Below, piece by piece: positions 1 through 64,000 of a stretch of 64,000 nt of DNA (positions are counted from its first letter, which is position 1; the number at the start of each line of letters is the position of its first letter). The stretch spans positions 7,942,501 to 8,006,500 of the forward strand of contig NZ_MEHJ01000001.1 of NCBI RefSeq assembly GCF_001746415.1, in the 5' to 3' direction. Origin of the DNA: Streptomyces agglomeratus (GTDB taxonomy: Bacteria; Actinomycetota; Actinomycetes; Streptomycetales; Streptomycetaceae). A program made the position numbers and the translations under genes. The notes beneath the pieces are model-generated. The model was not told the origin of the DNA, did no database searches, and was given only the letters and a program-made list of their open reading frames with translations.

Positions 1-177
1 CCCGAAGCGGCGGGGGCCTGAGGAGAAGCCGGGGTCAGGTCAGAGGTCATACATTCACGATAACTCCAATCTGTGTGTGCGTAACCGGTCGGGTCCGCCT
101 CTCTTCCCTGGCGGCTTGACTGTTCCAGAGAATAAGTCCAATACTCATTAGTGAAACTCGCGGGAGAGGACCATGCC

Positions 178-717
178 ATGTCCAGCGAACTGCGCCAACA
201 GGCGAAGCAGCCGGTCAGCGCCGTCCTCGCCGGCCCGTACGGGCACCCGTTCCATCCGATCCTGGTCACAGTGCCGATCGGCGCGTGGGTGGGCAGCCTC
301 ATCTTCGACATCGCCTCCCACCTCGTGGACGATCCCGACTTCCTCGCCCGCGGTGCGATGTGGCTGATCGCCATGGGCGTTATCGGGGCACTGGCTGCTG
401 CGATGGCCGGGTTCCTGGATCTGTTCGCCATCCCCGCCGGCACGCGCGCCTTCCGTATTGGCCTCATCCACATGACGCTGAACCTGCTGGTGACCGCCGC
501 GTACGCAGGCAACTTCCTGTGGCGTCACGCCGGGGACGGGCCGTCCGGCAGCGTCGGGGCGGGGCAGCTCGTACTGAACGCCGTGACGCTGGCCGTGCTC
601 GGCGTTTCGGGGTTCCTGGGCGGCAAGCTCGCCTACCGCTACGGCGTCCGCGTCGCCGACGAGGCGACCCAGGTCGAGGGTTTCGTTTCCTCCCGCCGGC
701 ACTCAGAGCGCCGTTGA
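178..717 (+). CDS. DUF2231-type four-helix membrane protein
   Basis: The product is a 179-residue integral membrane protein of the DUF2231 type, whose members often sit in redox or stress loci; its biochemical role is not known. Four hydrophobic segments are visible, near residues 30-50, 62-82, 98-115 and 130-150, and the HPFHPILV stretch just before the first is typical of the family. The ATG at 178 is preferred over the GTG at 151 because GGGAGAGG lies 8-16 bases upstream. The gene opens a run of plus-strand genes with another small membrane protein and a folE-like gene. Family assignment is by recall of the fold pattern. Confidence 0.75.
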   Translation: MSSELRQQAKQPVSAVLAGPYGHPFHPILVTVPIGAWVGSLIFDIASHLVDDPDFLARGAMWLIAMGVIGALAAAMAGFLDLFAIPAGTRAFRIGLIHMTLNLLVTAAYAGNFLWRHAGDGPSGSVGAGQLVLNAVTLAVLGVSGFLGGKLAYRYGVRVADEATQVEGFVSSRRHSERR

Positions 718-780
718 CCCGTGCGCCTCCAGCGACGCATCGGCACTACGCCTTCACCTCTACCGCTCACGGAGTTCCCC

Positions 781-1203
781 ATGGACATCGCCGCACTGAT
801 CACCTGGGTGGTCACCGCTCTCGGCGGCTTCTACATGCTCGGCATCTGGCTTTCACGCGGCGGCGCCCGTGGCGGCACCAGCCACCTGCCCGTCCCTGTC
901 ATCTTCGGCCACTTCGCACTCGCCGCCGTCGGCCTCGTCGTGTGGATCCTCTACGTGGTCACTGGCAAGGACCCTCTGGCCTGGACCGCCTTCGGTCTCC
1001 TGCTGCCCGTCGCCCTGCTCGGGTTCGTGATGTTCGCCCGCTGGATTCCCGTCCACCGGGGCCGCGCTGCCGCACCGGCCGGTGCCGGCCAGAGCGCACC
1101 GGCCGAACGCCACTTCCCCGTCCCCGTCGTCGCGGGACACGGGCTCGCCGCGGTCGTGACCCTGGTCCTCGTCCTGCTCACCGCACTCGGGACGGGTGAG
1201 TGA
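781..1203 (+). CDS. Small membrane protein of unknown function
   Basis: A 140-residue protein with four hydrophobic stretches (about residues 5-22, 40-62, 68-87 and 118-136), separated by an Ala/Pro/Gly-rich loop around residues 92-110. Two short similar motifs, HLPVPVIFGH and HFPVPVVAGH, suggest an internal duplication of a two-helix unit. No family is named with certainty. The start is the ATG at 781. The stop overlaps the GTG start of the following folE-like gene, so the two are probably co-transcribed and translationally coupled. The location beside DUF2231 and GTP cyclohydrolase genes fits the stress-type island. Confidence 0.6.
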   Translation: MDIAALITWVVTALGGFYMLGIWLSRGGARGGTSHLPVPVIFGHFALAAVGLVVWILYVVTGKDPLAWTAFGLLLPVALLGFVMFARWIPVHRGRAAAPAGAGQSAPAERHFPVPVVAGHGLAAVVTLVLVLLTALGTGE

Positions 1204-1860
1204 CATGACCCAGCACCTCCAGTCCGCCCTGCACATTGCCCCCGGCGCCGCGGTCAACCAGGCATCGATAGCGGCGGTGCCCGCCGCCCTGCGCGTGGTC
1301 CACGACGCGCAAGGGGTGGATCTGACGGCCGCTGAACTGGCAGCGGGGCAGTTCCTCCAGGCGCTGGGTATCGACACCGGTTCGGAGAGCCTGCGCCGGG
1401 CCGCATGGCCCGCGCCTACGCCGAACTGTTCAGCCCTCGCCCGTTCGACCTGACCACGTTCCCCAACGACGAGGGCTACGACGAACTGGTGCTCGCCCGG
1501 AGCATCCCGCTCCGGAGCGTCTGTGAGCATCATCTTCTGCCGTTCGTAGGGACGGCCCACATCGGCTACCTGCCCGGGCACCGGATCCTGGGGCTGTCCA
1601 GGCTCGCCCGGGTCCTGGAGTACTTCGCCTGCCGTCCTCAGGTGCAGGAGCGGCTCACCAAGCAGGTCGCCGACTGGCTCCAGGCCCACCTGGAGCCCAA
1701 AGGCGTCGGCGTCGTCATCCAAGCCGAGCACACCTGCATGACGCTGCGCGGCGTCCAGGCCACCGGGACGACGACCATGACCTCCACACTCCTCGGCCTG
1801 CTGCGCAGCGATGCACGATCCCGCAGTGAGTTCCTCGCCCTAACCGGCCTGCCTCACTGA
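1196..1860 (+). pseudogene. folE: GTP cyclohydrolase I, frameshifted
   Basis: GTP cyclohydrolase I makes 7,8-dihydroneopterin triphosphate from GTP. The N-terminal helical part lies in one frame (1196 to about 1404) and the catalytic part in another (from 1405). The second part has the zinc and active-site signature CEHHLLPF and the later HTCM cysteine, plus the LSRLARVLE and RPQVQERLT blocks. At the junction LRRA is followed by MARAYAEL, where the family has roughly LRRTPxRMARAYAEL, so about four bases appear to be missing. Either the gene is broken, or the 151-residue part starting at ATG 1405 is made alone, which would lack the N-terminal helices. A sequencing error is also possible. Confidence 0.8.
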
Positions 1861-1966
1861 CCTGGACAGCCGAACGGGGCGCTGGTCGGCCGGTGCCGTT
1901 CCGGCCGGAAGCTGCTGAACTCGATGTATGGACCTTGACCGGACCGGCCCCGCAGACGGATCCGTG

Positions 1967-2512
1967 ATGCCCCGGCTCGGGCTGATCACCTTCGGCCACA
2001 GCACCGCAGGCCGGGCTTCACTGTCACAGCTCCTCCGGGAAGCCGGTGTCACCGCCGTCGTGGACGTCAGGACCGCTCCCGGCAGCCGCCGTGACCCGGA
2101 CCTGTCACGGCATCGGCTGGCCCTGTGGATGCCCGAAGAGGGCATCGCCTACCGGTGGGAGCCGCGCCTGGGCGGCTTCCGCAAACCGCCGCCAAACTCG
2201 CCCGACACGGTCTGGCGTAACACGTCCTTCCGCGGCTACGCCGCGCATACCCGCAGCCCGGAGTTCGTCTCCGCCATGGACGCCCTCATGCAACAAGCGG
2301 GTCGGGAGCGCACCGTGGTGATGTGCAGCGAGGCGGTGTGGTGGCGATGCCACCGGCGCCTGATCGCCGACTTCGCCGTCCTGGCCCGCGGCATGCTCGT
2401 CCGCCACCTGATGCACGACGGACGCCTCACGGCGCACAGTCCGACGCCAGGCGTGCGTCTTCGCGATGACGGCCTTCTTGTGTACGACGACGCCGGCTCG
2501 GCACTCCCGTGA
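1967..2512 (+). CDS. DUF488 family protein
   Basis: A soluble protein of about 181 residues of the DUF488 family. It begins with the characteristic beta strand and FGHS motif (GLITFGHSTAG), followed by VVDVRTAPGSRR, and has the conserved cysteine block MCSEAVWWRCHRRLIAD near residues 120-137. DUF488 proteins are widespread and their function is poorly defined; the Cys/His block is often taken as a metal or nucleic-acid site. The ATG at 1967 puts the start directly before the conserved strand; an upstream ATG at 1928 would add a proline- and glycine-containing leader that looks non-coding. It follows the folE-like gene on the same strand. Confidence 0.8.
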   Translation: MPRLGLITFGHSTAGRASLSQLLREAGVTAVVDVRTAPGSRRDPDLSRHRLALWMPEEGIAYRWEPRLGGFRKPPPNSPDTVWRNTSFRGYAAHTRSPEFVSAMDALMQQAGRERTVVMCSEAVWWRCHRRLIADFAVLARGMLVRHLMHDGRLTAHSPTPGVRLRDDGLLVYDDAGSALP

Positions 2513-2561
2513 GCTCGGTGGGACGGCGCCTACGCCAGAAAGACCCCCAGCAGAGGACAGT

Positions 2562-2921
2562 TCAGGGCCGCAGTCGACCGGGTCCCGGATCCCGGCTTCC
2601 AGCGGCCTGGATCCGCATGCCGGGCCGGCGCCGGTGAACGGTCAGGTACGACATGCCCCGTTCCCCCGCGGCAAGGCCGCGGGTAGAGCCGTGGGGCAGC
2701 CAGGCGAGGCTGCCTTGACCCAGAGGGGACGACCCCTCAGGGGTGACCAGCGTGCCGTCGCCGGCCACGACCAGCAGAAGGACATCCAGGTCCGGCTCGG
2801 CATGGGTTTCGACGCGCCGCTCGGGCGGGATCCGGACGACATTGGCGTCGACCTGCCGACCGGGCTCCGACAACCGCCACACCGCGCCCGTCGATGCCGG
2901 GCCGAGCGTCTCCAGTCGTGG
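2562..2921 (-). pseudogene. Cupin-domain protein, N-terminally truncated
   Basis: Reading leftwards from about 2921, the frame gives a cupin-like beta barrel: an N-terminal LETLGP segment, then PPERRVETHAEPDLD (the histidine strand) and TPEGSSPLGQGSLAWLPHGS (the turn and second motif). The frame upstream of 2921 is low-complexity GC and no start codon sits at the domain edge, so the N-terminus has been lost. On the other strand the next segment encodes the tail of a membrane protein, so the junction near 2920-2937 joins two unrelated gene ends. Confidence 0.5.
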
Positions 2922-2936
2922 TCGTGGCGGTCGCCA

Positions 2937-3170
2937 GTGGCGGTCGCCAGTGGCGGGCCGCCTGTGGCCGTGCTCGTCCTGACGGTCATCGCCGTCGCGC
3001 TGCTGGCGGTGCAGATGGTCGCGGTCCGGCCCGTCCTCAACCGTCGCTCCGACCGGGTCCTGGTCGGAGAGGACGTCGCGCGCTCCCGCGCTCACCTGGT
3101 CTACGTCGCCTGCGAGGGGGGCAAGTTGGTCGCGCTGGTCGCGCTGGGCACCGCTGCCCTGGCCGCCTGA
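2937..3170 (+). pseudogene. C-terminal fragment of a membrane protein
   Basis: The frame ending at 3170 encodes a hydrophobic helix (VLVLTVIAVALLAVQMVAV), then RPVLNRRSDRVL, then ARSRAHLVYVACEGGKLVAL and a second helix. The pattern resembles the end of small conserved actinobacterial membrane proteins of the DUF4149 kind, but this is from memory. No start codon or signal is present in front, and the sequence abuts the truncated cupin gene, so it is read as a remnant. The 277 bases after it, up to 3447, show no convincing gene. Confidence 0.4.
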
Positions 3171-3447
3171 AACAACCGCGTCGTGGCCCGGTCACCGCGG
3201 CCTCGTCACGGCACGTAGGTGCCTCGATGAGGAGGAAAGGTGATTTGCGCCTGATCGGTGTGATTCTGAGCGGCCTTCGCTACGGAACCAGCAGATCGGA
3301 ACAGATGATGGCCTCTGCCTTGTACAGCTCTCCCTTGAGCGATGTGCGGGGAATGCCACGAAGCTGAAGTCGTCAGGTGATGCACGGTGCTCGGTCCACT
3401 GACGGCTGTGAAGCGCGTCACCGGCCTGATTGGCCAGGGAGCGGCTG

Positions 3448-4086
3448 TCATGTTGGTGGCGTCCAGCGGGGTGCGGTCTGGGCCCATGCCTTGTCCCAGT
3501 CGGCCAGGCGTCGCCGGTCCAGTGCGCGGGCGGCCGCGGCGTAGGTGAGCGCTCCGGCAATGAGCACTCCTGTGCCGGCTGCGCCGGCCGAGCCGAAGGT
3601 GCGGCTGCGGATCTGCTCAACGGTCCAGGGCGGGCCGGTGATTCTTCCGGTGTCGGTGGTCCACACCTGGACAGTGCTCTGGGCGGGCAGGCCGGGCCGT
3701 ACTTCGGTCGTGGCGGTTTGGGGGTGTCCTGCGGGACCGGTGAAGCGGACCTTGACCGGGTATCGGCTGTGCTGCTCCTCCTGTGATCCGGGTTCGGGGT
3801 GGCGGGGGGCGTCGTGGAGCAGTACGGCCGTGGTGCGGTGTCGTGACTGGGCCTGTTCGTCGGCGGTCTGCTGCAGGGAGCGGTGCACGGTGGTGCCCAC
3901 CAGCACCATGGCCAGCGGGGTGGCAGCCAGCAGGGCCAAGGTCAGGGCAAGCCCGATCCATGCCTGTACCAGGTCGGTGGGGCGGCGCAGGGGGCTGCGC
4001 CGCCATCGCCACAGTCTGGCGGGGCGCAGGGCGGGGCGCGGCTCGGCCTGCGGTATCTCGTCGGTCACGTCGCCTCTCTCCTTCAC
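3448..4086 (-). CDS. Rv1733c-like membrane protein
   Basis: A 212-residue protein with two membrane helices (about residues 43-66 and 168-190) flanking an extracytoplasmic domain. It matches the Rv1733c pattern: an Arg/Pro/Trp-rich cytoplasmic N-terminus with LRRPTDLVQAW, a first helix, a beta-rich region with RYPVKVRFTGPAGHPQTA and VQVWTTDTGRIT, and a C-terminal helix followed by DRRRLADWDKAW. Rv1733c itself belongs to the Mycobacterium tuberculosis dormancy regulon, and Streptomyces homologues commonly sit in comparable islands. Function is unknown. The neighbours on this strand are the actin-like ATPase and two DksA-like genes. Confidence 0.8.
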   Translation of the reverse strand: MKERGDVTDEIPQAEPRPALRPARLWRWRRSPLRRPTDLVQAWIGLALTLALLAATPLAMVLVGTTVHRSLQQTADEQAQSRHRTTAVLLHDAPRHPEPGSQEEQHSRYPVKVRFTGPAGHPQTATTEVRPGLPAQSTVQVWTTDTGRITGPPWTVEQIRSRTFGSAGAAGTGVLIAGALTYAAAARALDRRRLADWDKAWAQTAPRWTPPT

Positions 4087-4157
4087 TTGCGAAGAGGCCG
4101 TTGCCTGCTGACTCAGCGGACCGAGCGATCAGGGGTGGTGGCTCGGCCGCGCTGCTG

Positions 4158-4970
4158 CTACCGCGGTGGCGGGTGGCCGGCGAAGTGGGTGGCGGAAGGG
4201 TGTCCGCGGGCGGACTGCAGGATTTTGGCGGCGCCGCGAAGGGCGGCGGTGTGCGGGGCGGGCAGCAGCCGCACGGGCACGTGTAGGTCTTGCGCGAGCT
4301 GGCCGGCGAAGTGGGGGCGCAGGGCACCGCCGCCGGCCAGGAGGACTCCGCTTTGGACGGCGTCGAGGGTCTGTGTGGTGTGGTCCTTTCGGAGCATATC
4401 GGTCACCGTGCCGGTCACCGCGTCGGCGATGGTGCGATGGGTGGTCGCGTGGTCCAGGTCGTCGGTGCCCAGGGCGGTGCGGTGCGCATCGACGACCGCC
4501 CCGTCGCTGAGCAGAAACACATCGGTGAGGTGGGCGCCGATGTCCACGATGAGCAGGGGGCGGCTCATGTCCGCCCCCGCGCCCAGCGCCACTGCTGTGG
4601 CGGTGGGGATGGTCAACACGGTCCGGGGGCGTAGCACTTCCAATGCGGTGCGCGCTGCCTCGCGGTAGGCGATGCCGCCCAGCACGGGCGTGGTTAGGGC
4701 GATAAGAGGCCGGGCGTGGCGGGGAATGCGGGGGCCCAAGAGACGCTGCAGCATCCGTGCGGTGCCCTGGGGGTCGACGATGGTGCCGCGCTGGATGGGG
4801 TGGGACCCTGCGGCGCCCTCGAAGGTGATGGTGGGGACGTCGAGGATGATCCCGCGGCCGGGCGCCCAGGCGCGGGTGCGGGAGCTGCCCATGTCAAGGG
4901 CGATCCCGGGACAGCGTCGGCACACCGGCCAGGTGGTGGGGTCATCAGAGGGTGCGAAGTACACGGACAT
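4158..4970 (-). CDS. MreB/Hsp70-fold actin-like ATPase
   Basis: A 270-residue protein with the actin/Hsp70/MreB ATPase signatures in order: phosphate-1 loop GIALDMGSSRTRAW near residue 22, phosphate-2 LLIVDIGAHLTDVFLL near residue 138, and the adenosine loop GVLLAGGGALRPHF near residue 208. It is shorter than canonical MreB (about 340 residues) because the subdomain between the motifs is reduced. An N-terminal CRRCPG pair of cysteines is unusual. Such short MreB-like proteins occur in Streptomyces stress islands, and a role in shape determination is not implied. It lies four bases upstream of the DksA-like gene that precedes it on the map, but both are read leftwards, so they may form one transcript with the Rv1733c-like gene. 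Confidence 0.75.
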   Translation of the reverse strand: MSVYFAPSDDPTTWPVCRRCPGIALDMGSSRTRAWAPGRGIILDVPTITFEGAAGSHPIQRGTIVDPQGTARMLQRLLGPRIPRHARPLIALTTPVLGGIAYREAARTALEVLRPRTVLTIPTATAVALGAGADMSRPLLIVDIGAHLTDVFLLSDGAVVDAHRTALGTDDLDHATTHRTIADAVTGTVTDMLRKDHTTQTLDAVQSGVLLAGGGALRPHFAGQLAQDLHVPVRLLPAPHTAALRGAAKILQSARGHPSATHFAGHPPPR

Positions 4971-4974
4971 ACGG

Positions 4975-5427
4975 TCACCGACCTGCTTCTCGGACGTGGT
5001 GGCAGCGGCCGCAGTAGCGGGCTTGCGGCACGATCTTCAGGCGTGCCAGGGCGATGGGCTGGGCGCACAGGTGGCACCTGCCGTAACGGCCCTGGTCCAT
5101 ACGCTGCAGCGCCGCTTCCACGTCCGAAAGAACCATGCGGGCGGAGGCGGCAAGCTTGACGTGGACCTCCATTTGTGAAGCCGCTTGGCGCCCGCGCATC
5201 CGCTGGGCCCGCGTCTGGGAAGGCGCTGCGATCTGCTGCAGCTGGTCCTTGCGGAATAGGCGCTGCTCATGCAGGTTCTCGCGCAGTCCGGCGAGATCCT
5301 CGGGCCGCAGGCCCGCGTTGTCGGCGCCGATGACCTGGTTGTTCACGTCCTCATGCCTCCACACAGCGGAATGGAACTCGATCCACCTGCCCTGGCTGTC
5401 TGCGATCAGGTGGTGCGGCGCTGGCAT
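4975..5427 (-). CDS. DksA/TraR zinc-finger protein (copy 1)
   Basis: A protein of up to 150 residues whose C-terminal third is a DksA/TraR-type C4 zinc finger, CHLCAQPI with 15 residues to CGRCHH. The helix before it has the DVEAALQRMDQGRYGRCHLC arrangement of the family. DksA-like proteins bind RNA polymerase through the secondary channel, but the actinobacterial short forms are uncharacterised. The N-terminal part (about residues 20-90) is predicted to be a long helical hairpin. The start overlaps the end of the tandem upstream copy by 22 bases, showing tight coupling. An internal start (several Met residues) is possible. Confidence 0.75.
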   Translation of the reverse strand: MPAPHHLIADSQGRWIEFHSAVWRHEDVNNQVIGADNAGLRPEDLAGLRENLHEQRLFRKDQLQQIAAPSQTRAQRMRGRQAASQMEVHVKLAASARMVLSDVEAALQRMDQGRYGRCHLCAQPIALARLKIVPQARYCGRCHHVREAGR

Positions 5428-5735
5428 CCGACGCAGCAGCGCGCGTACGGCAGGATCTCCAGTCGTTGGACGGGGATGGGCTGGGCACAGTCCTGGCAGA
5501 TTCCGTAGGTGCCGTTCTCGAGGCGATCGAAGGCAGCGTCGATTGCTTTCAGCACGCGCTGCAAGGCGTCCTTCTGTACGGCCATGACCTGGTCGTTCGC
5601 CCCAGGCCCGGCCTCTTCGATCGCGGTGAGCTGGACGAGCCGCGAGGCGCGCTCATGCTCAAGACGCTGCCGGGCCTCATGCGCCGTCAGATGTTCAGGG
5701 CCGGACTCCCGGCGGGCGGCGGTGTCGAGCGGCAT
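5406..5735 (-). CDS. DksA/TraR zinc-finger protein (copy 2)
   Basis: A 109-residue DksA/TraR-type protein with a helical N-terminus and a C4 finger, CQDCAQPIPVQRLEILPYA followed by CVGC. It is a clear paralogue of the next gene downstream (shared CAQPI and spacing). The ATG at 5735 is chosen over the longer frame because GAAAGGAC lies about nine bases upstream and the extra 18 residues of the longer frame are not helix-like. It is the first gene of the leftward operon and would be transcribed from the divergent region at 5736-6095. Confidence 0.8.
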   Translation of the reverse strand: MPLDTAARRESGPEHLTAHEARQRLEHERASRLVQLTAIEEAGPGANDQVMAVQKDALQRVLKAIDAAFDRLENGTYGICQDCAQPIPVQRLEILPYARCCVGCQRRTT

Positions 5736-6095
5736 GGAAAGTAGTCCTTTCGAACGGAGCGGTGACCATGGGCCAATCCGCGGTATCACGGAGGCACGGT
5801 GGGCTGCGTGCCGCAGTTGCTTGCGGCCGTCTTGGTGGGGCGGCCGTCTGGCTCATGGCTCCACCCTGGTCCGCCGGGTCAGGGGAAACCATCGGCCGCA
5901 GCACCCATCTACAGGGGGCTCGGCGATGCAGGCGCCGTGGGAGATGGGTGTTGCACCCCATCGACACGCTTACCGCGTCGCAGGCAGGCTGACCCAAGGC
6001 GGCGAGGCAAGCCTGGCGAGGCGCGGCAGGGAACCCGGGCCCCGCCTGACGGATAGTGGTGATCGGGGCGTATTCCAAGGGAGGCTCAACGGGCT
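5736..6095. promoter_or_regulatory. Divergent intergenic region
   Basis: This 360-base stretch separates the leftward DksA/ATPase/Rv1733c operon from the rightward kinase-regulator operon, so it must hold promoters for both. Long open frames on both strands here look like GC-rich shadows with no start or family signature. No clear operator palindrome was identified by eye. The kinase ribosome-binding site AAGGGAGG lies at 6077-6084. Confidence 0.45.
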
Positions 6096-7082
6096 GTGTC
6101 GTTGTTTTGGCGGATCTTCGGGCTCAATGCCGTGGTGCTCGGTACGGCCACGGCGCTGCTGCTGTGGGCACCGGTGACCGTCTCGGTGCCGGTGCTGCTG
6201 ACCGAGGCAGTGATCCTGGTCTGCGGCCTGGTCGTCATGCTGGTGGCCAACGCTGCCCTGCTGCGCATCGGGCTGGCCCCACTGGACCGGCTCACGAAGC
6301 TGATGACCAGGGTGGACCTGCTGCGCCCGGGCCAGCGTCTGCCGGTGACCGGACACGGCGGGGTGGCTGAGCTGATCCGTACCTTCAACGCCATGCTCGA
6401 CCGGCTGGAGGCCGAACGCGCCACGAGCAGCGCCCGCGCCCTGTCCGCCCAGGAATCTGAGCGGCAACGCATCGCCCAGGAACTCCACGACGAGGTCGGG
6501 CAGAGCCTGACCGCGGTCCTGCTGGGACTCAAGCGAGCAGCCGACCAGGCCCCGGGGCCCTTGCGCGCCGAACTGCAACAGGTGCAGGAGACCACTCGCG
6601 AAAGCCTGGACGAAGTACGCCGGCTCGCGCGTCGGCTGCGCCCCGGCGTCCTGGAGGACCTTGGCCTGGTCAGTGCGCTGACGGCACTGACCAATGACTT
6701 CGCTACCCATACCGGGTTGAAGATCACACGTCACTTCGCTGCGGATCTGCCGCCTTTGGACGCGCAGACCGAACTCGTGCTCTACCGGGTGGCGCAGGAG
6801 GCGCTGACGAACGTCGCCCGCCACGCGGAGGCCGAACGCATCGAGCTGAGGCTGCGGCGAACCACCGGTGCCGTGGTGCTGCACATCAGCGACGACGGCC
6901 GAGGCATCGGAATCGGCCGGGAAGGTGACGGGATCCGGGGTATGCGCGAACGCGCCCTGCTCATCGGCGCGACACTCGAGATCGACACCGGCACCACCGG
7001 TGGCACGCACGTGTCCCTGTCCGCACCCACGGCCAAGAAGCCCGTGCCCACCGCACAGGAGGAGGACGCCGATCATGGCTGA
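6096..7082 (+). CDS. NarX/DevS-type sensor histidine kinase
   Basis: A 328-residue membrane histidine kinase. Two helices (about residues 5-25 and 33-54) are joined by a very short loop, so there is almost no extracytoplasmic sensor; a HAMP-like linker follows (LAPLDRLTKLMTRVD). The HisKA_3 dimerisation box is ERQRIAQELHDEVGQSL with the phospho-acceptor His near residue 131. The ATPase domain shows the N box (YRVAQEALTNVARHAEA), the G1 box (ISDDGRGIG) and GIRGMRERALLIGA. The start is GTG 6096 with AAGGGAGG 12 bases upstream. It overlaps the regulator gene by eight bases, so the two form a two-component pair. Intramembrane or cytoplasmic sensing is inferred. Confidence 0.9.
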   Translation: MSLFWRIFGLNAVVLGTATALLLWAPVTVSVPVLLTEAVILVCGLVVMLVANAALLRIGLAPLDRLTKLMTRVDLLRPGQRLPVTGHGGVAELIRTFNAMLDRLEAERATSSARALSAQESERQRIAQELHDEVGQSLTAVLLGLKRAADQAPGPLRAELQQVQETTRESLDEVRRLARRLRPGVLEDLGLVSALTALTNDFATHTGLKITRHFAADLPPLDAQTELVLYRVAQEALTNVARHAEAERIELRLRRTTGAVVLHISDDGRGIGIGREGDGIRGMRERALLIGATLEIDTGTTGGTHVSLSAPTAKKPVPTAQEEDADHG

Positions 7083-7734
7083 CCAGGCCCCGATCCGGAT
7101 CTTGCTCGCCGATGACCATGCCCTGGTCCGCCGCGGGGTGCGGCTCATCCTCGATGGCGAACCAGACCTTGAAGTCGTCGCCGAGGCCGGTGACGGTGCG
7201 GAAGCCATCGCCCTGGCCAGCGCGCACGAAGTGGACCTGGCCGTCCTGGATGTCGCCATGCCCCGCATGACAGGGCTGCAGGCCGCACGGGAACTTTCCT
7301 CCCGCCAACCGCAGCTGCGGATCCTGATGCTGACGATGTACGACAACGAGCAGTACTTCTTCGAGGCACTCAAGGCCGGAGCCTGCGGCTACGTCCTGAA
7401 GTCGGTGGCCGACCGCGATCTGGTCGCCGCGTGCCGGGCGGCCATGCGCGGCGAGCCGTTCCTCTACCCGGGAGCGGTCACCGCCCTTATCCGCAACTAC
7501 CTCGACCGCGTCCGGCGTGGCGAGGAGGTCCCGGACCGCGTGCTGACTGCCCGGGAGGAGGAGGTCCTCAAACTCGTCGCCGAAGGCCATTCCTCCAAGG
7601 AGATCGCGGAGACGCTGTTCATCAGTGTCAAGACCGTGCAGCGCCATCGGGCGAACCTGCTGCACAAGCTCGGTCTGCGCGATCGCCTGGAGTTGACCCG
7701 CTATGCCATCCGGGCTGGCCTGATCGAACCCTGA
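7075..7734 (+). CDS. LuxR/NarL-family response regulator
   Basis: A 219-residue regulator. The receiver domain (residues 8-125) has the acidic pair DDH, the phospho-acceptor Asp in LAVLDVAMP, the conserved Thr of MLTMYD and the Lys of VLKSV. A LuxR-type HTH follows at about residues 155-212 (LTAREEEVLKLVAEGHSSKE, then VQRHRANLLHKLGL). The ATG at 7075 overlaps the kinase stop. It is of the NarL/DevR type. In actinobacterial dormancy islands such regulators control neighbouring genes, so the surrounding DksA, Rv1733c and DUF2231 genes are plausible targets, by inference only. Confidence 0.9.
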   Translation: MADQAPIRILLADDHALVRRGVRLILDGEPDLEVVAEAGDGAEAIALASAHEVDLAVLDVAMPRMTGLQAARELSSRQPQLRILMLTMYDNEQYFFEALKAGACGYVLKSVADRDLVAACRAAMRGEPFLYPGAVTALIRNYLDRVRRGEEVPDRVLTAREEEVLKLVAEGHSSKEIAETLFISVKTVQRHRANLLHKLGLRDRLELTRYAIRAGLIEP

Positions 7735-7817
7735 GCCGGCCCGCACCTCGCCAAATCCCGACCCCGGCCGCGCCCCACCCGAGAGTACGACGACCCAGCC
7801 CGAGAAGGAGGCGGCGG

Positions 7818-8240
7818 ATGGCCCAGCCGCGCCACACCGCCACTCTCAGCGGCTGTCCACGCCGCGCTGACACCGCTGGCAGGCTGCTGCCCGTACTGCT
7901 CACCCTCCTCGGCCTTCTGACCATCCTCGGCACCGCAGCCCCCGCCTCTCGCAGCGTCGTGACCACTTCGCACCCATCCGTAGTGACCGAGGGCAGCGGC
8001 GGCAGTATCGTCCCGCACACTGACGACACGTGCACTACGCCCTGGGGCGTCCCGACGCGGGTCTGCCGGGAGACCATCGCTGAGCGGCACGCTCTCTCGA
8101 CCGGGGGCCCGCCCGTCGCACGATGCCCCGTGTGGCCACGGCCCGAGCCGGTGGCGCTGCCGGCGCCCGAGGCGGCCGGACCACCTGAGCACACCGTGCG
8201 GCACAGCGGGCGGGCGCCACCGTCTCCAGCCGGCCCCTGA
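7818..8240 (+). CDS. Hypothetical secreted or anchored protein
   Basis: A 140-residue protein starting at ATG 7818 with GAAGGAGGCGG directly upstream. A single hydrophobic segment (LLPVLLTLLGLLTILGTAA, about residues 24-42) could be a signal peptide or anchor. The rest is Pro/Ala/Thr-rich with three cysteines (DDTCTTPWG, RVCRET, ARCPVW). No known family is recognised. It lies between the two-component system and the SecD-SecF fusion. The Pro-rich end could be partly a GC artefact, but the strong ribosome-binding site supports a real start. Confidence 0.45.
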   Translation: MAQPRHTATLSGCPRRADTAGRLLPVLLTLLGLLTILGTAAPASRSVVTTSHPSVVTEGSGGSIVPHTDDTCTTPWGVPTRVCRETIAERHALSTGGPPVARCPVWPRPEPVALPAPEAAGPPEHTVRHSGRAPPSPAGP

Positions 8241-8302
8241 CATCTCCCCTTGTCTTCTCCGCGCCGCCCGGGGCGGTTGCGGTATGCCTGCTGGAGGCAC
8301 TC

Positions 8303-10603
<2,301 letters not shown>

Positions 10604-10766
10604 CGTAGTGCATGCGTAGCGTCATCCTCCGCCCTGGGCAATGACGCCAACGGGCAAATCTGCCCGGCCTGTCGGCGGCGATGCCGGGCGGAGTTGCGAC
10701 CAGCGCGGCAAAGCGCCTCGCGCGTCGCGGGCCGGGCGGCCACCGCGAGGATGGTTATCTCGGTGC

Positions 10767-10940
10767 ATGCCTGACTGGAACGCGGTCTTCGTCCCGAGCA
10801 CCCCGGTCCTGGAGATTTTCCTGCGGGGCACGATCACCTTCCTGGTGCTGATGGCGATGATGCGGGCCGCCGGACAGCGCGAGGCCGGCGGCCTGGGGAT
10901 CACTGATGTCCTTCTCGTGGTGCTGGTCGCGGAGGCGGGA
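10767..10940 (+). pseudogene. DUF421 membrane protein, 5' fragment
   Basis: The ATG at 10767 opens the conserved start of a DUF421 (YetF-like) protein: PVLEIFLRGTITFLVLMAMM followed by RAAGQREAGGLGITDVLLVVLVAEA. At about 10940 the frame passes into sequence that is antisense to the site-2 protease gene, so the rest of the protein (normally about 150-230 residues) is lost. Confidence 0.7.
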
Positions 10941-10959
10941 CCGCGCCCGGTCTGGTGGG

Positions 10960-11987
10960 GGACGCGCGGTGATGATGCCCATGAGGTGCTGGCCGTCGGT
11001 GACGAGGATCCGCATGCCGCTGCTCCGGTGGACCTTTTCCAGTACGTCTTCGAGGAAGTCGTCGGGCGCGCATGTGGTGTACTGCGACAGCGGGGTTGCC
11101 ACGTCACGTACGCGCCATGTCTCCCGCTGCGGCGTCGGCGTGTTCGCGAGTTGTGGCAGGTGGACCATGCCGCTGGGGCGTCCTTCGAAGTCGATCAGGG
11201 GCAGGGTGGAGTGGCGGGCCTGCATGGCCACTTCGTCGATGCAGCGTTCCACGGTCAGCCAGTCGGGGCAGGTTTCCACCGGACTCGACATGGCATCGCC
11301 TGCGCGTACCCCGTGCAGGGCTGCGGCCAGCCCGGCGTGCCGCCGCTCCGCGTTGGCGACGATCATGATGAAGAAACCGATGACCATCAGCCACAGACCG
11401 CCGAAGGCACCGCGCAAAACGGAGATCCATCCGGCGGCGATCAGCAGTAAGCCAAAAACCTGCCCGCCGCGTGCGGCTGCCCGTTCGGCCCGGGCCTGGT
11501 CGCCCGTACGCCACCACACCAGCGCCTGCACCACCCGTCCTCCGTCGAGCGGCGCGGCAGGCAGCAGATTGAACACCCCCAGCACGAAGTTCACCCACCC
11601 CAGCCACACCATGACAGCCGCGGGCACCGCCCAGCCAGTCAGCGCGTTCAGGCCAAGGCCCGCGCCGAGCGCCGCCGCACCCAAGACCAGGCTGGTGAGC
11701 GGGCCGCTCACAGCAACCAGGAAGGCTGCGCCGGCCGCGCGCGGCTTGCCCATCTCGGTCATCCCGCCCAGCGCCCACAGCGTGATGTTCTCGACCGGTA
11801 TGCCATTCTTCAGGGCAGTGATCGCGTGGGCGGCCTCATGAGCCAGCAGGCTTGCGAGGAGCAGCAGCGCACCAGCCAGGCCGGCGACCGTGTATGCGGC
11901 GTTCGACTGTTCCGGAACCCAGGCAGGGAGCGTCTGGCTGCCCAGGCTGTATCCGAAGAGCACCACGAGCAGGGGCACGGTCCAGTG
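10960..11987 (-). pseudogene. Site-2 protease with CBS pair, truncated at both ends
   Basis: Intramembrane zinc protease of the S2P/M50 family. The metal motif HEAAH (in LLAHEAAHAITALKNG) and the third ligand motif LLPAAPLDGGR are present, with about five membrane helices, then two CBS domains starting near VRAGDAMSSPVETCPDWLT. The 3' end stops at LMGIITA, inside the second CBS domain, where the frame enters antisense DUF421 sequence. The 5' end stops at HWTVPLLVV near 11987, where the family normally has another 20-30 residues; IS3-related sequence follows. The remaining frame could still be translated from GTG 11978 but would make an altered protein. Confidence 0.8.
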
Positions 11988-12083
11988 ACAAGTCCGTTGT
12001 CGATCACTGGATAGGTGAGGTTCCCCCGAGATGCGGGGCTGGGTGACAGAGGGTCAGATGGGTTCATGAGAGGAGCCCAGACG

Positions 12084-12785
12084 ATGCCTGCCCCCGAGGA
12101 AATACCCGCTGGAGTTGCGTGAGCGTGCGGTACGGATGTACCGGACCACCGAGCCGAAGCCCGTGATCCGCCGCATGGCCGAGGAACTCGGCGTGCACCA
12201 CGAGGCCCTGCGCAACTGGATCCGCCAGGCCGAGGCTGACGCCGGCGAACGCGACGACATGCTCACCACCGCCGAGCGTGAGGAGCTTGCCGCCCTGCGC
12301 AAAGAGAATGCCCAGCTCAAGCGGGCGAACGAGGTCCTTCGGACGGCCTCGGCTTTTTTCGCGGCCCAGCTCGACCCGACCCGGCCCAGGACGGCGCTCG
12401 TCGACGAGCACCCGCATCTGGGGGTCGAGCCCGTACTCCGGGAACTGAACATCCCCTCCTCCACCTACTACCGGTGGCGCCAGGCGGAGAAGGAACCGTG
12501 CGAACGGCACCGCCGGGACGCCGAGCTGACGCACAGGATCCGGCAGGTCCACGACGAGTCCGGCCGGATCTACGGCTCACCCCGCGTGCACGCCGTCCTC
12601 AAGCGTGAGGGCGTCCACGTCGGCCGCAAGCGCGTCGAACGGCTCATGCGCCAGGCCGGCCTGGCCGGGATCAGCCCCCGCCGGGGCACGGGTTTCACCC
12701 GACGTGACCCGGACGCCGACCTGGCCCCTGACCTCGTGCAACGCGACTTCACCGCGAAGGGACCGAACCGGCTGTGGGATTCCGG
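12084..12785 (+). pseudogene. IS3-family transposase remnant
   Basis: An orfA-orfB-like transposase. The N-terminus would be MPAPRKYPLELRERAV, but an extra C in the run near 12091-12095 shifts the frame, so only the part from 12115 reads on. The HTH part (RMAEELGVHHEALRNWIRQA) and leucine zipper (EELAALRKENAQLKRANEVL) are followed in one frame by the orfB start (VEPVLRELNIPSSTYYRWRQ) and the HTH_21-type block (RIYGSPRVHAVLKREGVHVG). It ends at KGPNRLW, just before the first catalytic Asp of the rve domain, so the catalytic core is missing. The break near 12785 joins it to a recombinase fragment. Confidence 0.85.
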
Positions 12786-12794
12786 GGAGTTGCT

Positions 12795-13540
12795 GCTGCT
12801 CGGGCACCGCGGCAAAGGCCATGACCGCACCGCGGCGGAGTCACGCGGGCCGGCCAGCCGCCCCTGGGCCGTCGTCCGCCCCGTACATCAGGCCATCGAC
12901 CTGCTGGAGACGCTCCACGAAACCGACCTGCTCTTCCCGACCCGCCTGCCCGGCACCGGTGGCCGCAAGAGCCGAATGGGCGCCCTCAACGTGGGGCTCC
13001 AGCAAGACCAAGCGTGAGCTGCAGCGGCTCCAGGACTGGGTGAACTCCACCTTCGCCCCCGCCGATGGCGGCGTGGCGATTCCCCCAGATCCCATCAAGC
13101 ACCTGCACGCGTCGCGCTTCCGCCGCACCCTCGCGTACTTCATCGTGCGCCGCCCCCGCGGCCTCATCGCCGCCGCCCTGCAGTACGGCCATCTCAAGAC
13201 GAAGGTCACTCTGAATTACGCCGCCCAAGGCGACGATTCCTGGCTGGATGACGTCGCGGTGGAGCGACTGGAGATGGTCCTCGAGCAGTCCGAGGACGAC
13301 TGGACCCGTCTGGATGAGGACAACGAGCACGTCAGCGGGCCGGCCGCAGCCGAGTACCGACGCCGTTCCGCAGGCGCCGCGGCCTTCCTCGGTCGCACCG
13401 TTCGCGCGCAGGCCAGCGTCAAGCGGCTCCTTGAGCAAAGCGACACCGGCATCCATCACGGCGAAGCCATGACCTGCGTCCATCGTGCCGAAACCACCAA
13501 GCCCGGGTCATCCGCAGCACCCTTGCGTGCTGCGGGATGC
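12795..13540 (+). pseudogene. Tyrosine recombinase remnant (Tn554-like third recombinase)
   Basis: Fragment of the C-terminal half of a recombinase like that at 22346-24469. The blocks VVRPVHQAIDLLETLHETDL and LLFPTRLPG lie in one frame. After a shift near 13010, WVNSTFAPADGG, HASRFRRTLAYFIVRRPRG, LIAAALQYGHLKTKVTLNYA and the tail continue in another frame. The YGH-to-Y spacing is the catalytic H...Y pair. Both ends are lost. It shows that a third element of this kind was once present. Confidence 0.7.
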
Positions 13541-13549
13541 ACTTGCTGT

Positions 13550-13835
13550 CCTAGACGGTGCAGCCGGTGCGCGGCACGGTCGTAGGCGACCTGGTCCTGG
13601 TTCAGGCGGCGTATCGCGTACCCGCCGCACTTGCTGCACGGGTCGAAGGCCTCGCTGCCGACAAGTTCCTCGAGGCTCACCAGGTCGTCGTCGCGGCCGG
13701 CGCCGTGCTCGGGGCGCCGGTGGGCGCAGCCGGGCGAGTGGGCCCGGCCTTGATACCGGCCGGCCGCGTCGGAGGTGTACACCTGAACCTGTGTCGGGTT
13801 CGAAAGGCCGCCGGTCGAGCTGCAGGGGCGGTCCG
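13550..13835 (-). pseudogene. Fragment of an unknown CxxC protein
   Basis: Reading leftwards, one frame gives VQVYTSDAAGRYQGRAHSPG followed by CAHRRPEH, LVSLEELVG, then FDPCSKCGGYAIRRL and YDRAAHRLHRLGQQ. The spacing of the Cys residues (C...PCSKCGGYA) looks like a small zinc-binding domain seen in unnamed Streptomyces accessory proteins. No start codon or upstream domain is evident and the frame runs into the recombinase remnant, so it is scored as a fragment. Confidence 0.35.
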
Positions 13836-14172
13836 GCCTCTGGGCTAGATCTCCGCTGTACCGTCTCGGGAGGAGGCGCTGCGCGGTTTCGCTTTCGTGG
13901 ACGTCGGGTCGGTCGGCGCTGTGCTCGTGCCGGTCTTGGCGTGCCGTGTGCAGGCGTGCGTACTCGGGGGTGGTAGCGGACCGTGTATCTGGAGAACGGC
14001 TACGAGACGGGGTGACGACGGTTCTTGGCCGACGGTGGGCAGGGGGCGGTACGTCTGGCTGCGGGCTCGTTGATTCACGGGCCCCGTGCCGCGTTCGACC
14101 AGCCTCAGGCTGGGTGGGGTGGGCAGCCGCTTCCCGTCCGCCCGGCGTGAGGTTGCCTGCCGGCTTCGCTGT
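13836..14172. other. Stretch without a recognised gene
   Basis: Open frames on both strands here are Arg/Pro/Ser-rich and have no family signature, start signal or hydrophobic pattern. Nothing convincing is seen before the terminator hairpin at 14173. Confidence 0.5.
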
Positions 14173-14206
14173 GGCGCCGAGGGCATGGCCCTCGGCGCCG
14201 CTTTTT
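14173..14206 (+). terminator. Rho-independent terminator-like hairpin
   Basis: A perfect 12-base inverted repeat (GGCGCCGAGGGC at 14173-14184 and its complement at 14188-14199) with a three-base loop is followed by a short T run at 14202-14206 on the plus strand. It ends two bases before the stop codon of the leftward lectin gene, so it may terminate transcription from both sides. Confidence 0.75.
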
Positions 14207-14207
14207 C

Positions 14208-14729
14208 CTAGAAGGTGGTCATGCCCCAGTTCTGGGTCTCCGGGATGGGGTTGCCGCAGGTCCACAGGGTGACCCAGGTGCCGTTGGAGGTGCCGTTGCC
14301 GTAGCCGGTGAAGCACTTGTCGCTGTACTTCATCCGGGCCTGGCTGGCGTAATAGCCGCGGGAGGGCATCACGATGGACTGGACGGTGTTGTTGCGTGCT
14401 CCGCAGTCCCACAGTGTCAGAACGGCACCGTTTGTGTTGTAGCCGTTGCCCTTGGGCGTGACGCACTTGCCGCTCGCCCGGTGGATCAGGCGGTCGTCGC
14501 CGATCTCCTGGTAGTAGGTCTGCAGGGCGCTGCCCGTGCAGTCCCAGAAGGTCAGGACGGTTCCGTTGGACGTGCGGTTCCCCTCAGGAGTGAGACACTT
14601 CGTCCCGCTGCTGCTGTAGTTGGCGACGCGCCCGACTGTGTCGGCGGCCTGCGCCGGCGCAACGTTGAGCGTGGCGAACGCCAGGAAGGCAGCCGCGAGA
14701 GTGGCAGCGCTGCGAGCCAGGTTCTTCAT
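14208..14729 (-). CDS. Secreted ricin-type beta-trefoil lectin
   Basis: A 173-residue exported carbohydrate-binding protein. A signal peptide (residues 1-29) ends at the AQA-A cleavage site. The remainder is a single ricin B-type trefoil with three repeats (KCLTPEGNRTSNGTVLTFWD, KCVTPKGNGYNTNGAVLTLW, KCFTGYGNGTSNGTWVTLWT), each with a Cys pair, and a closing QNW motif. No catalytic domain is attached, so it is either a free lectin or an inhibitor-like protein. The start ATG at 14729 has GGGA upstream. It stands alone between remnants, followed by a hairpin terminator. Confidence 0.85.
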   Translation of the reverse strand: MKNLARSAATLAAAFLAFATLNVAPAQAADTVGRVANYSSSGTKCLTPEGNRTSNGTVLTFWDCTGSALQTYYQEIGDDRLIHRASGKCVTPKGNGYNTNGAVLTLWDCGARNNTVQSIVMPSRGYYASQARMKYSDKCFTGYGNGTSNGTWVTLWTCGNPIPETQNWGMTTF

Positions 14730-15149
14730 GGTGGGAATCCCTGTCAGACTGTGATGCGAGGCGAGGGACGCCCATGGTCACTGGCGGGTTCGTGCAACCC
14801 CAAGTGCGTGCGCGCACGACAGACAGCGGCTCAGCGCGCAGAGGCGACTGGTCCTCAACCTGTGGTGACATCCCCCGGTCGGAACCTGACGCACCAGGTT
14901 CCTGACCTGCATGATCTTCATGCAGATCAAAGACTGCGCGAGGGCGGCCGATCCGTCAAGAGCCGATTCCGATCTTGCTGGGGTGGTGCAGGGTGGGGGC
15001 GGAAAGGCCTCCTGGTGCAATGCCCGACCGTGGTACAGCGGCCCGCCACAGGCCGAGGCGGGGATGGCCTCGGCGCTGCAGGAGCGGAGGCTGTGCGAAC
15101 GACCAGTTGTCCAGGCGGCCGGGCGCCTTCCTCGTGGGAGCGGCGCAAG
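14730..15149. other. Upstream region of the lectin gene, no gene recognised
   Basis: Promoter-proximal sequence for the leftward lectin gene, then open frames without domain signatures. A short repeated motif around CATGATCTTCATGCAGATC (14909-14927) is an imperfect palindrome of unknown meaning. Confidence 0.35.
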
Positions 15150-15350
15150 GCGCTGCTGGACGCGCCGGAGGCCGGGATGGTCTGGAGCCGGGCGAGGAAG
15201 CCTGGGAGAACGAGCTCACCGCGCTCCGGTCCTACCGGCAGGCCACGGGGCACCTTCGCGCCCCGGCAAGACGCGGTCTGGGGCGAGGGCGAGGCGGTGG
15301 TGCCGGTCGGCCAGCACATGGCCAACCTGCGCCGGAAGAGCGGTCTACCC
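15150..15350 (+). pseudogene. Helicase-associated-domain fragment
   Basis: Across two frames the plus strand reads DAPEAGMVW, then EEAWENELTALRSYRQATGH, then VPVGQHMANLRRKSGL. This is the helicase-associated (HA) repeat found in tandem at the C-terminus of large Streptomyces DEAD-box helicases. The order is right but the frame changes twice and neither end is present, so it is a decayed fragment. A better preserved remnant of the same family lies on the other strand at 52637-53530. Confidence 0.6.
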
Positions 15351-15354
15351 ATGG

Positions 15355-15478
15355 CGCTACGCATATGGCGTGCAGTACACGGGACCTCCTCGGGCCCGCA
15401 GGCCGTGAGCCCCAGTGCGGACACGGCGGCGAGGGTGAAGGCGGTTCTGCGGACCCCGTGGCGGACGTGACGGTTCAT
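15355..15478 (-). pseudogene. Lipoprotein leader fragment
   Basis: From ATG 15478 leftwards, MNRHVRHGVRRTAFTLAAVS followed by ALGLTACG is a typical Streptomyces lipoprotein signal with a lipobox (LTAC). About 15 residues after the cysteine the frame enters the antisense of the helicase-associated fragment, so the mature protein is lost. Confidence 0.55.
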
Positions 15479-15580
15479 CGGTTCTCCCCCGAGTGCGACG
15501 TGCGTGTGCCGACAGGGCACAAGCGTCTCGCCCGAGCTTCACGATTCGGTGACCGTGCCTTCCCGAATCCACCACGGAAA

Positions 15581-16048
15581 TCACACCACGCAGAACTCGT
15601 TCCCCTCCGGGTCCTGGAGCACCACCGCGTAATAGTCCATCCCCTCCGGCTCGTCCATCGTGCAGAGGATCGACGCGCCCAGTGCCGTCAGCCGGGCGAC
15701 CTCTCCGTCCACCCGCTCGCGCCGGAGGGCGAGCGGGGCCTCCCGGCCGCCGCCGACCTTCAGGTCCAGATGCACCCGGTTCTTCACCGTCTTCGGCTCC
15801 GGGACCTGCTGGAACCAGATCCGCGGCCCGATCCCCTTCGGGTCCACGACGGACTCGGGCAGCTCCCCGGCCCCGTCGGCCAGTTCCTCCGCCGGGACGC
15901 CGATCGACTCCCAGTACGCCCGCCAGGTCGCGTGGCCCTCCGGCGGCGGCTGCGGTACATAGCGCAGGGCCTCCGCCCAGAAGAGGACGAGCCTCTGGGG
16001 ATCGGCACAGTCGATGGTGATCTGCAGGGTCATGTCGATGGGCTCCAT
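15581..16048 (-). CDS. VOC/glyoxalase-superfamily protein
   Basis: A protein of about 155 residues of the vicinal-oxygen-chelate superfamily. It has the N-terminal strand ITIDCADPQRLVLFWAEAL, the mid strand NRVHLDLKV and the C-terminal metal-ligand strand VVLQDPEGNEFCVV with the conserved Glu. The spacing fits the glyoxalase-like (Glyoxalase_6) subgroup common in Streptomyces, which has no assigned substrate. The ATG at 16048 is preferred to the longer frame start at 16096, and the ATG at 16033 is also possible. It is divergent from the P450 gene, with the shared promoter region at about 16049-16184. Confidence 0.85.
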   Translation of the reverse strand: MEPIDMTLQITIDCADPQRLVLFWAEALRYVPQPPPEGHATWRAYWESIGVPAEELADGAGELPESVVDPKGIGPRIWFQQVPEPKTVKNRVHLDLKVGGGREAPLALRRERVDGEVARLTALGASILCTMDEPEGMDYYAVVLQDPEGNEFCVV

Positions 16049-16184
16049 GGGACGAGCCTGCCAGGCGCCACCGACAATCGAGCCAACTCTCCGCATCCGG
16101 CCCGGTGTTCGTCCGAGGCTACCGGTGAGTCACCCGGTGCGGGACAATCAGCGGGCCGGTGACGATCAAGGGGGCAACGCACAC

Positions 16185-17558
16185 ATGGCAACCACCAGCA
16201 CGATTCCGGGCCCGGCGGGGCTACCGCTGCTCGGCTCGATGTTCGACCTCAAGAACGACTCCCTCGGCACCTTCCTGAACTCCCAGCGCGCACACGGGGA
16301 CGTCGTCCGGATCACCGCCGGACCGCCCGGCATGCGCGGCGTCGTCTACGGCGTCTTCTCCGCCGAAGGGGCCCAGCAGATCCTGGCTACCGAGTCCGCC
16401 AACTTCCGCAAGGACAACCACTTCTACCAAGAAGTCCGCGAGTCCTTCGGCAACGGCCTGCTGACCAGCCAGGACGAGGACTACCTGCGCCAGCGCAGGC
16501 TCGCCCAGCCGCTCTTCACCCGCCGCCGCGTCGACAGCTACGCTGAGGCCATCGCCGCCGAGGTGGAAGGCGTCACCTCGCAATGGCGCACCGCGACGGA
16601 CTCCACCGTCGACGTCCTCGACGAGATGACGCGACTCGCCCTGCGCGCCGTCGCCCGCATCCTCTTCGGCACGGATGTCGAGGCGGCCGTCGAGATCGTC
16701 GAGCGCGCCTTCCCGGTCATGGGCGACTACGTCCTGCGCCGCGGGTTCTCGCCCGTCAACATCCCCCGCGACTGGCCCACCCCCGGCAACCGCCGCGCCG
16801 CAGCCGCGCACGAGGAGCTGTACGCCGTCTGCGACCGGATCATCGCCGAGCGACGGGCGGCCGGGCAGGACGCCGGGGACGGCGGCGGACAGGACCTGCT
16901 GTCCCTCCTCGTCGAGGCCGAGAGCGCCGAGGACGGCAGCTTCGACGCCTCCGAACTGCGCGAACAGGTCCTCGTCTTCCTGCTCGCCGGACACGAGACG
17001 ACCGCCACCTCCCTCGGCTTCGCCCTCCACCTGCTCGCCCTCCACCCGGAGCAGCGCAAGCGGGCCCACGAGGAGGTCGACCGCGTCCTGGCCGGCCGTA
17101 CCCCCGGCGCCGCCGACCTCGAGGCCCTGCCCTACGTGACCCAGGTGCTCAAGGAGGCCATGCGGCTCTTCCCGGCCGCACCGGTCATCGGCCGCCGGGC
17201 GGTAGCCGCCACCGAGATCGGCGGCCACACCATCCCCGCCGGCGCCGACGTGATCGTCGCCCCCTGGGTCACCCACCGGCACCCCGCGTACTGGGAGGAC
17301 GCGGAGCGGTTCGACCCCGAGCGCTTCACCCCCGAAGCCGAGGCGGGCCGCCCCCGCTACGCCTGGTTCCCCTTCGGCGGCGGCCCGCGCGCCTGCATCG
17401 GGCAGCACTTCTCGATGCTGGAGTCCGTGATCGCGCTGGCGATGATCCTCCAGAAGTACGACCTGGAGGCGATCGACACGGAGGTGCCGGTCAGCTCCGC
17501 GATCACCCTCCGGGCGACCGGCCCGGCACGCTGCGGCGTCCGGCCCCGTACCGCCTAG
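16185..17558 (+). CDS. Cytochrome P450
   Basis: A 457-residue soluble P450 mono-oxygenase. The I-helix oxygen motif is LLAGHETTATS near residue 275, the K-helix ExxR is KEAMR near residue 323, the PERF motif is FDPERFTP, and the haem loop is FPFGGGPRACIG with the Cys ligand near residue 406. The N-terminus IPGPAGLPLLGSMFDL and the length resemble eukaryote-like bacterial P450s (fatty-acid or polyketide hydroxylases) more than the usual 400-residue Streptomyces forms. No ferredoxin or reductase gene is adjacent, so redox partners must come from elsewhere. The start is ATG 16185. Confidence 0.92.
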   Translation: MATTSTIPGPAGLPLLGSMFDLKNDSLGTFLNSQRAHGDVVRITAGPPGMRGVVYGVFSAEGAQQILATESANFRKDNHFYQEVRESFGNGLLTSQDEDYLRQRRLAQPLFTRRRVDSYAEAIAAEVEGVTSQWRTATDSTVDVLDEMTRLALRAVARILFGTDVEAAVEIVERAFPVMGDYVLRRGFSPVNIPRDWPTPGNRRAAAAHEELYAVCDRIIAERRAAGQDAGDGGGQDLLSLLVEAESAEDGSFDASELREQVLVFLLAGHETTATSLGFALHLLALHPEQRKRAHEEVDRVLAGRTPGAADLEALPYVTQVLKEAMRLFPAAPVIGRRAVAATEIGGHTIPAGADVIVAPWVTHRHPAYWEDAERFDPERFTPEAEAGRPRYAWFPFGGGPRACIGQHFSMLESVIALAMILQKYDLEAIDTEVPVSSAITLRATGPARCGVRPRTA

Positions 17559-17579
17559 GCCGTCTTTCTCGGATCTTGC

Positions 17580-17975
17580 ATGATGATCGGCATGAACACG
17601 GAAACCTGCGACCCGGCCGAGTTGGCCGCCCTCCGCGAGATCTTCGCGCCCCGTTCCGAGGCGGCGCCGCCGGCCGGCTGGGGGGCGGTGCGGTCCTTCG
17701 AGGCGGAGCACGGCATCGTGCTGCCGGAGCCGTACCGCACGTTCGTGGCGGAGGTCTGCGACGGCCTGCGGGCCGGGCCGCCCTACTACGGTCTGCTGCC
17801 CTTCGCGCAAACGCCCTCGGATTGGGGCTCCGACCGCCCCGAGCGCCTGCTTGTCGAGCCGTTTCCCCTCACGGCGACGTGGATGTGGGAGAACGGCGAG
17901 GAGGACGAGGAGGCACTGCCGGAGCAGGAGCGTGAGGCCCGGATGGACGCCGCGTTCGACCACGGCTCCCTGTTG
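17580..17975 (+). pseudogene. SMI1/KNR4-type protein, 3' truncated
   Basis: The frame from ATG 17580 encodes an SMI1/KNR4-superfamily domain: WGAVRSFEAEHGIVLPEPYR, FVAEVCDGLRAGPPYYGLLP, and AAFDHGSLLLV. In intact proteins AFDHGSLLL is followed by GTDG and the closing strands. Here the frame enters antisense transposase sequence at about 17976. Members of this family are often immunity proteins for contact-dependent toxins, but no toxin gene is visible nearby. Confidence 0.7.
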
Positions 17976-18085
17976 CTAGTAGGGCTTGGTCAGGTTGGGG
18001 TCGGTGTGGGTATGCCGCGGTGACATGTTGGGCAGGCGCCGGCCCAGGTGGCGAGGAGGGTCTGTAGCTCGCGGACGACGTGGGG
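17976..18085 (-). pseudogene. Transposase C-terminal remnant
   Basis: Reading leftwards, HVVRELQTLLATWAGACPTC followed by HRGIPTPTPNLTKPY and a stop is the tail of a Streptomyces transposase. The rest of the gene has been replaced by the left part of another IS. It lies exactly where the SMI1 gene is broken, so this insertion probably caused that truncation. Confidence 0.5.
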
Positions 18086-18215
18086 CCTTGTCCCAAGGCC
18101 GGGTAGTTAACGTTTTTGCAGGTCACGCAAGCCAGTTGAAGGTTTTCCGACGCAGAACAACGGAGCTCGTTGATACAGGCAGTCGTCCAAGACAGCTTGT
18201 ACCTGAGGAGCTCCG

Positions 18216-18515
18216 TTGCCGTTTCATCATGTCCTGCCGGCCCCGGTGATGGCTATCACCCGTACGGTCACCGTGGCCGCGGGCCGGTTCGCGCCCGGGC
18301 ATCTGGGGGAGCTGACGGCCGTCGTGCCGTTCGAGCTCATCGACGCGGTCCTGGCGGAGACCCGCTCGGTGCAGAGACGACTACGTGATCTTCCCTCGCG
18401 GGTCGGGATCTACTTCCTGCTCGCGATGTGTCTGTTCCCTGAAGTCGGCTACCGGCTGGTCTGGGACAAGCTGACGGCCGGGCTGGCCGAAGTGCCGGTG
18501 GCCTCCCCGATCGTC
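18216..18515 (+). pseudogene. IS4-family transposase N-terminal fragment
   Basis: From TTG 18216 the frame gives the N-terminal domain of IS4-type transposases (LTAVVPFELIDAVLAETRSV, RDLPSRVGIYFLLAMCLFPE, GYRLVWDKLTAGL). It ends at about 18515, where antisense methyltransferase sequence begins, so the DDE catalytic domain is missing. The segment 18100-18215 is the left end of this IS. Confidence 0.8.
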
Positions 18516-18524
18516 GGTGACCTC

Positions 18525-18916
18525 GGCCGCGCGACCAGAGCGCGAAGGACACGGGCGCGATCGCGGATGAACGCGATGGACAGCCGCAGGACGATCAGGT
18601 CGTAGCCGTCCTCGGCGAGGTCGGCCAGGTCGCCGTGCTCGACATCCAGGCTCAGCCAGCGCACCCCCTCCACCTCGGCGTGCTCCGCGCGAGCCCGCTC
18701 GAGCGCGCCTTCGGCGAAGTCCGCTCCGTCGACGGTGTAGCCGAGCGAGGTGAGGTAGACGGACAACTCGCCCGTGCCACAGCCGATGTCGAGCGCACGG
18801 CCGCCCTCGGGGGCCGGGGCGTGCTCGACGAGTAGGCCCTTCTCCTGGTCACCGAGCCGCCGGAAGCCTCGCCCCTCGTTGTAGTGCTCGGACCAGTCAG
18901 TCCACGTGCATCCCAC
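18525..18916 (-). pseudogene. SAM methyltransferase, 3' truncated
   Basis: The frame from ATG 18916 encodes a class I methyltransferase: WSEHYNEGRGFRRLGDQEKG, then motif I GRALDIGCGTGELSVYL, motif II VDGADFAEGALERAR, and motif IV YDLIVLRLSIAFI. At about 18525 the frame runs into the IS4 fragment. It is the last gene of the old leftward operon, 30 bases after the dipeptidase stop. Confidence 0.75.
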
Positions 18917-18945
18917 AGGTCGCTCCTCGTTCGTGAAAGGCGGTG

Positions 18946-19034
18946 TCAGGGCAGTTCGACGGGGCCGTAGAGGGCGGCCGACTGCTGGGTCTGCAGCGCC
19001 CAGTACCGGTCACCGAACGACCAGTGCCACCACT
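18946..19034 (-). pseudogene. VanX-like D-Ala-D-Ala dipeptidase, C-terminal part
   Basis: This frame (WWHWSFGDRYWALQTQQSAA then LYGPVELP and stop) is the end of an M15D dipeptidase, including the zinc-ligand His of the EWWHW motif. It is the missing 3' end of the gene at 26599-27173. When the intervening element and one CACCACT core are removed, the two parts join in frame to encode GTEWWHWSFGD and a 218-residue protein. Confidence 0.9.
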
Positions 19035-19059
19035 TCCCTGATGATTAGATGTGTTCAAG
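19028..19059 (+). repeat. Left end of element 1: core and arm
   Basis: CACCACT (19028-19034) is followed by TTCCC (starting at 19034), 11 variable bases and TGTGTTCAAG (19050-19059). The same arm, in inverse orientation and with identical spacing, is present at the right end. The arm is the likely binding site of the recombinases. Confidence 0.85.
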
Positions 19060-19077
19060 CATCAAGGAGGGGGCGGT

Positions 19078-20619
19078 ATGAGTGAGTGGCATGTGGTGTG
19101 GGTGCCCGACCCGGGCCGGTGGGGGACGCTTCCTGAGGCGGGAGGGTTGGGGGTCGAAGACCTTCCGGCGGCGGTCGAGCGGATCGGTTTGATGCCGGGT
19201 GATCCTGTCTTCATCGCTCCAGATTTCACCATCGACTCCGACCTGTTGGAGTTCGTTCTCTCGAAGCACTTCCGCTTCCTTGCGCGGGAGACGAAGCGAA
19301 ACTACGCCACGGACATTCGGATCCTCCTGACGTTCCTGTCGTCGCGCGGGATCGACTGGCGCCGGGCCTCCGAGCAGGACCTGCTGAACTACAGGACCTG
19401 GCGCTGTGATGCTCCGCAGAATCCCGAGCGAATCAGCGGGTCGAAATGGAACCGTGAGGCCGCCGCCTTCACCCGCCTGTTCAAGTGGGCGAGAGTGAGC
19501 CCGCGGCCAGTGGACGCGTCCCGGCGGGAGGACCGTGCGGCTGACTCGGTCAGTGCCCGGGTGTCGTGGCTGACACCGCGTACGTGGAGCTTGTGGTCGG
19601 ACGTCGGCCTGCGCGGTCACGGCCGCGACGGGGTACCGACTTGGGGATGGGATGCGCGGACCGAGGCCCGCAACACCTCGTTCGTCCAGTTCACCTTGAG
19701 CTCGGGGCTCCGACGGCAGGAAGGCGGGTCGCTGTTGACGTTCGAGCTGCCCGCTCAGCGGTTGCAGCACGGGCGCTTCCAGCACGGCCAGCTCGCCGGG
19801 GCGGTGACCCGATCGAAGAACGGTCGTACCTTCTACACCTCGCTGGACGCCCTGGGGCAGGTCGAGACCTACGTGCAGTCGGAGCGCGCTTGGGCGGTGA
19901 AGCGCGCGCAGCAGATGGGCCGTTACGAGCGGGTCGCGCAGATGCGTCTGGTCACAAAGGTGACTCGCGGCCGGGCGCCACGGGTCTTCTGGGTCGATCG
20001 GGATGGTGTCGAGGGCCATCAGTACTTGACTCATCTGGGCTGGCGGGAGAGGCAGTTGCTGTTCATCGAGGGACCGGAGGGGCCGGAGCCTGCCTGGCTG
20101 TGGCTGACCGAGCAGGGCTTGCCGATGCTTCCCGACCGTTGGAACACGGTGTTCACCACGGCGAACCTGCGCTGTGAAGAGGCTCTGTTGACCCCCGCGG
20201 AGCGGGAAGTGGGCCGGAACCTGCGAGCCGCAGAAGTCCGGGGCCGGACCCCGTATGCGACCCCGCATTCCACCCGACACTCCTTCGCGCTCTACATGCT
20301 CATCGTGCTGAACCAGCTGATGGAGGCCCGCTTCGGATTGACCGCAGCGGATCGCCGGGACTTCGCGATGCTGTTCGGTGATCCTTGGTGGCTGGTCAAG
20401 ACCCTCCTCGGGCACGCGGACGTCGAGACGACCAAGCGTCATTACCTGGCTCCGGTTGCACATCTACAGCTCGAATCGATCCTGGCGACGGCCGAGGCCG
20501 ACGGGCCCGACCGCGAGGTCGAGAACATCGACGGCGTGTTCGCTCGGCTCGCGAAGGAGTCAGCCGGGATCCAGGACATCGACGTCATCGTCGACCGGCT
20601 GCCGGTGGCCGGCCGTTGA
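19078..20619 (+). CDS. Tyrosine recombinase A (TnpA-like)
   Basis: A 513-residue tyrosine recombinase, the first gene of element 1. A SAM-like core-binding domain (about residues 70-150, with TKRNYATDIRILLTFLSSRG in a four-helix context) precedes the catalytic domain. The catalytic set is complete: box I LSSGLRRQEG (Arg), box II HSTRHSFAL (His-x-x-Arg), LLGHADVETTKRHYLA (His and the nucleophile Tyr). It is longer than Tn554 TnpA (about 360), with an insertion between boxes I and II. The ATG at 19078 follows AAGGAGGGGG. The GTG at 19051 lies inside the end repeat and is less likely. Confidence 0.88.
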   Translation: MSEWHVVWVPDPGRWGTLPEAGGLGVEDLPAAVERIGLMPGDPVFIAPDFTIDSDLLEFVLSKHFRFLARETKRNYATDIRILLTFLSSRGIDWRRASEQDLLNYRTWRCDAPQNPERISGSKWNREAAAFTRLFKWARVSPRPVDASRREDRAADSVSARVSWLTPRTWSLWSDVGLRGHGRDGVPTWGWDARTEARNTSFVQFTLSSGLRRQEGGSLLTFELPAQRLQHGRFQHGQLAGAVTRSKNGRTFYTSLDALGQVETYVQSERAWAVKRAQQMGRYERVAQMRLVTKVTRGRAPRVFWVDRDGVEGHQYLTHLGWRERQLLFIEGPEGPEPAWLWLTEQGLPMLPDRWNTVFTTANLRCEEALLTPAEREVGRNLRAAEVRGRTPYATPHSTRHSFALYMLIVLNQLMEARFGLTAADRRDFAMLFGDPWWLVKTLLGHADVETTKRHYLAPVAHLQLESILATAEADGPDREVENIDGVFARLAKESAGIQDIDVIVDRLPVAGR

Positions 20620-22345
20620 GCCGCCGTGGACGCCGGGCGGTCCTGCCGCCGACCAACTTCGCGACGGAACCAGCGCTCGCCGCAAACGGACTGGTGGTCA
20701 CCATCGTCAACAAGGCGGGCCACGGGAAGGACTTCGTCTTCTCCGACCTGCCAATCCCTGAGCCGATGAAGTGCTCCCTGGCAGTGGTGTTCGCTGCCCA
20801 GCAGATGAAGTGGACCAGCCACTACAGCGCCACAGCCGCCTGGAACAGGCTGAAGGTGTTCGCCGATTTCATCTCCGGTCTCGACACTCCTCCCGAGGAT
20901 CTGACCGGACTGGACGCGGCGGCGCTCAAGCGCTGGCGGCTGCAGAACATCAGCACCAACACCGGCCGCACCACGCTACGGGTGGTCCATCGGATACTCC
21001 GCAGCGACCCACGGTTGAGCGAAGGGCCGGTCGCAGAGGAACTGGCTCGTCGCGTTCCCGCACCGAAGCCCGTCAGGAAGTCCTACGACGAGGCGGAACG
21101 CGAGCACGTACTGCTGGCAGCAGGCCGTCAGTTCCGGACCGCATGGCTCAGGATCCGGGAGAACACCGTCCTGCTGGAGCAGTGGAGGGCGGGATTCCTG
21201 GCCGACGGCAGCCTTGACTGGCGACTCGGGGAAGCACTGGACCATGTCGCTCGCGTCGGAGACGTCCCGCGCACGCAGTTGCCGAGCGGCAGGCAGGCCG
21301 TCACCAACCGCGGATTGCTGGGCGGCCGCGACAGCGAGCACACGTGGGGCCGGCTGTTCTTGACCCCGTCGGAGCTGACGGCCCTGGCCGTGCTGCTGAC
21401 CGACCGCTTCGGCTGGAACCTCTCCGTCTATGACCGTATGCCGGCCCCGACCAGGGCTCCGTCGGTCGCGGAGACCAAGAACGTGACCTACCAAGTGCAG
21501 GTCGAGAAACGCCGGGCGGGGAATGGCCGCTGGTTTTCCACGGAGAACTTCACCGACTCCGGGGCCGACTCGCCAGGGCGATTGATCACGCAGGCACTGC
21601 AGGCCACGCTCCATGGACGACTCCTTGCTGCGCAACTGGCTCCGGGAACGGATCTGTTGATGACGGCCCGCGCGGTTCGCCAGAAGGGCGGACGCAAGGA
21701 CATGGACCGTCCTCCGGTAGTCGGCCCGCTCGTTTTCGGTGTCTCGGGTGTCGACGGGAAATCCTGGGCCAGTGAACACGAGCTGAGCGGCTCGCCCTTC
21801 CGTCAGATCCGACGCACGACGGTGACGAGGGAGGGCAAGCCTCTCCAGCACACGCAGGGAACTCATGAGAGCGTCTACGTGTTGCCCGACCAGAAAGTCC
21901 GGCAAGACTCGCAGCAGATCTTCGAGGACGGCGCGCTCGAAGCTCTCGACCAGGCAAAGAAGATCTTCTTCGGCGGTCACCTCGCTCTGGGGCCGGACCC
22001 GGCCCACGGGCAGACCGCGACCGCGGATTGTGCGGACGAGACCACCACCCCGTGGCCTGCCCCGGGCGGTGGCTGCGGAGCCGACTTCCTGCTCTGCCTC
22101 GCCTGCCCGAACGCACACGTCCACCCAGGCCACCACCCCCGCCTCGCCCTCCTCCACGAACAGATCCAGAGCTTGCGGTCGGCGATGCCTGAACACAGAT
22201 GGCACCAGCGCTGGTACGAGCACTGGCAGCGGCTCGACGACCTGGCGGACAAGGCCGGTCGCCCGTCCTGGGCTACCGCCTTGGGCCGGGTCAGCGACAC
22301 CGACCGCGCCTTGGTCGACCTCCTGCTGAAAGGACAGCTGGCTCC

Positions 22346-22349
<4 letters not shown>
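20616..22349 (+). CDS. Tyrosine recombinase-like protein B, degenerate
   Basis: A 577-residue second recombinase of the trio. It starts at TTG 20616, overlapping the stop of A (TTGA), which indicates translational coupling; no ATG gives a better start. A core-binding-like region (about residues 65-150) is followed by a divergent catalytic domain. The box I position reads FGWNLSVYDR, lacking the usual GxR arginine. The box II region reads FRQIRRTTV, and LQHTQGTHESVYVL supplies a His and a Tyr in roughly the right spacing. A C-terminal CLACPNAHVHPGHHPRL looks zinc-binding. It probably plays a structural role in the synaptic complex, by inference. Confidence 0.7.
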
Positions 22350-24879
<2,530 letters not shown>

Positions 24880-24984
24880 CCAGACGGGCACCGCCGACCG
24901 CAGGTCCGGGCCACTTCTCTACCGGTAGCACCTGGGCATCGAAATCCAGGAGCCATTCGCTGGCGTTCCAGGCAGGATGCCTCT

Positions 24985-26502
24985 GTGAACCATGTTCTGT
25001 GCGGGCTTGCCGCCAACGTAAGCCTGCCGTCCGAGCTGGTCGACCGGCTGATCGCGGTCGCGGATGCCGAGATCGCTGCAGACCTCGCTCATCGGGCCGA
25101 CCTCAGCCACGCGCAGGCGGTGGTGCTGGCCTCTCGTGTCGAGGAAAGTGCTGTGTCGCTTGCGTACGCAGGTCTGCTGACCGCCGCAGACGTTGATCCC
25201 GCGACGCAACCGGACGTCGCGCTCGCCCTGCTTGCCGAGTGTGCCGGACGCCCGGAGTGGGCGCGCCGCCTCGCAAAAGATCCAGTCGTCGAGCGCCGGG
25301 AGAAGCTGGCCGCCTGCTCCGGCCTTCCGCTCGATGTGGTGGAGATGCTGGCCACCGACTCGGACGTACAGGTCGTCGCGGAGCTCGCGTTGTGGACGAC
25401 ACCGGAGACGGCCACCAGACTTGCGGCGCATCCCCATGCCGAGGTCCGTCGCGCGGTGGCGGCCAACGAGGCGACGCCACCCGCCGTACTGGCGGCGCTA
25501 CTCACCGGCGAGGGGTTGCCACCCGCACAGCGGTGCCTGGTCTGCGACCGTGAAGAGACGCCGTTCGTGCACGATCCACAATGCTCGCGACTCGACTGCG
25601 ATCTGCCGTCCGGCACCTCCTGCGACGGCTCCCACGAGTCCACCAGGCACGAGACACAGCAGATGGCGATTCGGAATCCGGCCACACCTGCCGAAGCCGT
25701 CGTCGGCTTCGCCGGCCACCCTTCGCTGCTGTTGCGCTGGGCACTCGCCGGCCGCCCCAATCTGCCATTGGAGGTCTGCGCTCGGCTCGCCGTAGATTCG
25801 AATCCCGGTGTTCGAGCCGATCTCGCTGAGAATCCGGCGATCGACGACGTCCTGATCCGCGCACTGGCCACCGACCGTGACCATGAAGTGCGGCGCAGGC
25901 TCGCCCACAACCCGCTCGTACCGCTCGATGTGCTGACCCAGTTGGCCAGCGTTACCAGGATCGGCGCCACTCTGCTGCCGCGGATCGCCTCGGCATCCCC
26001 CGACGAGGTCGAGAAGCTGGCCGAATCACCGAACCCGGCCGCGCGGATGCTCATAGCCCAGCGCCGCGATCTGCCACTCGCTGTACGCGACGCGCTGGCC
26101 GCCGACTCCGACGCAAAAGTGGTCAAGTCCATCGCTCCACACCCGGGCCTCTCGGAAGGCCAACTGCGCACCATGCTCGACCGGCACGGAGTCCGGGTCC
26201 TCGCTAAGGTGGCCACCAATCCAGACGCGACTCCGGCACTTCTGGAGGACCTTGCCCGGCGCGAACCATCGGTACAGAAGGCGTTCCGCGAGATCGCCCG
26301 GCATCGCAATGCGTCGGCACCGGCGCTGCTCGCCTGCCTGGCAGACGCACAGGCGAGGCCTATAGCAGCCAGCCATGCGGCACTTCCGCCGCCGATCATC
26401 GAAAAGCTACTCACCGACGCCGACTGGCGGGTGGTGGAGGCGGCAGCCGCCAATCCTTCGCTGCCGCTCGCTGTCATGTTGGATCTGATACCCCGGCTGT
26501 AA
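24985..26502 (+). CDS. Leucine-rich-repeat-variant (LRV) protein, element cargo
   Basis: A 505-residue repeat protein that is the only cargo of element 1. About 15 helical repeats of the LRV/HEAT-like type are visible; examples are NPATPAEAVVGFAGHPSLLL and NPGVRADLAENPAIDDVLIR. Near residues 180-215 the repeats are interrupted by a cysteine cluster, CLVCDREETPFVHDPQC then SRLDCDLPSGTSC, which could bind zinc or an iron-sulfur cluster, as the N-terminal cluster of Azotobacter LRV does. There is no signal peptide. The GTG at 24985 is taken as start; ATG 24991 is equally possible. The function is unknown; protein-protein binding is likely, and a defence role is a guess based only on its position as transposon cargo. 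Confidence 0.75.
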   Translation: MNHVLCGLAANVSLPSELVDRLIAVADAEIAADLAHRADLSHAQAVVLASRVEESAVSLAYAGLLTAADVDPATQPDVALALLAECAGRPEWARRLAKDPVVERREKLAACSGLPLDVVEMLATDSDVQVVAELALWTTPETATRLAAHPHAEVRRAVAANEATPPAVLAALLTGEGLPPAQRCLVCDREETPFVHDPQCSRLDCDLPSGTSCDGSHESTRHETQQMAIRNPATPAEAVVGFAGHPSLLLRWALAGRPNLPLEVCARLAVDSNPGVRADLAENPAIDDVLIRALATDRDHEVRRRLAHNPLVPLDVLTQLASVTRIGATLLPRIASASPDEVEKLAESPNPAARMLIAQRRDLPLAVRDALAADSDAKVVKSIAPHPGLSEGQLRTMLDRHGVRVLAKVATNPDATPALLEDLARREPSVQKAFREIARHRNASAPALLACLADAQARPIAASHAALPPPIIEKLLTDADWRVVEAAAANPSLPLAVMLDLIPRL

Positions 26503-26572
26503 GCCCTGGCCGCCGATTGAACTCTCTGCCCCGCCAGTCACATCCTGGGGGCCCTTCGAAGGACCTCCTATT

Positions 26573-26605
26573 CTTGAACACAAGAACTTGACTGGGAACA
26601 CCACT
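26573..26605 (-). repeat. Right end of element 1: arm and core
   Basis: On the minus strand this reads AGTGGTG, TTCCC, 11 bases, TGTGTTCAAG. The arm spacing is identical to the left end. The complement of the core, CACCACT, at 26599-26605 is shared with the left junction. Confidence 0.85.
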
Positions 26606-27173
26606 CCGTGCCGTAGTTGATCAACCCGGCGGTGGACAGCACGCCGCCCAGGGTGGCCCGGTTAGTGCGGGCCCGGCCGCTCAGGTTGGGGGCGTCGGTG
26701 TAGCAGGCGCCGTCGGACTCCTCCGGGGAGGCGTTGACGCGCGTGCCCATGTCCAGCTCGCGGCCCTGGTGGTCGACGAGCGTCACGTCGACGGCTGCGC
26801 CGGCGGAGTGCGGCGCGATCTCCGGAGGCGATACGAAGCGGCTGGCGGCCTCCCGAAGCTCGGCGGCCTGCCAGTCCGGATGGGCGCGCGCGAGCTCGTC
26901 GGAGTACTCATCGAAGTACCGGCGCTGCAGGGACGGGGGCCGGTAGCCCTCGATGAACAGCAACTGCACACCGCCGGGGAGCAGCGCTTGCGCCTGCTGG
27001 AGCCGCGTGAGCACGCCGCGGCGGACGTGGGCCCAGGCGCCCGCAGCGTCCTGCTTGCGGTCGTCGACCATCAGGCCGTGCACGCGGGCATCGAGGAGGA
27101 CCTCGCCGCGCTCCTGGACAGGGATCGCGGCGACCCGCCGGTCGGACATCAAGACGATGCTGCTGGCGCTCAT
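26599..27173 (-). pseudogene. VanX-like D-Ala-D-Ala dipeptidase, N-terminal part
   Basis: The first 190 or so residues of an M15D zinc dipeptidase, which would hydrolyse D-Ala-D-Ala-type dipeptides. The N-terminal signature LLFIEGYRPPSLQRRYFDEY, the metal motif SAGAAVDVTLVD (normally SxHxxGxAxD; the start here is APHSAGAAVD, His and Asp ligands present) and LINYGTEW are visible. The frame is broken by element 1 inside the EWWHW motif, so the last catalytic His is missing. The ATG at 27173 overlaps the stop of the GNAT-Nudix gene. Intact VanX-like genes occur in non-resistant Streptomyces too, so vancomycin resistance is not implied. Confidence 0.88.
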
Positions 27174-28210
27174 GCGTTCCCCCAGGTGTCGACGTATGCG
27201 GCCACGCCCGTGCGGCGGGCCTCCTCCACGGCGCGCAGCCGCACGAAATCGCGGGCCGGCATCAAGGCCTCCCACTCGGCCAGGGGCAGGACACGGGCCT
27301 CGTCGTGCTCGCGCGGATTGAGGGTGATGCCCCGGATCTGTTCAGCGGTCAGGCGCCCGCCGTCGAAGATCAGCTGCAGCGTGCTGTACGGCCGCTGCTC
27401 CGGGGGCAGCCCGAACACGGTGGCCAGCAGCCGGGCCGGCCCGGCGGCGATCATGCCGGTCTCTTCTCGGCACTCGCGCACCACCGCGTCCCAGGGCCGC
27501 TCGCCCAGATCCATCGCGCCGCCGATCATGTGCCAGGGGTGGCCGGGGGAGTAGACGGAGTGCAGCTGGAGCGGCCGGTCGTCCTCGTCGGTGACGTAGA
27601 GGCACACGTACGCGGCCGCCCGGGGCAGTGCGTCGGCGTACTGCTGCGGCGGCACCCACGTCGAGTCCGGCTGCGCACCGGGCACGCCACCGGCACGTTG
27701 ACGGTGGCGGGTCATCCGCATCAGTGCCGGGCTGCCGCTGAAGCCGAACTCCCGGTACAGGGGCGCGGCCTCCGTGCTGGTGTGCAGTTCGAACAGGGTG
27801 ACGTCTTCGACGTCGGCGAGGTGGTCGAGGAGTGCGGATACGACGGCCCGGGCGTAACCGCGTCGCCGGTGGTCCGGGTGCGTGGCGACGAGCTGCACGC
27901 GGGCTGCCCGGCCCCGGGGGTAGGCCGGAGCCGCGAGTACGGGGTGGATCAGGCCGAGGGCGCAGGCGGCCATCGTGCCGTCCGCGGCGTCGACGACGAA
28001 GGCCCGGGCATCTCCCTGCGGCGTGAGCCGTGGCGCCAGCTCGTCCGTGCACTGCCGGACCCAGTCCTCGGTGAACGGTGCGGACAGGACATGTTCGGAG
28101 CGCATCCGGGTGAAGGCTTCGGCGTCAGCGGGGGTTGCCGCGCGGACCGGAGGCCGTCCGGCGGCGTCGCGCGGCTCGGCCGCGGCAGTGGGGGCCGTGT
28201 CGGCGTTCAC
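27170..28210 (-). CDS. GNAT acetyltransferase-Nudix hydrolase fusion
   Basis: A 346-residue two-domain enzyme. Residues about 20-170 form a GNAT fold with the acetyl-CoA loop VQLVATHPDHRRRGYARAVV and the end strand LYREFGFSGSPALMRM. Residues about 190-340 form a Nudix hydrolase with a complete Nudix box, GAMDLGERPWDAVVRE then CREETGM (consensus Gx5Ex7REUxEExGU). Substrates are unknown; a nucleotide-linked or diphosphate compound is plausible. The gene overlaps both neighbours (kinase stop, dipeptidase start), so it belongs to the old operon, which also encodes a Nudix-kinase fusion. This gene itself is undamaged although both neighbours are split. Confidence 0.88.
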   Translation of the reverse strand: MNADTAPTAAAEPRDAAGRPPVRAATPADAEAFTRMRSEHVLSAPFTEDWVRQCTDELAPRLTPQGDARAFVVDAADGTMAACALGLIHPVLAAPAYPRGRAARVQLVATHPDHRRRGYARAVVSALLDHLADVEDVTLFELHTSTEAAPLYREFGFSGSPALMRMTRHRQRAGGVPGAQPDSTWVPPQQYADALPRAAAYVCLYVTDEDDRPLQLHSVYSPGHPWHMIGGAMDLGERPWDAVVRECREETGMIAAGPARLLATVFGLPPEQRPYSTLQLIFDGGRLTAEQIRGITLNPREHDEARVLPLAEWEALMPARDFVRLRAVEEARRTGVAAYVDTWGNA

Positions 28211-28490
28211 GGGGCATCTCCTGTCGGTGAGAGGGCGGCACGGTGCTCGGCGCGCAGGCGGGCCAGGGTCCGCCGCCCGCGTTCGACCAGCTCGGGGTCA
28301 CCGTGGGCGGCGCCGTAGGCAATCCCGCTCACGGAATCCAGAGCTGCGTCGATGACGAGGCGGGCCTGTTCGGCGGCGGTCAAGGGCCTGCCGTACCCGG
28401 CCAGAAACGCCTCGAACAGGTCCGGGCGGCCGGCCCAGGTGTCGGACAGGCGGACCAGATCCCGTACGGCCGGTCCCGGCTCGCTCCGCT
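28207..28490 (-). pseudogene. Kinase (APH-type) C-terminal part of split Nudix-kinase gene
   Basis: The frame SEPGPAVRDLVRLSDTW, then AGRPDLFEAFLAGYGRPLTA and VSGIAYGAAHGDPELVERGR, is the C-terminal lobe of an aminoglycoside-phosphotransferase-type kinase. It continues the protein interrupted at 46928. Removing the island and one CGCT core joins VIDFER to SEPGPAVRD in frame, giving 481 residues with the Nudix domain in front. The stop overlaps the start of the GNAT-Nudix gene. Confidence 0.88.
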
Positions 28491-28590
28491 TTGTTGTCGC
28501 ACTCACCGTGTCCCCCGCAGGTCGTGTCGCTTTACGGGAGAGCTGGCTCTCGAGCCCGTGTTGCGCCACCGCGAGCCGTCATGTCTCGTT

Positions 28591-28632
28591 CGCCCCTCCG
28601 GGGCGTGATTGAGATCACGCCCCGGAGGGGCG
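28591..28632. terminator. Perfect 19-base inverted repeat at the island edge
   Basis: CGCCCCTCCGGGGCGTGAT (28591-28609) pairs perfectly with 28614-28632 across a TGAG loop. There is no T run, but such strong stems act as bidirectional terminators in Streptomyces. It lies 100 bases inside the left end of element 2, between the island boundary and the PKS gene. Confidence 0.6.
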
Positions 28633-28831
28633 GATCGGCCGGCGGCTGTCCAGTCCGTCAACTCGGCTCACTCCTACGGCAACGTGCGCGCTCAGACACG
28701 GGTACTCAAGGCCGTTGACACAAGATCGTCGATCAAGCGCGACTTGTGCAGCTGTTGGCCGTTATACGGGCGGCCCCCTGCTTGTTTTCGGGGCGATCAG
28801 TCCGTTGCTGCCTACCTCCTGGAGCCTTGTC

Positions 28832-31800
28832 ATGACAGTAGAAATTCAAGCTTCCGAGCCGCTTCCAGGCTCGGTGTCCGGGGGTCTGCCCGGAGATGCG
28901 GTGGCTGTGGTGGGCGTCGGCCTGCGCCTTCCTGGTCGGATTCGGACCTTGAACGGTCTGTGGGCAGCCCTTGAAGGGGAACGGGACTTGGTGGGGGAGG
29001 TGCCCGCTGACCGGTTCGACACCGGGGCCTTCGTCGCGGCCGACGCCGGGCGGGCGGGTAAGTCCTACACAGGCGCGGGCGGGTTTCTCGATGATGTGGC
29101 GTCGTTCGACGCCGGCTACTTCGGTATCGCTCCCAAGGAAGCCACCCGTATCGATCCTCAGCAGCGGCTCCTGCTGGAGTGCGCGGTCGAGGCGTTCGAC
29201 GACGCCGCGATCGATCCGGCCACGCTGGCCGGCAGTGACACAGCCGTGGTGATCGGGGTCTCCTCTCACGACTACTCCGATCTGCAAGCGCGGCGGCTGC
29301 GCACGTACAACCCCTACACCATGGGGGGTTCGGCAGCTTGCAATACCGCCAACCGCCTCTCGTACGTGTTCGACTTCCAGGGCCCGTCGAACGCGGTGGA
29401 TACCGCCTGCTCTTCGGCTCTGACGGCGGTGCACCAGGCGTGCGAGGCGCTGCGCATGGGGCGAAGCCCGCTGGCGATCGCCGGCGGAGTGAACGTTTTG
29501 CTGAGCCCCGCGGGTTTCGCGGGCTTCTCAGGTGCCTCGATGCTGTCGCCGACAGGGCGGTGCCGGCCGTTCTCGGCGTCGGCGGACGGGTACGTGCGCT
29601 CGGAAGGCGCGGGGGTGCTGCTTCTGAAGCCGTTGTCCGCGGCGCTGGCTGACGGGGACCGGGTGCATGCGTTGATCCTCGCGAGCGGCATCAATGCCGA
29701 TGGCCGGACTGCTGGTCTGGCATTGCCCAGCGCCCGTTCACAGGCGGCGTTGCTGGAGCGTGTGTATGCGAGCGCGGGCATCAAGCCGAGTGATGTGGCG
29801 TATGTGGAGGCGCACGGCACGGGGACCCAAGCGGGCGACCCGGTCGAGTGCGAGGCATTGGGCCGGGCCCTGGGCGCCGGCCGTACCGGCGGCCCGCTGC
29901 TGGTGGGATCTGTGAAGTCCAACATCGGACACATGGAGTCCGCCGCGGGTGTGGCGGGCCTGCTGAAGGGGCTGTTGGTGCTGCGTGAGGGCAGGATTCC
30001 TCCGACGCTGCACGGTGTGCCGCAGAACCCCGCGATCGATTTCGCCGGTCTGGGGCTGGAACCGGTTGTCGAAGCGCGGCCGCTGCCGGAAGCCGGTAGG
30101 GGTGTCGTGGGCGTCAACTCCTTCGGCTTCGGGGGCGCCAACGCCCATGTCGTCCTGGCCGCGCCCCCCGCCCCCGCCCAGTCGTCGGGCCGGAAGGTGG
30201 TCGCGCAGGGCACCCGTCTGCCGGTGGTGGTCTCCGCCCGCACCTCCCGGGCGCTCACGGACGCCGCGCATGAGTGGGCCGCTCACTTCGAAGACCAGGC
30301 GCAGAAGCACGCCGAGGGCGCCGACCGGCGTTTCTGCGATGACGCGTTCACCGCCAGCCGCCGTAGGGCGGGGCGGGAGCAGCGCATCGCCGTACTTGCC
30401 GAAGGCGCCGTCGAGGCGGCGGCCGCTTTGCGCTCTGTCGCTTCGGGCAGGCCGGCTGCGGCAGTCGCCGTGGAGGAAGCGGTCGTGCGAGGTCGCGTGG
30501 CGTTCGTCTTCAACGGAAACGGTGCCCAGTGGGTTGGGATGGGGGCCGAGCTGCTGGGCGGGGACGCGGCCTTCGCTGCCGAGGTGGCGGCTGTGGATCG
30601 TGAGTTGGCGCCTTTGCTGGGGTGGTCGGTGCAGGCGGAGCTTTCGGCTTCGGCGGATCCCGGGCGCTGGGAGCGGACCGAGGTGACGCAGCCCCTGCTG
30701 TTCACCGTGCAGGCCGGTGTGGTCGCAGCGCTCGCCGCGCGCGGGATCGAGCCGCTCGCGGCCATGGGGCACAGCGTGGGCGAGGTCGCGGCAGCCTATT
30801 GTGCGGGGGCGTTGACGCGATCGCAGGCATGCCGGGTGGTTGCCGAACGCAGCCGCGCCCAGGCGGCGACGGCGGGCGCGGGCCGGATGGCAGCGGCAGG
30901 TCTCGGTGAGGAGGCGGCGCGGAGGCTGCTGGCTGACAACGGGTTTGCCGAGCGCTTGGTGGTGGCCGCCGTCAACTCGGATCAGGATGTGACGATCGCG
31001 GGCGAGGCACAAGCGTTGGAAGCGCTCGGTGCGCAAATGGATGCTGAGGGCGTCTTCTTCCGCGACTTGGGCCTGGACTATGCCTTCCACACCCCCGCGA
31101 TGGACAGGATCCAGAAGCCGCTGGCCGAGGCGCTGGCCGACCTGCGTCCGGACAAGTGCCGTATCCCGCTGATCTCCACTGTGACGGGACGCTCGGTGGA
31201 GGGCACGGAGCTGGACGCGGCGTACTGGTGGCGCAATGTGCGTGAGCCGGTTCGCTTCGCTGAAGCCGCCGGGGTGCTGGTCGACGAAGAGCTGCAGTGC
31301 GACGTGCTGGTGGAAGTGGGCCCGCATCCCGTGCTCAGCGGATATCTGCGTCGGGTGGCGGCGAACAACGCCCAGACCGTCGCCGTCATCGCGACGCTGT
31401 CTCGCATCCAGCCCGGCCCGGCAGCCCTCGACGCGGCACTCACCCGTCTGCTGGCCGTCGGTGCGCAGGTCGACTGGAAGGTCTTCTTCCCGCAGCGGGG
31501 AGTGGTGACAAATCTGCCGTCCTACCCGTGGCAGCGCGAACGGCACTGGAACGGCCACTCGGACTGGTGGCTGGAGGAGTCCGGGCAGCAGACCTCCGCC
31601 CCGGTGCGACAGCCGCTCCTGGGGACTCGCCAACCGGTCGCGGAGCCCGTGTGGCGACAGCAGATGAATCCGGATGCTCTGGCGTGGATGGCCGACCACA
31701 CCGTCCAAGGAGCTGTCGTGTGGCCGGCGGCGGCCTTCACCGACATGGCACTGGCCGCCGGCTTCGAGGTGTTCGACGCACCCGCCGAGATCACCGGCCT

Positions 31801-34800
31801 GACCTTCGACAGGGCCCTGGTGCTGCCGTTCGACGACCCGGACATGGACGTTGCCCTTTCAACAAGCTTGGATGCTGATGGTGGCTTCGCGGTGAGCAGC
31901 CGCAGCGGCGAGCAGCAGGACTGGAACGAACACGCACGCGGACGTGTGCGGCGTCTGCTGCGCGACCAGCCGCAAGCCCTCGACCTCGGCGAAATCCGCT
32001 CCCGGTTGACCGGGCTGCTGTCCCCCATGGAGCACTACGCCGCCTGTGCACGCGCCGGTCTGCCCTACGGCCCCGCTTTCCGGCCGCTGACCGCCCTGCA
32101 CACCGGAGCGGGCGAGATTCTCGCGGAGTACGCGGCGACGATGGAGGCGGCCCCCGGCCACCAAGCCCACCCGACTGTTCTCGACGGTGCCTTGCAGGCG
32201 GGTATGCCCCTGCTCGCCGCCGTCAGCGACGACTCGTGCCCCTATCTGCCCTCGGGAATCGAGACGGTGCGCTGCTGGCACCCGATGCCTGAAAGGGGGC
32301 TTGTTCACGTGCGGGCCCGGCTGGTCACCACGCAGGAAGCCGTCTGGGACATCACTGTCAGCGACCTCGGCGGAACGGTCGCCCTGGAACTGCTGGGCTG
32401 CCATCTGCGCCGCTTCGAGGCGGGCGCCAGGACCCGGCCCCAGCAACTGACCGAAGTCCTGCGCGCCGCCCCCCTCCCGGCAGAGCCCGCGCGGCCGGCG
32501 CCTCTGCCCGCGCCGACGGATGTCTTCGCCGCCTGTGCACCGGAGATGGCCACGCTCACCGCAGCGTGGACGGCGAGTCCCTACGACCGGTTCCGCACGA
32601 GGGTCATGGAGATGACCGGGCACTTCGCCGGCGCCGCCGTACGCGAACTGCTCCCCGGCGCCCAGACGGTATCGGTGGAGGCGCTCATCGCCTCCGGTGT
32701 GGACGTCAAGTACACCCAGCTCCTGCGTACCCTCCTGGGCACGGCCGCCGAGCACGGGGTGCTGCGAAGTGAGGGACCGGGCCGCTGGCGCCTGGCGAAG
32801 AAGCCCACCCCGGAGCCGCTGTTCGCCGCGCTGCTCGGTGACTTCCCCGGTGAGGCCGCGACGGCGCTGGCCTACGGGGCATGCGGACAACACCTCACGC
32901 GCGTCCTGCGAGGGCAGAGCGACCCCCTGGAACTGCTGTTCTCCGATGCCGATTCCATGGCCAACCGCTTCTACGACGGCGCGCCCATCCTGGCCTACCA
33001 CGGCCGGCTCGCAGCGACGCTGATGGCGAGCACCATCGCCCGCTGGCCGCAGGACCGCCCCCTGCGCATCCTGGAAGTCGGCGCGGGCACCGGCGCCACC
33101 ACAGCCGCCATGCTGCCTCACCTGCCGCGCGAGCGTGCCCACTACACCTTCACCGACATCTCCTCCGCCTTCTTCCCGCAGGCCAAGAACCGCTTCGCCG
33201 CGTACGACTTCGTCGACTATCGGGTCCTGGACCTCGAATCAGACCCCGTAGAACAGGGATTCACCCCTTCCTCCTTCGACCTTGTGGTGGCCTCCAACGT
33301 CCTGCACGCCACGACCGACCTTGCTGCCACGCTGCGCCGAGTTGCGGATCTGCTGGCCGACGGCGGACACCTGCTGGCGGTGGAGAGCCACAGTCACGAA
33401 GCTCTCGCACCGGTCTTCGGGCTGCTGGACACGTTCTGGTCAGCGACCGACCGTGAGCTGCGGCCCGACGGGCCGCTGCTGGCACACGACCGTTGGAAGG
33501 ACTTCCTGCACGAGTGCGGGTTCACCGGCACCGCCCAGACGGGAAACCCGGCGTCGTTCGCGCTGAGCGACCACTCCGTCCTCCTCACCGCCCGGCGTCC
33601 TCGCTCCCACGCCCCCGCCACAGCGCCCCGCACCGAGGAGGTCCTCGCCCGCCGGTGGCTCGTGGGCGCCCTGCCCGGCCAACGCCAGGACCCGAGCCCG
33701 GCACAGAGCTCGGTGCTGGCCGCCCTGCGCGACCGCACAGCCGCCGCCGTCCAGACGACGTCTGTCGACGACACCACCGCGTCGTGGAAGGGGCTGCTGT
33801 GCGCGGAGCAGCCACCGACCGACCTGGTTCTGTTCACTGAGGAAGGCACCGCCGCGTCACCGGCCGAAGCGACCGACGCAGCGGTACGCCACCTCGCGGT
33901 CTTCCGGGCCCTCAGTGCCGCCTGCAAGCAGCGCACCGACACCCGTGACCTGACCGTGTGGCTGATCGCCACCAGTTCCCACACCACCGTGTCCGCGCCA
34001 CCTGCGGCGGAGCATGGAGGCGCGTGGGGAGGAGCGCGCACTCTGGCGAACGAGCACCCAGAACTGACGGTCCGCAGGATCGCCCTCACGGGTGCGCGCG
34101 ATGAAGGGCAGCACAAGGAGCTCGCTGAACGCGTGGTGGCGGAGTTGCTGGCCCGGCCGGAGGAAGACGAGGTACTGCTCACCCCCGCCGGCCGGTTCGC
34201 CACTGTGGTGCGCCCCCTGTCCCCGCCGGTGACCGGGAGCGCCTCCAGCAGCTACACCCTCACCCTGGACGACCCCGGCCTCCATTACCGGCTGGCCTGG
34301 CGGCCCGCCGAGGTGCCCACACCCCACGCCGGCGAGATCGTGATCGCTGTCGCGGCGGCTGCCCTGAACTATCGCGACATCATGATCGCCACAGGCCGTG
34401 TCCCGGCCGTTGCGTCCAGCCGGATGCCGTACACCGCGGACGTCGGCCTCGAATGTGCCGGAGTGGTCAGTGCCGTGGGACCCGGCGTCACCCAGGTCGC
34501 TGTCGGCGACCGCGTGGCGGGGCTGGCGCGAGGCTGCTTCGGTACGTATGCGCTTGCGCGTGCCGACAGGGTCATGGCGCTGCCGGCGGAGATGAGTTTC
34601 GCCGCTGCCAGTACCCTGCCCGTGGCTTTCGCCACGGTGCACCACAGTTTGAACCACCTGGCCCGCCTGGCTCCCGGTGAGACGCTCCTGGTCCATGGAG
34701 CTGCCGGCGGGGTCGGGTTGGCCGCTCTGCAGTACGCGCGTCGCGCCGGAGCCCAGGTCATCGCGACCGCCGGCACACCGGCCAAACGTGACCTGCTGCG

Positions 34801-36358
34801 TCTGCTGGGCGTCGAACACGTGCTGGACTCACGCCGACTCGACTTCGCCGAGCAGGTCAAAGACCTCACCGGCGGAGCGGGCGTCGACGTGGTCCTCAAC
34901 TCGCTCGCGGGGGAAGCCCTGGTACGCAGTGTGGGCCTGCTCAAGCCCCACGGCAGGTTCCTCGAACTCGGCAAGCGGGACTTCCTCCAGGACAGCTCGC
35001 TGCCACTGGCCCCCTTCCTGCACAACCTGACCTTCTTCGGGGTTGATCTCTCCCCCATGATGAGCGGGCCCTCGCCCCTGATGGACCAGCACCTGAGCAC
35101 CCTCACCAAGGCCGTACACGCCGGCGACTACACGGCGCTGCCCTACCGCAGCTACCCCGCCCACCGCATCGACGAGGCGTTCACCAACCTCCAGCACTCC
35201 CGGCACACCGGCAAGATCGTGGTCACCTTCGACAGCGAAGTACCCGTACGCCGCCCCGCCGGCCGGCCGGTACTGGACCCTGACGCCACCTATCTCATCA
35301 CCGGCGGCCTCGGCGGATTCGGCGCCGCGACCGCACGCCACCTGGCCGCCCGGGGGGCGCGCCATCTCACCCTGATCAGCCGCCGCGGCGAGAACGCACC
35401 CGAAGCCGCCCAGCTCCTCGCCCACCTGCGCGGCTGCGGCACCGAAACGACCGTCCATGCGGCGGACATCAGTGACGAAGCCGCACTGCTCCGCGTGCTG
35501 GACGACGTCGACACCTCCGGGCGCCGGCTGGCGGGCATCATCCACGCCGCCATGGTCCTCGATGACGCACCCCTGGCCGAGCTGGGCGACGACCGCCTGC
35601 GCGCGGTCCTCGCACCCAAGATGACCGGCGGCCTGCTCCTGGACACCCTCACCCGCGAGCGTGCACTGGACTTCTTCGTCGTCTACAGCTCGGCGGCCGC
35701 CCTGGCAGGCAACATCGGGCAGGCGGCCTACGTCGCGGGCAACCTCGTCCTGGAGGGATTGGTCCGGGACCGCCGAAACGCGGGTCTTCCCGCCCTTGCT
35801 GTCCAATGGGGAGCCATCACCGACAGCGGATACGTACACCGCACCGGCCGCTCGGAGGAGATGACGGCGATCGGCCTCGGTCATCTCACCGCCGCCGGCG
35901 CCCTCAACCGCCTGGACGAGCTGCTGAGCCACCCCGACACCGCCACCGCGGCCGTCGGCTTCTTCGACTGGGACAGGCTCCAGCAACACGTGATGCCCAC
36001 CCTGACCGCCCCCCGCACGGCCGGCCTCCTCAAGGGCCGGCGCGACAGTGACACCGCCGATCAGTGGCGGGACACGCTGGCCGCCACCAGCGCCGACGAG
36101 ACCGTGCGACTGGTCGAAGACAAGCTCGCCGAACTCCTGGCCGTCGTCCTCCAGACAACCCCAGAGCGCATCGACCGCTCCCGTCGGCTGGACCTGCTCG
36201 GCGTCGACTCACTCATGGCCGTCGAGCTGTCCAGCGCGATCAGCACGAGCATCGGATGCGACCTGCCCGTGGTCGAGCTGACCGGGGCCGGCCATCTGAC
36301 CGACCTCGCACTCCGCGTCCTGGCCCGCCTGGGCAACCGCACCCACACCGGCAACTGA
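28832..36358 (+). CDS. Highly reducing type I polyketide synthase with C-methyltransferase
   Basis: A single-module PKS of 2508 residues with domains in the order KS-AT-DH-MT-(structural KR)-ER-KR-ACP. KS: DTACSSA, EAHGTGT, KSNIGH. AT: FNGNGAQWVGMG, GHSVGE and a YAFH specificity motif, intermediate between malonyl (HAFH) and methylmalonyl (YASH) types. DH: HTVQGAVVWP and VLDGALQA. MT: ILEVGAGTGATT. ER: HGAAGGVGLAA. KR: GGLGGFG with Ser, Tyr and Asn in YSSAAALAGNIGQAAYVAGN. ACP: GVDSLM. This full set in one module resembles fungal-type iterative synthases, so repeated use to make a methyl-branched, fully or variably reduced chain is inferred. The ATG at 28832 follows CTCCTGGAGCC. There is no integral TE; a separate thioesterase follows. 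Confidence 0.93.
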   Translation: MTVEIQASEPLPGSVSGGLPGDAVAVVGVGLRLPGRIRTLNGLWAALEGERDLVGEVPADRFDTGAFVAADAGRAGKSYTGAGGFLDDVASFDAGYFGIAPKEATRIDPQQRLLLECAVEAFDDAAIDPATLAGSDTAVVIGVSSHDYSDLQARRLRTYNPYTMGGSAACNTANRLSYVFDFQGPSNAVDTACSSALTAVHQACEALRMGRSPLAIAGGVNVLLSPAGFAGFSGASMLSPTGRCRPFSASADGYVRSEGAGVLLLKPLSAALADGDRVHALILASGINADGRTAGLALPSARSQAALLERVYASAGIKPSDVAYVEAHGTGTQAGDPVECEALGRALGAGRTGGPLLVGSVKSNIGHMESAAGVAGLLKGLLVLREGRIPPTLHGVPQNPAIDFAGLGLEPVVEARPLPEAGRGVVGVNSFGFGGANAHVVLAAPPAPAQSSGRKVVAQGTRLPVVVSARTSRALTDAAHEWAAHFEDQAQKHAEGADRRFCDDAFTASRRRAGREQRIAVLAEGAVEAAAALRSVASGRPAAAVAVEEAVVRGRVAFVFNGNGAQWVGMGAELLGGDAAFAAEVAAVDRELAPLLGWSVQAELSASADPGRWERTEVTQPLLFTVQAGVVAALAARGIEPLAAMGHSVGEVAAAYCAGALTRSQACRVVAERSRAQAATAGAGRMAAAGLGEEAARRLLADNGFAERLVVAAVNSDQDVTIAGEAQALEALGAQMDAEGVFFRDLGLDYAFHTPAMDRIQKPLAEALADLRPDKCRIPLISTVTGRSVEGTELDAAYWWRNVREPVRFAEAAGVLVDEELQCDVLVEVGPHPVLSGYLRRVAANNAQTVAVIATLSRIQPGPAALDAALTRLLAVGAQVDWKVFFPQRGVVTNLPSYPWQRERHWNGHSDWWLEESGQQTSAPVRQPLLGTRQPVAEPVWRQQMNPDALAWMADHTVQGAVVWPAAAFTDMALAAGFEVFDAPAEITGLTFDRALVLPFDDPDMDVALSTSLDADGGFAVSSRSGEQQDWNEHARGRVRRLLRDQPQALDLGEIRSRLTGLLSPMEHYAACARAGLPYGPAFRPLTALHTGAGEILAEYAATMEAAPGHQAHPTVLDGALQAGMPLLAAVSDDSCPYLPSGIETVRCWHPMPERGLVHVRARLVTTQEAVWDITVSDLGGTVALELLGCHLRRFEAGARTRPQQLTEVLRAAPLPAEPARPAPLPAPTDVFAACAPEMATLTAAWTASPYDRFRTRVMEMTGHFAGAAVRELLPGAQTVSVEALIASGVDVKYTQLLRTLLGTAAEHGVLRSEGPGRWRLAKKPTPEPLFAALLGDFPGEAATALAYGACGQHLTRVLRGQSDPLELLFSDADSMANRFYDGAPILAYHGRLAATLMASTIARWPQDRPLRILEVGAGTGATTAAMLPHLPRERAHYTFTDISSAFFPQAKNRFAAYDFVDYRVLDLESDPVEQGFTPSSFDLVVASNVLHATTDLAATLRRVADLLADGGHLLAVESHSHEALAPVFGLLDTFWSATDRELRPDGPLLAHDRWKDFLHECGFTGTAQTGNPASFALSDHSVLLTARRPRSHAPATAPRTEEVLARRWLVGALPGQRQDPSPAQSSVLAALRDRTAAAVQTTSVDDTTASWKGLLCAEQPPTDLVLFTEEGTAASPAEATDAAVRHLAVFRALSAACKQRTDTRDLTVWLIATSSHTTVSAPPAAEHGGAWGGARTLANEHPELTVRRIALTGARDEGQHKELAERVVAELLARPEEDEVLLTPAGRFATVVRPLSPPVTGSASSSYTLTLDDPGLHYRLAWRPAEVPTPHAGEIVIAVAAAALNYRDIMIATGRVPAVASSRMPYTADVGLECAGVVSAVGPGVTQVAVGDRVAGLARGCFGTYALARADRVMALPAEMSFAAASTLPVAFATVHHSLNHLARLAPGETLLVHGAAGGVGLAALQYARRAGAQVIATAGTPAKRDLLRLLGVEHVLDSRRLDFAEQVKDLTGGAGVDVVLNSLAGEALVRSVGLLKPHGRFLELGKRDFLQDSSLPLAPFLHNLTFFGVDLSPMMSGPSPLMDQHLSTLTKAVHAGDYTALPYRSYPAHRIDEAFTNLQHSRHTGKIVVTFDSEVPVRRPAGRPVLDPDATYLITGGLGGFGAATARHLAARGARHLTLISRRGENAPEAAQLLAHLRGCGTETTVHAADISDEAALLRVLDDVDTSGRRLAGIIHAAMVLDDAPLAELGDDRLRAVLAPKMTGGLLLDTLTRERALDFFVVYSSAAALAGNIGQAAYVAGNLVLEGLVRDRRNAGLPALAVQWGAITDSGYVHRTGRSEEMTAIGLGHLTAAGALNRLDELLSHPDTATAAVGFFDWDRLQQHVMPTLTAPRTAGLLKGRRDSDTADQWRDTLAATSADETVRLVEDKLAELLAVVLQTTPERIDRSRRLDLLGVDSLMAVELSSAISTSIGCDLPVVELTGAGHLTDLALRVLARLGNRTHTGN

Positions 36359-36435
36359 ACTCCCCCCGAGGCCGCGCCGAGCCGGTGCGGCCCCGGGCCC
36401 CTCGCCTGCCCCTCGCCTCCTGAACGGACACAACC

Positions 36436-37224
36436 GTGACACCGCACCGTCCCCACGCCGGGCAGCCTTCCCTGGCCTCGCTCACCGACCGGCCCGCCGC
36501 CGCACTGCGACTGCTGTGCCTGCCACCCGCAGGCTGCGGACCCAGCTTCTACCGCCCCTGGGCAGAGCACCTGCCCGAATCCGTAGACCTGTGGGCCGTC
36601 CGGCTGCCCGGCCGCGGCGCTCTCGCCGACCATGCCTCCCTCACCGACCCCCACCACACCACCACGGCCATCGCGGACCTGATCCACCAGAACGACGACG
36701 ACCGGCCGTTCGCACTGTTCGGCCACAGCCTCGGCTCCCTGCTCGCCTACGAGACCACGCGCACCCTGGTCCGCGCCCGCCACCGCACGCCCGTACTGCT
36801 CGCACTCTCCGCCCTGCCCGCACCCCATCTGGACACCTTTGTCACCGCACTGTCCGCGGTCCTGCTGGACGGAAGGCAAGGCGCCGCCAGGCTCCTCGGC
36901 CCCATCCCCGACGAACTCCTGAACGAACCCCAGATCCTCGCCGCCGCCTACACCCCGATCCTCGCGGACCTGCTGCTCGCCCTGCAATACCGACACCAGC
37001 CCGAACCACTGCTGGACCTCCCCGTCGCCGTATACGGCGGCCAGGACGATCCAATCGCCCCCATGGAACGACTGCGCACCTGGGGCGACCTCACCACACA
37101 GCCCGTATCCCCACAGCTCTTCCCCGGCGCGCACAGCTACCCCGACCAACAGATCCGCGCCCTGACCGACCGGCTGTGCAAGGACCTGCACGCCGCCGCC
37201 CGCTACACCGTGGCGACACCATGA
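36436..37224 (+). CDS. Stand-alone thioesterase (type II-like)
   Basis: A 262-residue alpha/beta hydrolase of the type II thioesterase family. It has LLCLPPAGCGPSFYRPW at the N-terminus, the nucleophile elbow GHSLGSLLAYE (Ser near residue 97), a VYGGQDDPI Asp-containing strand and GAHSYPDQQ as the probable His loop (normally GGHFFL). It could release the chain from the PKS or edit misloaded extender units; as the PKS has no TE domain, release is plausible. The start is GTG 36436, 77 bases after the PKS, and the stop overlaps the MFS start, so the three genes form an operon. Confidence 0.88.
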   Translation: MTPHRPHAGQPSLASLTDRPAAALRLLCLPPAGCGPSFYRPWAEHLPESVDLWAVRLPGRGALADHASLTDPHHTTTAIADLIHQNDDDRPFALFGHSLGSLLAYETTRTLVRARHRTPVLLALSALPAPHLDTFVTALSAVLLDGRQGAARLLGPIPDELLNEPQILAAAYTPILADLLLALQYRHQPEPLLDLPVAVYGGQDDPIAPMERLRTWGDLTTQPVSPQLFPGAHSYPDQQIRALTDRLCKDLHAAARYTVATP

Positions 37225-38792
37225 ACGTCTCTGTGACACGCACGAGCGAGGTTCATCGCTGGGCGGCGACACTCACCGTGTGCCTGGGCCTGTTCCTGCT
37301 CGCCATCGACCTGACAGTCCTGAACGTCGCCGTCCCCGACCTCCACACCGATCTCCAGCCCTCGATGTCACAGATCCAATGGATCATCGACGGCTACGCC
37401 CTCGTCCTGGGCGGATGCGTGCTGGCCACCGGCTCACTGACCGACCGCATCGGACGCCGCCGGGCCTTCACCACCGGACTCCTGCTGTGCGCCACGGCCT
37501 CACTCCTCGGAGCCCTCGCGCAGGAACCGGAGCAAGTCATCGCGGCCCGCGGAGCCATGGGCGCCGGCGCCGCACTGCTGATGCCCGCCACGCTGTCCAT
37601 CATCCACCAGCTCTTCCCCGAGCCCGAGCTACGGCGCCGTGCGATCGCCCTGTGGACGGCAGTGATCGGCGTCGGGGGGCTGACCGGACCGGTACTCGGT
37701 GGCTGGCTCGTCGAACACTTCTCCTGGCGCGCCGCGTTCTGGATCAACCTGCCCGTCGCGGCCATCGCCATCACGCTCGCCCTGATCCTCGTACCGGAGT
37801 CGTGCGCACCGCACACCCCCATCGACTGGCCCAGCATCGTCCTGTCCGCCGCCGGCCTCCTTGCACTCGTCTGGGCGTTCATCGAAAGCCCCACGCACGG
37901 CTGGACCAGCACGCCCGTCCTGACCGCCTTCGGCGCAGCAGCCCTCCTGCTCACAGGCTTCATCGCGCGCCAGCACCACGCCCGGTTCCCGATGCTTCCC
38001 ATCCCCCTGCTGCGCATCCCCTCGATCAGCATGGGTGCCGCGGCACTGGCACTGATGTCCTTCGCCTGCTTCGGAGCGCTGTTCGTCGTCACGCTCTACC
38101 TCCAGGGCGTACTCGGCTACACCCCCTGGCAGGCCGGAGTACGGACCCTGCCTCTTCCTGCGGGGCTCGTACTGGGAGCGGCTGCTGCCCTGCCGCTCGG
38201 GGCCCGGTGGGGAAACCGGCTCCCGATCGTCACGGGCCTGCTCATCACCACAGCCTCGTTCGCCGTTCTGGCGACCACGAGCGCCACCTCCGGTTACGGT
38301 CACCTGATCGTCTTCCAGGCCGTCGCCGGCGCGGGAGCCGGACTGACCGTCGCCGCGGCAACGGAGACGGTCATGGGGGCCACCCCCGGCGAGCAGGCCG
38401 GCCTTGGCTCTGCCATCAACGACGCCACGCGCCAAGTCGGCTCGGCCCTGGGTGTGGCCGTACAGGGCTCGCTCCTGGCCACCCTCTACAGCGACCGGCT
38501 CAGTGACCGGCTCACCGGTACTGATATGCCCGCGCATCTCGCCCGGGCCGCCACCGAAAACGTCCTCGCCCCGCATACCCTCGCGCCCCGCCTGCCAAGT
38601 CCCACACGCGAGCACCTCCTCACAGCAGCCCGAGAGTCCTTCACCGAAGGACTCACCCACACCGCCCTCCTTGCCGGACTGGTCACCCTGCTCACTGCCG
38701 CAGCCGCCGCATACTGGCTGCCCACCCGCCCAGCACACCTACACCCCCAACCAGCTGCCCCCTCCCAACCGGCAGGCTTGACCAAACTGTGA
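37221..38792 (+). CDS. MFS drug/metabolite exporter (DHA2 type)
   Basis: A 523-residue major-facilitator transporter with 14 predicted helices. It has the motif A-type GSLTDRIGRRRAF between helices 2 and 3, the antiporter motif C-like GLTGPVLGGWLVEHFSWRA, and LFLLAIDLTVLNVAVPDL in helix 1, typical of the EmrB/QacA group. It probably exports the polyketide and may give self-resistance. The ATG at 37221 overlaps the stop of the thioesterase gene. A strong hairpin follows at 38923-38960. Confidence 0.9.
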   Translation: MNVSVTRTSEVHRWAATLTVCLGLFLLAIDLTVLNVAVPDLHTDLQPSMSQIQWIIDGYALVLGGCVLATGSLTDRIGRRRAFTTGLLLCATASLLGALAQEPEQVIAARGAMGAGAALLMPATLSIIHQLFPEPELRRRAIALWTAVIGVGGLTGPVLGGWLVEHFSWRAAFWINLPVAAIAITLALILVPESCAPHTPIDWPSIVLSAAGLLALVWAFIESPTHGWTSTPVLTAFGAAALLLTGFIARQHHARFPMLPIPLLRIPSISMGAAALALMSFACFGALFVVTLYLQGVLGYTPWQAGVRTLPLPAGLVLGAAAALPLGARWGNRLPIVTGLLITTASFAVLATTSATSGYGHLIVFQAVAGAGAGLTVAAATETVMGATPGEQAGLGSAINDATRQVGSALGVAVQGSLLATLYSDRLSDRLTGTDMPAHLARAATENVLAPHTLAPRLPSPTREHLLTAARESFTEGLTHTALLAGLVTLLTAAAAAYWLPTRPAHLHPQPAAPSQPAGLTKL

Positions 38793-38922
38793 GGTTCAGC
38801 TCGCCGTCTCCATCCAGGGGACGAAAAGCAATACCGGACAGGGAGATCAACTGTCCGCCCGCAGGGACCTGAAATGACCACTCACCCGGACGGCCCGCCG
38901 TCCGCGGAGATACGCGCCATAG

Positions 38923-38960
38923 AAAAGCCCGGCCGGTAGTAACGGCCCGGCCGGGCTTTT
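38923..38960. terminator. Bidirectional terminator hairpin
   Basis: AAAAGCCCGGCCGG (38923-38936) and CCGGCCGGGCTTTT (38947-38960) form a 14-base stem with flanking A and T tracts. It terminates the PKS operon from the left and the cold-shock gene from the right. Confidence 0.88.
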
Positions 38961-39009
38961 CACAGGACGAGCGCCAACGAGGCGGCGGCGCCTACTGAAG
39001 AGGCGTACG

Positions 39010-39213
39010 TCAGGCGGGGGTGATGTTCTCCGCCTGGGGGCCCTTTTGGCCCTGGGCGACATCGAAGTTCACCTTCTGGCCTTCCTGAAGCTCGCGGAAC
39101 CCCTGGGCGGCGATGTTCGAGTAGTGGGCGAAGACGTCCGGACCGCCGCCGTCCTGCTCGATGAAGCCGAAGCCCTTTTCGGCGTTGAACCACTTAACGA
39201 TGCCGCTGGCCAT
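39010..39213 (-). CDS. Cold-shock-domain protein
   Basis: A 67-residue CspA-family protein with both nucleic-acid-binding motifs, KGFGFI and DVFAHY, and the starting [14 protein letters not shown]. It binds single-stranded RNA or DNA and acts as an RNA chaperone. ATG 39213 has GGAGGA about seven bases upstream. It lies in element 2 between the MFS gene and a methyltransferase remnant, and may be a passenger or a remnant of the host region. A 9-base stem in the leader (39305-39330) might matter for its expression. Confidence 0.92.
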
Positions 39214-39304
39214 GTGTCCTCCAAGGGGACTCGAAATCGGTCCCGCACCGTGCGGGGAACCGGAGGTGATCGCCCTGGTCCTCAGAGACGGTGAACGACG
39301 AAAT

Positions 39305-39330
39305 CGCCCGTGAAGGTGTGCTCACGGGCG
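39305..39330. promoter_or_regulatory. Stem-loop upstream of the cold-shock gene
   Basis: CGCCCGTGA (39305-39313) pairs with TCACGGGCG (39322-39330) around an 8-base loop, about 90 bases upstream of the cold-shock start codon. It could be a leader structure or an operator. No T run follows. Confidence 0.4.
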
Positions 39331-39339
39331 ACCGGTACT

Positions 39340-39840
39340 TCGGAACCATGACAGATACCGCAGACGCTACACGCACTGTTCTGCTCGCACCACGAGAACA
39401 CTTCTCCGCCGGGGCACGCGTCTCGGCGAAGCAGACCGGACTGGCTGGGCGGCAGGACGGCCTTGACGTGGCCTTTGACGGGAGTGCTCGGATATTGGAC
39501 AGGCGGCCAGGGCGCCCCGGAGTCGTTGAATCTCCATCTGCTGGGCGGCGAGCAGGTAGAACGCGACCCGAAGGGCGCGGTATTCGACAGGATCACCGTC
39601 ACCGCGGGCGCAGGGGACATGTCCACCGCCTGGTGGCAGCAGCTCGCCTCCCGCGGACGCATAGTCGGCCCCCTGCGGCGGCACGACAGGGACCTGACCA
39701 ATCCAGGCGACAAGCGCCAGCACGCGCCCTCGTCCTGATGCGCAGATCACCAGAGCAACACAGGGCGGCCGCCCGACATTCATCGGCCCGGCGGCGTCCC
39801 CTGTATGTGAATGTTCCCAGTGACCTCAGCTGCACGACCC
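39340..39840 (+). pseudogene. Methyltransferase remnant and inverted repeat
   Basis: From about 39560 to 39695 one frame gives AVFDRITVTAGAGDMSTAWW, QQLASRGRIVGPLR, the hallmark of protein-isoaspartate-type (FxLD-linked) methyltransferases. The upstream motifs are absent or scrambled, so it is a fragment. At 39776-39782 and 39808-39814 ACATTCA and TGAATGT form a 7-base inverted repeat just beyond the end of the D gene of element 2. This might be an internal recombinase site. Confidence 0.4.
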
Positions 39841-40323
39841 CTACGGCGTCGTACCACCGCGGGCGGCAGGCAGTCGGCGGACATTTCCGAGGGCGGCCGT
39901 CTGTTCCCGCAGCCGCGTGATCTCCTCGTGCTGGGCCGCGAGTCGCGAGAGGGCAACGGTCTTGAACGCGGTGAGCTCGGCCATGGCTTCGTCCCGCTTG
40001 GCGACCCGGTCCTTGAGCTCGGCGACCTGGGCCTTGAGCCGTTCGATCTGCGCGGCCCGTGGGTCGACGATCTCGCCGGCCCGCTGCAGAGCCGCAATGC
40101 GCCGCTCGAACTCCTCGGCAAGGTGCTGGTAAGGGCCCGGGCGGGTAGTGCCGTCCCGGTTCTTCTTCGGGTAGAAGCCGGTCCGGGTGACGCCGGACTC
40201 CAAAGCCAGGGTCTTGAGATCGCACTTGCCGCCCGGAGGGAGTTCCCCGCGCAGAAGCCGGTCCATGGCCACTCGGATGGCCTCCTCGTTGCGCGCGCGG
40301 CCGCTGTCGCTGATCCGCCCCAT
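39841..40323 (-). CDS. Small HTH/coiled-coil protein D of element 2
   Basis: A 160-residue protein, the counterpart of the one at 24466-24879. The N-terminal HTH-like unit (IRVAMDRLLRGELPPGGK then LKTLALESGVTRTGFY) is followed by a long coiled coil from about residue 70 (RIAALQRAGEIVD, IERLKAQVAELKDRVAKRDE). It ends the recombinase operon of element 2; the 70-base gap before it (40324-40393) is larger than that in element 1. TnpC-like function in choosing insertion orientation is an inference. Confidence 0.75.
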   Translation of the reverse strand: MGRISDSGRARNEEAIRVAMDRLLRGELPPGGKCDLKTLALESGVTRTGFYPKKNRDGTTRPGPYQHLAEEFERRIAALQRAGEIVDPRAAQIERLKAQVAELKDRVAKRDEAMAELTAFKTVALSRLAAQHEEITRLREQTAALGNVRRLPAARGGTTP

Positions 40324-40393
40324 CAGATCTCGTCCTTCCCAGCCGTGTCGGCGGCGACTTGGTCGATCTCGGCGAGAACCCGTTCGGCACGGG

Positions 40394-42310
40394 TCACGCT
40401 GACTTCCAGCCGGGCCCGCTCGGTCTTCTGCCGGCGGCTGAGACGCCGATGAACACCTGGGCAGTCTCCCGCGATTCCTCCCACACCGGGCGATGGCACG
40501 GATGATGCGTGGGCTCGTGGAGCCGTCCGTCCACGCTGGTGAAGAGACTGATCAAATCACGGGCGCCGGGACCGGACGGCATGATCCCACTCTGATAGTC
40601 GCGGTAAACGTCTGTCAGAATGCCGATGTTGCGCTCTTCCTCGAGCTCGTTGATCTCGGCGAGGAACTTCGCCTGAGCACCACCCGGTCGGGCCGCGTAC
40701 CCTTCCGTAGTGGCCACAGACAGGTGCTTGAGCTGCAGTTTTGCAGCGAGAAGGCCGCCAGGACGGTAGGCGATCTCGACAGCGAGGGTGCGCCGGAGTG
40801 CCCGTGGCGTCACCGCCCCCTCCGGGATGGGGGTCAGTCCCAGCCGCTGCCCTGCCGGCCCGTTCACCCACGTTCTGAAGTTCTGGTACGTCGTGTCGCA
40901 GAAGACCGGATGGAACAGTGAGGTGCCGGGCGCCGCGTCTGGGCCGAGGAGCTGCTCGGCCACCTCAATCGCTTCGTAGACCTCCCGGGTCACCACCCAC
41001 TCGTCCCGGACGCCGCCGAGCGGTTGGCCCTTGATGAGCTTGCCTGCGAGCCGGTAACGGAAGAGTCCAGGAGCGATCTCCTGCGGTGGCTGACGGCAGC
41101 CGACGACCAGTTCGCCCAACTCGCAGTGGCGCATCCCGACGAGTGCGGCCAGTGCCAGGCCGCAGGCCGTGGCCAGGAATCCGACCAGGAACTTCAGATC
41201 AAGGGAGAAGAGTGGCTGCGTCCAGGTGACGTGTCCCTGCCCGTCGGCGCGCTCTACCTCGGCTGCGTTACGGCCGTACGGAGCGCAAGCCCCGACAAGG
41301 GCATGGGCCCGCTCCAGGTGAGGGCGGAGTTCCGGAAGCCAGGCGCCCCGAAACTGCCTGATCCCGCATTCCCGAGCGAGAGCGCTGAGGGAAACAGCAG
41401 CCAGCGGGTCGTGCTCCTCACGCAATCGACGAACACGCGCTGCCTTCACCGAGTCCTGTGTCATCAGTTCCAGAGGTTCTTCGCTTTCAATCCGGCGCTC
41501 CAGATTGCGCAAGAACGCCCCGAGTCCGGGGTGGGTGGTGGCGGCGATGCTGCGGTCCGCGGCCTGACGTACTCGTTTCGCCTCGGCTTCTCGCAGGATG
41601 TGCGGGGCCAGCGTCTGGATCACGTATAGCACCGCGGCGAGCAGGGGCTGCTGAACCTCGGACGGCAGCGGCTGCACCTTGTTCGCGCCGGCGAGTTCGG
41701 CTGTCCGGCCCGAGCCTGCAGCGGCACTCGCGCCGTTGAAGGGGTGCAGGTCATCTCGGAACCTCAGCCCGGTGAACAGCTCCCGGTACTGCGCGAGCCC
41801 GATCACCGTGCCCATCGCGACGGCTCTGGTCGACGGGGAGTCGGCGACCACTTCACCGTCGTCGCCGATCCGCTCGCCCCGGAAGTCCACATACGCGGTG
41901 CAGTGGTAACTGGTTACCTCGCCCAGATCGGTGATGCCCTGGTCCATGAGCCACTTGAACCACCGTATGAGCTCGGACAGCTTCCCGTGGCAGGTGGTCA
42001 GCGTCTGCACGGTGCGTTCGGCATGGGCGAGGTCACGAACGGCGTCGTGGCGAGGTGCCATCAGCGCCGCGATGTACTCCTTTGCGGTCAGTCTCCACTC
42101 CCTGTTGGTGATCGGTGTGAAGTCGAGGGCGCGCTGGTTGGGCCGTAGATAGGCCGGCAGTCCGATCACAGCGTCGAAGGGCCACCGGTCCTCGTCGAAG
42201 TAGGGGCCCGTCACACTCAGCGGCAGGGCGAAGCCGAACAGAGGACACAGCTCGACGTCGGCGAAGGGCGAGACCTCGTGCCTCGGTCTGGGGTTCAACG
42301 GGGGCATCAC
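40394..42310 (-). CDS. Tyrosine recombinase C of element 2
   Basis: A 638-residue recombinase. The catalytic set is box I ALVGMRHCELGELVV (Arg), box II region TPRALRRTLAVEIAYRPGG and LQLKHLSVATTEGYAARPGG (His and Tyr). It is the equivalent of the TnpB-like gene of element 1, with the same RRTLA...RPGG block, but the overall sequences are strongly divergent, so the two elements are not recent copies. Start ATG 42310 overlaps the stop of B (ATGA). A C-terminal cysteine tail as in element 1 is not obvious. Confidence 0.8.
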   Translation of the reverse strand: MMPPLNPRPRHEVSPFADVELCPLFGFALPLSVTGPYFDEDRWPFDAVIGLPAYLRPNQRALDFTPITNREWRLTAKEYIAALMAPRHDAVRDLAHAERTVQTLTTCHGKLSELIRWFKWLMDQGITDLGEVTSYHCTAYVDFRGERIGDDGEVVADSPSTRAVAMGTVIGLAQYRELFTGLRFRDDLHPFNGASAAAGSGRTAELAGANKVQPLPSEVQQPLLAAVLYVIQTLAPHILREAEAKRVRQAADRSIAATTHPGLGAFLRNLERRIESEEPLELMTQDSVKAARVRRLREEHDPLAAVSLSALARECGIRQFRGAWLPELRPHLERAHALVGACAPYGRNAAEVERADGQGHVTWTQPLFSLDLKFLVGFLATACGLALAALVGMRHCELGELVVGCRQPPQEIAPGLFRYRLAGKLIKGQPLGGVRDEWVVTREVYEAIEVAEQLLGPDAAPGTSLFHPVFCDTTYQNFRTWVNGPAGQRLGLTPIPEGAVTPRALRRTLAVEIAYRPGGLLAAKLQLKHLSVATTEGYAARPGGAQAKFLAEINELEEERNIGILTDVYRDYQSGIMPSGPGARDLISLFTSVDGRLHEPTHHPCHRPVWEESRETAQVFIGVSAAGRRPSGPGWKSA

Positions 42311-43923
42311 GCGGTGCGCTCCTCGGGGTGCAGGGGGATCTCGTCATCGGTGTCGGTGATCACCGTGGCCAGACGCGCAAGCTCGGCCGGGTCGTAGGAG
42401 GTGAGGACCTGCTCGATCCGGTGCACGTACGGCCCGAACACGGCCATGAACTGTGCGGCAGGCATCTGCTGCCACTGCCGTGCGAAGAACGCCTTCATCC
42501 GCAGCAAGTTGGCGGCGTGTCGCGGCGCGAACAGCGAGAGAGGGCACAACAGACACACCCATGGACGGGCCGGGCACGGCTTTCCCTTCGGACCGTGCAG
42601 TCCCGCGAGCGGGTCCGCACACGCCGCGACGAATACATCACGCTGTCCGCCGACCAGTTCGGCGATTGCCGCGTCGTCCAGCCCGAGCCGGGAGACGAGA
42701 TCAGGCAGGCTGCCGGCCAGTTCCGCCAGATCGTCGTCACTGAGCACCGTCGGCGAGAGCGCCTTACGCAGAAGATCACCCTGAGCCTCCTCTACGATCG
42801 CCTCCAGAGCGTCCTTCTGCGCGGGAGTCGCGGCCGTCAGGTAGTGATCACCTTCGACCCGTGGGCTGTGGTTCGGATCGATCCGCCCGCGCCCGCTGCC
42901 GAACCACCGTTTGCGGTCCCGGTGAGACTCGAACGAGGTCCGGATACTGTGCCGATGGATCCGAAGAGGCTTGCCGTCGGCGCCCTTCAAGCCCGCCCGT
43001 ATCACCCACCGCTGGATGGAATCGTGGAGCGACGCTCCCGTCCTCCAGACGCCGAGCTGGGTGTATTCGTGGCGCAGCCACAGCTCCGAGCCTTCGGTCT
43101 CCGCGGCGAAGCGGCGCGAGACGGCGGAATGCTCAAGCCACCGTTCCACCAGCCGCACGGCCCGCGGGGACAGCGTCACGCTCTCCTCGGACGTCCGGCC
43201 TTTGAGGTAGTTCACCAGCATCGTTGCGTCTCCGGCCCACTCCAGGTCCTCGACTCCCAGATCGACGATGCCGTCGGGGACGATGCCGGTGTACGCGCCG
43301 AACAGCAGCTGGTAGGCGATCACCACCGACGGGGAGGGGAACAGTGCAGTGCAGGCACTCTGTACGGCAGCGCCGCGGCCCATTCGGTGGTAGGTCATCG
43401 TCGGTGTCCACCCGGCCCTCAGCCCCAGACTGACCGCAGTTTCTGGCCCATGGCGGACCATCCACCAGCACAGATTCTCGTATGACCAGCCGTGCTGATA
43501 GGGGTCCCGGCCGGTCTCGGCCGCGGCACGGGCCTGCCGGAACTGCGACCATGCTTCCTGGATCTCTGTCCGGCATGTCTCCTGCAGCCTGCTCCAGACC
43601 GCCTCGTCGTACGGCAGCAGTGGCTTGGAGTTCCGTCGGCGGCGGCTCTGGTTGAATGCCCGACCGCCCACCAGTTCGCGGACCTCGGGACGCAGCACCC
43701 CGGTGTCCTGGTCAAACGCCGCGAGCATCCGACGGATCATCGACTCGTGAACGGGTCTGGTCATCCAGAGCTGCTCGACGAGGGCAGGACGAGTGAGCTC
43801 CGCAGCGCCACCGGCATGCCCACGCTTAGCCATTGCCGCAGCGAATAGACGAGTTGTCCGTACGAACTCACGGACAGTGGTCTCCGCGTCCACCTGGCCG
43901 TGTGGATGTATCAGTCCGATCAA
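42307..43923 (-). CDS. Tyrosine recombinase-like protein B of element 2, degenerate
   Basis: A 538-residue protein with a TTG start at 43923 that overlaps the stop of a short leader frame (TTGA). Box II is conserved (RIHRHSIRTSFESHR) and NHSPRVEGDHYLTA supplies His and Tyr. The box I position reads GAYTGIVPDGI, without the arginine. A cysteine motif, CPARPWVCLLCPLSLF followed by APRHAANLLRMKAFF, lies near residue 460. Because the leader frame also looks coding, the natural protein may begin at 44030 and be broken by a frameshift. Its partner in element 1 also lacks the box I arginine. Confidence 0.72.
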   Translation of the reverse strand: MIGLIHPHGQVDAETTVREFVRTTRLFAAAMAKRGHAGGAAELTRPALVEQLWMTRPVHESMIRRMLAAFDQDTGVLRPEVRELVGGRAFNQSRRRRNSKPLLPYDEAVWSRLQETCRTEIQEAWSQFRQARAAAETGRDPYQHGWSYENLCWWMVRHGPETAVSLGLRAGWTPTMTYHRMGRGAAVQSACTALFPSPSVVIAYQLLFGAYTGIVPDGIVDLGVEDLEWAGDATMLVNYLKGRTSEESVTLSPRAVRLVERWLEHSAVSRRFAAETEGSELWLRHEYTQLGVWRTGASLHDSIQRWVIRAGLKGADGKPLRIHRHSIRTSFESHRDRKRWFGSGRGRIDPNHSPRVEGDHYLTAATPAQKDALEAIVEEAQGDLLRKALSPTVLSDDDLAELAGSLPDLVSRLGLDDAAIAELVGGQRDVFVAACADPLAGLHGPKGKPCPARPWVCLLCPLSLFAPRHAANLLRMKAFFARQWQQMPAAQFMAVFGPYVHRIEQVLTSYDPAELARLATVITDTDDEIPLHPEERTA

Positions 43924-44030
43924 TCCGGCTGCTGGGGGTTCTCCTCCTGGGGCAGCTCTACCGTCGCGGTCGTGCCTTTGGTGAACCAGCAGACCAGCCG
44001 CGCGGGCTCTTCCATCAGTCGAGCGGCCAT
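43920..44030 (-). CDS. 36-codon leader frame between recombinases A and B
   Basis: The ATG (44028-44030) overlaps the stop of recombinase A as TGATG. It encodes MAARLMEEPARLVCWFTKGT and a Glu/Pro/Gln-rich end, and stops at a TGA that overlaps the TTG start of B. It could be the true N-terminus of B separated by a one-base frameshift, or a coupling ORF. Confidence 0.45.
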   Translation of the reverse strand: MAARLMEEPARLVCWFTKGTTATVELPQEENPQQPD

Positions 44031-45529
44031 CAGACGATCACCGCCTCGTCCTCGAACTCCTCATCAGCCTCGGCCTCGGCGAACAAGTAGAACTCATGCC
44101 CGGCGCGTTCATACGCCTCGCGGTAGATCCGGGTCATGTCGAGACGGCGTAGGTACGCTTCCGTGGTGAGGACACTTGTGTGTCCAAGGAGGTCACGCAG
44201 CACCATCATCGGGTCCGCCTTGCCCAGGTACAGAGCCAGTGCCGCATCCGTGTCGGTCGCGTGGACCATGCGAGCCGCTTCCATGAAATGGCCGCTGACC
44301 AGCCACTCCAACGTCCTGATCGCAAAGGTATGACGGAGTCGGTGCGGGGCAGTGTGAGGGAAACGGGGCTCGAAACGCTCCCGGATCCGGGTCGAGGTCC
44401 GCTCGAAGACCGTGGCCCAAGCTGTGAAGGGGGCCCCGCCCGCCTGCACCCCCAGCAGCATCGAGCCCCCATCGGGGGCCACCAGGCGTCGCCGCTCGGA
44501 CGGCGTTAGCGCCGCCCACTTCACCCGGGTGCCATTCACCCGCCCGCCCCGGGCGTCAGCCTCGCTCGCCACCAGCGGCTCACCCCACCGGGCCGGCGGC
44601 TTCCAGCGCGAGCCGACCGTGGCCAGGGGCCGGACCGTCGTCCGGTACCGGTGCACGCGAGCCAGACTCTTGTAGGACGTCCACGTCGTACGGAACTTGC
44701 GCCCCTTCGTGACACCCTCGGGTACGGAGAAGGAGATCGGCAGCGCGGTCGGCTTCGGGGGGAGCGGGGGGACCTCCACGTCCAGCAAGTAGGTGAACTC
44801 TTGCGACCGCAGCCCCGAGGAGAGCACGAAGTCACCCACGGCCGCGTTGCGCGTGAGCGTCCGTCCGCGGTACGACGTGTCGGGTGATCCATCCGGGCGG
44901 AGCCCTGCCAAACCCAGAACGAACATCTCCGCGAAGTCGGCCTCGAAGTAGCGGATCGTGACATGTCGCTTCGGAGTGCGTCGGCGGGCCTGGTTGACTT
45001 GCTGGGTCCGCACATGGTCCCCGTACATCGAGACGGCTTCCTTGTAAGTGAAGGGCACCGCGGGTGCGTAACTCTCCTTGTCCGCCCACGTGTAGAAGCG
45101 CCACAGGATGCTCATCTGCTGGTTCCACGTGGTGGCCGCGAGCCGACGCCTGAGTGGCCCGCACGACCTGTCGGTCGCGTACAGACTCAGTGCGTCTTTC
45201 AGCCGGGCACGCTCGTCGAAGACGCCGATCCCCAAGGTCGCAAGGAACTCGCACCACTCCCGCAGAGTCCGGCCGTAGAACTCCCATGAGTTGGGGGCGG
45301 GGACACCGTCCAGCGGCAGCCACCGCAGCCAGGTGTTGATCGCCACGGTGTCGCGTACGCCGCGCTCATCCTCGAAGAGAAGGTCGTCATCGACGAGGAC
45401 CGGCATGAGCTCGGATATGACGGGTCGGCCGCTGAGCCCCCACGACCTCCAGCCCTTTGAGCTAAAGAAGATCATCTGCATGGCCGGGACGGTACGTGGG
45501 CAGGGCTTATTCAAAGTCAGATTGATCAT
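44030..45529 (-). CDS. Tyrosine recombinase A of element 2
   Basis: A 499-residue recombinase with a full catalytic set: box I LSSGLRSQEFTYLL, box II HRLRHTFAI and LLGHTSVLTTEAYLR. A SAM-like core-binding domain occupies about residues 80-180. It is the first gene of the leftward recombinase operon. The C-terminal acidic tail (AEAEADEEFEDEAVIV) is unusual. Start ATG 45529 lies about ten bases from the end of the ISAs1 insertion, which probably separates the gene from its promoter at the element end. Confidence 0.87.
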   Translation of the reverse strand: MINLTLNKPCPRTVPAMQMIFFSSKGWRSWGLSGRPVISELMPVLVDDDLLFEDERGVRDTVAINTWLRWLPLDGVPAPNSWEFYGRTLREWCEFLATLGIGVFDERARLKDALSLYATDRSCGPLRRRLAATTWNQQMSILWRFYTWADKESYAPAVPFTYKEAVSMYGDHVRTQQVNQARRRTPKRHVTIRYFEADFAEMFVLGLAGLRPDGSPDTSYRGRTLTRNAAVGDFVLSSGLRSQEFTYLLDVEVPPLPPKPTALPISFSVPEGVTKGRKFRTTWTSYKSLARVHRYRTTVRPLATVGSRWKPPARWGEPLVASEADARGGRVNGTRVKWAALTPSERRRLVAPDGGSMLLGVQAGGAPFTAWATVFERTSTRIRERFEPRFPHTAPHRLRHTFAIRTLEWLVSGHFMEAARMVHATDTDAALALYLGKADPMMVLRDLLGHTSVLTTEAYLRRLDMTRIYREAYERAGHEFYLFAEAEADEEFEDEAVIV

Positions 45530-45537
45530 TTCGTGTT

Positions 45538-46795
45538 GCAGGTCAGGACAGTCCGAGCAGGTCCAGTGGGCGGGTGAACGGTGTGTAGGAGACCTCCCGC
45601 AGTCCTGCGGCGATGCTGCGGCAGCCGGCGTCCCGAAGGGTGTTGATCGCGAGGTTGCGCAGTGTGGCCATGTTCTCCGGCCCGTGCCCGGTGCGGATCT
45701 TGGAGGCGTCCTCGGCGAACGTCGTGTCCCTCACGTGGTGCACCGCCTCGATGCCCCACTGGGATCTGGCGAGACGGCCGATCCGCTGCGGCGATGCCTC
45801 ACGTGCCGTCATATCCGTGATCGCGTAGAGGGTCTGCCGGGTGACGCGGCCGGTCCGTATCTCGGTGCGATGCCGGAGGATCTTCACTGCCTGGACCACG
45901 TGCGGGAAGTCCAGGTGGAGGCCGGTGACGGTGAGCGTGCGCACCGAGCGGGTCTCGCGCCGCCCGTGCCCGCGCTCGCGGTCGTAGCGGCGGGCGGTCA
46001 CTTCCTTCCAGGGCAGGGCTTTGATCGCCGCGTGCAGTTTCGGCTGGTTGCCCTTGACCACCAGCAGGTAGTGCGCCTTCTTCACCTCTACCAGCCACTT
46101 CGCGTGCTCGCGCTGGGTGTGCAGGGCATCGGCTGTCACCACGGTGCCGGCCAGGTCGAACGGGGCCAGCAGGGCGGTGAACGCGGAGATCTCGTTGGTT
46201 TTGTCCGGCACCCGCAACTGGCTGACGACACGACCGGCGGCTGTGACGGCGGCCAGCAGGTGGGCGGCGGGCGCGGCATCGGTGCGCGAGCTACGGGCGC
46301 TCTTGCCGTCCACCGCGACTGCCTGCGTGCCGGCCGGGCAGTGGCCGAGCAGGTCGGCGAGCCCGCCGGGACACACCAGGACCAGCACCCGGCGCAGGGT
46401 GGAAGGCGAGGCCGGCCGGCGCACGCCGAGCGGCCCGCGCGCTAGAAACCCCAGGCGGGCGAGGGTGTCTTGGGGTGCGTGGCGGGCCCACTGCCCGATG
46501 GCCAGATAGGAGCGGGCGCCGGCCAGGACCGCGCAGGCGGCGGTCAGCAGGACCGAGGCCAGGGTGTGCCGCCGTCCGCGCCGGTGACGCGGATCGGGCA
46601 GAGCACTCAACCGGGCAGCCCTGTCCGACAGCTCACGCTGCTGACGCGAGGGCGGCTTGATCAGGCAGACGGTGGCAGACTGGCGGCACATCGGAGCTCC
46701 GGTGGTCGGGCGACTTGGTAGGTCCCCTTGATCATCGGAGCTTCGTTGCATGCCTGGCTGCCGTGGTGAAGGTTCGTCACATGCCTGTGACCTGC
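45538..46795 (-). mobile_element. ISAs1-family insertion sequence
   Basis: An element of about 1.26 kb bounded by GCAGGTCA (45538-45545) and its complement TGACCTGC (46788-46795). Exact ends were judged by eye. It has landed between the right end of element 2 and its recombinase operon. A remnant of a related transposase lies at 57790-58148. Confidence 0.7.
45543..46691 (-). CDS. ISAs1-family transposase
   Basis: About 382 residues, from ATG 46691 (an ATG at 46751 would add 20 residues). It has the DDE-type features of the family: LPDPRHRRGRRHTLASVLLT near the N-terminus, the first Asp in QAVAVDGKSARSSR, the second in TVVTADALHTQREHAKW, and the Glu region RLARSQWGIEAVHHVRD. The C-terminal LRNLAINTLRDAGC block is typical. 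The frame is uninterrupted, so the element may be active. The stop codon overlaps the terminal repeat. Confidence 0.9.
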   Translation of the reverse strand: MCRQSATVCLIKPPSRQQRELSDRAARLSALPDPRHRRGRRHTLASVLLTAACAVLAGARSYLAIGQWARHAPQDTLARLGFLARGPLGVRRPASPSTLRRVLVLVCPGGLADLLGHCPAGTQAVAVDGKSARSSRTDAAPAAHLLAAVTAAGRVVSQLRVPDKTNEISAFTALLAPFDLAGTVVTADALHTQREHAKWLVEVKKAHYLLVVKGNQPKLHAAIKALPWKEVTARRYDRERGHGRRETRSVRTLTVTGLHLDFPHVVQAVKILRHRTEIRTGRVTRQTLYAITDMTAREASPQRIGRLARSQWGIEAVHHVRDTTFAEDASKIRTGHGPENMATLRNLAINTLRDAGCRSIAAGLREVSYTPFTRPLDLLGLS

Positions 46796-46927
46796 TGGTT
46801 CTTGAAGCCGCCCGGACTATGAATCAGCCCTGGGTACGTGGGGGACAGCAGAGACGGCAAAGCGCAAATGCGAGTCAGGGTCTCGCTTGCTCCGGGTATG
46901 GGACATGACCACTAAGCAGAGACAATG
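46796..46927. other. Right terminal segment of element 2
   Basis: This 132-base stretch lies between the ISAs1 copy and the CGCT core. Reading inward from the core, TTGTC and TGTCCC occur at both ends of element 2 (spacings 15 here and 10 at the left end), a weak hint of recombinase arms. No gene is present. Confidence 0.35.
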
Positions 46928-48093
46928 CGCTCGAAGTCGATTACCGCCACGACGACCTCAAGGTCGTCCGTCTCGTCGGCGGCGTCAGGGGTCGAGAGAA
47001 TGTTGCGGAGCTGGAAATCGCCGTGGGTCTCCACCCACTCCAGCGGTGGCAGGTCCTTGGCCTGCCGGACGAGGTCGCGGACGAACTCCTCATCGCTCGG
47101 GAGCAGATGAGACCGCGCCCCGGCCAGGTGCCGGTCGGCCTTGGCGACAGCCGGGCCGCTGCCGGCAGGAGCGGGCCGTGGGGGAGAGGCCTGGTGGATG
47201 CGGCGGGCCAGCACGCCGATCCGTTGGAAGACCGCCCTCTCCCGCTCCGGTGCCAGAACGGTGCCGTGCAGCGGGCGGCCCGGCACCGCGGTGAGGACCA
47301 CCGCCCGCAGGGTCTCGTCGGCGGCGACCAGCCACGGCGCGGCCGCCCCCAGCTTCCGCGCCCAACCCCGTAGCCCCCGCACTTCCCTGCCGTGGAACCG
47401 CTCGTTCTGGTGGACCTTCACGTACCAGGTGCCGCCCTGGACGCCGTGGACCCGCCACACCCGGCTCGCCTCGCGCGCCCACGACGTATCCGTCCAGTGC
47501 CCGATCCGGCCGACCGACCGCTCCGCGAACTCCACGACCGCAGCGTCGGGACGGGCGGCGGACGCCTGGCCGGTCACGTCCGGCACAAGGCGCAGCCGGT
47601 CGGCGCCGGAGTCGAAGGCGATTCTGTCGCCGGGCAGTTGGAAGTGCACGGCGAGCCGTGCGCCGGCGCTGTAGGCGTCCAGGCCCGCACGGCAGTACGC
47701 CACCATTGGGGCGGGCAGGGCGTGAAGGGGCGCCCAGTCCATCGCGTCGCAGATATCCGGCTCGGCGATCTCTGGCTCGCCCTTCCACCGCCGGACCTCG
47801 AAGAAGTGCCCGGTACGACTGGCGCCTCCGGGGCTGCGGTGGTGCACGGTCACGGCGGACCGCACGTCGGCCGGGTCGATGACGACACCGGTCTCCTCCC
47901 GCGCCTCGCGGATCAGGGCGGTGACCACGTCCTCATGCGGACCGTCCAGATGCCCCGACGGCAGATGCCACAGGCCGGCGGCGTACACCTGCCCGGCCCG
48001 CCGCGACAGCAGCACCTGCGGACCGTCGGCGGACTCCCGGCGCAGGATCAGGTGGACGTCCACCGGCTCGGTGTGCCGCTGCCCGCCGCTCAC
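46928..48093 (-). pseudogene. Nudix-kinase (APH) fusion, N-terminal part
   Basis: A bifunctional protein interrupted by element 2. Residues about 1-140 are a Nudix hydrolase with the box GHLDGPHEDVVTALIREARE followed by ETGV. Residues about 160-388 are an aminoglycoside-phosphotransferase-type kinase with the catalytic loop WVETHGDFQLRNIL (the family HGDxxxxN) and the metal-binding strand VVAVIDFER. The frame runs only a few codons into the element to a TAG at 46912. The last 94 residues are at 28207-28490. The GTG at 48093 overlaps the stop of the upstream methyltransferase (GTGA). The pairing of Nudix with a small-molecule kinase suggests metabolism of a phosphorylated nucleotide-like compound. 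Confidence 0.9.
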
Positions 48094-48320
48094 CGCGCTC
48101 CCTCCGGACGCCGGGCGAGCAGAACCCTGAACGTCGCTTCCTCGACCAGAGACCCGTCCACCGCGTGCGCGTGGAGAAGGGCGAGGGCCTCGTCCTCGAA
48201 CGCCTGGTGCCGCTCTGCGAAGAGCTCGGGAGCGGCGAAGGACGTGGTGCGCAGGTAGCCGAGCACCTCGTGCGGCGCCCACGTGCGGGTCACCGGGAAG
48301 AGATGCTCAAACGCCTGCAA
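48090..48320 (-). pseudogene. SAM methyltransferase C-terminal fragment
   Basis: The frame LFPVTRTWAPHEVLGYLRTT then SFAAPELFAERHQAFEDEA and FRVLLARRPEG is the end of a class I methyltransferase of the UbiE/MenG-like sort found in Streptomyces. The Rossmann part is absent; upstream of about 48325 the sequence is unrelated. It was the first gene of the old leftward operon seen here. Confidence 0.6.
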
Positions 48321-48543
48321 AGACTGGCGTAACGACGCGCTGCACCTGCGACACGGCGGCTTGCGAGGCAGCGCGCCGGTGTGCGCGAAACACGCTGGAT
48401 GTCACCGGCGAGGGGTAGCCGGCCGGCCTCTTTGGCGCCGTTGACGGGGCGCGAACGTCGTCGCCAGTCGGACAAGCTCGGCTGCACCTGTGGGGACGTG
48501 GTCGTTCGCCGCATTTTCACCAGCACTGGAAGGCGGCGGTGTG

Positions 48544-48759
48544 TCATGAGGCCTGGGTGACGAGCATCCAGACCGCCCAGGCCAGGAACACGGCACCGGT
48601 CACCCGCATCATCGTGTACCCGGCGCGTGAGGGCTCCGTCGCGTCGTAGTCCTTCACGATCGGCTGCTGCAGCGGCCGGTTCATCCTCCACAGCAGCTGC
48701 GGCTTCAGCACCTGAACCAGGCCCATCACTATGAAGACGCACAGGAATGCGATGATCAC
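48544..48759 (-). CDS. Small two-helix membrane protein (DUF6199-like)
   Basis: A 71-residue protein with an N-terminal helix (IIAFLCVFIVMGLVQVLKPQ), the loop LLWRMNRPLQQPIVKDYDAT followed by EPS, and a C-terminal helix (VTGAVFLAWAVWMLVT). The loop followed by ATEPS fits the DUF6199 pattern. Function is unknown. It stands alone, with 220 bases of sequence without a gene (48321-48543) downstream. Confidence 0.65.
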   Translation of the reverse strand: MIIAFLCVFIVMGLVQVLKPQLLWRMNRPLQQPIVKDYDATEPSRAGYTMMRVTGAVFLAWAVWMLVTQAS

Positions 48760-49157
48760 CCGGATCTCCCCCCTCGTCGAGACGTTCCCCTGCCGGTTCG
48801 GCTGGAGCCGCTGGTCAACTCCTGCTCACATCTGCCCTCAAAATGCGCTCCCAGCCCCCTCGTTAGCACCTACCCGTCCTGGCGCGCGAGGCGTTGATGC
48901 GGCCGGTGCGGCGGGTGGCGCGCAGCGGGAGTCCCGGACCGATGCGCAGTCCCTGGAACTCGCCGCCGAGGGGCTGCGCCATGTCGAGGACGCCTTCACC
49001 AAGGCGGCCGACAAGTGCCACCGCGACCACGCGGCGGTACGTCGCCCTCAACTCCCCGGCCGTCGCGACTTCATCACCGCCGCCACCAAGTCGTACATCA
49101 ACGCGGCGAGCCGGCCCTGAGGCTTCACCATCCCCACCAAGGACTGCTGACACGAAA
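48760..49157. other. Stretch with a short decayed reading frame
   Basis: A plus-strand frame ending at 49120 reads SLELAAEGLRHVEDAFTKAA, DKCHRDHAAVRR and FITAATKSYINAASRP. It looks like the helical end of an unidentified protein but has no start. Nothing else was recognised. Confidence 0.3.
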
Positions 49158-49196
49158 AGGGCCCCGGGGAATCCGCCATGACATCCCGGGGGCCCT
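49158..49196. terminator. Strong hairpin
   Basis: AGGGCCCCGGGG (49158-49169) pairs, with one bulge, with CCCGGGGGCCCT (49185-49196). An A tract precedes it on the plus strand, so it would end leftward transcription best. It follows the short frame ending at 49120. Confidence 0.65.
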
Positions 49197-49427
49197 GTGT
49201 ATGGAGGCTTCCCTGCTGGTCTAACGCTTTGCTCACTGAGCGGTTGCGGCCTGCGCATCGGTTCTGCAGTGCTGCCGGCCGACGGCTTCGCCGCTCGCTT
49301 CGCGATGCTCGGATCTCGCACACCTCAGACATTCCGAATCGACCTCGGTCGTCGCGCCCCTCGCCGTGCTCCTGGTCGTGCTTCTTGTGGGCCGTCGGAT
49401 GTGAATGCAATGGTGTGCGCTGATTTC

Positions 49428-49574
49428 TCAGAGCTTCAGGAACGCGAGCATCGCGAGGAAGGCCGCGACGCCAAGTCCGAGAGCCGGGATCAAGGCCGGG
49501 CTGGCGACGGCGAGGTAGGTGAAGAAGGCGGCGCCCATGAGGGCGATGGCGATGTTGCTGCGGTCGTTGGGCAC
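49428..49574 (-). CDS. 48-residue small membrane protein
   Basis: The frame from GTG 49574 encodes MPNDRSNIAIALMGAAFFTY and a second hydrophobic stretch ending in AAFLAMLAFLKL. This gives two helices separated by SPALIPAL. GGAGGA lies six bases upstream. Length and pattern suggest a genuine small membrane protein, but no family is recognised. The 265 bases that follow up to the IS481 element contain no evident gene. Confidence 0.5.
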   Translation of the reverse strand: MPNDRSNIAIALMGAAFFTYLAVASPALIPALGLGVAAFLAMLAFLKL

Positions 49575-49839
49575 GAGTCCTCCAGTGAGTCGAGGCGGAA
49601 AAGTCCCGCCCTCCCGGCCTGGCCGGTGGGGTGGGCAGCACGTTGGAGGACCGCAGAGTTAGCCGCGCAAGTGACCTCCTCCCCTTCGCGGGGCTCGGCC
49701 GGTCCAGGACAGGACTGCCGGACCGCCAGGGTGCTTCGAAGAGGAGTGAGTGAGTCGGTTGCCTGGAGGTCGGTCAGGCGGGCCGCAGGCCGGATGAGAG
49801 GCCCGGCCGGGCCGCCCGCCGGTCCCCGTCAGCGGGCGG

Positions 49840-50918
49840 CCTAGGTGTTCTGCCCCGGGAGGTTGTGGACGGGTGAGCCATGTCTCGGCTGAGGGATCTT
49901 GAAATGGGTGAGGGCCTTCCGGTTCGGTGTGGATTGCGACGTCTACACCTACAGAAAGGCCCTCGTGCCCCACCGTAATGCACCCCTGACCGAGACCGGA
50001 CGGCTGCGTCTTGCCCGTTGCGTGGTCGAGGACGGCTGGCCCCTGCGCCGGGCCGCCGAACGCTTCCAGGTCTCGCCCACCACGGCCCAGCGCTGGGCCG
50101 ACCGCTACCGCACACACGGCGAGGCCGGCATGAGGGATCTGTCCTCCCGCCCGCACACGAGCCCGCGCCGCACCCCGACCCGCACCGAACGGCGGATCAT
50201 CAAGGTCCGCATCCTGCGCCGCTGGGGACCGGCCCGCATCGCAGGCCTGCTGCACCTGGTGCCCTCGACCGTGCACCGCGTCCTGACCCGCTACGGCCTG
50301 GCCCGCCTCACCCACCTGGACCGGGCCACCGGCCGCGTCATACGCCGCTACGAACGCGAGCGGCCCGGCGAACTGGTCCACGTCGACATCAAGAAACTCG
50401 GCAACATCCCCAACGGCGGCGGCCACAAGGTTCTCGGCAGACAAGAAGGCCGCAGCAAACGGCGCGGGGCCGGCTACAGCTATATCCACACGGCCGTCGA
50501 CGACCACTCCCGCCTGGCCTACAGCGAGATCCTCACCGACGAGAGGAAGGAGACCGCCACAGCCTTCTGGACCCGTGCCCACGCGTTCTTCACCCAAGCC
50601 GGAATCACCGTGGAGCGGGTCCTGACCGACAACGGCTCCTGCTACCGCTCACGAGACTGGCGCAACGTCCTCGCCGAGGCCGGGATCACCCACAAGCGCA
50701 CCCGCCCCTACCGGCCCCAGACGAACGGCAAGGTCGAACGCCTGAACCGGACCCTGCTCGACGAATGGGCCTACGCCCGCCCCTACCGCTCCGAGCAGGA
50801 ACGACGCGACGTCTTCCCCGAGTGGCTGCACACCTACAATCACCACCGCGGACACACCGCGCTGAAGGGCCAACCCCCGCCAGCCGCGTCCCCAACCTCA
50901 CAGGGCAATACACCTAGG
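49840..50918 (+). mobile_element. IS481-family insertion sequence
   Basis: The ends carry imperfect inverted repeats of about 28 bases (CCTAGGTGTTCTGCCC at the left and the complement of CCTAGGTGTATTGCCC at the right). CTAG flanks the element at 49841-49844 and 50914-50917, matching the NCTAGN target known for IS481. One transposase gene is present, with a late frameshift. Confidence 0.85.
49965..50917 (+). pseudogene. IS481-family transposase, frameshifted at the end
   Basis: Starting at GTG 49965, the protein has the leucine-rich HTH (RLRLARCVVEDGWPLRRAAE, RFQVSPTTAQRWADRYR) and the rve catalytic domain with Asp in LVHVDIKKLGNI, the second Asp in RVLTDNGSCYRS and the Glu in PQTNGKVERLNRTLLDE. 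The C-terminal motif should read ASRVPNLTGQYT and stop, but that end is in another frame because one base is gained or lost in the C run near 50872-50880. All catalytic residues are upstream of the shift, so partial activity cannot be ruled out. Confidence 0.85.
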
Positions 50919-51700
50919 TGGAGTAGGGCGTTGACCGCGCCGCCCGCCGGCCTTTCCTGCTCGTGCTCCCGGTGCTCGTCGACGTACGTCATCTCGGAGA
51001 CGTACAGCGGCGCTCGGAGACGTACGCGACGACCCAGGCCGGGACCGAAACCGCCATGACGAGCTGCCCGTCAGTGGGCGCCTGGCTCCTAGTCGGTCCT
51101 GTACTGGTTCGCGAATGGCGGGGGACTCGCCGGGCCCCGCTCTCTGTGGGCGTCGGTGCCCCCTGAGACGCTTGTCGTGCCCGGTGGTGCCCATCTCCTC
51201 GAAGCCGATGTCGCCGCCGGGCATTCGCTGATGGGCTGGGCCTGGAACCCTGCGGAAGGGGGCCGAGCATCCATGAGTGGGGAGTGGAACAGCGCGTGGC
51301 TTCCTGGGGGTCGGCCGCAGCGGCCAGCCCCTGGAGGCCACGCATGTCCGGGCTGTCTATTTGTCTATTGGGCGGCCTGCAAGGCCGATGCCCCATTGCG
51401 CCGACCTGCGGCCAAGCAGCCCATGGCCGGAAGTTGCCGTGTCGCAATGGCTGCTTTTCTCCCAGGCTGGTGGCAGGGTGGAGGTGTTCCGGCGGTCGCC
51501 CCCCGGCCGCTGGAGTGCGGACCCGCCTCCGTGTCCGCACTCTGCCCGGCCTCCCCTCCTCCCGCCCTGAGGGAGGCCGGGCGAACCGACTGCCCGCACC
51601 CGCCTCTCAAGATCCTTCTTGGGTAATTGGGCAAGAATGATCTTGAGGGGCAGTCGGTGCGGTGCGGCTGCCGTTCCCGTCGGTGCCGCCGCTTTCCGGC
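50919..51700. other. Stretch without a recognised gene
   Basis: Open frames occur on both strands but are Arg/Pro/Gly-rich without signatures. A direct repeat, TCGGAGACGTAC, occurs twice near 50994-51035. The inverted repeat at 51606-51647 is listed separately. Confidence 0.45.
51606..51647. repeat. 42-base near-perfect inverted repeat
   Basis: CTCAAGATC and GATCTTGAG (51606-51614, 51639-51647) enclose TTCTTG and CAAGAA (51616-51621, 51632-51637) with one mismatch between the arms and a 10-base loop. There is no T run. It is AT-richer than its surroundings and may be the end of a lost element or a protein-binding site. Confidence 0.6.
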
Positions 51701-51979
51701 CTAGGACTTCCGGGTGCCGGCCGAGGTGGCCTTGCTGGTGACGAGCACAACGAACTTGCGGGCCTCGCAGGCGTTGGCGCGCTGCTTCTCGGCCTGGTTT
51801 CGGTGTTCGTCGGACAGGGACGGCTCCGCGGTGACGAGCTGGTCGTAGACGTTTGCCTGGGCGTCGTGGTTGGCGGCGGCAGCGGTGAGCGCGTCGGCCA
51901 GGTGGGCGAGGTCGTCGCTGTCCTCGGCGTCGGCGAGCTGCTTGAACTGGGCGTGGAGCGCCTTGCCGTGCTCGCGCAC
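51701..51979 (-). CDS. Hypothetical helical protein
   Basis: A 92-residue, strongly helical, soluble protein (HGKALHAQFKQLADAEDSDD, ALTAAAANHDAQANVYDQLV, EKQRANACEARKFVVL). It starts at GTG 51979 and may extend upstream. No family was recognised. Codon-position GC bias looks coding. It is divergent from the small secreted-protein gene. Confidence 0.45.
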   Translation of the reverse strand: MREHGKALHAQFKQLADAEDSDDLAHLADALTAAAANHDAQANVYDQLVTAEPSLSDEHRNQAEKQRANACEARKFVVLVTSKATSAGTRKS

Positions 51980-52041
51980 TTCCGAGGGGGTGTCTGCGGA
52001 TCTGGGCGTGACCCAGACGGGTTCAAGATCGTTGGTAGCGT

Positions 52042-52332
52042 GTGAACAACACCAAGCGCGTACTTGCCGCCCTAGTCCTGGCAGGGGCTGCCCTCTCGGT
52101 CACCACGGCCGCTCACGCGGATACTCCGGATCGGGATCAGCTCATTTCGAAGATCAAGGATGACCCGGAGATCATTGACATCATCAAGACCACTATTCTG
52201 TTCAACAAGAACATCTTCGAGGGCCCGCATTCGGCGGTCGACGCTTCGATCTTGGCTAAGATCAAGGAAAAGTTCCCGAATGTCCATGACGCCAATTCAG
52301 AACTGGGCAAGAAGCTGCGTGACTTGAGCTGA
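52042..52332 (+). CDS. Small secreted helical protein
   Basis: A 96-residue protein with a signal peptide (KRVLAALVLAGAALSVTTAA, cleavage near AHA-D) and a charged helical mature part of about 70 residues (DQLISKIKDDPEIIDIIKTT, ILAKIKEKFPNVHDAN). It starts at GTG 52042. Lys/Ile/Asp content and lower GC than neighbours suggest recent acquisition. No family was recognised. Confidence 0.6.
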   Translation: MNNTKRVLAALVLAGAALSVTTAAHADTPDRDQLISKIKDDPEIIDIIKTTILFNKNIFEGPHSAVDASILAKIKEKFPNVHDANSELGKKLRDLS

Positions 52333-52510
52333 CAGCACGGGCACGGCGGGTGCCGGTGACTGCATGGTCTCGTCCGATGTCCGCATGCCGCAGCGCCTGG
52401 TCGTAGCGGTCCTGGAACACCTGGCACCGGTCGAGCAGATCGCGGCCGACCCGGATCTCCTCCTGGCGGATCAGATCGCTCAGCCGCCGCACTTGCGGGG
52501 CGTTCATCAC
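52262..52510 (-). CDS. Possible small helical protein
   Basis: From ATG 52510, RRLSDLIRQEEIRVGRDLLD and RCQVFQDRYDQALRHADIGR look like coherent helices, and GGAGGAG lies upstream, somewhat far away. After about residue 55 the frame is antisense to the end of the secreted-protein gene and is probably not authentic. Low confidence. Confidence 0.3.
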   Translation of the reverse strand: MMNAPQVRRLSDLIRQEEIRVGRDLLDRCQVFQDRYDQALRHADIGRDHAVTGTRRARAVSSSHAASCPVLNWRHGHSGTFP

Positions 52511-52636
52511 TGCTGTGATCGCTGTCTCCTCCCACTAGGCCCGCCGGCGAGCGTGACGCTCAAAGCGCGGCGCGCAGGCGGTTCTGCCCGCCGTCAGGGT
52601 GGGCTGCCGAACGCGGCAGTCAGTCCTCCACCGTCG

Positions 52637-53530
52637 TTACTCTGCTGCCCAGTTGAGTCCCAGTCCGGCAAGCTGCTCGCGCTGTTCCTCGCTTAGCCCC
52701 GCACGCCTGCTGCGGGTGTTGGACAGCCATACCCCCAGTCGAGCAGACGTTCCATCCGGAAGATCTTCGACGTGCCCCCGGGCAACGACGACTTTGCCTT
52801 CCCGTGCTTTGTACCGGGCGAGCGCGGCGACGCCCCGCTCGAACGCCCCGCCAGAGCCCCGCCGTACGGCCTTCTGGGCCGGGACCGCCGGCTTTTCCGC
52901 AGGGCCGATCCCGAGCTTCGCCAGGCGTTCGCGCTGCCCGTCGTGCAGCAGGTGCCAGTCGCGCCGTTGGGTGGCCAGCCACCGGCCCACGTCCATGCCG
53001 TGCACCATCGTCCCGGGCTCGACGTACCCCGGACGCTGCCGGGCGCCGTAAGGCCTGCCAGTGCGGCGTAGTGGCGCTGCCAGTCGATGGGCCAGTCAGG
53101 GTGTTCCAGTCCGGGTCGATCGCGGCCAGCAGCGCCGCACGCCGCGCCGCGCGCGCGGGATCTTTGCCGAGCCCGTTCTTCTTCCGCGCGTTCGCGAGAA
53201 ACTGCCCCACTGGCCGGTCCAACATCGCCGCCGTCACCGGCGCGGCGAGCGTCCCGTACGCCTCGAAGTACGCAGCCGCCGCACCGAGGTTCTCCTCCCA
53301 GGCTTCGTCCGCGGGCTCCCACACGATCCCGAGCGCCTCGAGGTCGCCGGCCCGCTTGGCGGGCAGGCCTCCGCCCCGCATGGCCCGCCGCTGATCCGAC
53401 AACCACCTCCCCAGCGGGAACCCGTCCTCCTGATGGTTGTAGGGCACGGACAGGCTGTCTTCGCGTTCCCGGTAGGCGACGGCCGCACGGTGGCCGGCCT
53501 TCCAGAACGCGTTCTCCGGCTCGATCAGGT
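52637..53530 (-). pseudogene. Helicase-associated-domain remnant with frameshifts
   Basis: Three frames in succession carry consecutive HA repeats of a large Streptomyces helicase: FPLGRWLSDQRRAMRGGGLP, LGIVWEPADEAWEENLGAAA, GQFLANARKKNGLGKDPARA and IDPDWN, then DWPIDWQRHYAALAGLT, then MDVGRWLATQRRDWHLLHDG and LGVWLSNTRSRRAGLSEEQR, ending with LAGLGLNWAAE. Two frame changes (near 53100 and 53010) and the absence of the DEAD-box helicase core show that it is decayed. Confidence 0.75.
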
Positions 53531-53649
53531 GTACTGCACCAACCGCGCCACCAACGCCGGGTCCCGATGAGACCCGAACCGCAGCAGCACCCGCTGCTCC
53601 TCGCCGTCCTCATCTTCCGGTGCCTCACCGAGCCAGGACGACGTCTGAT

Positions 53650-53880
53650 GTGTTGGCCAATCACTACCTGCAGCCCGGCGACTTCGTGAAGCTGCGGGGT
53701 GGCCACGGCACCGACTCCGACGCGGGCAATGTGGTCTACCGCGACAACTGCAACTTCATGTGGAACAACGACCGCGACACGATCTACCTCTACAGGCCCT
53801 CCGGCAGCCGCGCGGACGTCCACTCCTACAGCAAGAGCGGCAACGACCGCGACGGCAACGGCTACATCACCTTCCACTAA
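53650..53880 (+). pseudogene. Lamin-tail-domain protein, C-terminal part
   Basis: The frame YLQPGDFVKLRGGHGTDSDA, NCNFMWNNDRDTIYLYRPSG and YSKSGNDRDGNGYITFH is the end of an exported lamin-tail (LTD) domain, an immunoglobulin-like fold found in Streptomyces secreted proteins. The signal peptide and first strands are missing; helicase remnant lies upstream. Confidence 0.65.
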
Positions 53881-54318
53881 CCCCGCGCCCGTTCACGCTC
53901 CCCTCACCTGATGGCGAGGGGAGCGCGAGCTGCATCACGGCGAGAGGCGTCGCCCGGATCCCCGATCGCCGCCGAGTCCCCGCGGCAGCCGCCGACCGGG
54001 GAGAGCAGCCGAGGGTCGTTGAACAGAAGGACGCGAACGCGCGGCCTGCCGGCCTGGTGCACCGAGGGCGTTACGGAAGTTCACCGAGACCGCTGGAAGG
54101 CCGGCGAACCCACCTTCTGGGTCAGCAGGGGGCCGGGCACTCCACCCACACCTGTGACGTGTGCAAGAGCCGCTGCCGACACCGCACCCGAGCCTGAGCA
54201 GGGGGGGCCGAACGCGCCGCCAGCAGCCCTGCGTGAGGTGCATGCCAGGCTGAAATCGGCCGGGCGGGCGCTCGCTCTCGTGCACCCGACCCGCGCGGGA
54301 TCACCGTTTACGGCGCCC
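53881..54318. other. Stretch without a recognised gene
   Basis: About 440 bases between convergent gene ends. Open frames lack any recognised motif or hydrophobic pattern. Confidence 0.45.
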
Positions 54319-54537
54319 TTACATCATCGATCCGGGGCGTCGGATGTCCGCGTACACGCGGGCCTTCACGCCCGGAACGCCGGGCTCGCGGTGTACCGGG
54401 GTGACGCCGGAGGTGGCCCACCATTCCCCGAGATCGGCCATGACAGCGTGGACGGTCGCCTCGTCGGCGGCGCTGATGTCCAGGACGACGAGGCCGGGCT
54501 CATTGATGTGCTGTTCGTCGATCTTCTCCATGCTCAT
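54319..54537 (-). CDS. DUF6207 family protein
   Basis: A 72-residue protein, MSMEKIDEQHINEPGLVVLD, ISAADEATVHAVMADLGEWW, ATSGVTPVHREPGVPGVKAR, VYADIRRPG. This is the DUF6207 pattern of short Streptomyces proteins without known function, often in accessory regions. The ATG at 54537 (or 54531) is taken as start because the conserved part begins immediately; the longer open frame is probably not used. Confidence 0.75.
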   Translation of the reverse strand: MSMEKIDEQHINEPGLVVLDISAADEATVHAVMADLGEWWATSGVTPVHREPGVPGVKARVYADIRRPGSMM

Positions 54538-54769
54538 GGCGACGCTGCCCTGGCACCCCGTGGTTCGCCGATGACCCATCTCCCACCCGTACGTGTCGCC
54601 CAGCCTGCCTGTGCGGCGAGCCGATTCATGCCCGGATGGCATCCTGAGCGCCCGTCGGGGGCGCCTCCTTGCCAGGGGGTGGCGTGGCAGCGGCATCGTT
54701 TCTGCGGTGAATCGCACCACCCGGGCGTCCTCGCCCGCCCGCTGCGTGCGCCCAGCTATCCATGCGGTC

Positions 54770-55519
54770 GTGATCAAAAGCCTGAAGCGAGCCCTCACGG
54801 CCGCAGCACTCGCCGTCCTTCCCATGATCTCTCCGCCGGTCTACGCCGCCGAGACTCTTCCTCTCGGCGCCGCGGTCCACCAGCTCGAGACCGCCGCCGA
54901 ATCCCGCGAGGGGTACACGCGCGACAAGTTCCGCCACTGGAACACCGGACAGAATCCCACCGACGGCTGCAACACCCGCAACGAAGGTCTGATCGCGGAA
55001 GCGGTCGAGCCGCCGACCGTCGGCCCCGGCTGCAAGCTGACCGGCGGAACCTGGTGGTCGTACTACGACGCGACGACCGTGTCCGGCCCCTCGGGCCTGG
55101 ACATCGACCACATGGTGCCCCTCGCCGAAGCCTGGGACTCCGGCGCTTCCGTATGGACCGCACAGCGCCGTGAGGCTTACGCCAACGACCTGGGCGCCCC
55201 GACCTCGCTGGTCGGCGTCACCGCCCGCTCGAACCGCAGCAAGTCCGACCAGGACCCCGGCACGTGGATGCCGCCGGCCGGTGAAGTCCACTGCCAGTAC
55301 GCCGCGGAATGGACCGCTACCAAGATCCGCTGGAACCTGTCCGTCGACCCGCAGGAACAAGCCGAGCTGCTCGACCGGGCCGAGCAGTGCCTCGCCACGG
55401 AGGTCCACTTCGAGCCGGCCCATAGGAGGAACGCGCATCGCCCCGCCCCTGGTGGCTTTGGGCCCCAGGGGCGGCGGCGCGGCCGGCCAACGGCCCTATC
55501 CGTCGCACCGGGCCCCTGA
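54770..55519 (+). CDS. Secreted HNH-type nuclease (DUF1524)
   Basis: A 249-residue exported protein. A signal peptide (residues 1-24, VIKSLKRALTAAALAVLPMI, cleavage near VYAA) is followed by the GYTRDKFRHW and GCNTRNEGLIAEAV blocks and the nuclease core DIDHMVPLAEAWDSGAS (His-x-x-x-x-Glu type), then RSNRSKSDQDPGTWMPP. This arrangement is the GmrSD C-terminal-like DUF1524/HNH family of secreted DNases. After LDRAEQCLA the usual end is passed, and a 35-residue Arg/Pro-rich tail suggests altered 3' sequence. The start is GTG 54770. Confidence 0.85.
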   Translation: MIKSLKRALTAAALAVLPMISPPVYAAETLPLGAAVHQLETAAESREGYTRDKFRHWNTGQNPTDGCNTRNEGLIAEAVEPPTVGPGCKLTGGTWWSYYDATTVSGPSGLDIDHMVPLAEAWDSGASVWTAQRREAYANDLGAPTSLVGVTARSNRSKSDQDPGTWMPPAGEVHCQYAAEWTATKIRWNLSVDPQEQAELLDRAEQCLATEVHFEPAHRRNAHRPAPGGFGPQGRRRGRPTALSVAPGP

Positions 55520-56739
55520 ACTCGTCCCGTAGGCGACAGCGGGATTCCCTGACGGCTCCCATTCCTGCAACCGCCACTCGTGACAGGCTCGCTGCTCGGG
55601 GTGAGGCGCAACGCTGGTCGGGTGAGTCCGCCGGGTTGAGCTGCTCCGTTTTCTGGAGCGCGTGCGGCTCCAGCAGCTCGATAAGATCAGGCGCTGGCAC
55701 CGCGCAGAGGCCCAGCACCAGGCCGGAGCACTGCTTGGCGGCCTGCCGCACCGCCTCCAGACTGGGTGCTTCGGTTCGGCATTGGCGAGGGAAGGCCCCT
55801 ATGGACGCGCGGGTCGAGGCATGCAGCCTCGAGGGGAGCGCGTTTACCCGGATCGACTGGTGCGCAGGCGTGGCGAGGGCTCGCGCCGGCAATACCACGT
55901 CCCGGTGTGCAGGCCCGACCGGGTCCTGGCCTACCTCGGATGAGTCGCACTGACCGAGCTCGGCCGCCGGTCGTCTTTCCCTGGCCCTTCGGTGAGCCTT
56001 TCGCCTCCTTCTTCGCGGTGCGCTGGGGCGTCACGTGGCGCCCTTGATGGCAGTCGTGCTGTCAAATCGGCGAAGTGGCGGTGTATTCAACGCACTCGTG
56101 GTTCAAATTGGCGAGAGGTCACAGAAACGCACGATGCTTCGCTGTCTCGGGAGCCTCAGGTGTGTAGCAGGAGCTGTCAGAGCTGTGAACGGGGAGGCCG
56201 AAGATGCCGATGGGGCTCCCCGCAGCGAGGCAGTCTTGTTGCAAATCGATGCGGCGTGGGACGCTCGGCGCCCTCCCGTCGTTCAAATCGCCAAAGAACC
56301 TGCTGTAGAACGATCGGTGCGAGGGGGAGGCGAGGAGTGTGTTTTCGCAGGTCAGGAAGCTGTGGTGCGTCATGAAGACGCAGCAAGATCAAAGCTCGTG
56401 AAACAATGTCGACGCCGGCTTGCACGTTGACCGCCCGTCAACTGCACGTAGGTAGTGGCAGTGGATTGATTGGTAGTGGATCTGCTGTCGCACTGGGACC
56501 CGCCGCCCCCACTCGGGCGAGTAGACAGGCGGCGGGTCCGAAAGCTGAGCTTTCTGCATAAAAACAACACTTTTAATATGGTTTACCCCAGGTCGATTAG
56601 GGCAGCCTGGGGCACTTGCGCTGCCCGAGTGACCGATGCTTCACTCTGTGTTGACCATCCGGTCACGGACTCTCCGCTGTCTGTCGACTTCGCCCGAGTG
56701 GGGGCAACGGAGAGACCGCTAAACGGTGCGACAAAAGAG
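55520..56739. other. 1.2-kb stretch without a recognised gene
   Basis: Several short frames on both strands show no start signals or domain motifs. The base composition becomes AT-richer from about 56050, and from there the stretch runs into the promoter region of the following membrane-protein and sigma-factor genes. Confidence 0.45.
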
Positions 56740-57105
56740 GTGGTCCACTTGGCCACGGTAAATCAGGGCGGCGTTGCTCTCCGGAGCGACCGCCGCCTGC
56801 TGTTAATCGTATGGTTCACCGGAGCCGCAGTGCTCCTCTACCTCTTCGGGAACGAGTATGAACTTTCCGAAGAACTGGCCGTCTGGCACCAGCATGCTTT
56901 CACCGGCTCGCTGATCGGCCTTTCAGTCTGCCTCGTCGGCAGCGCAATCTGGCCCCGCACGCGGACAATCCGCGCTTTCTTTGCGGCCAGAAGTCTGAAG
57001 CTGCTGGATGTGGCAGTCCGCGCCATCGAAGCCCTCAAGAAGTGGCTGGGCGGCGGCCGTGCCAGCAATGGCGACCCCGGTCGCAAGGGACCCCCGGGAG
57101 CCTGA
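56740..57105 (+). CDS. Small two-helix membrane protein
   Basis: A 121-residue protein starting at GTG 56740 with AAAAGAGG directly upstream. The helices are RRLLLIVWFTGAAVLLYLFG (about residues 18-37) and LIGLSVCLVGSAIW (about 58-75), followed by a basic helical tail (RSLKLLDVAVRAIEALKKWL). No family was recognised. It overlaps the sigma-factor frame downstream, so it may be co-expressed; an anti-sigma function has no sequence support. Confidence 0.6.
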   Translation: MVHLATVNQGGVALRSDRRLLLIVWFTGAAVLLYLFGNEYELSEELAVWHQHAFTGSLIGLSVCLVGSAIWPRTRTIRAFFAARSLKLLDVAVRAIEALKKWLGGGRASNGDPGRKGPPGA

Positions 57106-57737
57106 CCCTGGAAACCGGAGCGCACAAGACGTCAGCTCGGTCCCGGGATCTCCACGGGGCCGAGTCTGACGCACCGTCGCATGCGCAGGACACCGTTCAC
57201 GCTGCCCAGATTCCCGCCCGGCAAGGCAAGGCCGGGGGGTGGGGCGGCGGCCCTGCGTCAAGAAGCCCGGAAATAGGCGAATTTGAGCAGTTCTATCGCG
57301 AATTCATGCCACGCCTTGTCTCGTATCTCGGACTCTCCGGGGGGAATTCGCACCTGGCGAGCGAAATGGCCCAAGAGGCAATGATTGAGCTGTACAAAAA
57401 TTGGTCAACGATTGAAAATCCTAAGGCGTGGGCATTTACGGTAGCTCGAAGAATCCTCTTCCGGGAGAAGCGAAAAAGCTCATACGTCAAGGAAGTTCTT
57501 ACTGCGATTGACCCCGAAGTTGCTATTCCTTCAAAAGCTGATGAATTTACGGACTCCGAGTACATCTGGAAGGCTCTGCGGGAACTTCCGTCTCGACAGA
57601 AGCAAGCCCTGTCATTGAAATTGCAAGGATTTAGTACCGACGAGATTGCCGCCTTTCTGGACATCAATAGTAATACCGTCAGGTCCTCCATAAGGCATGC
57701 TAGGAAAGCTCTGTCCGAAAAACTGAAACCTGAATGA
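57042..57737 (+). CDS. ECF-type RNA polymerase sigma factor
   Basis: The conserved part (about residues 80-231) has sigma-2 (FEQFYREFMPRLVSYLGLSG, ASEMAQEAMIELYKNWSTIE, PKAWAFTVARRILFREKRKS) and sigma-4 (ALRELPSRQKQALSLKLQGF, STDEIAAFLDINSNTVRSSI). It directs RNA polymerase to special promoters, probably for a stress or surface function. The start is uncertain: GTG 57042 gives a 78-residue Ala/Gly/Ser-rich leader and no better start was seen. The codons of the conserved part are strikingly AT-rich compared with the window, pointing to acquisition from a lower-GC source. Confidence 0.85.
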   Translation: MAGRRPCQQWRPRSQGTPGSLTLETGAHKTSARSRDLHGAESDAPSHAQDTVHAAQIPARQGKAGGWGGGPASRSPEIGEFEQFYREFMPRLVSYLGLSGGNSHLASEMAQEAMIELYKNWSTIENPKAWAFTVARRILFREKRKSSYVKEVLTAIDPEVAIPSKADEFTDSEYIWKALRELPSRQKQALSLKLQGFSTDEIAAFLDINSNTVRSSIRHARKALSEKLKPE

Positions 57738-57789
57738 CGCTCCCCTCCGCAGGCAAGGCTTCGGCGTAGTCGCACCTCGGCCTTTTTGA

Positions 57790-58148
57790 TCATGTGAGGC
57801 CGAGATGGGTGAGGGTGCGGGTTTGGTCCCTGGCTGTCCGGCGGAGGCCGGCGGCGATGTTGCGGACGCCGACGAGGCGGAGGGCTCCGATTGCGAGGTT
57901 TCTGTAGGTCGCCATCGCCTGGGGTGCGTTCCCGGTCCGCAGTTGGGAGGCGTCCTCGGCGAAGGTGACGTCTCTGATGTGGTGCAGGGCCTCGACCGTC
58001 CAGTGCCCGCGGATCAGTTGGGCGACCCGGGCGGGCGGGGCCTGTTCCGCGGCGAGGCTGGTGACCGCGTAGATGGTCTTGAGGCTGATCTTCCCCGTCG
58101 TGCGATTCACGCGGCGGCGGACGATCTGGACGGCCTGGCGGGCGCCAG
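57790..58148 (-). pseudogene. ISAs1-family transposase C-terminal remnant
   Basis: The frame [40 protein letters not shown] and [20 protein letters not shown] matches the end of the complete ISAs1 transposase at 45543-46691 ([12 protein letters not shown] against QWGIEAVHHVRD). The N-terminal two thirds are absent, cut off by the IS256 element at 58158. Confidence 0.85.
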
Positions 58149-58202
58149 GGAAGGGGAGTGTCTAATCAACGGCGGATCTGCTGGATCAAGGAGATGCGTC
58201 TG

Positions 58203-58700
58203 ATGACGGAGACCGCCGTGGAGAACGAGCAGGCCGGGCAGGTGGTTCAGGCACCGTCGAGTGCGGTGTCGGACGAGCAGCTCGTTGCGATGCTCGTTGA
58301 CCGTGCCCGCAACGAGGGTTTGCAACTGACCGGGGAGGGCGGGCTGTTGCAGCAGCTGACCAAGCGGGTGCTGGAGTCCGCCCTGGAGGGCGAGATCACC
58401 GATCACGTCGGCTACGAGAAGCACGATCCGGCCGGGAAGAACAACGGCAACAGCCGCAACGGGACCCGGGCGAAGACCGTGCTGACCGATGTCGGCCCGG
58501 TGGAGGTGAGGGTGCCGCGCGATACCGCCGGCAGCTTCGAGCCGCAGATCGTCAAGAAGCGGCAGCGGCGTCTGACCGGCGTCGACGAGATGGTGCTCTC
58601 CTTGTCCGCGAAGGGCCTCACTCACGGGGAGATCTCCGCTCATCTCGCCGAGGTCTACGGAGCGGAGGGTCCAAACAGACCATCTCCACCATCACCGACA
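58203..58700 (+). pseudogene. IS256 transposase, N-terminal part
   Basis: From ATG 58203 (AAGGAG nine bases upstream), LTKRVLESALEGEITDHVGY, NGNSRNGTRAKTVLTDVGPV, and MVLSLSAKGLTHGEISAHLA match the start of mutator-type transposases. After EVYGAE, one base is missing near 58667, so SKQTISTITDK is read in another frame. This frameshift is upstream of the IS110 junction, so the gene was already damaged or was hit independently. Confidence 0.88.
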
Positions 58701-58918
58701 GTCATAGTGGTACACGGGTCCCCGGTGGTGGTGACCCAATCACTGACTGACGTCCTGCTGGGCTGTCCTTGCTTTGATCTGTCCGACCGCCGGGGCCCGG
58801 TTCCCAGGGCTCCGGCCGGGCGGAGCATGACCTCATAGGAGCCTGGCAAGAGGCCCCCTGACTGTCCTGTCTGCACTTTCCGGCCGGAGCTACCTTCGGC
58901 AAGGAAGGCATCTCCAGC
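58701..58918 (+). ncRNA. Candidate IS110 bridge RNA
   Basis: The leader between the element's left end and the recombinase start is in the position of bridge RNAs described for IS110/IS621. A GC-rich hairpin (CCGCCGGGGCCCGG, about 58787-58800, pairing with CCGGCCGGGCGG) is flanked on its 3' side by CATGACCT (58826-58833). That sequence is the exact complement of AGGTCATG, the right flank at 60152-60159. On its 5' side is CCGAC (58783-58787), which matches the left flank ACCGACA. This is the arrangement expected of a target-binding loop with left and right guides. The donor loop was not assigned confidently. Confidence 0.65.
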
Positions 58919-60133
58919 ATGACAGGCACAGAGGCGGCGGACACGAGGGACCAAGTCGTGGTCGGCGGGGTGGACTCGCACGCCGACACCATCCACGTCG
59001 CCGTGGTGACCGACCGGGGCGGGCACCTCACCGACGCCCAATTCCCCACCAATGCTGCCGGATACGCCGCCGCGATCGCCTTCCTGCAGGCCCACGGCAC
59101 CGTCGCTGCCGTCGGCGTGGAGGGCACGTCCTCCTACGGCTCCGGCTTCACACACGCCGCCCGGCAGGCCGGCCTGGCCGTCGTCGAGGTCAACCGGCCC
59201 GACAAGGCCGAACGCCGCAGGATCGGCAAGTCCGACCCGATCGACGCCTACGCCGCGGCCCGCGCCGTCGTCTCCGGACGCGCGACCAGCGCTCCCAAGG
59301 ACGGGGCCATCGTCGGGATACGCGCCCTGCAGACCGCCGCCCGCTCGGCGATCAAGGCTCGCACCGCGACGCTCAACCAGATCACGCACCTCCTGATCAC
59401 CGCCCCCGACGCTATCCGCGCCAAGTACACCGCCCTGTCCGGTGACAAGCGCGTCACCACCCTCGCCCGGCTCCGGCCGGCCAGCGACCCCGCGCACGCC
59501 CCGCTCCTGACAGCCCTGCGCACGCTGGCCAAGCGTGTCCAGAACCTGACCGAGGAACACACGACCCTGACCGGGGAGCTCGACCAACAGGTCACCATCC
59601 TCAACCCCGGCCTGCGCGCCGCCTACGGGGTGGGCCCGGACACCGCCACCCAGCTGCTGATCACCGCTGGCGCGAACCCGGCCCGCCTTCGCACGGAGGC
59701 TTCCTTCGCTGCCCTGTGCGGCGCGGCGCCCGTCCCCGCGTCGAGCGGGAAGACGAACCGGCACCGGCTCTCCCGGGGCGGCGACCGGGCGGCCAACGCC
59801 GCTCTCTACCGCATCGCGCTCGTGAGGATGGCCCGATGCCGGCGCACCCGCGAGTTCGTCGCCCGACAGACCGGCGCCGGACGCACGAAGAAGGAGATCA
59901 TCCGGCTGCTCAAACGCGCGATAGCCCGCGAGGTTTTCCGGCTCTTGACCACCCAGGTCCAAGTCCCCGAGATCGCGGACCTCCGTCCGGCCCGGCAGAC
60001 GAAGAACATCACTCTCACCGCCGCCGCCAACCACTTCGGCGTGTGGCCCGCCGTCATCTCCAACATCGAACGCGGCCTCCGCCGCGACGACGCCTTCGCC
60101 GATGCCTACCGCCAGTGGCTCACTGCTGCTTGA
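58919..60133 (+). CDS. IS110-family recombinase (DEDD type)
   Basis: A 404-residue recombinase. The RuvC-like DEDD domain has VVVGGVDSHADTIHVAVVTD (first Asp) and VAAVGVEGTSSYGSGF (Glu), then VNRPDKAERRRIGKSDPIDA (Asp residues). The C-terminal transposase-20 domain has NPGLRAAYGVGPDTATQLLI, LCGAAPVPASSGKTNRHRLS (the conserved serine region) and RGGDRAANAALYRIALVRMA. It acts with a bridge RNA to recombine donor and target. The frame is intact, so the element may be active. Start ATG 58919 is followed by a short alternative frame. Confidence 0.92.
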   Translation: MTGTEAADTRDQVVVGGVDSHADTIHVAVVTDRGGHLTDAQFPTNAAGYAAAIAFLQAHGTVAAVGVEGTSSYGSGFTHAARQAGLAVVEVNRPDKAERRRIGKSDPIDAYAAARAVVSGRATSAPKDGAIVGIRALQTAARSAIKARTATLNQITHLLITAPDAIRAKYTALSGDKRVTTLARLRPASDPAHAPLLTALRTLAKRVQNLTEEHTTLTGELDQQVTILNPGLRAAYGVGPDTATQLLITAGANPARLRTEASFAALCGAAPVPASSGKTNRHRLSRGGDRAANAALYRIALVRMARCRRTREFVARQTGAGRTKKEIIRLLKRAIAREVFRLLTTQVQVPEIADLRPARQTKNITLTAAANHFGVWPAVISNIERGLRRDDAFADAYRQWLTAA

Positions 60134-60151
60134 CCGACGATAGGAGCATCA

Positions 60152-60945
60152 AGGTCATGGACGGCATGGCCGAATGGCAGAACCGGCCCCTCGACCGCGT
60201 CTACCCCGTCCTGTTCGTGGACGCCATCAACGTGAAGATCAGGGACGGGAAGGTCGCGAACCGTCCGATCTACGTGGTGATGGCGGTGACCGTGGACGGC
60301 ACCCGCGACATCCTCGGCATCTGGGCCGGCGACGGCGGCGAGGGCGCCAAGTACTGGCTGCACGTGTTCACCGAGCTGAAGAACCGCGGCCTGGACGACG
60401 TGCTCATGCTCGTCTGCGACGGGCTCAAGGGCCTTCCCGAGGCTGTGGAAACCGTCTGGCCTCGCACGATTGTCCAGACGTGCGTGGTTCACCTGCTGCG
60501 CAATTCGTTCCGTTACGCCGCCCGCCAGGACTGGGACAAGGTCGCCAAGGCACTCAAGCCCGTCTACACCGCACCCAGCGAGGACGCGGCGACGGAGCGG
60601 TTCCTGGAGTTCCAGGAGTCCTGGGGAGGGAAGTATCCGGCGATCGTGAAGCTGTGGTCGGACGCCTGGGCCGAGTTCGTGCCCTTCCTCTCCTTCGACG
60701 TCGAGATACGCAAGGTCATCTGCAGCACGAACGCGATCGAGAGCGTCAACGCCCGCATCCGCAGGGCCGTCCGCGCCCGCGGGCACTTCCCCAACGAAGC
60801 CGCCGCTCTGAAGTGCATCTACATGGCGCTGATGAGCCTGGACCCGACCGGCAAGGGCCGCAAGCGGTGGACCATGCGCTGGAAGGCGCCCCTGAGCGCC
60901 TTCCAGATCGCCTTCGAAGGCCGCCTCACCCCGAGCAACAACTGA
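60152..60945 (+). pseudogene. IS256 transposase, C-terminal part
   Basis: The frame VMDGMAEWQNRPLDRVYPVL, FVDAINVKIRDGKVANRPIY, LVCDGLKGLPEAVETVWPRT, VQTCVVHLLRNSFRYAARQD and VICSTNAIESVNARIRRAVR contains the DDE residues of the mutator-type transposase. It joins the N-terminal part at 58700 once the IS110 insert is removed. Confidence 0.88.
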
Positions 60946-61018
60946 CCTTCAACAACCAAGATCAGCCGTTAAATTGACACACCCACGAGTCACAGCAAGC
61001 GCCGTTGCAGTATTAGAA

Positions 61019-61868
61019 GTCATCTCAATTGGCGAGTCTGCGATAGCAGATCAGGGTGCAGGCGATGCTTGTGAAGGCGAGGAAGTGGTCGGCTTTGCGT
61101 TCGTATCGGCGGTGGAGGCGTCGGCAGCCGGCGAGCCAGGCCATGGTGCGTTCGATGGTCCAGCGGTGGGGCCCAGTCGCTGGGAGGTTTCGATGCCCTT
61201 GCGGGCGATGCGGTGGGTGATGCCGCGCTCGCGTAACCATCGCCGCAGGTGGGCGTAGTCGTAGCCCTTGTCGGCGTGGAGCTTGTCCGGCTTGCGTCGT
61301 CGGCGTCCGCGGCGGGAGCGGATCGGCGGTATGCCCTTCACCAGGGGGATCAGAGCCTGGCTGTCGTGCAGGTTCGCGCCCGAGATTCCGACGGACAGGG
61401 GCGGTCCGGTCCGCTCGGTGATCAAGTGGATCTTCGACCCGTACTTGCCTCGGTCGACAGGATTCGGACCTGTCAGGTCCCCCTTTTCAGGGCCCGCATG
61501 TTCACCGAGTCGATCGCGCAGCGGGACCAGTCCAACTCGCCACGGGAGCCGAGTTCGTCGAGGACCAGGCGGTGCAGCTTGGCCCACACCCTGGCCTTCG
61601 TCCACTCGGCAAAGCGCCGATGGGCCGTCGCCCCTGACGGCCCGAACGACGCCGTAGGCAACTGCTGCCAGGTGCAGCCTGACGTGGCCACGAACACGAT
61701 CGCGGCCAGCACCTCTCGGTCGCCATGTCGACGCCGGCCACCGCCCTGAGGCCGCGACGGCGCCTCCGGCACCACCCGCTGGAACAACTCCCACAACTCA
61801 TCCGGCACCAGCCGCTCAACGATCCCCACCACGACCGACAGCCTACCGAACCAGCCAAATGAGATGAC
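61019..61868 (-). mobile_element. IS5-family (IS427-type) element
   Basis: Inverted ends, GTCATCTCAATTGG (61019-61032) and CCAAATGAGATGAC (61855-61868), bound an 850-base element. A TTA triplet lies close outside each end, compatible with the short target duplications of this group. One gene, in overlapping frames, is inside. Confidence 0.85.
61025..61832 (-). pseudogene. IS5-family transposase, frameshifted
   Basis: The first frame from 61832 carries VGIVERLVPDELWELFQRVV, FVATSGCTWQQLPTASFGPS and RCAIDSVNMRALKRG (first Asp). After a normal programmed-type shift near 61480, GPNPVDRGKYGSKIHLITER and LHADKGYDYAHLRRWL (second Asp) follow. A further shift near 61165, in a GGGCCCC run, separates ETSQRLG from PHRWTIERTMAWLAGCRRLH (the Glu region). 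The first shift is usual for IS427-type elements; the second probably inactivates this copy. Confidence 0.82.
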
Positions 61869-61874
61869 GTCTTA

Positions 61875-62150
61875 AGCGGCGGAGTCAGCTCGAACGGCGG
61901 AGATCGCCGCGGCCAGCTCCTCGCGGGGGATGACCGCCTCGATCTGCTCCCACATCGCGACCAGCGTGGCCACCTTCGGCGGGCGACCTCCCGGTGTCGG
62001 CGTCGACCTGCTCGGAGGTGGTGTCGAACGCGACCTTGAAGGCTCCCACGTGGTGCGCCCGGAACCTCATGGCGCTCAGTCTCTCCGCTGCTCGACACGC
62101 GCGACTTCGATTCACCTGGGTGAGTGATCGAGCGAGGTAATCGGCAGTCA
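61875..62150 (-). pseudogene. Unidentified remnant, perhaps of a transposase
   Basis: One leftward frame ends with PPKVATLVAMWEQIEAVIPR, EELAAAISAVRADSAA and a stop, preceded in another frame by RAHHVGAFKVAFDTTSEQVD. The sequence looks coding but decayed. A transposase origin is suggested by memory of similar strings and was not confirmed. Confidence 0.3.
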
Positions 62151-62367
62151 CCAGAGGGTTCCCGGACCGTAGTCAGTGGGGTTGCGCGCTTTGCCGGCGT
62201 GACGGCCAATTGGCGCACCACCGCGCTCCGAGCCTCACGAAGACCTCAGTGTGTGTAAATATGATTTCCCTGCGGTTTCCTGAGAAACGCCTCCGATCCC
62301 GAGGGCCTCGTTTGCGTTCCGGGTATCGGATTTCAGGCTTTCCTGTCCCTGATTCGTGGAGAGACTC

Positions 62368-63426
62368 ATGCGCGTTGCCGTGACTGGTGGCGGTGGTTTT
62401 CTAGGATCACACCTGTGCGAGGCGCTCCTGCGGCGTGGGGATTCCGTCGTGTGCCTGGACAATTTCTCGACCGGTGAGCCGAAGAACATCGCACATCTGA
62501 GGGAGAATCCCGCCTTCGAATTCATCCATTCTGACGTCAGCGTCGCGGCGGACGTCCCGGGGCGGATCGATGCGGTTGCGCATCTCGCGAGTCCCGCGTC
62601 GCCGCCGGACTATCTCCGGTGGCCCCTGGAGACGCTGGCTGTGGGCAGCCGTGGAACCGAGAACGTCCTCCGGTTGGCGCTGCGCCACCGCGCGCGGTTC
62701 GTGCTTGCGTCGACGAGCGAGGTGTATGGCGATCCTCTAGTCCATCCGCAGGACGAGGAGTACTGGGGGAACGTCAATCCTGTCGGGCCGCGAAGTGTCT
62801 ACGACGAGGCCAAGCGGTTCGCCGAGGCAGTTTCGGTTGCCTACCGGCGAAGCCTGGGCGTGGATGTCGGTATCCTGCGCATCTTCAACACCTACGGTCC
62901 GCGGATGCGCCCGCACGACGGTCGAGTGGTGTCCAGTTTCATTACGCAGGCGCTCAGTAGCGAGCCGTTGACGATCTACGGCGACGGGAAGCAGACGCGC
63001 AGTTTCTGCTTTGTGGATGACCTGGTCCGCGGGGTCGTCGCGATGCTCGACTCAAGTGAAGACGGGCCGTTCAATCTGGGCAATCCGGTGGAACGGACTG
63101 TCATCGAGCTCGCCGAACTCGTGCTGAAGATCACCGGTTCGACGTCGGAGGTGCGGTACTACCCGCTTCCCGTCGACGACCCGGTTCGTCGTCGCCCGCT
63201 GATCAATCGTGCCCAGGACCGGCTCGGCTGGTACCCGGACGTGGACATCGAGGACGGGTTGCGGCGGACTGTGGAGTGGTTCGCTTCCCGCCCTCAGGAC
63301 GTGGCGGTTGGTGCGGCAGCGATCAGGGGCGGCCAGCAGGACGGCGTCCCGTTCGCCGGGCCGGACAACAGCACGTCGCTCCCTGTCGCTGCGACTGCCT
63401 CACAGACTGCGGGCCCCGTGCATTGA
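62368..63426 (+). CDS. NAD-dependent nucleotide-sugar epimerase/decarboxylase
   Basis: A 352-residue extended short-chain dehydrogenase. It has the NAD-binding GGGGFLGSHLCEALLRRG, LDNFSTG after strand 2, the catalytic STSEVYGDP (Ser) and VYDEAKRFAEAV (Tyr-x-x-x-Lys), and RIFNTYGPRMRPHDGRVVSS. The DYLRWPLETL and NTYGPRM features are typical of UDP-glucuronate decarboxylases (UDP-xylose synthases), so conversion of UDP-glucuronate to UDP-xylose is the best guess; a UDP-glucose-type epimerase is an alternative. The ATG 62368 has GGAGAG nine bases upstream. A 40-residue Gly/Ala tail extends beyond the usual end. The following gene encodes a glycosyltransferase, so this is probably an exopolysaccharide operon. 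Confidence 0.9.
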   Translation: MRVAVTGGGGFLGSHLCEALLRRGDSVVCLDNFSTGEPKNIAHLRENPAFEFIHSDVSVAADVPGRIDAVAHLASPASPPDYLRWPLETLAVGSRGTENVLRLALRHRARFVLASTSEVYGDPLVHPQDEEYWGNVNPVGPRSVYDEAKRFAEAVSVAYRRSLGVDVGILRIFNTYGPRMRPHDGRVVSSFITQALSSEPLTIYGDGKQTRSFCFVDDLVRGVVAMLDSSEDGPFNLGNPVERTVIELAELVLKITGSTSEVRYYPLPVDDPVRRRPLINRAQDRLGWYPDVDIEDGLRRTVEWFASRPQDVAVGAAAIRGGQQDGVPFAGPDNSTSLPVAATASQTAGPVH

Positions 63427-63545
63427 CCATCGCCCCGGCCGGGTTTGGCGCTCGCGTGTCGCCGGGCCGGGGCGATCCCGCGCAGCCAGGGCGGCCATGA
63501 GCCATTCAGGTCGCCAAGCCGAGACGACTTCCGGAGCGCATTTTC

Positions 63546-64000
63546 ATGACGCAGGCCGAGCTAGGTTACGCAGGCCACTCTGACGCGACCGACCAACTGA
63601 TCACCGCGCCCGCCGGTCCGCACGAAGCCCTGAGTGCCCAGCTCCTTGGCCTCTCGGACGGCAACGTCGTCCGAATCCCCTCCGACGGGCCGGAGTTCGG
63701 TCTTCCACCACGCTCCCTGCGGATTCAAGCCTCGAGCTTCACTACCTCGCTCTCCCCGCTCGACCGGGTGAAGGTGGCTGCGTTGACAGCCGGCTGGGTA
63801 GTGTGCCTGGTCTGGTTCTGGACATGGTGGCTGCAGCCCGAGCACCGGATCAGCTGGGTAGGGCTGGCTGTGAACAGCGCGCTGTTGATGTACCTGGCAC
63901 TCATTCCCCTGCACTTCCTCGTCGCGGTCCTGCGCCTTCGCAGGTTCAATCCGGAGATCGAGGTGCCACCCGTGAGGGCCGCGTTCGTGGTGACCCGCGC
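63546..64000 (+). CDS. Membrane glycosyltransferase, N-terminal part (runs off the window)
   Basis: The frame from ATG 63546 is open to the window end (151 codons). It starts with a soluble segment of about 75 residues, then two helices (VKVAALTAGWVVCLVWFWTW and VNSALLMYLALIPLHFLVAV), then RLRRFNPEIEVPPVRAAFVV and TR. This is the beginning of a processive family 2 glycosyltransferase (cellulose-synthase-like), in which the last segment leads into the nucleotide-sugar-binding domain. It probably works with the UDP-sugar enzyme encoded upstream. The assignment rests on the start region only. Confidence 0.65.
   Translation, partial: MTQAELGYAGHSDATDQLITAPAGPHEALSAQLLGLSDGNVVRIPSDGPEFGLPPRSLRIQASSFTTSLSPLDRVKVAALTAGWVVCLVWFWTWWLQPEHRISWVGLAVNSALLMYLALIPLHFLVAVLRLRRFNPEIEVPPVRAAFVVTR

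Follow-up and report, generated by a model that had tools for sequence, protein, structure and literature searches.

The block at 28491-46925 (~18 kb) of the analysed window, a stretch of 64,000 nucleotides of a Streptomyces chromosome, is very probably a single site-specific transposon with tyrosine recombinases that belongs to a four-gene family of actinobacteria and inserted at the VIDFER codons of a Nudix-phosphotransferase (Nudix-APH) gene with a polyketide synthase (PKS) operon as cargo. It follows the SE plan, which is akin to that of GInts and Tn554. The initial annotation had proposed a Tn554-like transposon; a mobile element of this sort, or of the SE or GInt sort, is supported, and both uninterrupted sites and family termini now place the PKS operon between genuine ends. 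Streptomycetes trade natural-product clusters, for which plasmids and conjugative elements are commonly cited as vehicles. The boundaries of the present vehicle are defined to the base, and its engine is of known kind.

Insertion site in the Nudix-phosphotransferase gene

The block separates the 3' part of the host gene (28207..28490, minus strand) from its 5' part (46932..48093, minus strand, with the putative start codon of the initial annotation). Joining the flanks with one CGCT copy restores a single open frame. The Nudix-APH gene was searched in 199 genomes of the genus, 179 of which gave a match at E <= 0.001, and the window flanks were aligned to the best 19 non-self loci. The gene is whole in five other genomes, and its 3' part continues in these uninterrupted homologues (L081, L082, L084, L086, and L087); the remaining 14 loci are partial flank matches, which were left unjudged. 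Both flanks align in four of the 19 loci, namely L081, L082, and L084 (91.9-93.0%) and L086 (79.5-82.2%), with the left alignment ending at 28490 and the right one beginning at 46923-46928. In L087, the junction is also read through and the gene is uninterrupted. The clean split of the gene, the open frame upon joining, and the existence of uninterrupted genes with matching flanks, all anticipated in the initial annotation, are thus borne out. The ends that it had placed at 28490 and 46928 also agree with the alignments, exactly on the left and within 46923-46928 on the right, the family termini lying at 28491 and 46925.

Termini of the transposon

The far-end terminus on the PKS side (28491..28535, plus strand) starts with TTGTTGTCGCACTCACCGTGTCCCCCGCAGGTCGTGTCGCT, while the tnpA-side terminus (46881..46925, minus strand) reads inward from TTGTCTCTGCTTAGTGGTCATGTCCC. 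Models of the two ends were built without the window sequence, from 13 relatives (40 columns) and 16 relatives, respectively. The far-end model scores 42.3 bits at 28491 compared to 8.3 bits for the next best of 127,922 positions, and the tnpA-side model 30.6 bits at 46925 compared to 12.3 bits for the next of 127,954 positions. The far ends of the relatives were initially found with a model from six seeds, one of which was the window. In a control with the five other seeds, the best matches of the 13 relatives are unchanged and 28491 is still the top position in the window (19.8 bits vs 12.7 for the next). Columns 23-40 alone, which had no part in locating the relatives' ends, give 20.5 bits at 28491 vs 16.3 for the next position. 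With termini of one transposon family at both edges, the PKS, thioesterase, and exporter genes lie inside a bounded element.

Both ends score above 14 bits in 21 of the 80 named loci, at a spacing of 6.1-14.6 kb. The far terminus is common to 13 of 18 relatives; its motif is weak in L070 and L057, was not found in L063, L066, and L071, and is absent from the copies in genome G055, whose ends were defined by comparing those copies. This patchiness was counted against our preferred explanation. So was the pairing of the window's two ends, which share TTGT and TGTCCC and do not form a significant inverted repeat, since 999 of 2000 random pairs score equally high by local alignment. The 40-column far end and the 24-column near end provide tools to scan genomes for cluster-bearing family members, in which the cargo could be read exactly.

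The recombinase module

The engine consists of four genes on the minus strand: tnpA (44030..45481), an RHRHY tyrosine recombinase whose MQMIFF start is the same in two relatives; tnpB (42307..43923), a Tfp/GinC-like tyrosine-recombinase-like protein without the first catalytic Arg, whose relatives of 578 aa begin ~40 codons farther upstream; tnpC (40394..42310), a large tyrosine recombinase with the catalytic R, K, R, H, and Y present; and tnpD (39841..40323), a small coiled-coil protein of 160 aa in the position of TnpC, Srap, or GinD. The initial annotation was right about three recombinase-type genes and a TnpC-like gene. Its "Tn554 order" is inexact, as Tn554 has two recombinases and TnpC, compared to four genes here.

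Among 20 fetched relatives, A, B, and C match in all (C partially in L067) and D in 19. Alignments were made of the window and hand-picked rows from the named loci (27 of 43 for A, 31 of 41 for B, and 31 of 43 for C), the omitted rows being mostly near-duplicates and short frames. R, K, H, R, H, H, and Y are invariant in 28/28 TnpA sequences. In TnpB, the Arg is missing at the expected first place in 32/32, as judged by eye, while K, R, and Y are retained. TnpC displays R, K, R, and Y in 32/32 and H in 31/32, with Arg replacing the His of HxxR. Pfam and NCBIfam gave an integrase match for TnpA alone, which is weak, and none for TnpB or TnpC. Profiles of the three families searched against PDB sequences found no relative for A and B and chance-level matches for C. 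At the fold level, TnpB resembles Cre (best E 2.7e-4, with a TM-score of at most 0.27 by query length among the matches listed) and XerH. For TnpC, the best fold match was not significant (Tn1549 integrase, E 0.086), an outcome that we also counted against the preferred explanation. In the proposed mechanism, TnpA and TnpC would cut and join both ends, assisted by TnpB and TnpD.

An ISAs1-family IS of 1332 bp (45501..46832, minus strand) separates the right end of the element from tnpA. Its inverted ends, CAGGGCTKATTCAWAGTC, are imperfect, and it is flanked by a duplicated 10-bp sequence, GGTACGTGGG (45491-45500 and 46833-46842). In addition, the window tnpC lacks, behind its catalytic part, a stretch of ~70 residues that includes four conserved Cys, and its last residues are in a different frame; among the named loci, shortened frames are seen for 2 of 43 TnpC and 1 of 41 TnpB. 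Both the IS and the loss of the Cys block had been overlooked in the initial annotation. Because the conserved Cys-rich block is gone and the IS separates tnpA from its end, this copy may now be stranded. This is a guess, given that the catalytic residues of tnpC are intact despite the damage.

A 6-bp core and its proposed exchange

A 6-bp core containing one mismatch describes the shared sequence better than CGCT does. The hexamer on the tnpA side, TGCGCT (46926..46931, plus strand), is that of the uninterrupted site in four of five relatives, the fifth having TACGCT. The far-end hexamer, TCCGCT (28485..28490, plus strand), occurs in none of the five uninterrupted relatives, and most empty sites differ from it by one base. 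L064 has GCTGGG on the tnpA side, as do L062 and L065 with apparently the same target gene, and CATCGG on the far side. The three copies in G055 have CGCGCG, CGCGCG, and CGAGCG on the tnpA side and CGCGCG on the far side in all. A rule by which the target hexamer is kept on the tnpA side and the incoming hexamer is placed opposite thus appears to fit the window and L064, and the G055 copies are consistent with it. The circle would be excised together with the 6 bp adjoining the tnpA end; at integration, here into the VIDFER codons of the Nudix-phosphotransferase gene, the target's own 6 bp would stay on the tnpA side while the imported 6 bp would land on the far side. The two hexamers would then be a readable tag recording the origin of the element.

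Proposed cargo and alternative explanations

The operon between the two ends comprises a single-module reducing type I PKS of 2508 aa (28832..36358, plus strand; KS-AT-DH-MT-ER-KR-ACP by Pfam, catalytic motifs by eye), a thioesterase with a GHSLG motif (36436..37224, plus strand; PF00975, E 1.1e-32), and a DHA2-type MFS exporter (37221..38792, plus strand; PF07690, E 3.7e-50; TIGR00711 at 228 bits, just under the 230.2 cut-off). Pfam thus confirms the families given in the initial annotation, and the predicted pathway is complete-looking. Between the exporter and the recombinases lie a cold-shock protein gene (39010..39213, minus strand) and a putative FxLD-system methyltransferase remnant (39460..39735, plus strand; TIGR04364, E 3.4e-11 over 37 residues, far under the whole-protein cut-off).

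The closest relative found is in Actinacidiphila oryziradicis, where 5 kb of the module is 88.7% identical at the DNA level. It occupies the same VIDFER codons in another APH (kinase) gene, which picks up again 3 bp past the far end. Homology with the window stops at 39824, 17 bases past the tnpD stop, and nothing in the A. oryziradicis element (30.7 kb) matches the PKS, thioesterase, or exporter of the window. G055 contains three ~7-kb family copies that are 99.4-99.8% alike, which suggests recent movement of the family, and L065 has a cyclophane RiPP maturase as putative cargo.

The PKS operon would have come in as cargo of the transposon. Unlikely, yet the most serious of the alternatives, is that the four-gene element came first and, already in place, acquired the operon afterwards through a homologous or illegitimate recombination event in the stretch from tnpD to the far end, so that the element frames the PKS and never moved it. 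The PKS family indeed also occurs outside such elements (G174, G049, G366, and G262), and the cold-shock gene and methyltransferase remnant between exporter and tnpD are a sign of a piecewise cargo history. However, a PKS-TE-MFS operon in identical order is present in the genome G049, where TnpB has no match, indicating a self-contained unit. The operon edges (28536-28831 vs 38793-39840) share no exact word of at least 12 bases, direct or inverted, and one direct 11-base word, thus offering no obvious repeat for a second entry. Moreover, the same slot holds ~25 kb of other cargo in A. oryziradicis.

A second copy of the PKS-bearing element was sought. Across 295 genomes of the genus, the thioesterase-exporter DNA gave no long match exceeding 70% identity apart from the window itself. 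Of 386 genomes of 85 genera, a set overlapping the former, five match it at E <= 1e-120; one of these is the genome of the window, and the others match at 68-70%. Over residues 1250-1750 (501 compared), PKS proteins of Streptomyces sp. Qhu-G9 and NPDC005865 show 94% and 90% identity. A TnpB search listed eight clusters at E <= 1e-195; four carry organism names, none of which is Qhu-G9 or NPDC005865, and the cluster members are hidden. L139 was rejected as a PKS carrier, its match being the enoyl-reductase part alone (32% over 277 residues). In the genomes searched, no second one was found with the window's PKS inside such an element at another site, and this too was counted against the preferred explanation.

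The integration of an ordinary conjugative element, prophage, or plasmid that happened to carry the PKS would account for the presence of tyrosine recombinases. It is nevertheless extremely improbable and, largely refuted by gene content, was dropped: the family-searched longer ORFs (PKS, thioesterase, exporter, four module genes, and IS transposase) include no relaxase, conjugation, replication, or phage structural gene, and the module and termini are common to the many small elements among the named loci described above. An assembly error or chance pseudo-junction, with nothing in its favor, is hardly credible and was likewise dropped, as the contig spans 8.3 Mb and the borders agree with family termini and uninterrupted sites.

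It is possible, if still short of probable, that a distinct class of transposons with four genes and tyrosine recombinases resides in actinomycetes, docking at short codon motifs of host genes via a 6-bp tag that is copied and bearing exchangeable cargo that includes natural-product clusters (the PKS here, the cyclophane RiPP maturase in L065), and that this class is a general vehicle spreading biosynthetic pathways among streptomycetes.

Comparison with known systems

Related elements are known to transport resistance genes, and one has a toxin pathway as cargo. The plan of the module matches the SE elements best, and GInts and Tn554 in part; the likeness to the TnpA, TnpB, and TnpC of Tn554 is one of description.

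In the parts of their description used here, the SEs are strand-biased circularizing integrative elements that leave no empty donor site, such as Vibrio SE-6283 and SE-6945, described from Gammaproteobacteria and bearing 13-19 bp imperfect inverted repeats (PMC10214605). Likened by plan, they share with the window's element the order recombinase, recombinase-like protein, large recombinase, and small protein, a 6-bp "fingerprint" at the intA side with a "footprint" opposite, selected target sites, and no mobilisation genes seen (PMC10214605). They differ in being gammaproteobacterial (PMC10214605), the hosts here belonging to the actinomycetes, and may also differ in their inverted repeats, as the two ends of the window's element pair no better than random sequences.

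The 6-bp exchange rule also applies to Tn554 (PMC10214605). According to the portions consulted, Tn554 and its actinobacterial relatives, with hosts including Streptomyces and Mycobacterium, are site-specific and combine an ordinary and a long recombinase with a TnpC-type protein (PMC3414803). Contrary to the window's element, whose extra recombinase-like gene matches in 20/20 relatives, that family has two recombinases with or without TnpC, and PKS cargo goes unmentioned in those portions (PMC3414803). Like the window's element, RIT elements have three adjacent, overlapping recombinase-type genes, but these are trios with a possible catalytic motif in all three families, unlike the fourth gene and the second protein without the first Arg found here (PMC3414803).

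GInts are genomic islands with three integrases, such as the Pseudomonas Pht-PAI, whose cargo is a phaseolotoxin cluster of 22-23 genes (PMC5385486). Likened by plan, they resemble the window's element in their three recombinase-type genes plus a small HLH/TnpC-like gene (ginABCD), in cargo starting right after the fourth gene, where homology ends here, and in their ability to carry a whole biosynthetic cluster (PMC5385486). However, the first Arg is missing in their third protein (GinC) rather than the second, and their 3' ends are described as showing little conservation and imperfect direct repeats of 10-11 nt, in contrast to the far terminus shared by most relatives of the window's element (PMC5385486). 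The sections of that account drawn on here make no mention of actinobacterial GInts (PMC5385486), and our searches revealed no actinobacterial four-gene element with a PKS. The initial annotation had suggested that cluster movement by tyrosine-recombinase elements is undescribed, which is not supported given the phaseolotoxin cluster of the GInts; the mobility of clusters by such an engine is already in print (PMC5385486).

Insertion site and borders of the block

The 18.4-kb block at 28491-46925 interrupts a Nudix-phosphotransferase (Nudix-APH) gene. The window itself covers 7.94-8.01 Mb of a contig 8.33 Mb long, in a genome of 9.13 Mb. As the initial annotation had proposed, in silico excision of the block yields a single uninterrupted open frame. 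Searching 199 genomes of the genus with the Nudix-APH gene gave some match in 179. Both window flanks were then compared by alignment with the 19 top-ranking non-self loci; 14 of these have a partial flank match only and were not judged. Both flanks align in L081, L082, and L084 (91.9-93.0%) and in L086 (79.5-82.2%), all with an intact gene, and a further locus, L087, is also continuous across the junction. Against the four intact relatives, the left alignment ends at 28490 and the right one starts at 46923-46928. The homologous frame continues as VIDFERSEPGPAVRDL in L082 and VIDLERSEPGPAVRDL in L081, L084, and L086. The block is thus real, with clean borders.

A polyketide operon as probable cargo

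The polyketide pathway annotated at the end opposite the recombinases consists of one 2508-aa module (KS-AT-DH-MT-ER-KR-ACP), a thioesterase (TE), and a DHA2-type exporter. Full-length relatives of the polyketide synthase (PKS) occur in four other genomes: G174 (PKS 70%, TE 60%), G049 (PKS 58%, TE 51%, exporter 60%, with the same gene order), G366 (PKS 56%, exporter 59%), and G262 (PKS 51%). Since these relatives are located elsewhere, and the TnpB search gave no match in G049, G174, and G262 (its sample did not include G366), the operon stands as a self-contained cluster. Of 392 genus genomes, 344 show some match, in many cases a partial one, to the 500 PKS residues used as query; PKS residues 1250-1750 are 94% identical in Streptomyces sp. 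Qhu-G9 and 90% in NPDC005865.

Both ends are transposon termini

The middle recombinase, searched in 295 genus genomes, had matches in 67. Twenty loci were taken from among the best matches, three being copies in genome G055 and one a second member in the window's own genome. The fetched loci share a terminus upstream of tnpA (the right end in the window), and 13 of 18 have a common far-side terminus, L057 weakly (13.9 bits). The far-side motif was not found in L063, L066, and L071 and is weak in L070; nor is it matched by the G055 copies at their far end, which mutual comparison defines.

Terminus models built from the relatives without the window were scored on both window strands. At 28491, the far-end model scores 42.3 bits (runner-up 8.3); at 46925, the score of the tnpA-side model is 30.6 bits (runner-up 12.3). 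A possible circularity lies in the six seeds used initially to place the far ends of the relatives, one being the window's. With the five non-window seeds alone, the best matches are again the same 13 places, and the resulting model ranks 28491 top in the window (19.8 bits vs 12.7 for the next position). Columns 23-40, unused in locating the ends, alone give 20.5 bits at 28491 and 16.3 at the next position. The PKS side is thus a genuine transposon end and not the mere edge of a cluster; both block ends are termini of the transposon family. Tested as an inverted-repeat pair, the element's two ends do not reach significance: 999 out of 2000 random pairs do as well.

Cargo is exchanged around a constant engine

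Genes A, B, and C are matched in all 20 fetched loci (C in part in L067) and the small-protein gene D in 19. Scanning named genomes with the alignment of protein D confirmed 139 relatives, of which 80 were kept. The closest among these 80 is L100 of Actinacidiphila oryziradicis, with A, B, C, and D proteins 93, 90, 87, and 89% identical. It is inserted at the same VIDFER codons as the window's element, in a different APH gene. The element (L100 with L194; NZ_SUMC01000056.1) extends over 30.7 kb to its far end, and 3 bp beyond this the APH gene picks up again. The likeness to the window stops directly behind tnpD, and no match to the window's PKS, thioesterase, or exporter was found in this element at E <= 1e-5. 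By eye, its reading frames include succinate dehydrogenase-like, transaldolase-like, and other metabolic genes.

In L065 (genome G083), whose host gene is in frame at both sides (...LRVLSW and WDRGD...), a family search identified the cyclophane radical-SAM maturase AmcB (443.4 bits vs a cut-off of 425), and in L068 sugar-nucleotide dehydratase-like enzymes under the curated cut-offs. The 11.3-kb L065 element (4169-15437) has AmcB adjoining a pentapeptide-repeat protein, a second cargo of natural-product type. By eye, L063 and L066, for which no far end was found, have mercury or metal-resistance genes that may lie within the cargo; large RHS-like proteins and ATPases are also seen. In L108 (11866-18108) and L109 (11955-18233), the cargo is a single RHS-like protein of ~2080-2090 residues.

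Movement of the family and state of this copy

Genome G055 has three copies of ~7 kb (L052-L054), 99.4-99.8% identical, at different places on two replicons, one of them a 290,055-base replicon matching the S. violaceusniger Tu 4113 plasmid NC_015951 in length and position. Their target genes look related to one another and, by eye, serine-recombinase-like, and two of the loci have an additional 3.1-kb stretch in common at 75%. Judged from these sequences, the copies speak for a transposon family that moves. The second member in the window's genome (L061, G000:C1:8116927-8118513) lies some 127 kb away from the element in the window. It is 6.8 kb long, is inserted at the HLRH codons of an integrase-like gene, and has as cargo a small gene resembling methyltransferases (genes by eye).

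In the strand-biased circularizing integrative elements (SEs), according to PMC10214605, the target's own 6 bp stay at the intA side and the donor's 6 bp go to the other side, a rule stated to apply to Tn554 as well. The window's tnpA-side hexamer, TGCGCT, is that of four of five uninterrupted relatives (TACGCT in the fifth), and its far-side hexamer, TCCGCT, occurs in none. In L064, the tnpA-side hexamer is GCTGGG, as in L062 and L065 (seemingly the same gene), and the far-side one CATCGG. With the original targets deduced from relatives, both loci fit the SE rule.

Compared with relatives, the window's TnpC lacks ~70 residues, including four Cys kept in 30 or 31 of 32 sequences (with the gap in the window's), and its final residues are read in a different frame; as its catalytic residues are kept, loss of function is conjectural. 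The interval from tnpA to the right end holds an ISAs1-family IS with its 10-bp duplication; this leaves the tnpA coding region uncut if translation starts at MQMIFF, the start in two relatives. This copy may be stranded. Within the element, beside a cold-shock gene, an FxLD-system methyltransferase remnant (39460-39735) is perhaps a trace of former peptide-cluster cargo. The stretch at 57790-61832 is IS-rich, with frames resembling an ISAs1-type transposase remnant and other IS transposases (by eye).

Recombinase engine and comparison with known systems

The alignments comprise the window and hand-picked named loci (27 of 43 for TnpA, 31 of 41 for TnpB, and 31 of 43 for TnpC), the rows left out being mostly near-duplicates and short frames (two TnpC and one TnpB cut short). 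The residues R, K, H, R, H, H, Y are present in 28/28 TnpA sequences. In TnpB, the expected first Arg is missing in 32/32 and K, R, Y are kept; its predicted model (mean pLDDT 72.7) is Cre-like. In TnpC, R, K, R, Y are conserved in 32/32 and H in 31/32; structure search with a relative's TnpC model (pLDDT 79.7) gave no significant match. Conserved Cys/His blocks, metal-site-like in look, are seen at the C-termini of TnpB (alignment A2, positions 435-469) and TnpC (A3, 633-674), the latter mostly lost in the window's TnpC.

The observation is confirmed, and the core of the initial interpretation was right, with novelty and implied mobility overstated. Cluster mobility of this type, taken to be undescribed, has a precedent in the genomic islands with three integrases (GInts): PMC5385486 describes the phaseolotoxin cluster on GInts, so that carriage of a cluster by a four-gene tyrosine-recombinase element is already in print. 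Tn554-related elements of actinobacteria have likewise been published (PMC3414803). By titles and abstract beginnings, the papers listed from the open-licence literature on Tn554, recombinase trios (RIT), GInts, SEs, and ICEs have no PKS on such an element, and those on GInts and Streptomyces no actinobacterial GInts; a search of that literature for Tn554 together with a biosynthetic gene cluster found no paper. The papers found there on tyrosine recombinases and transposons with cluster cargo in Streptomyces concern conjugative elements.

The Tn554 order annotated for the recombinase set at one end is not exact: Tn554 is without the extra recombinase-like gene seen here. In GInts, the third protein is the one without the Arg (PMC5385486), whereas here it is TnpB, the second. 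SEs have the same order as this element: catalytic, non-catalytic, large, and small.
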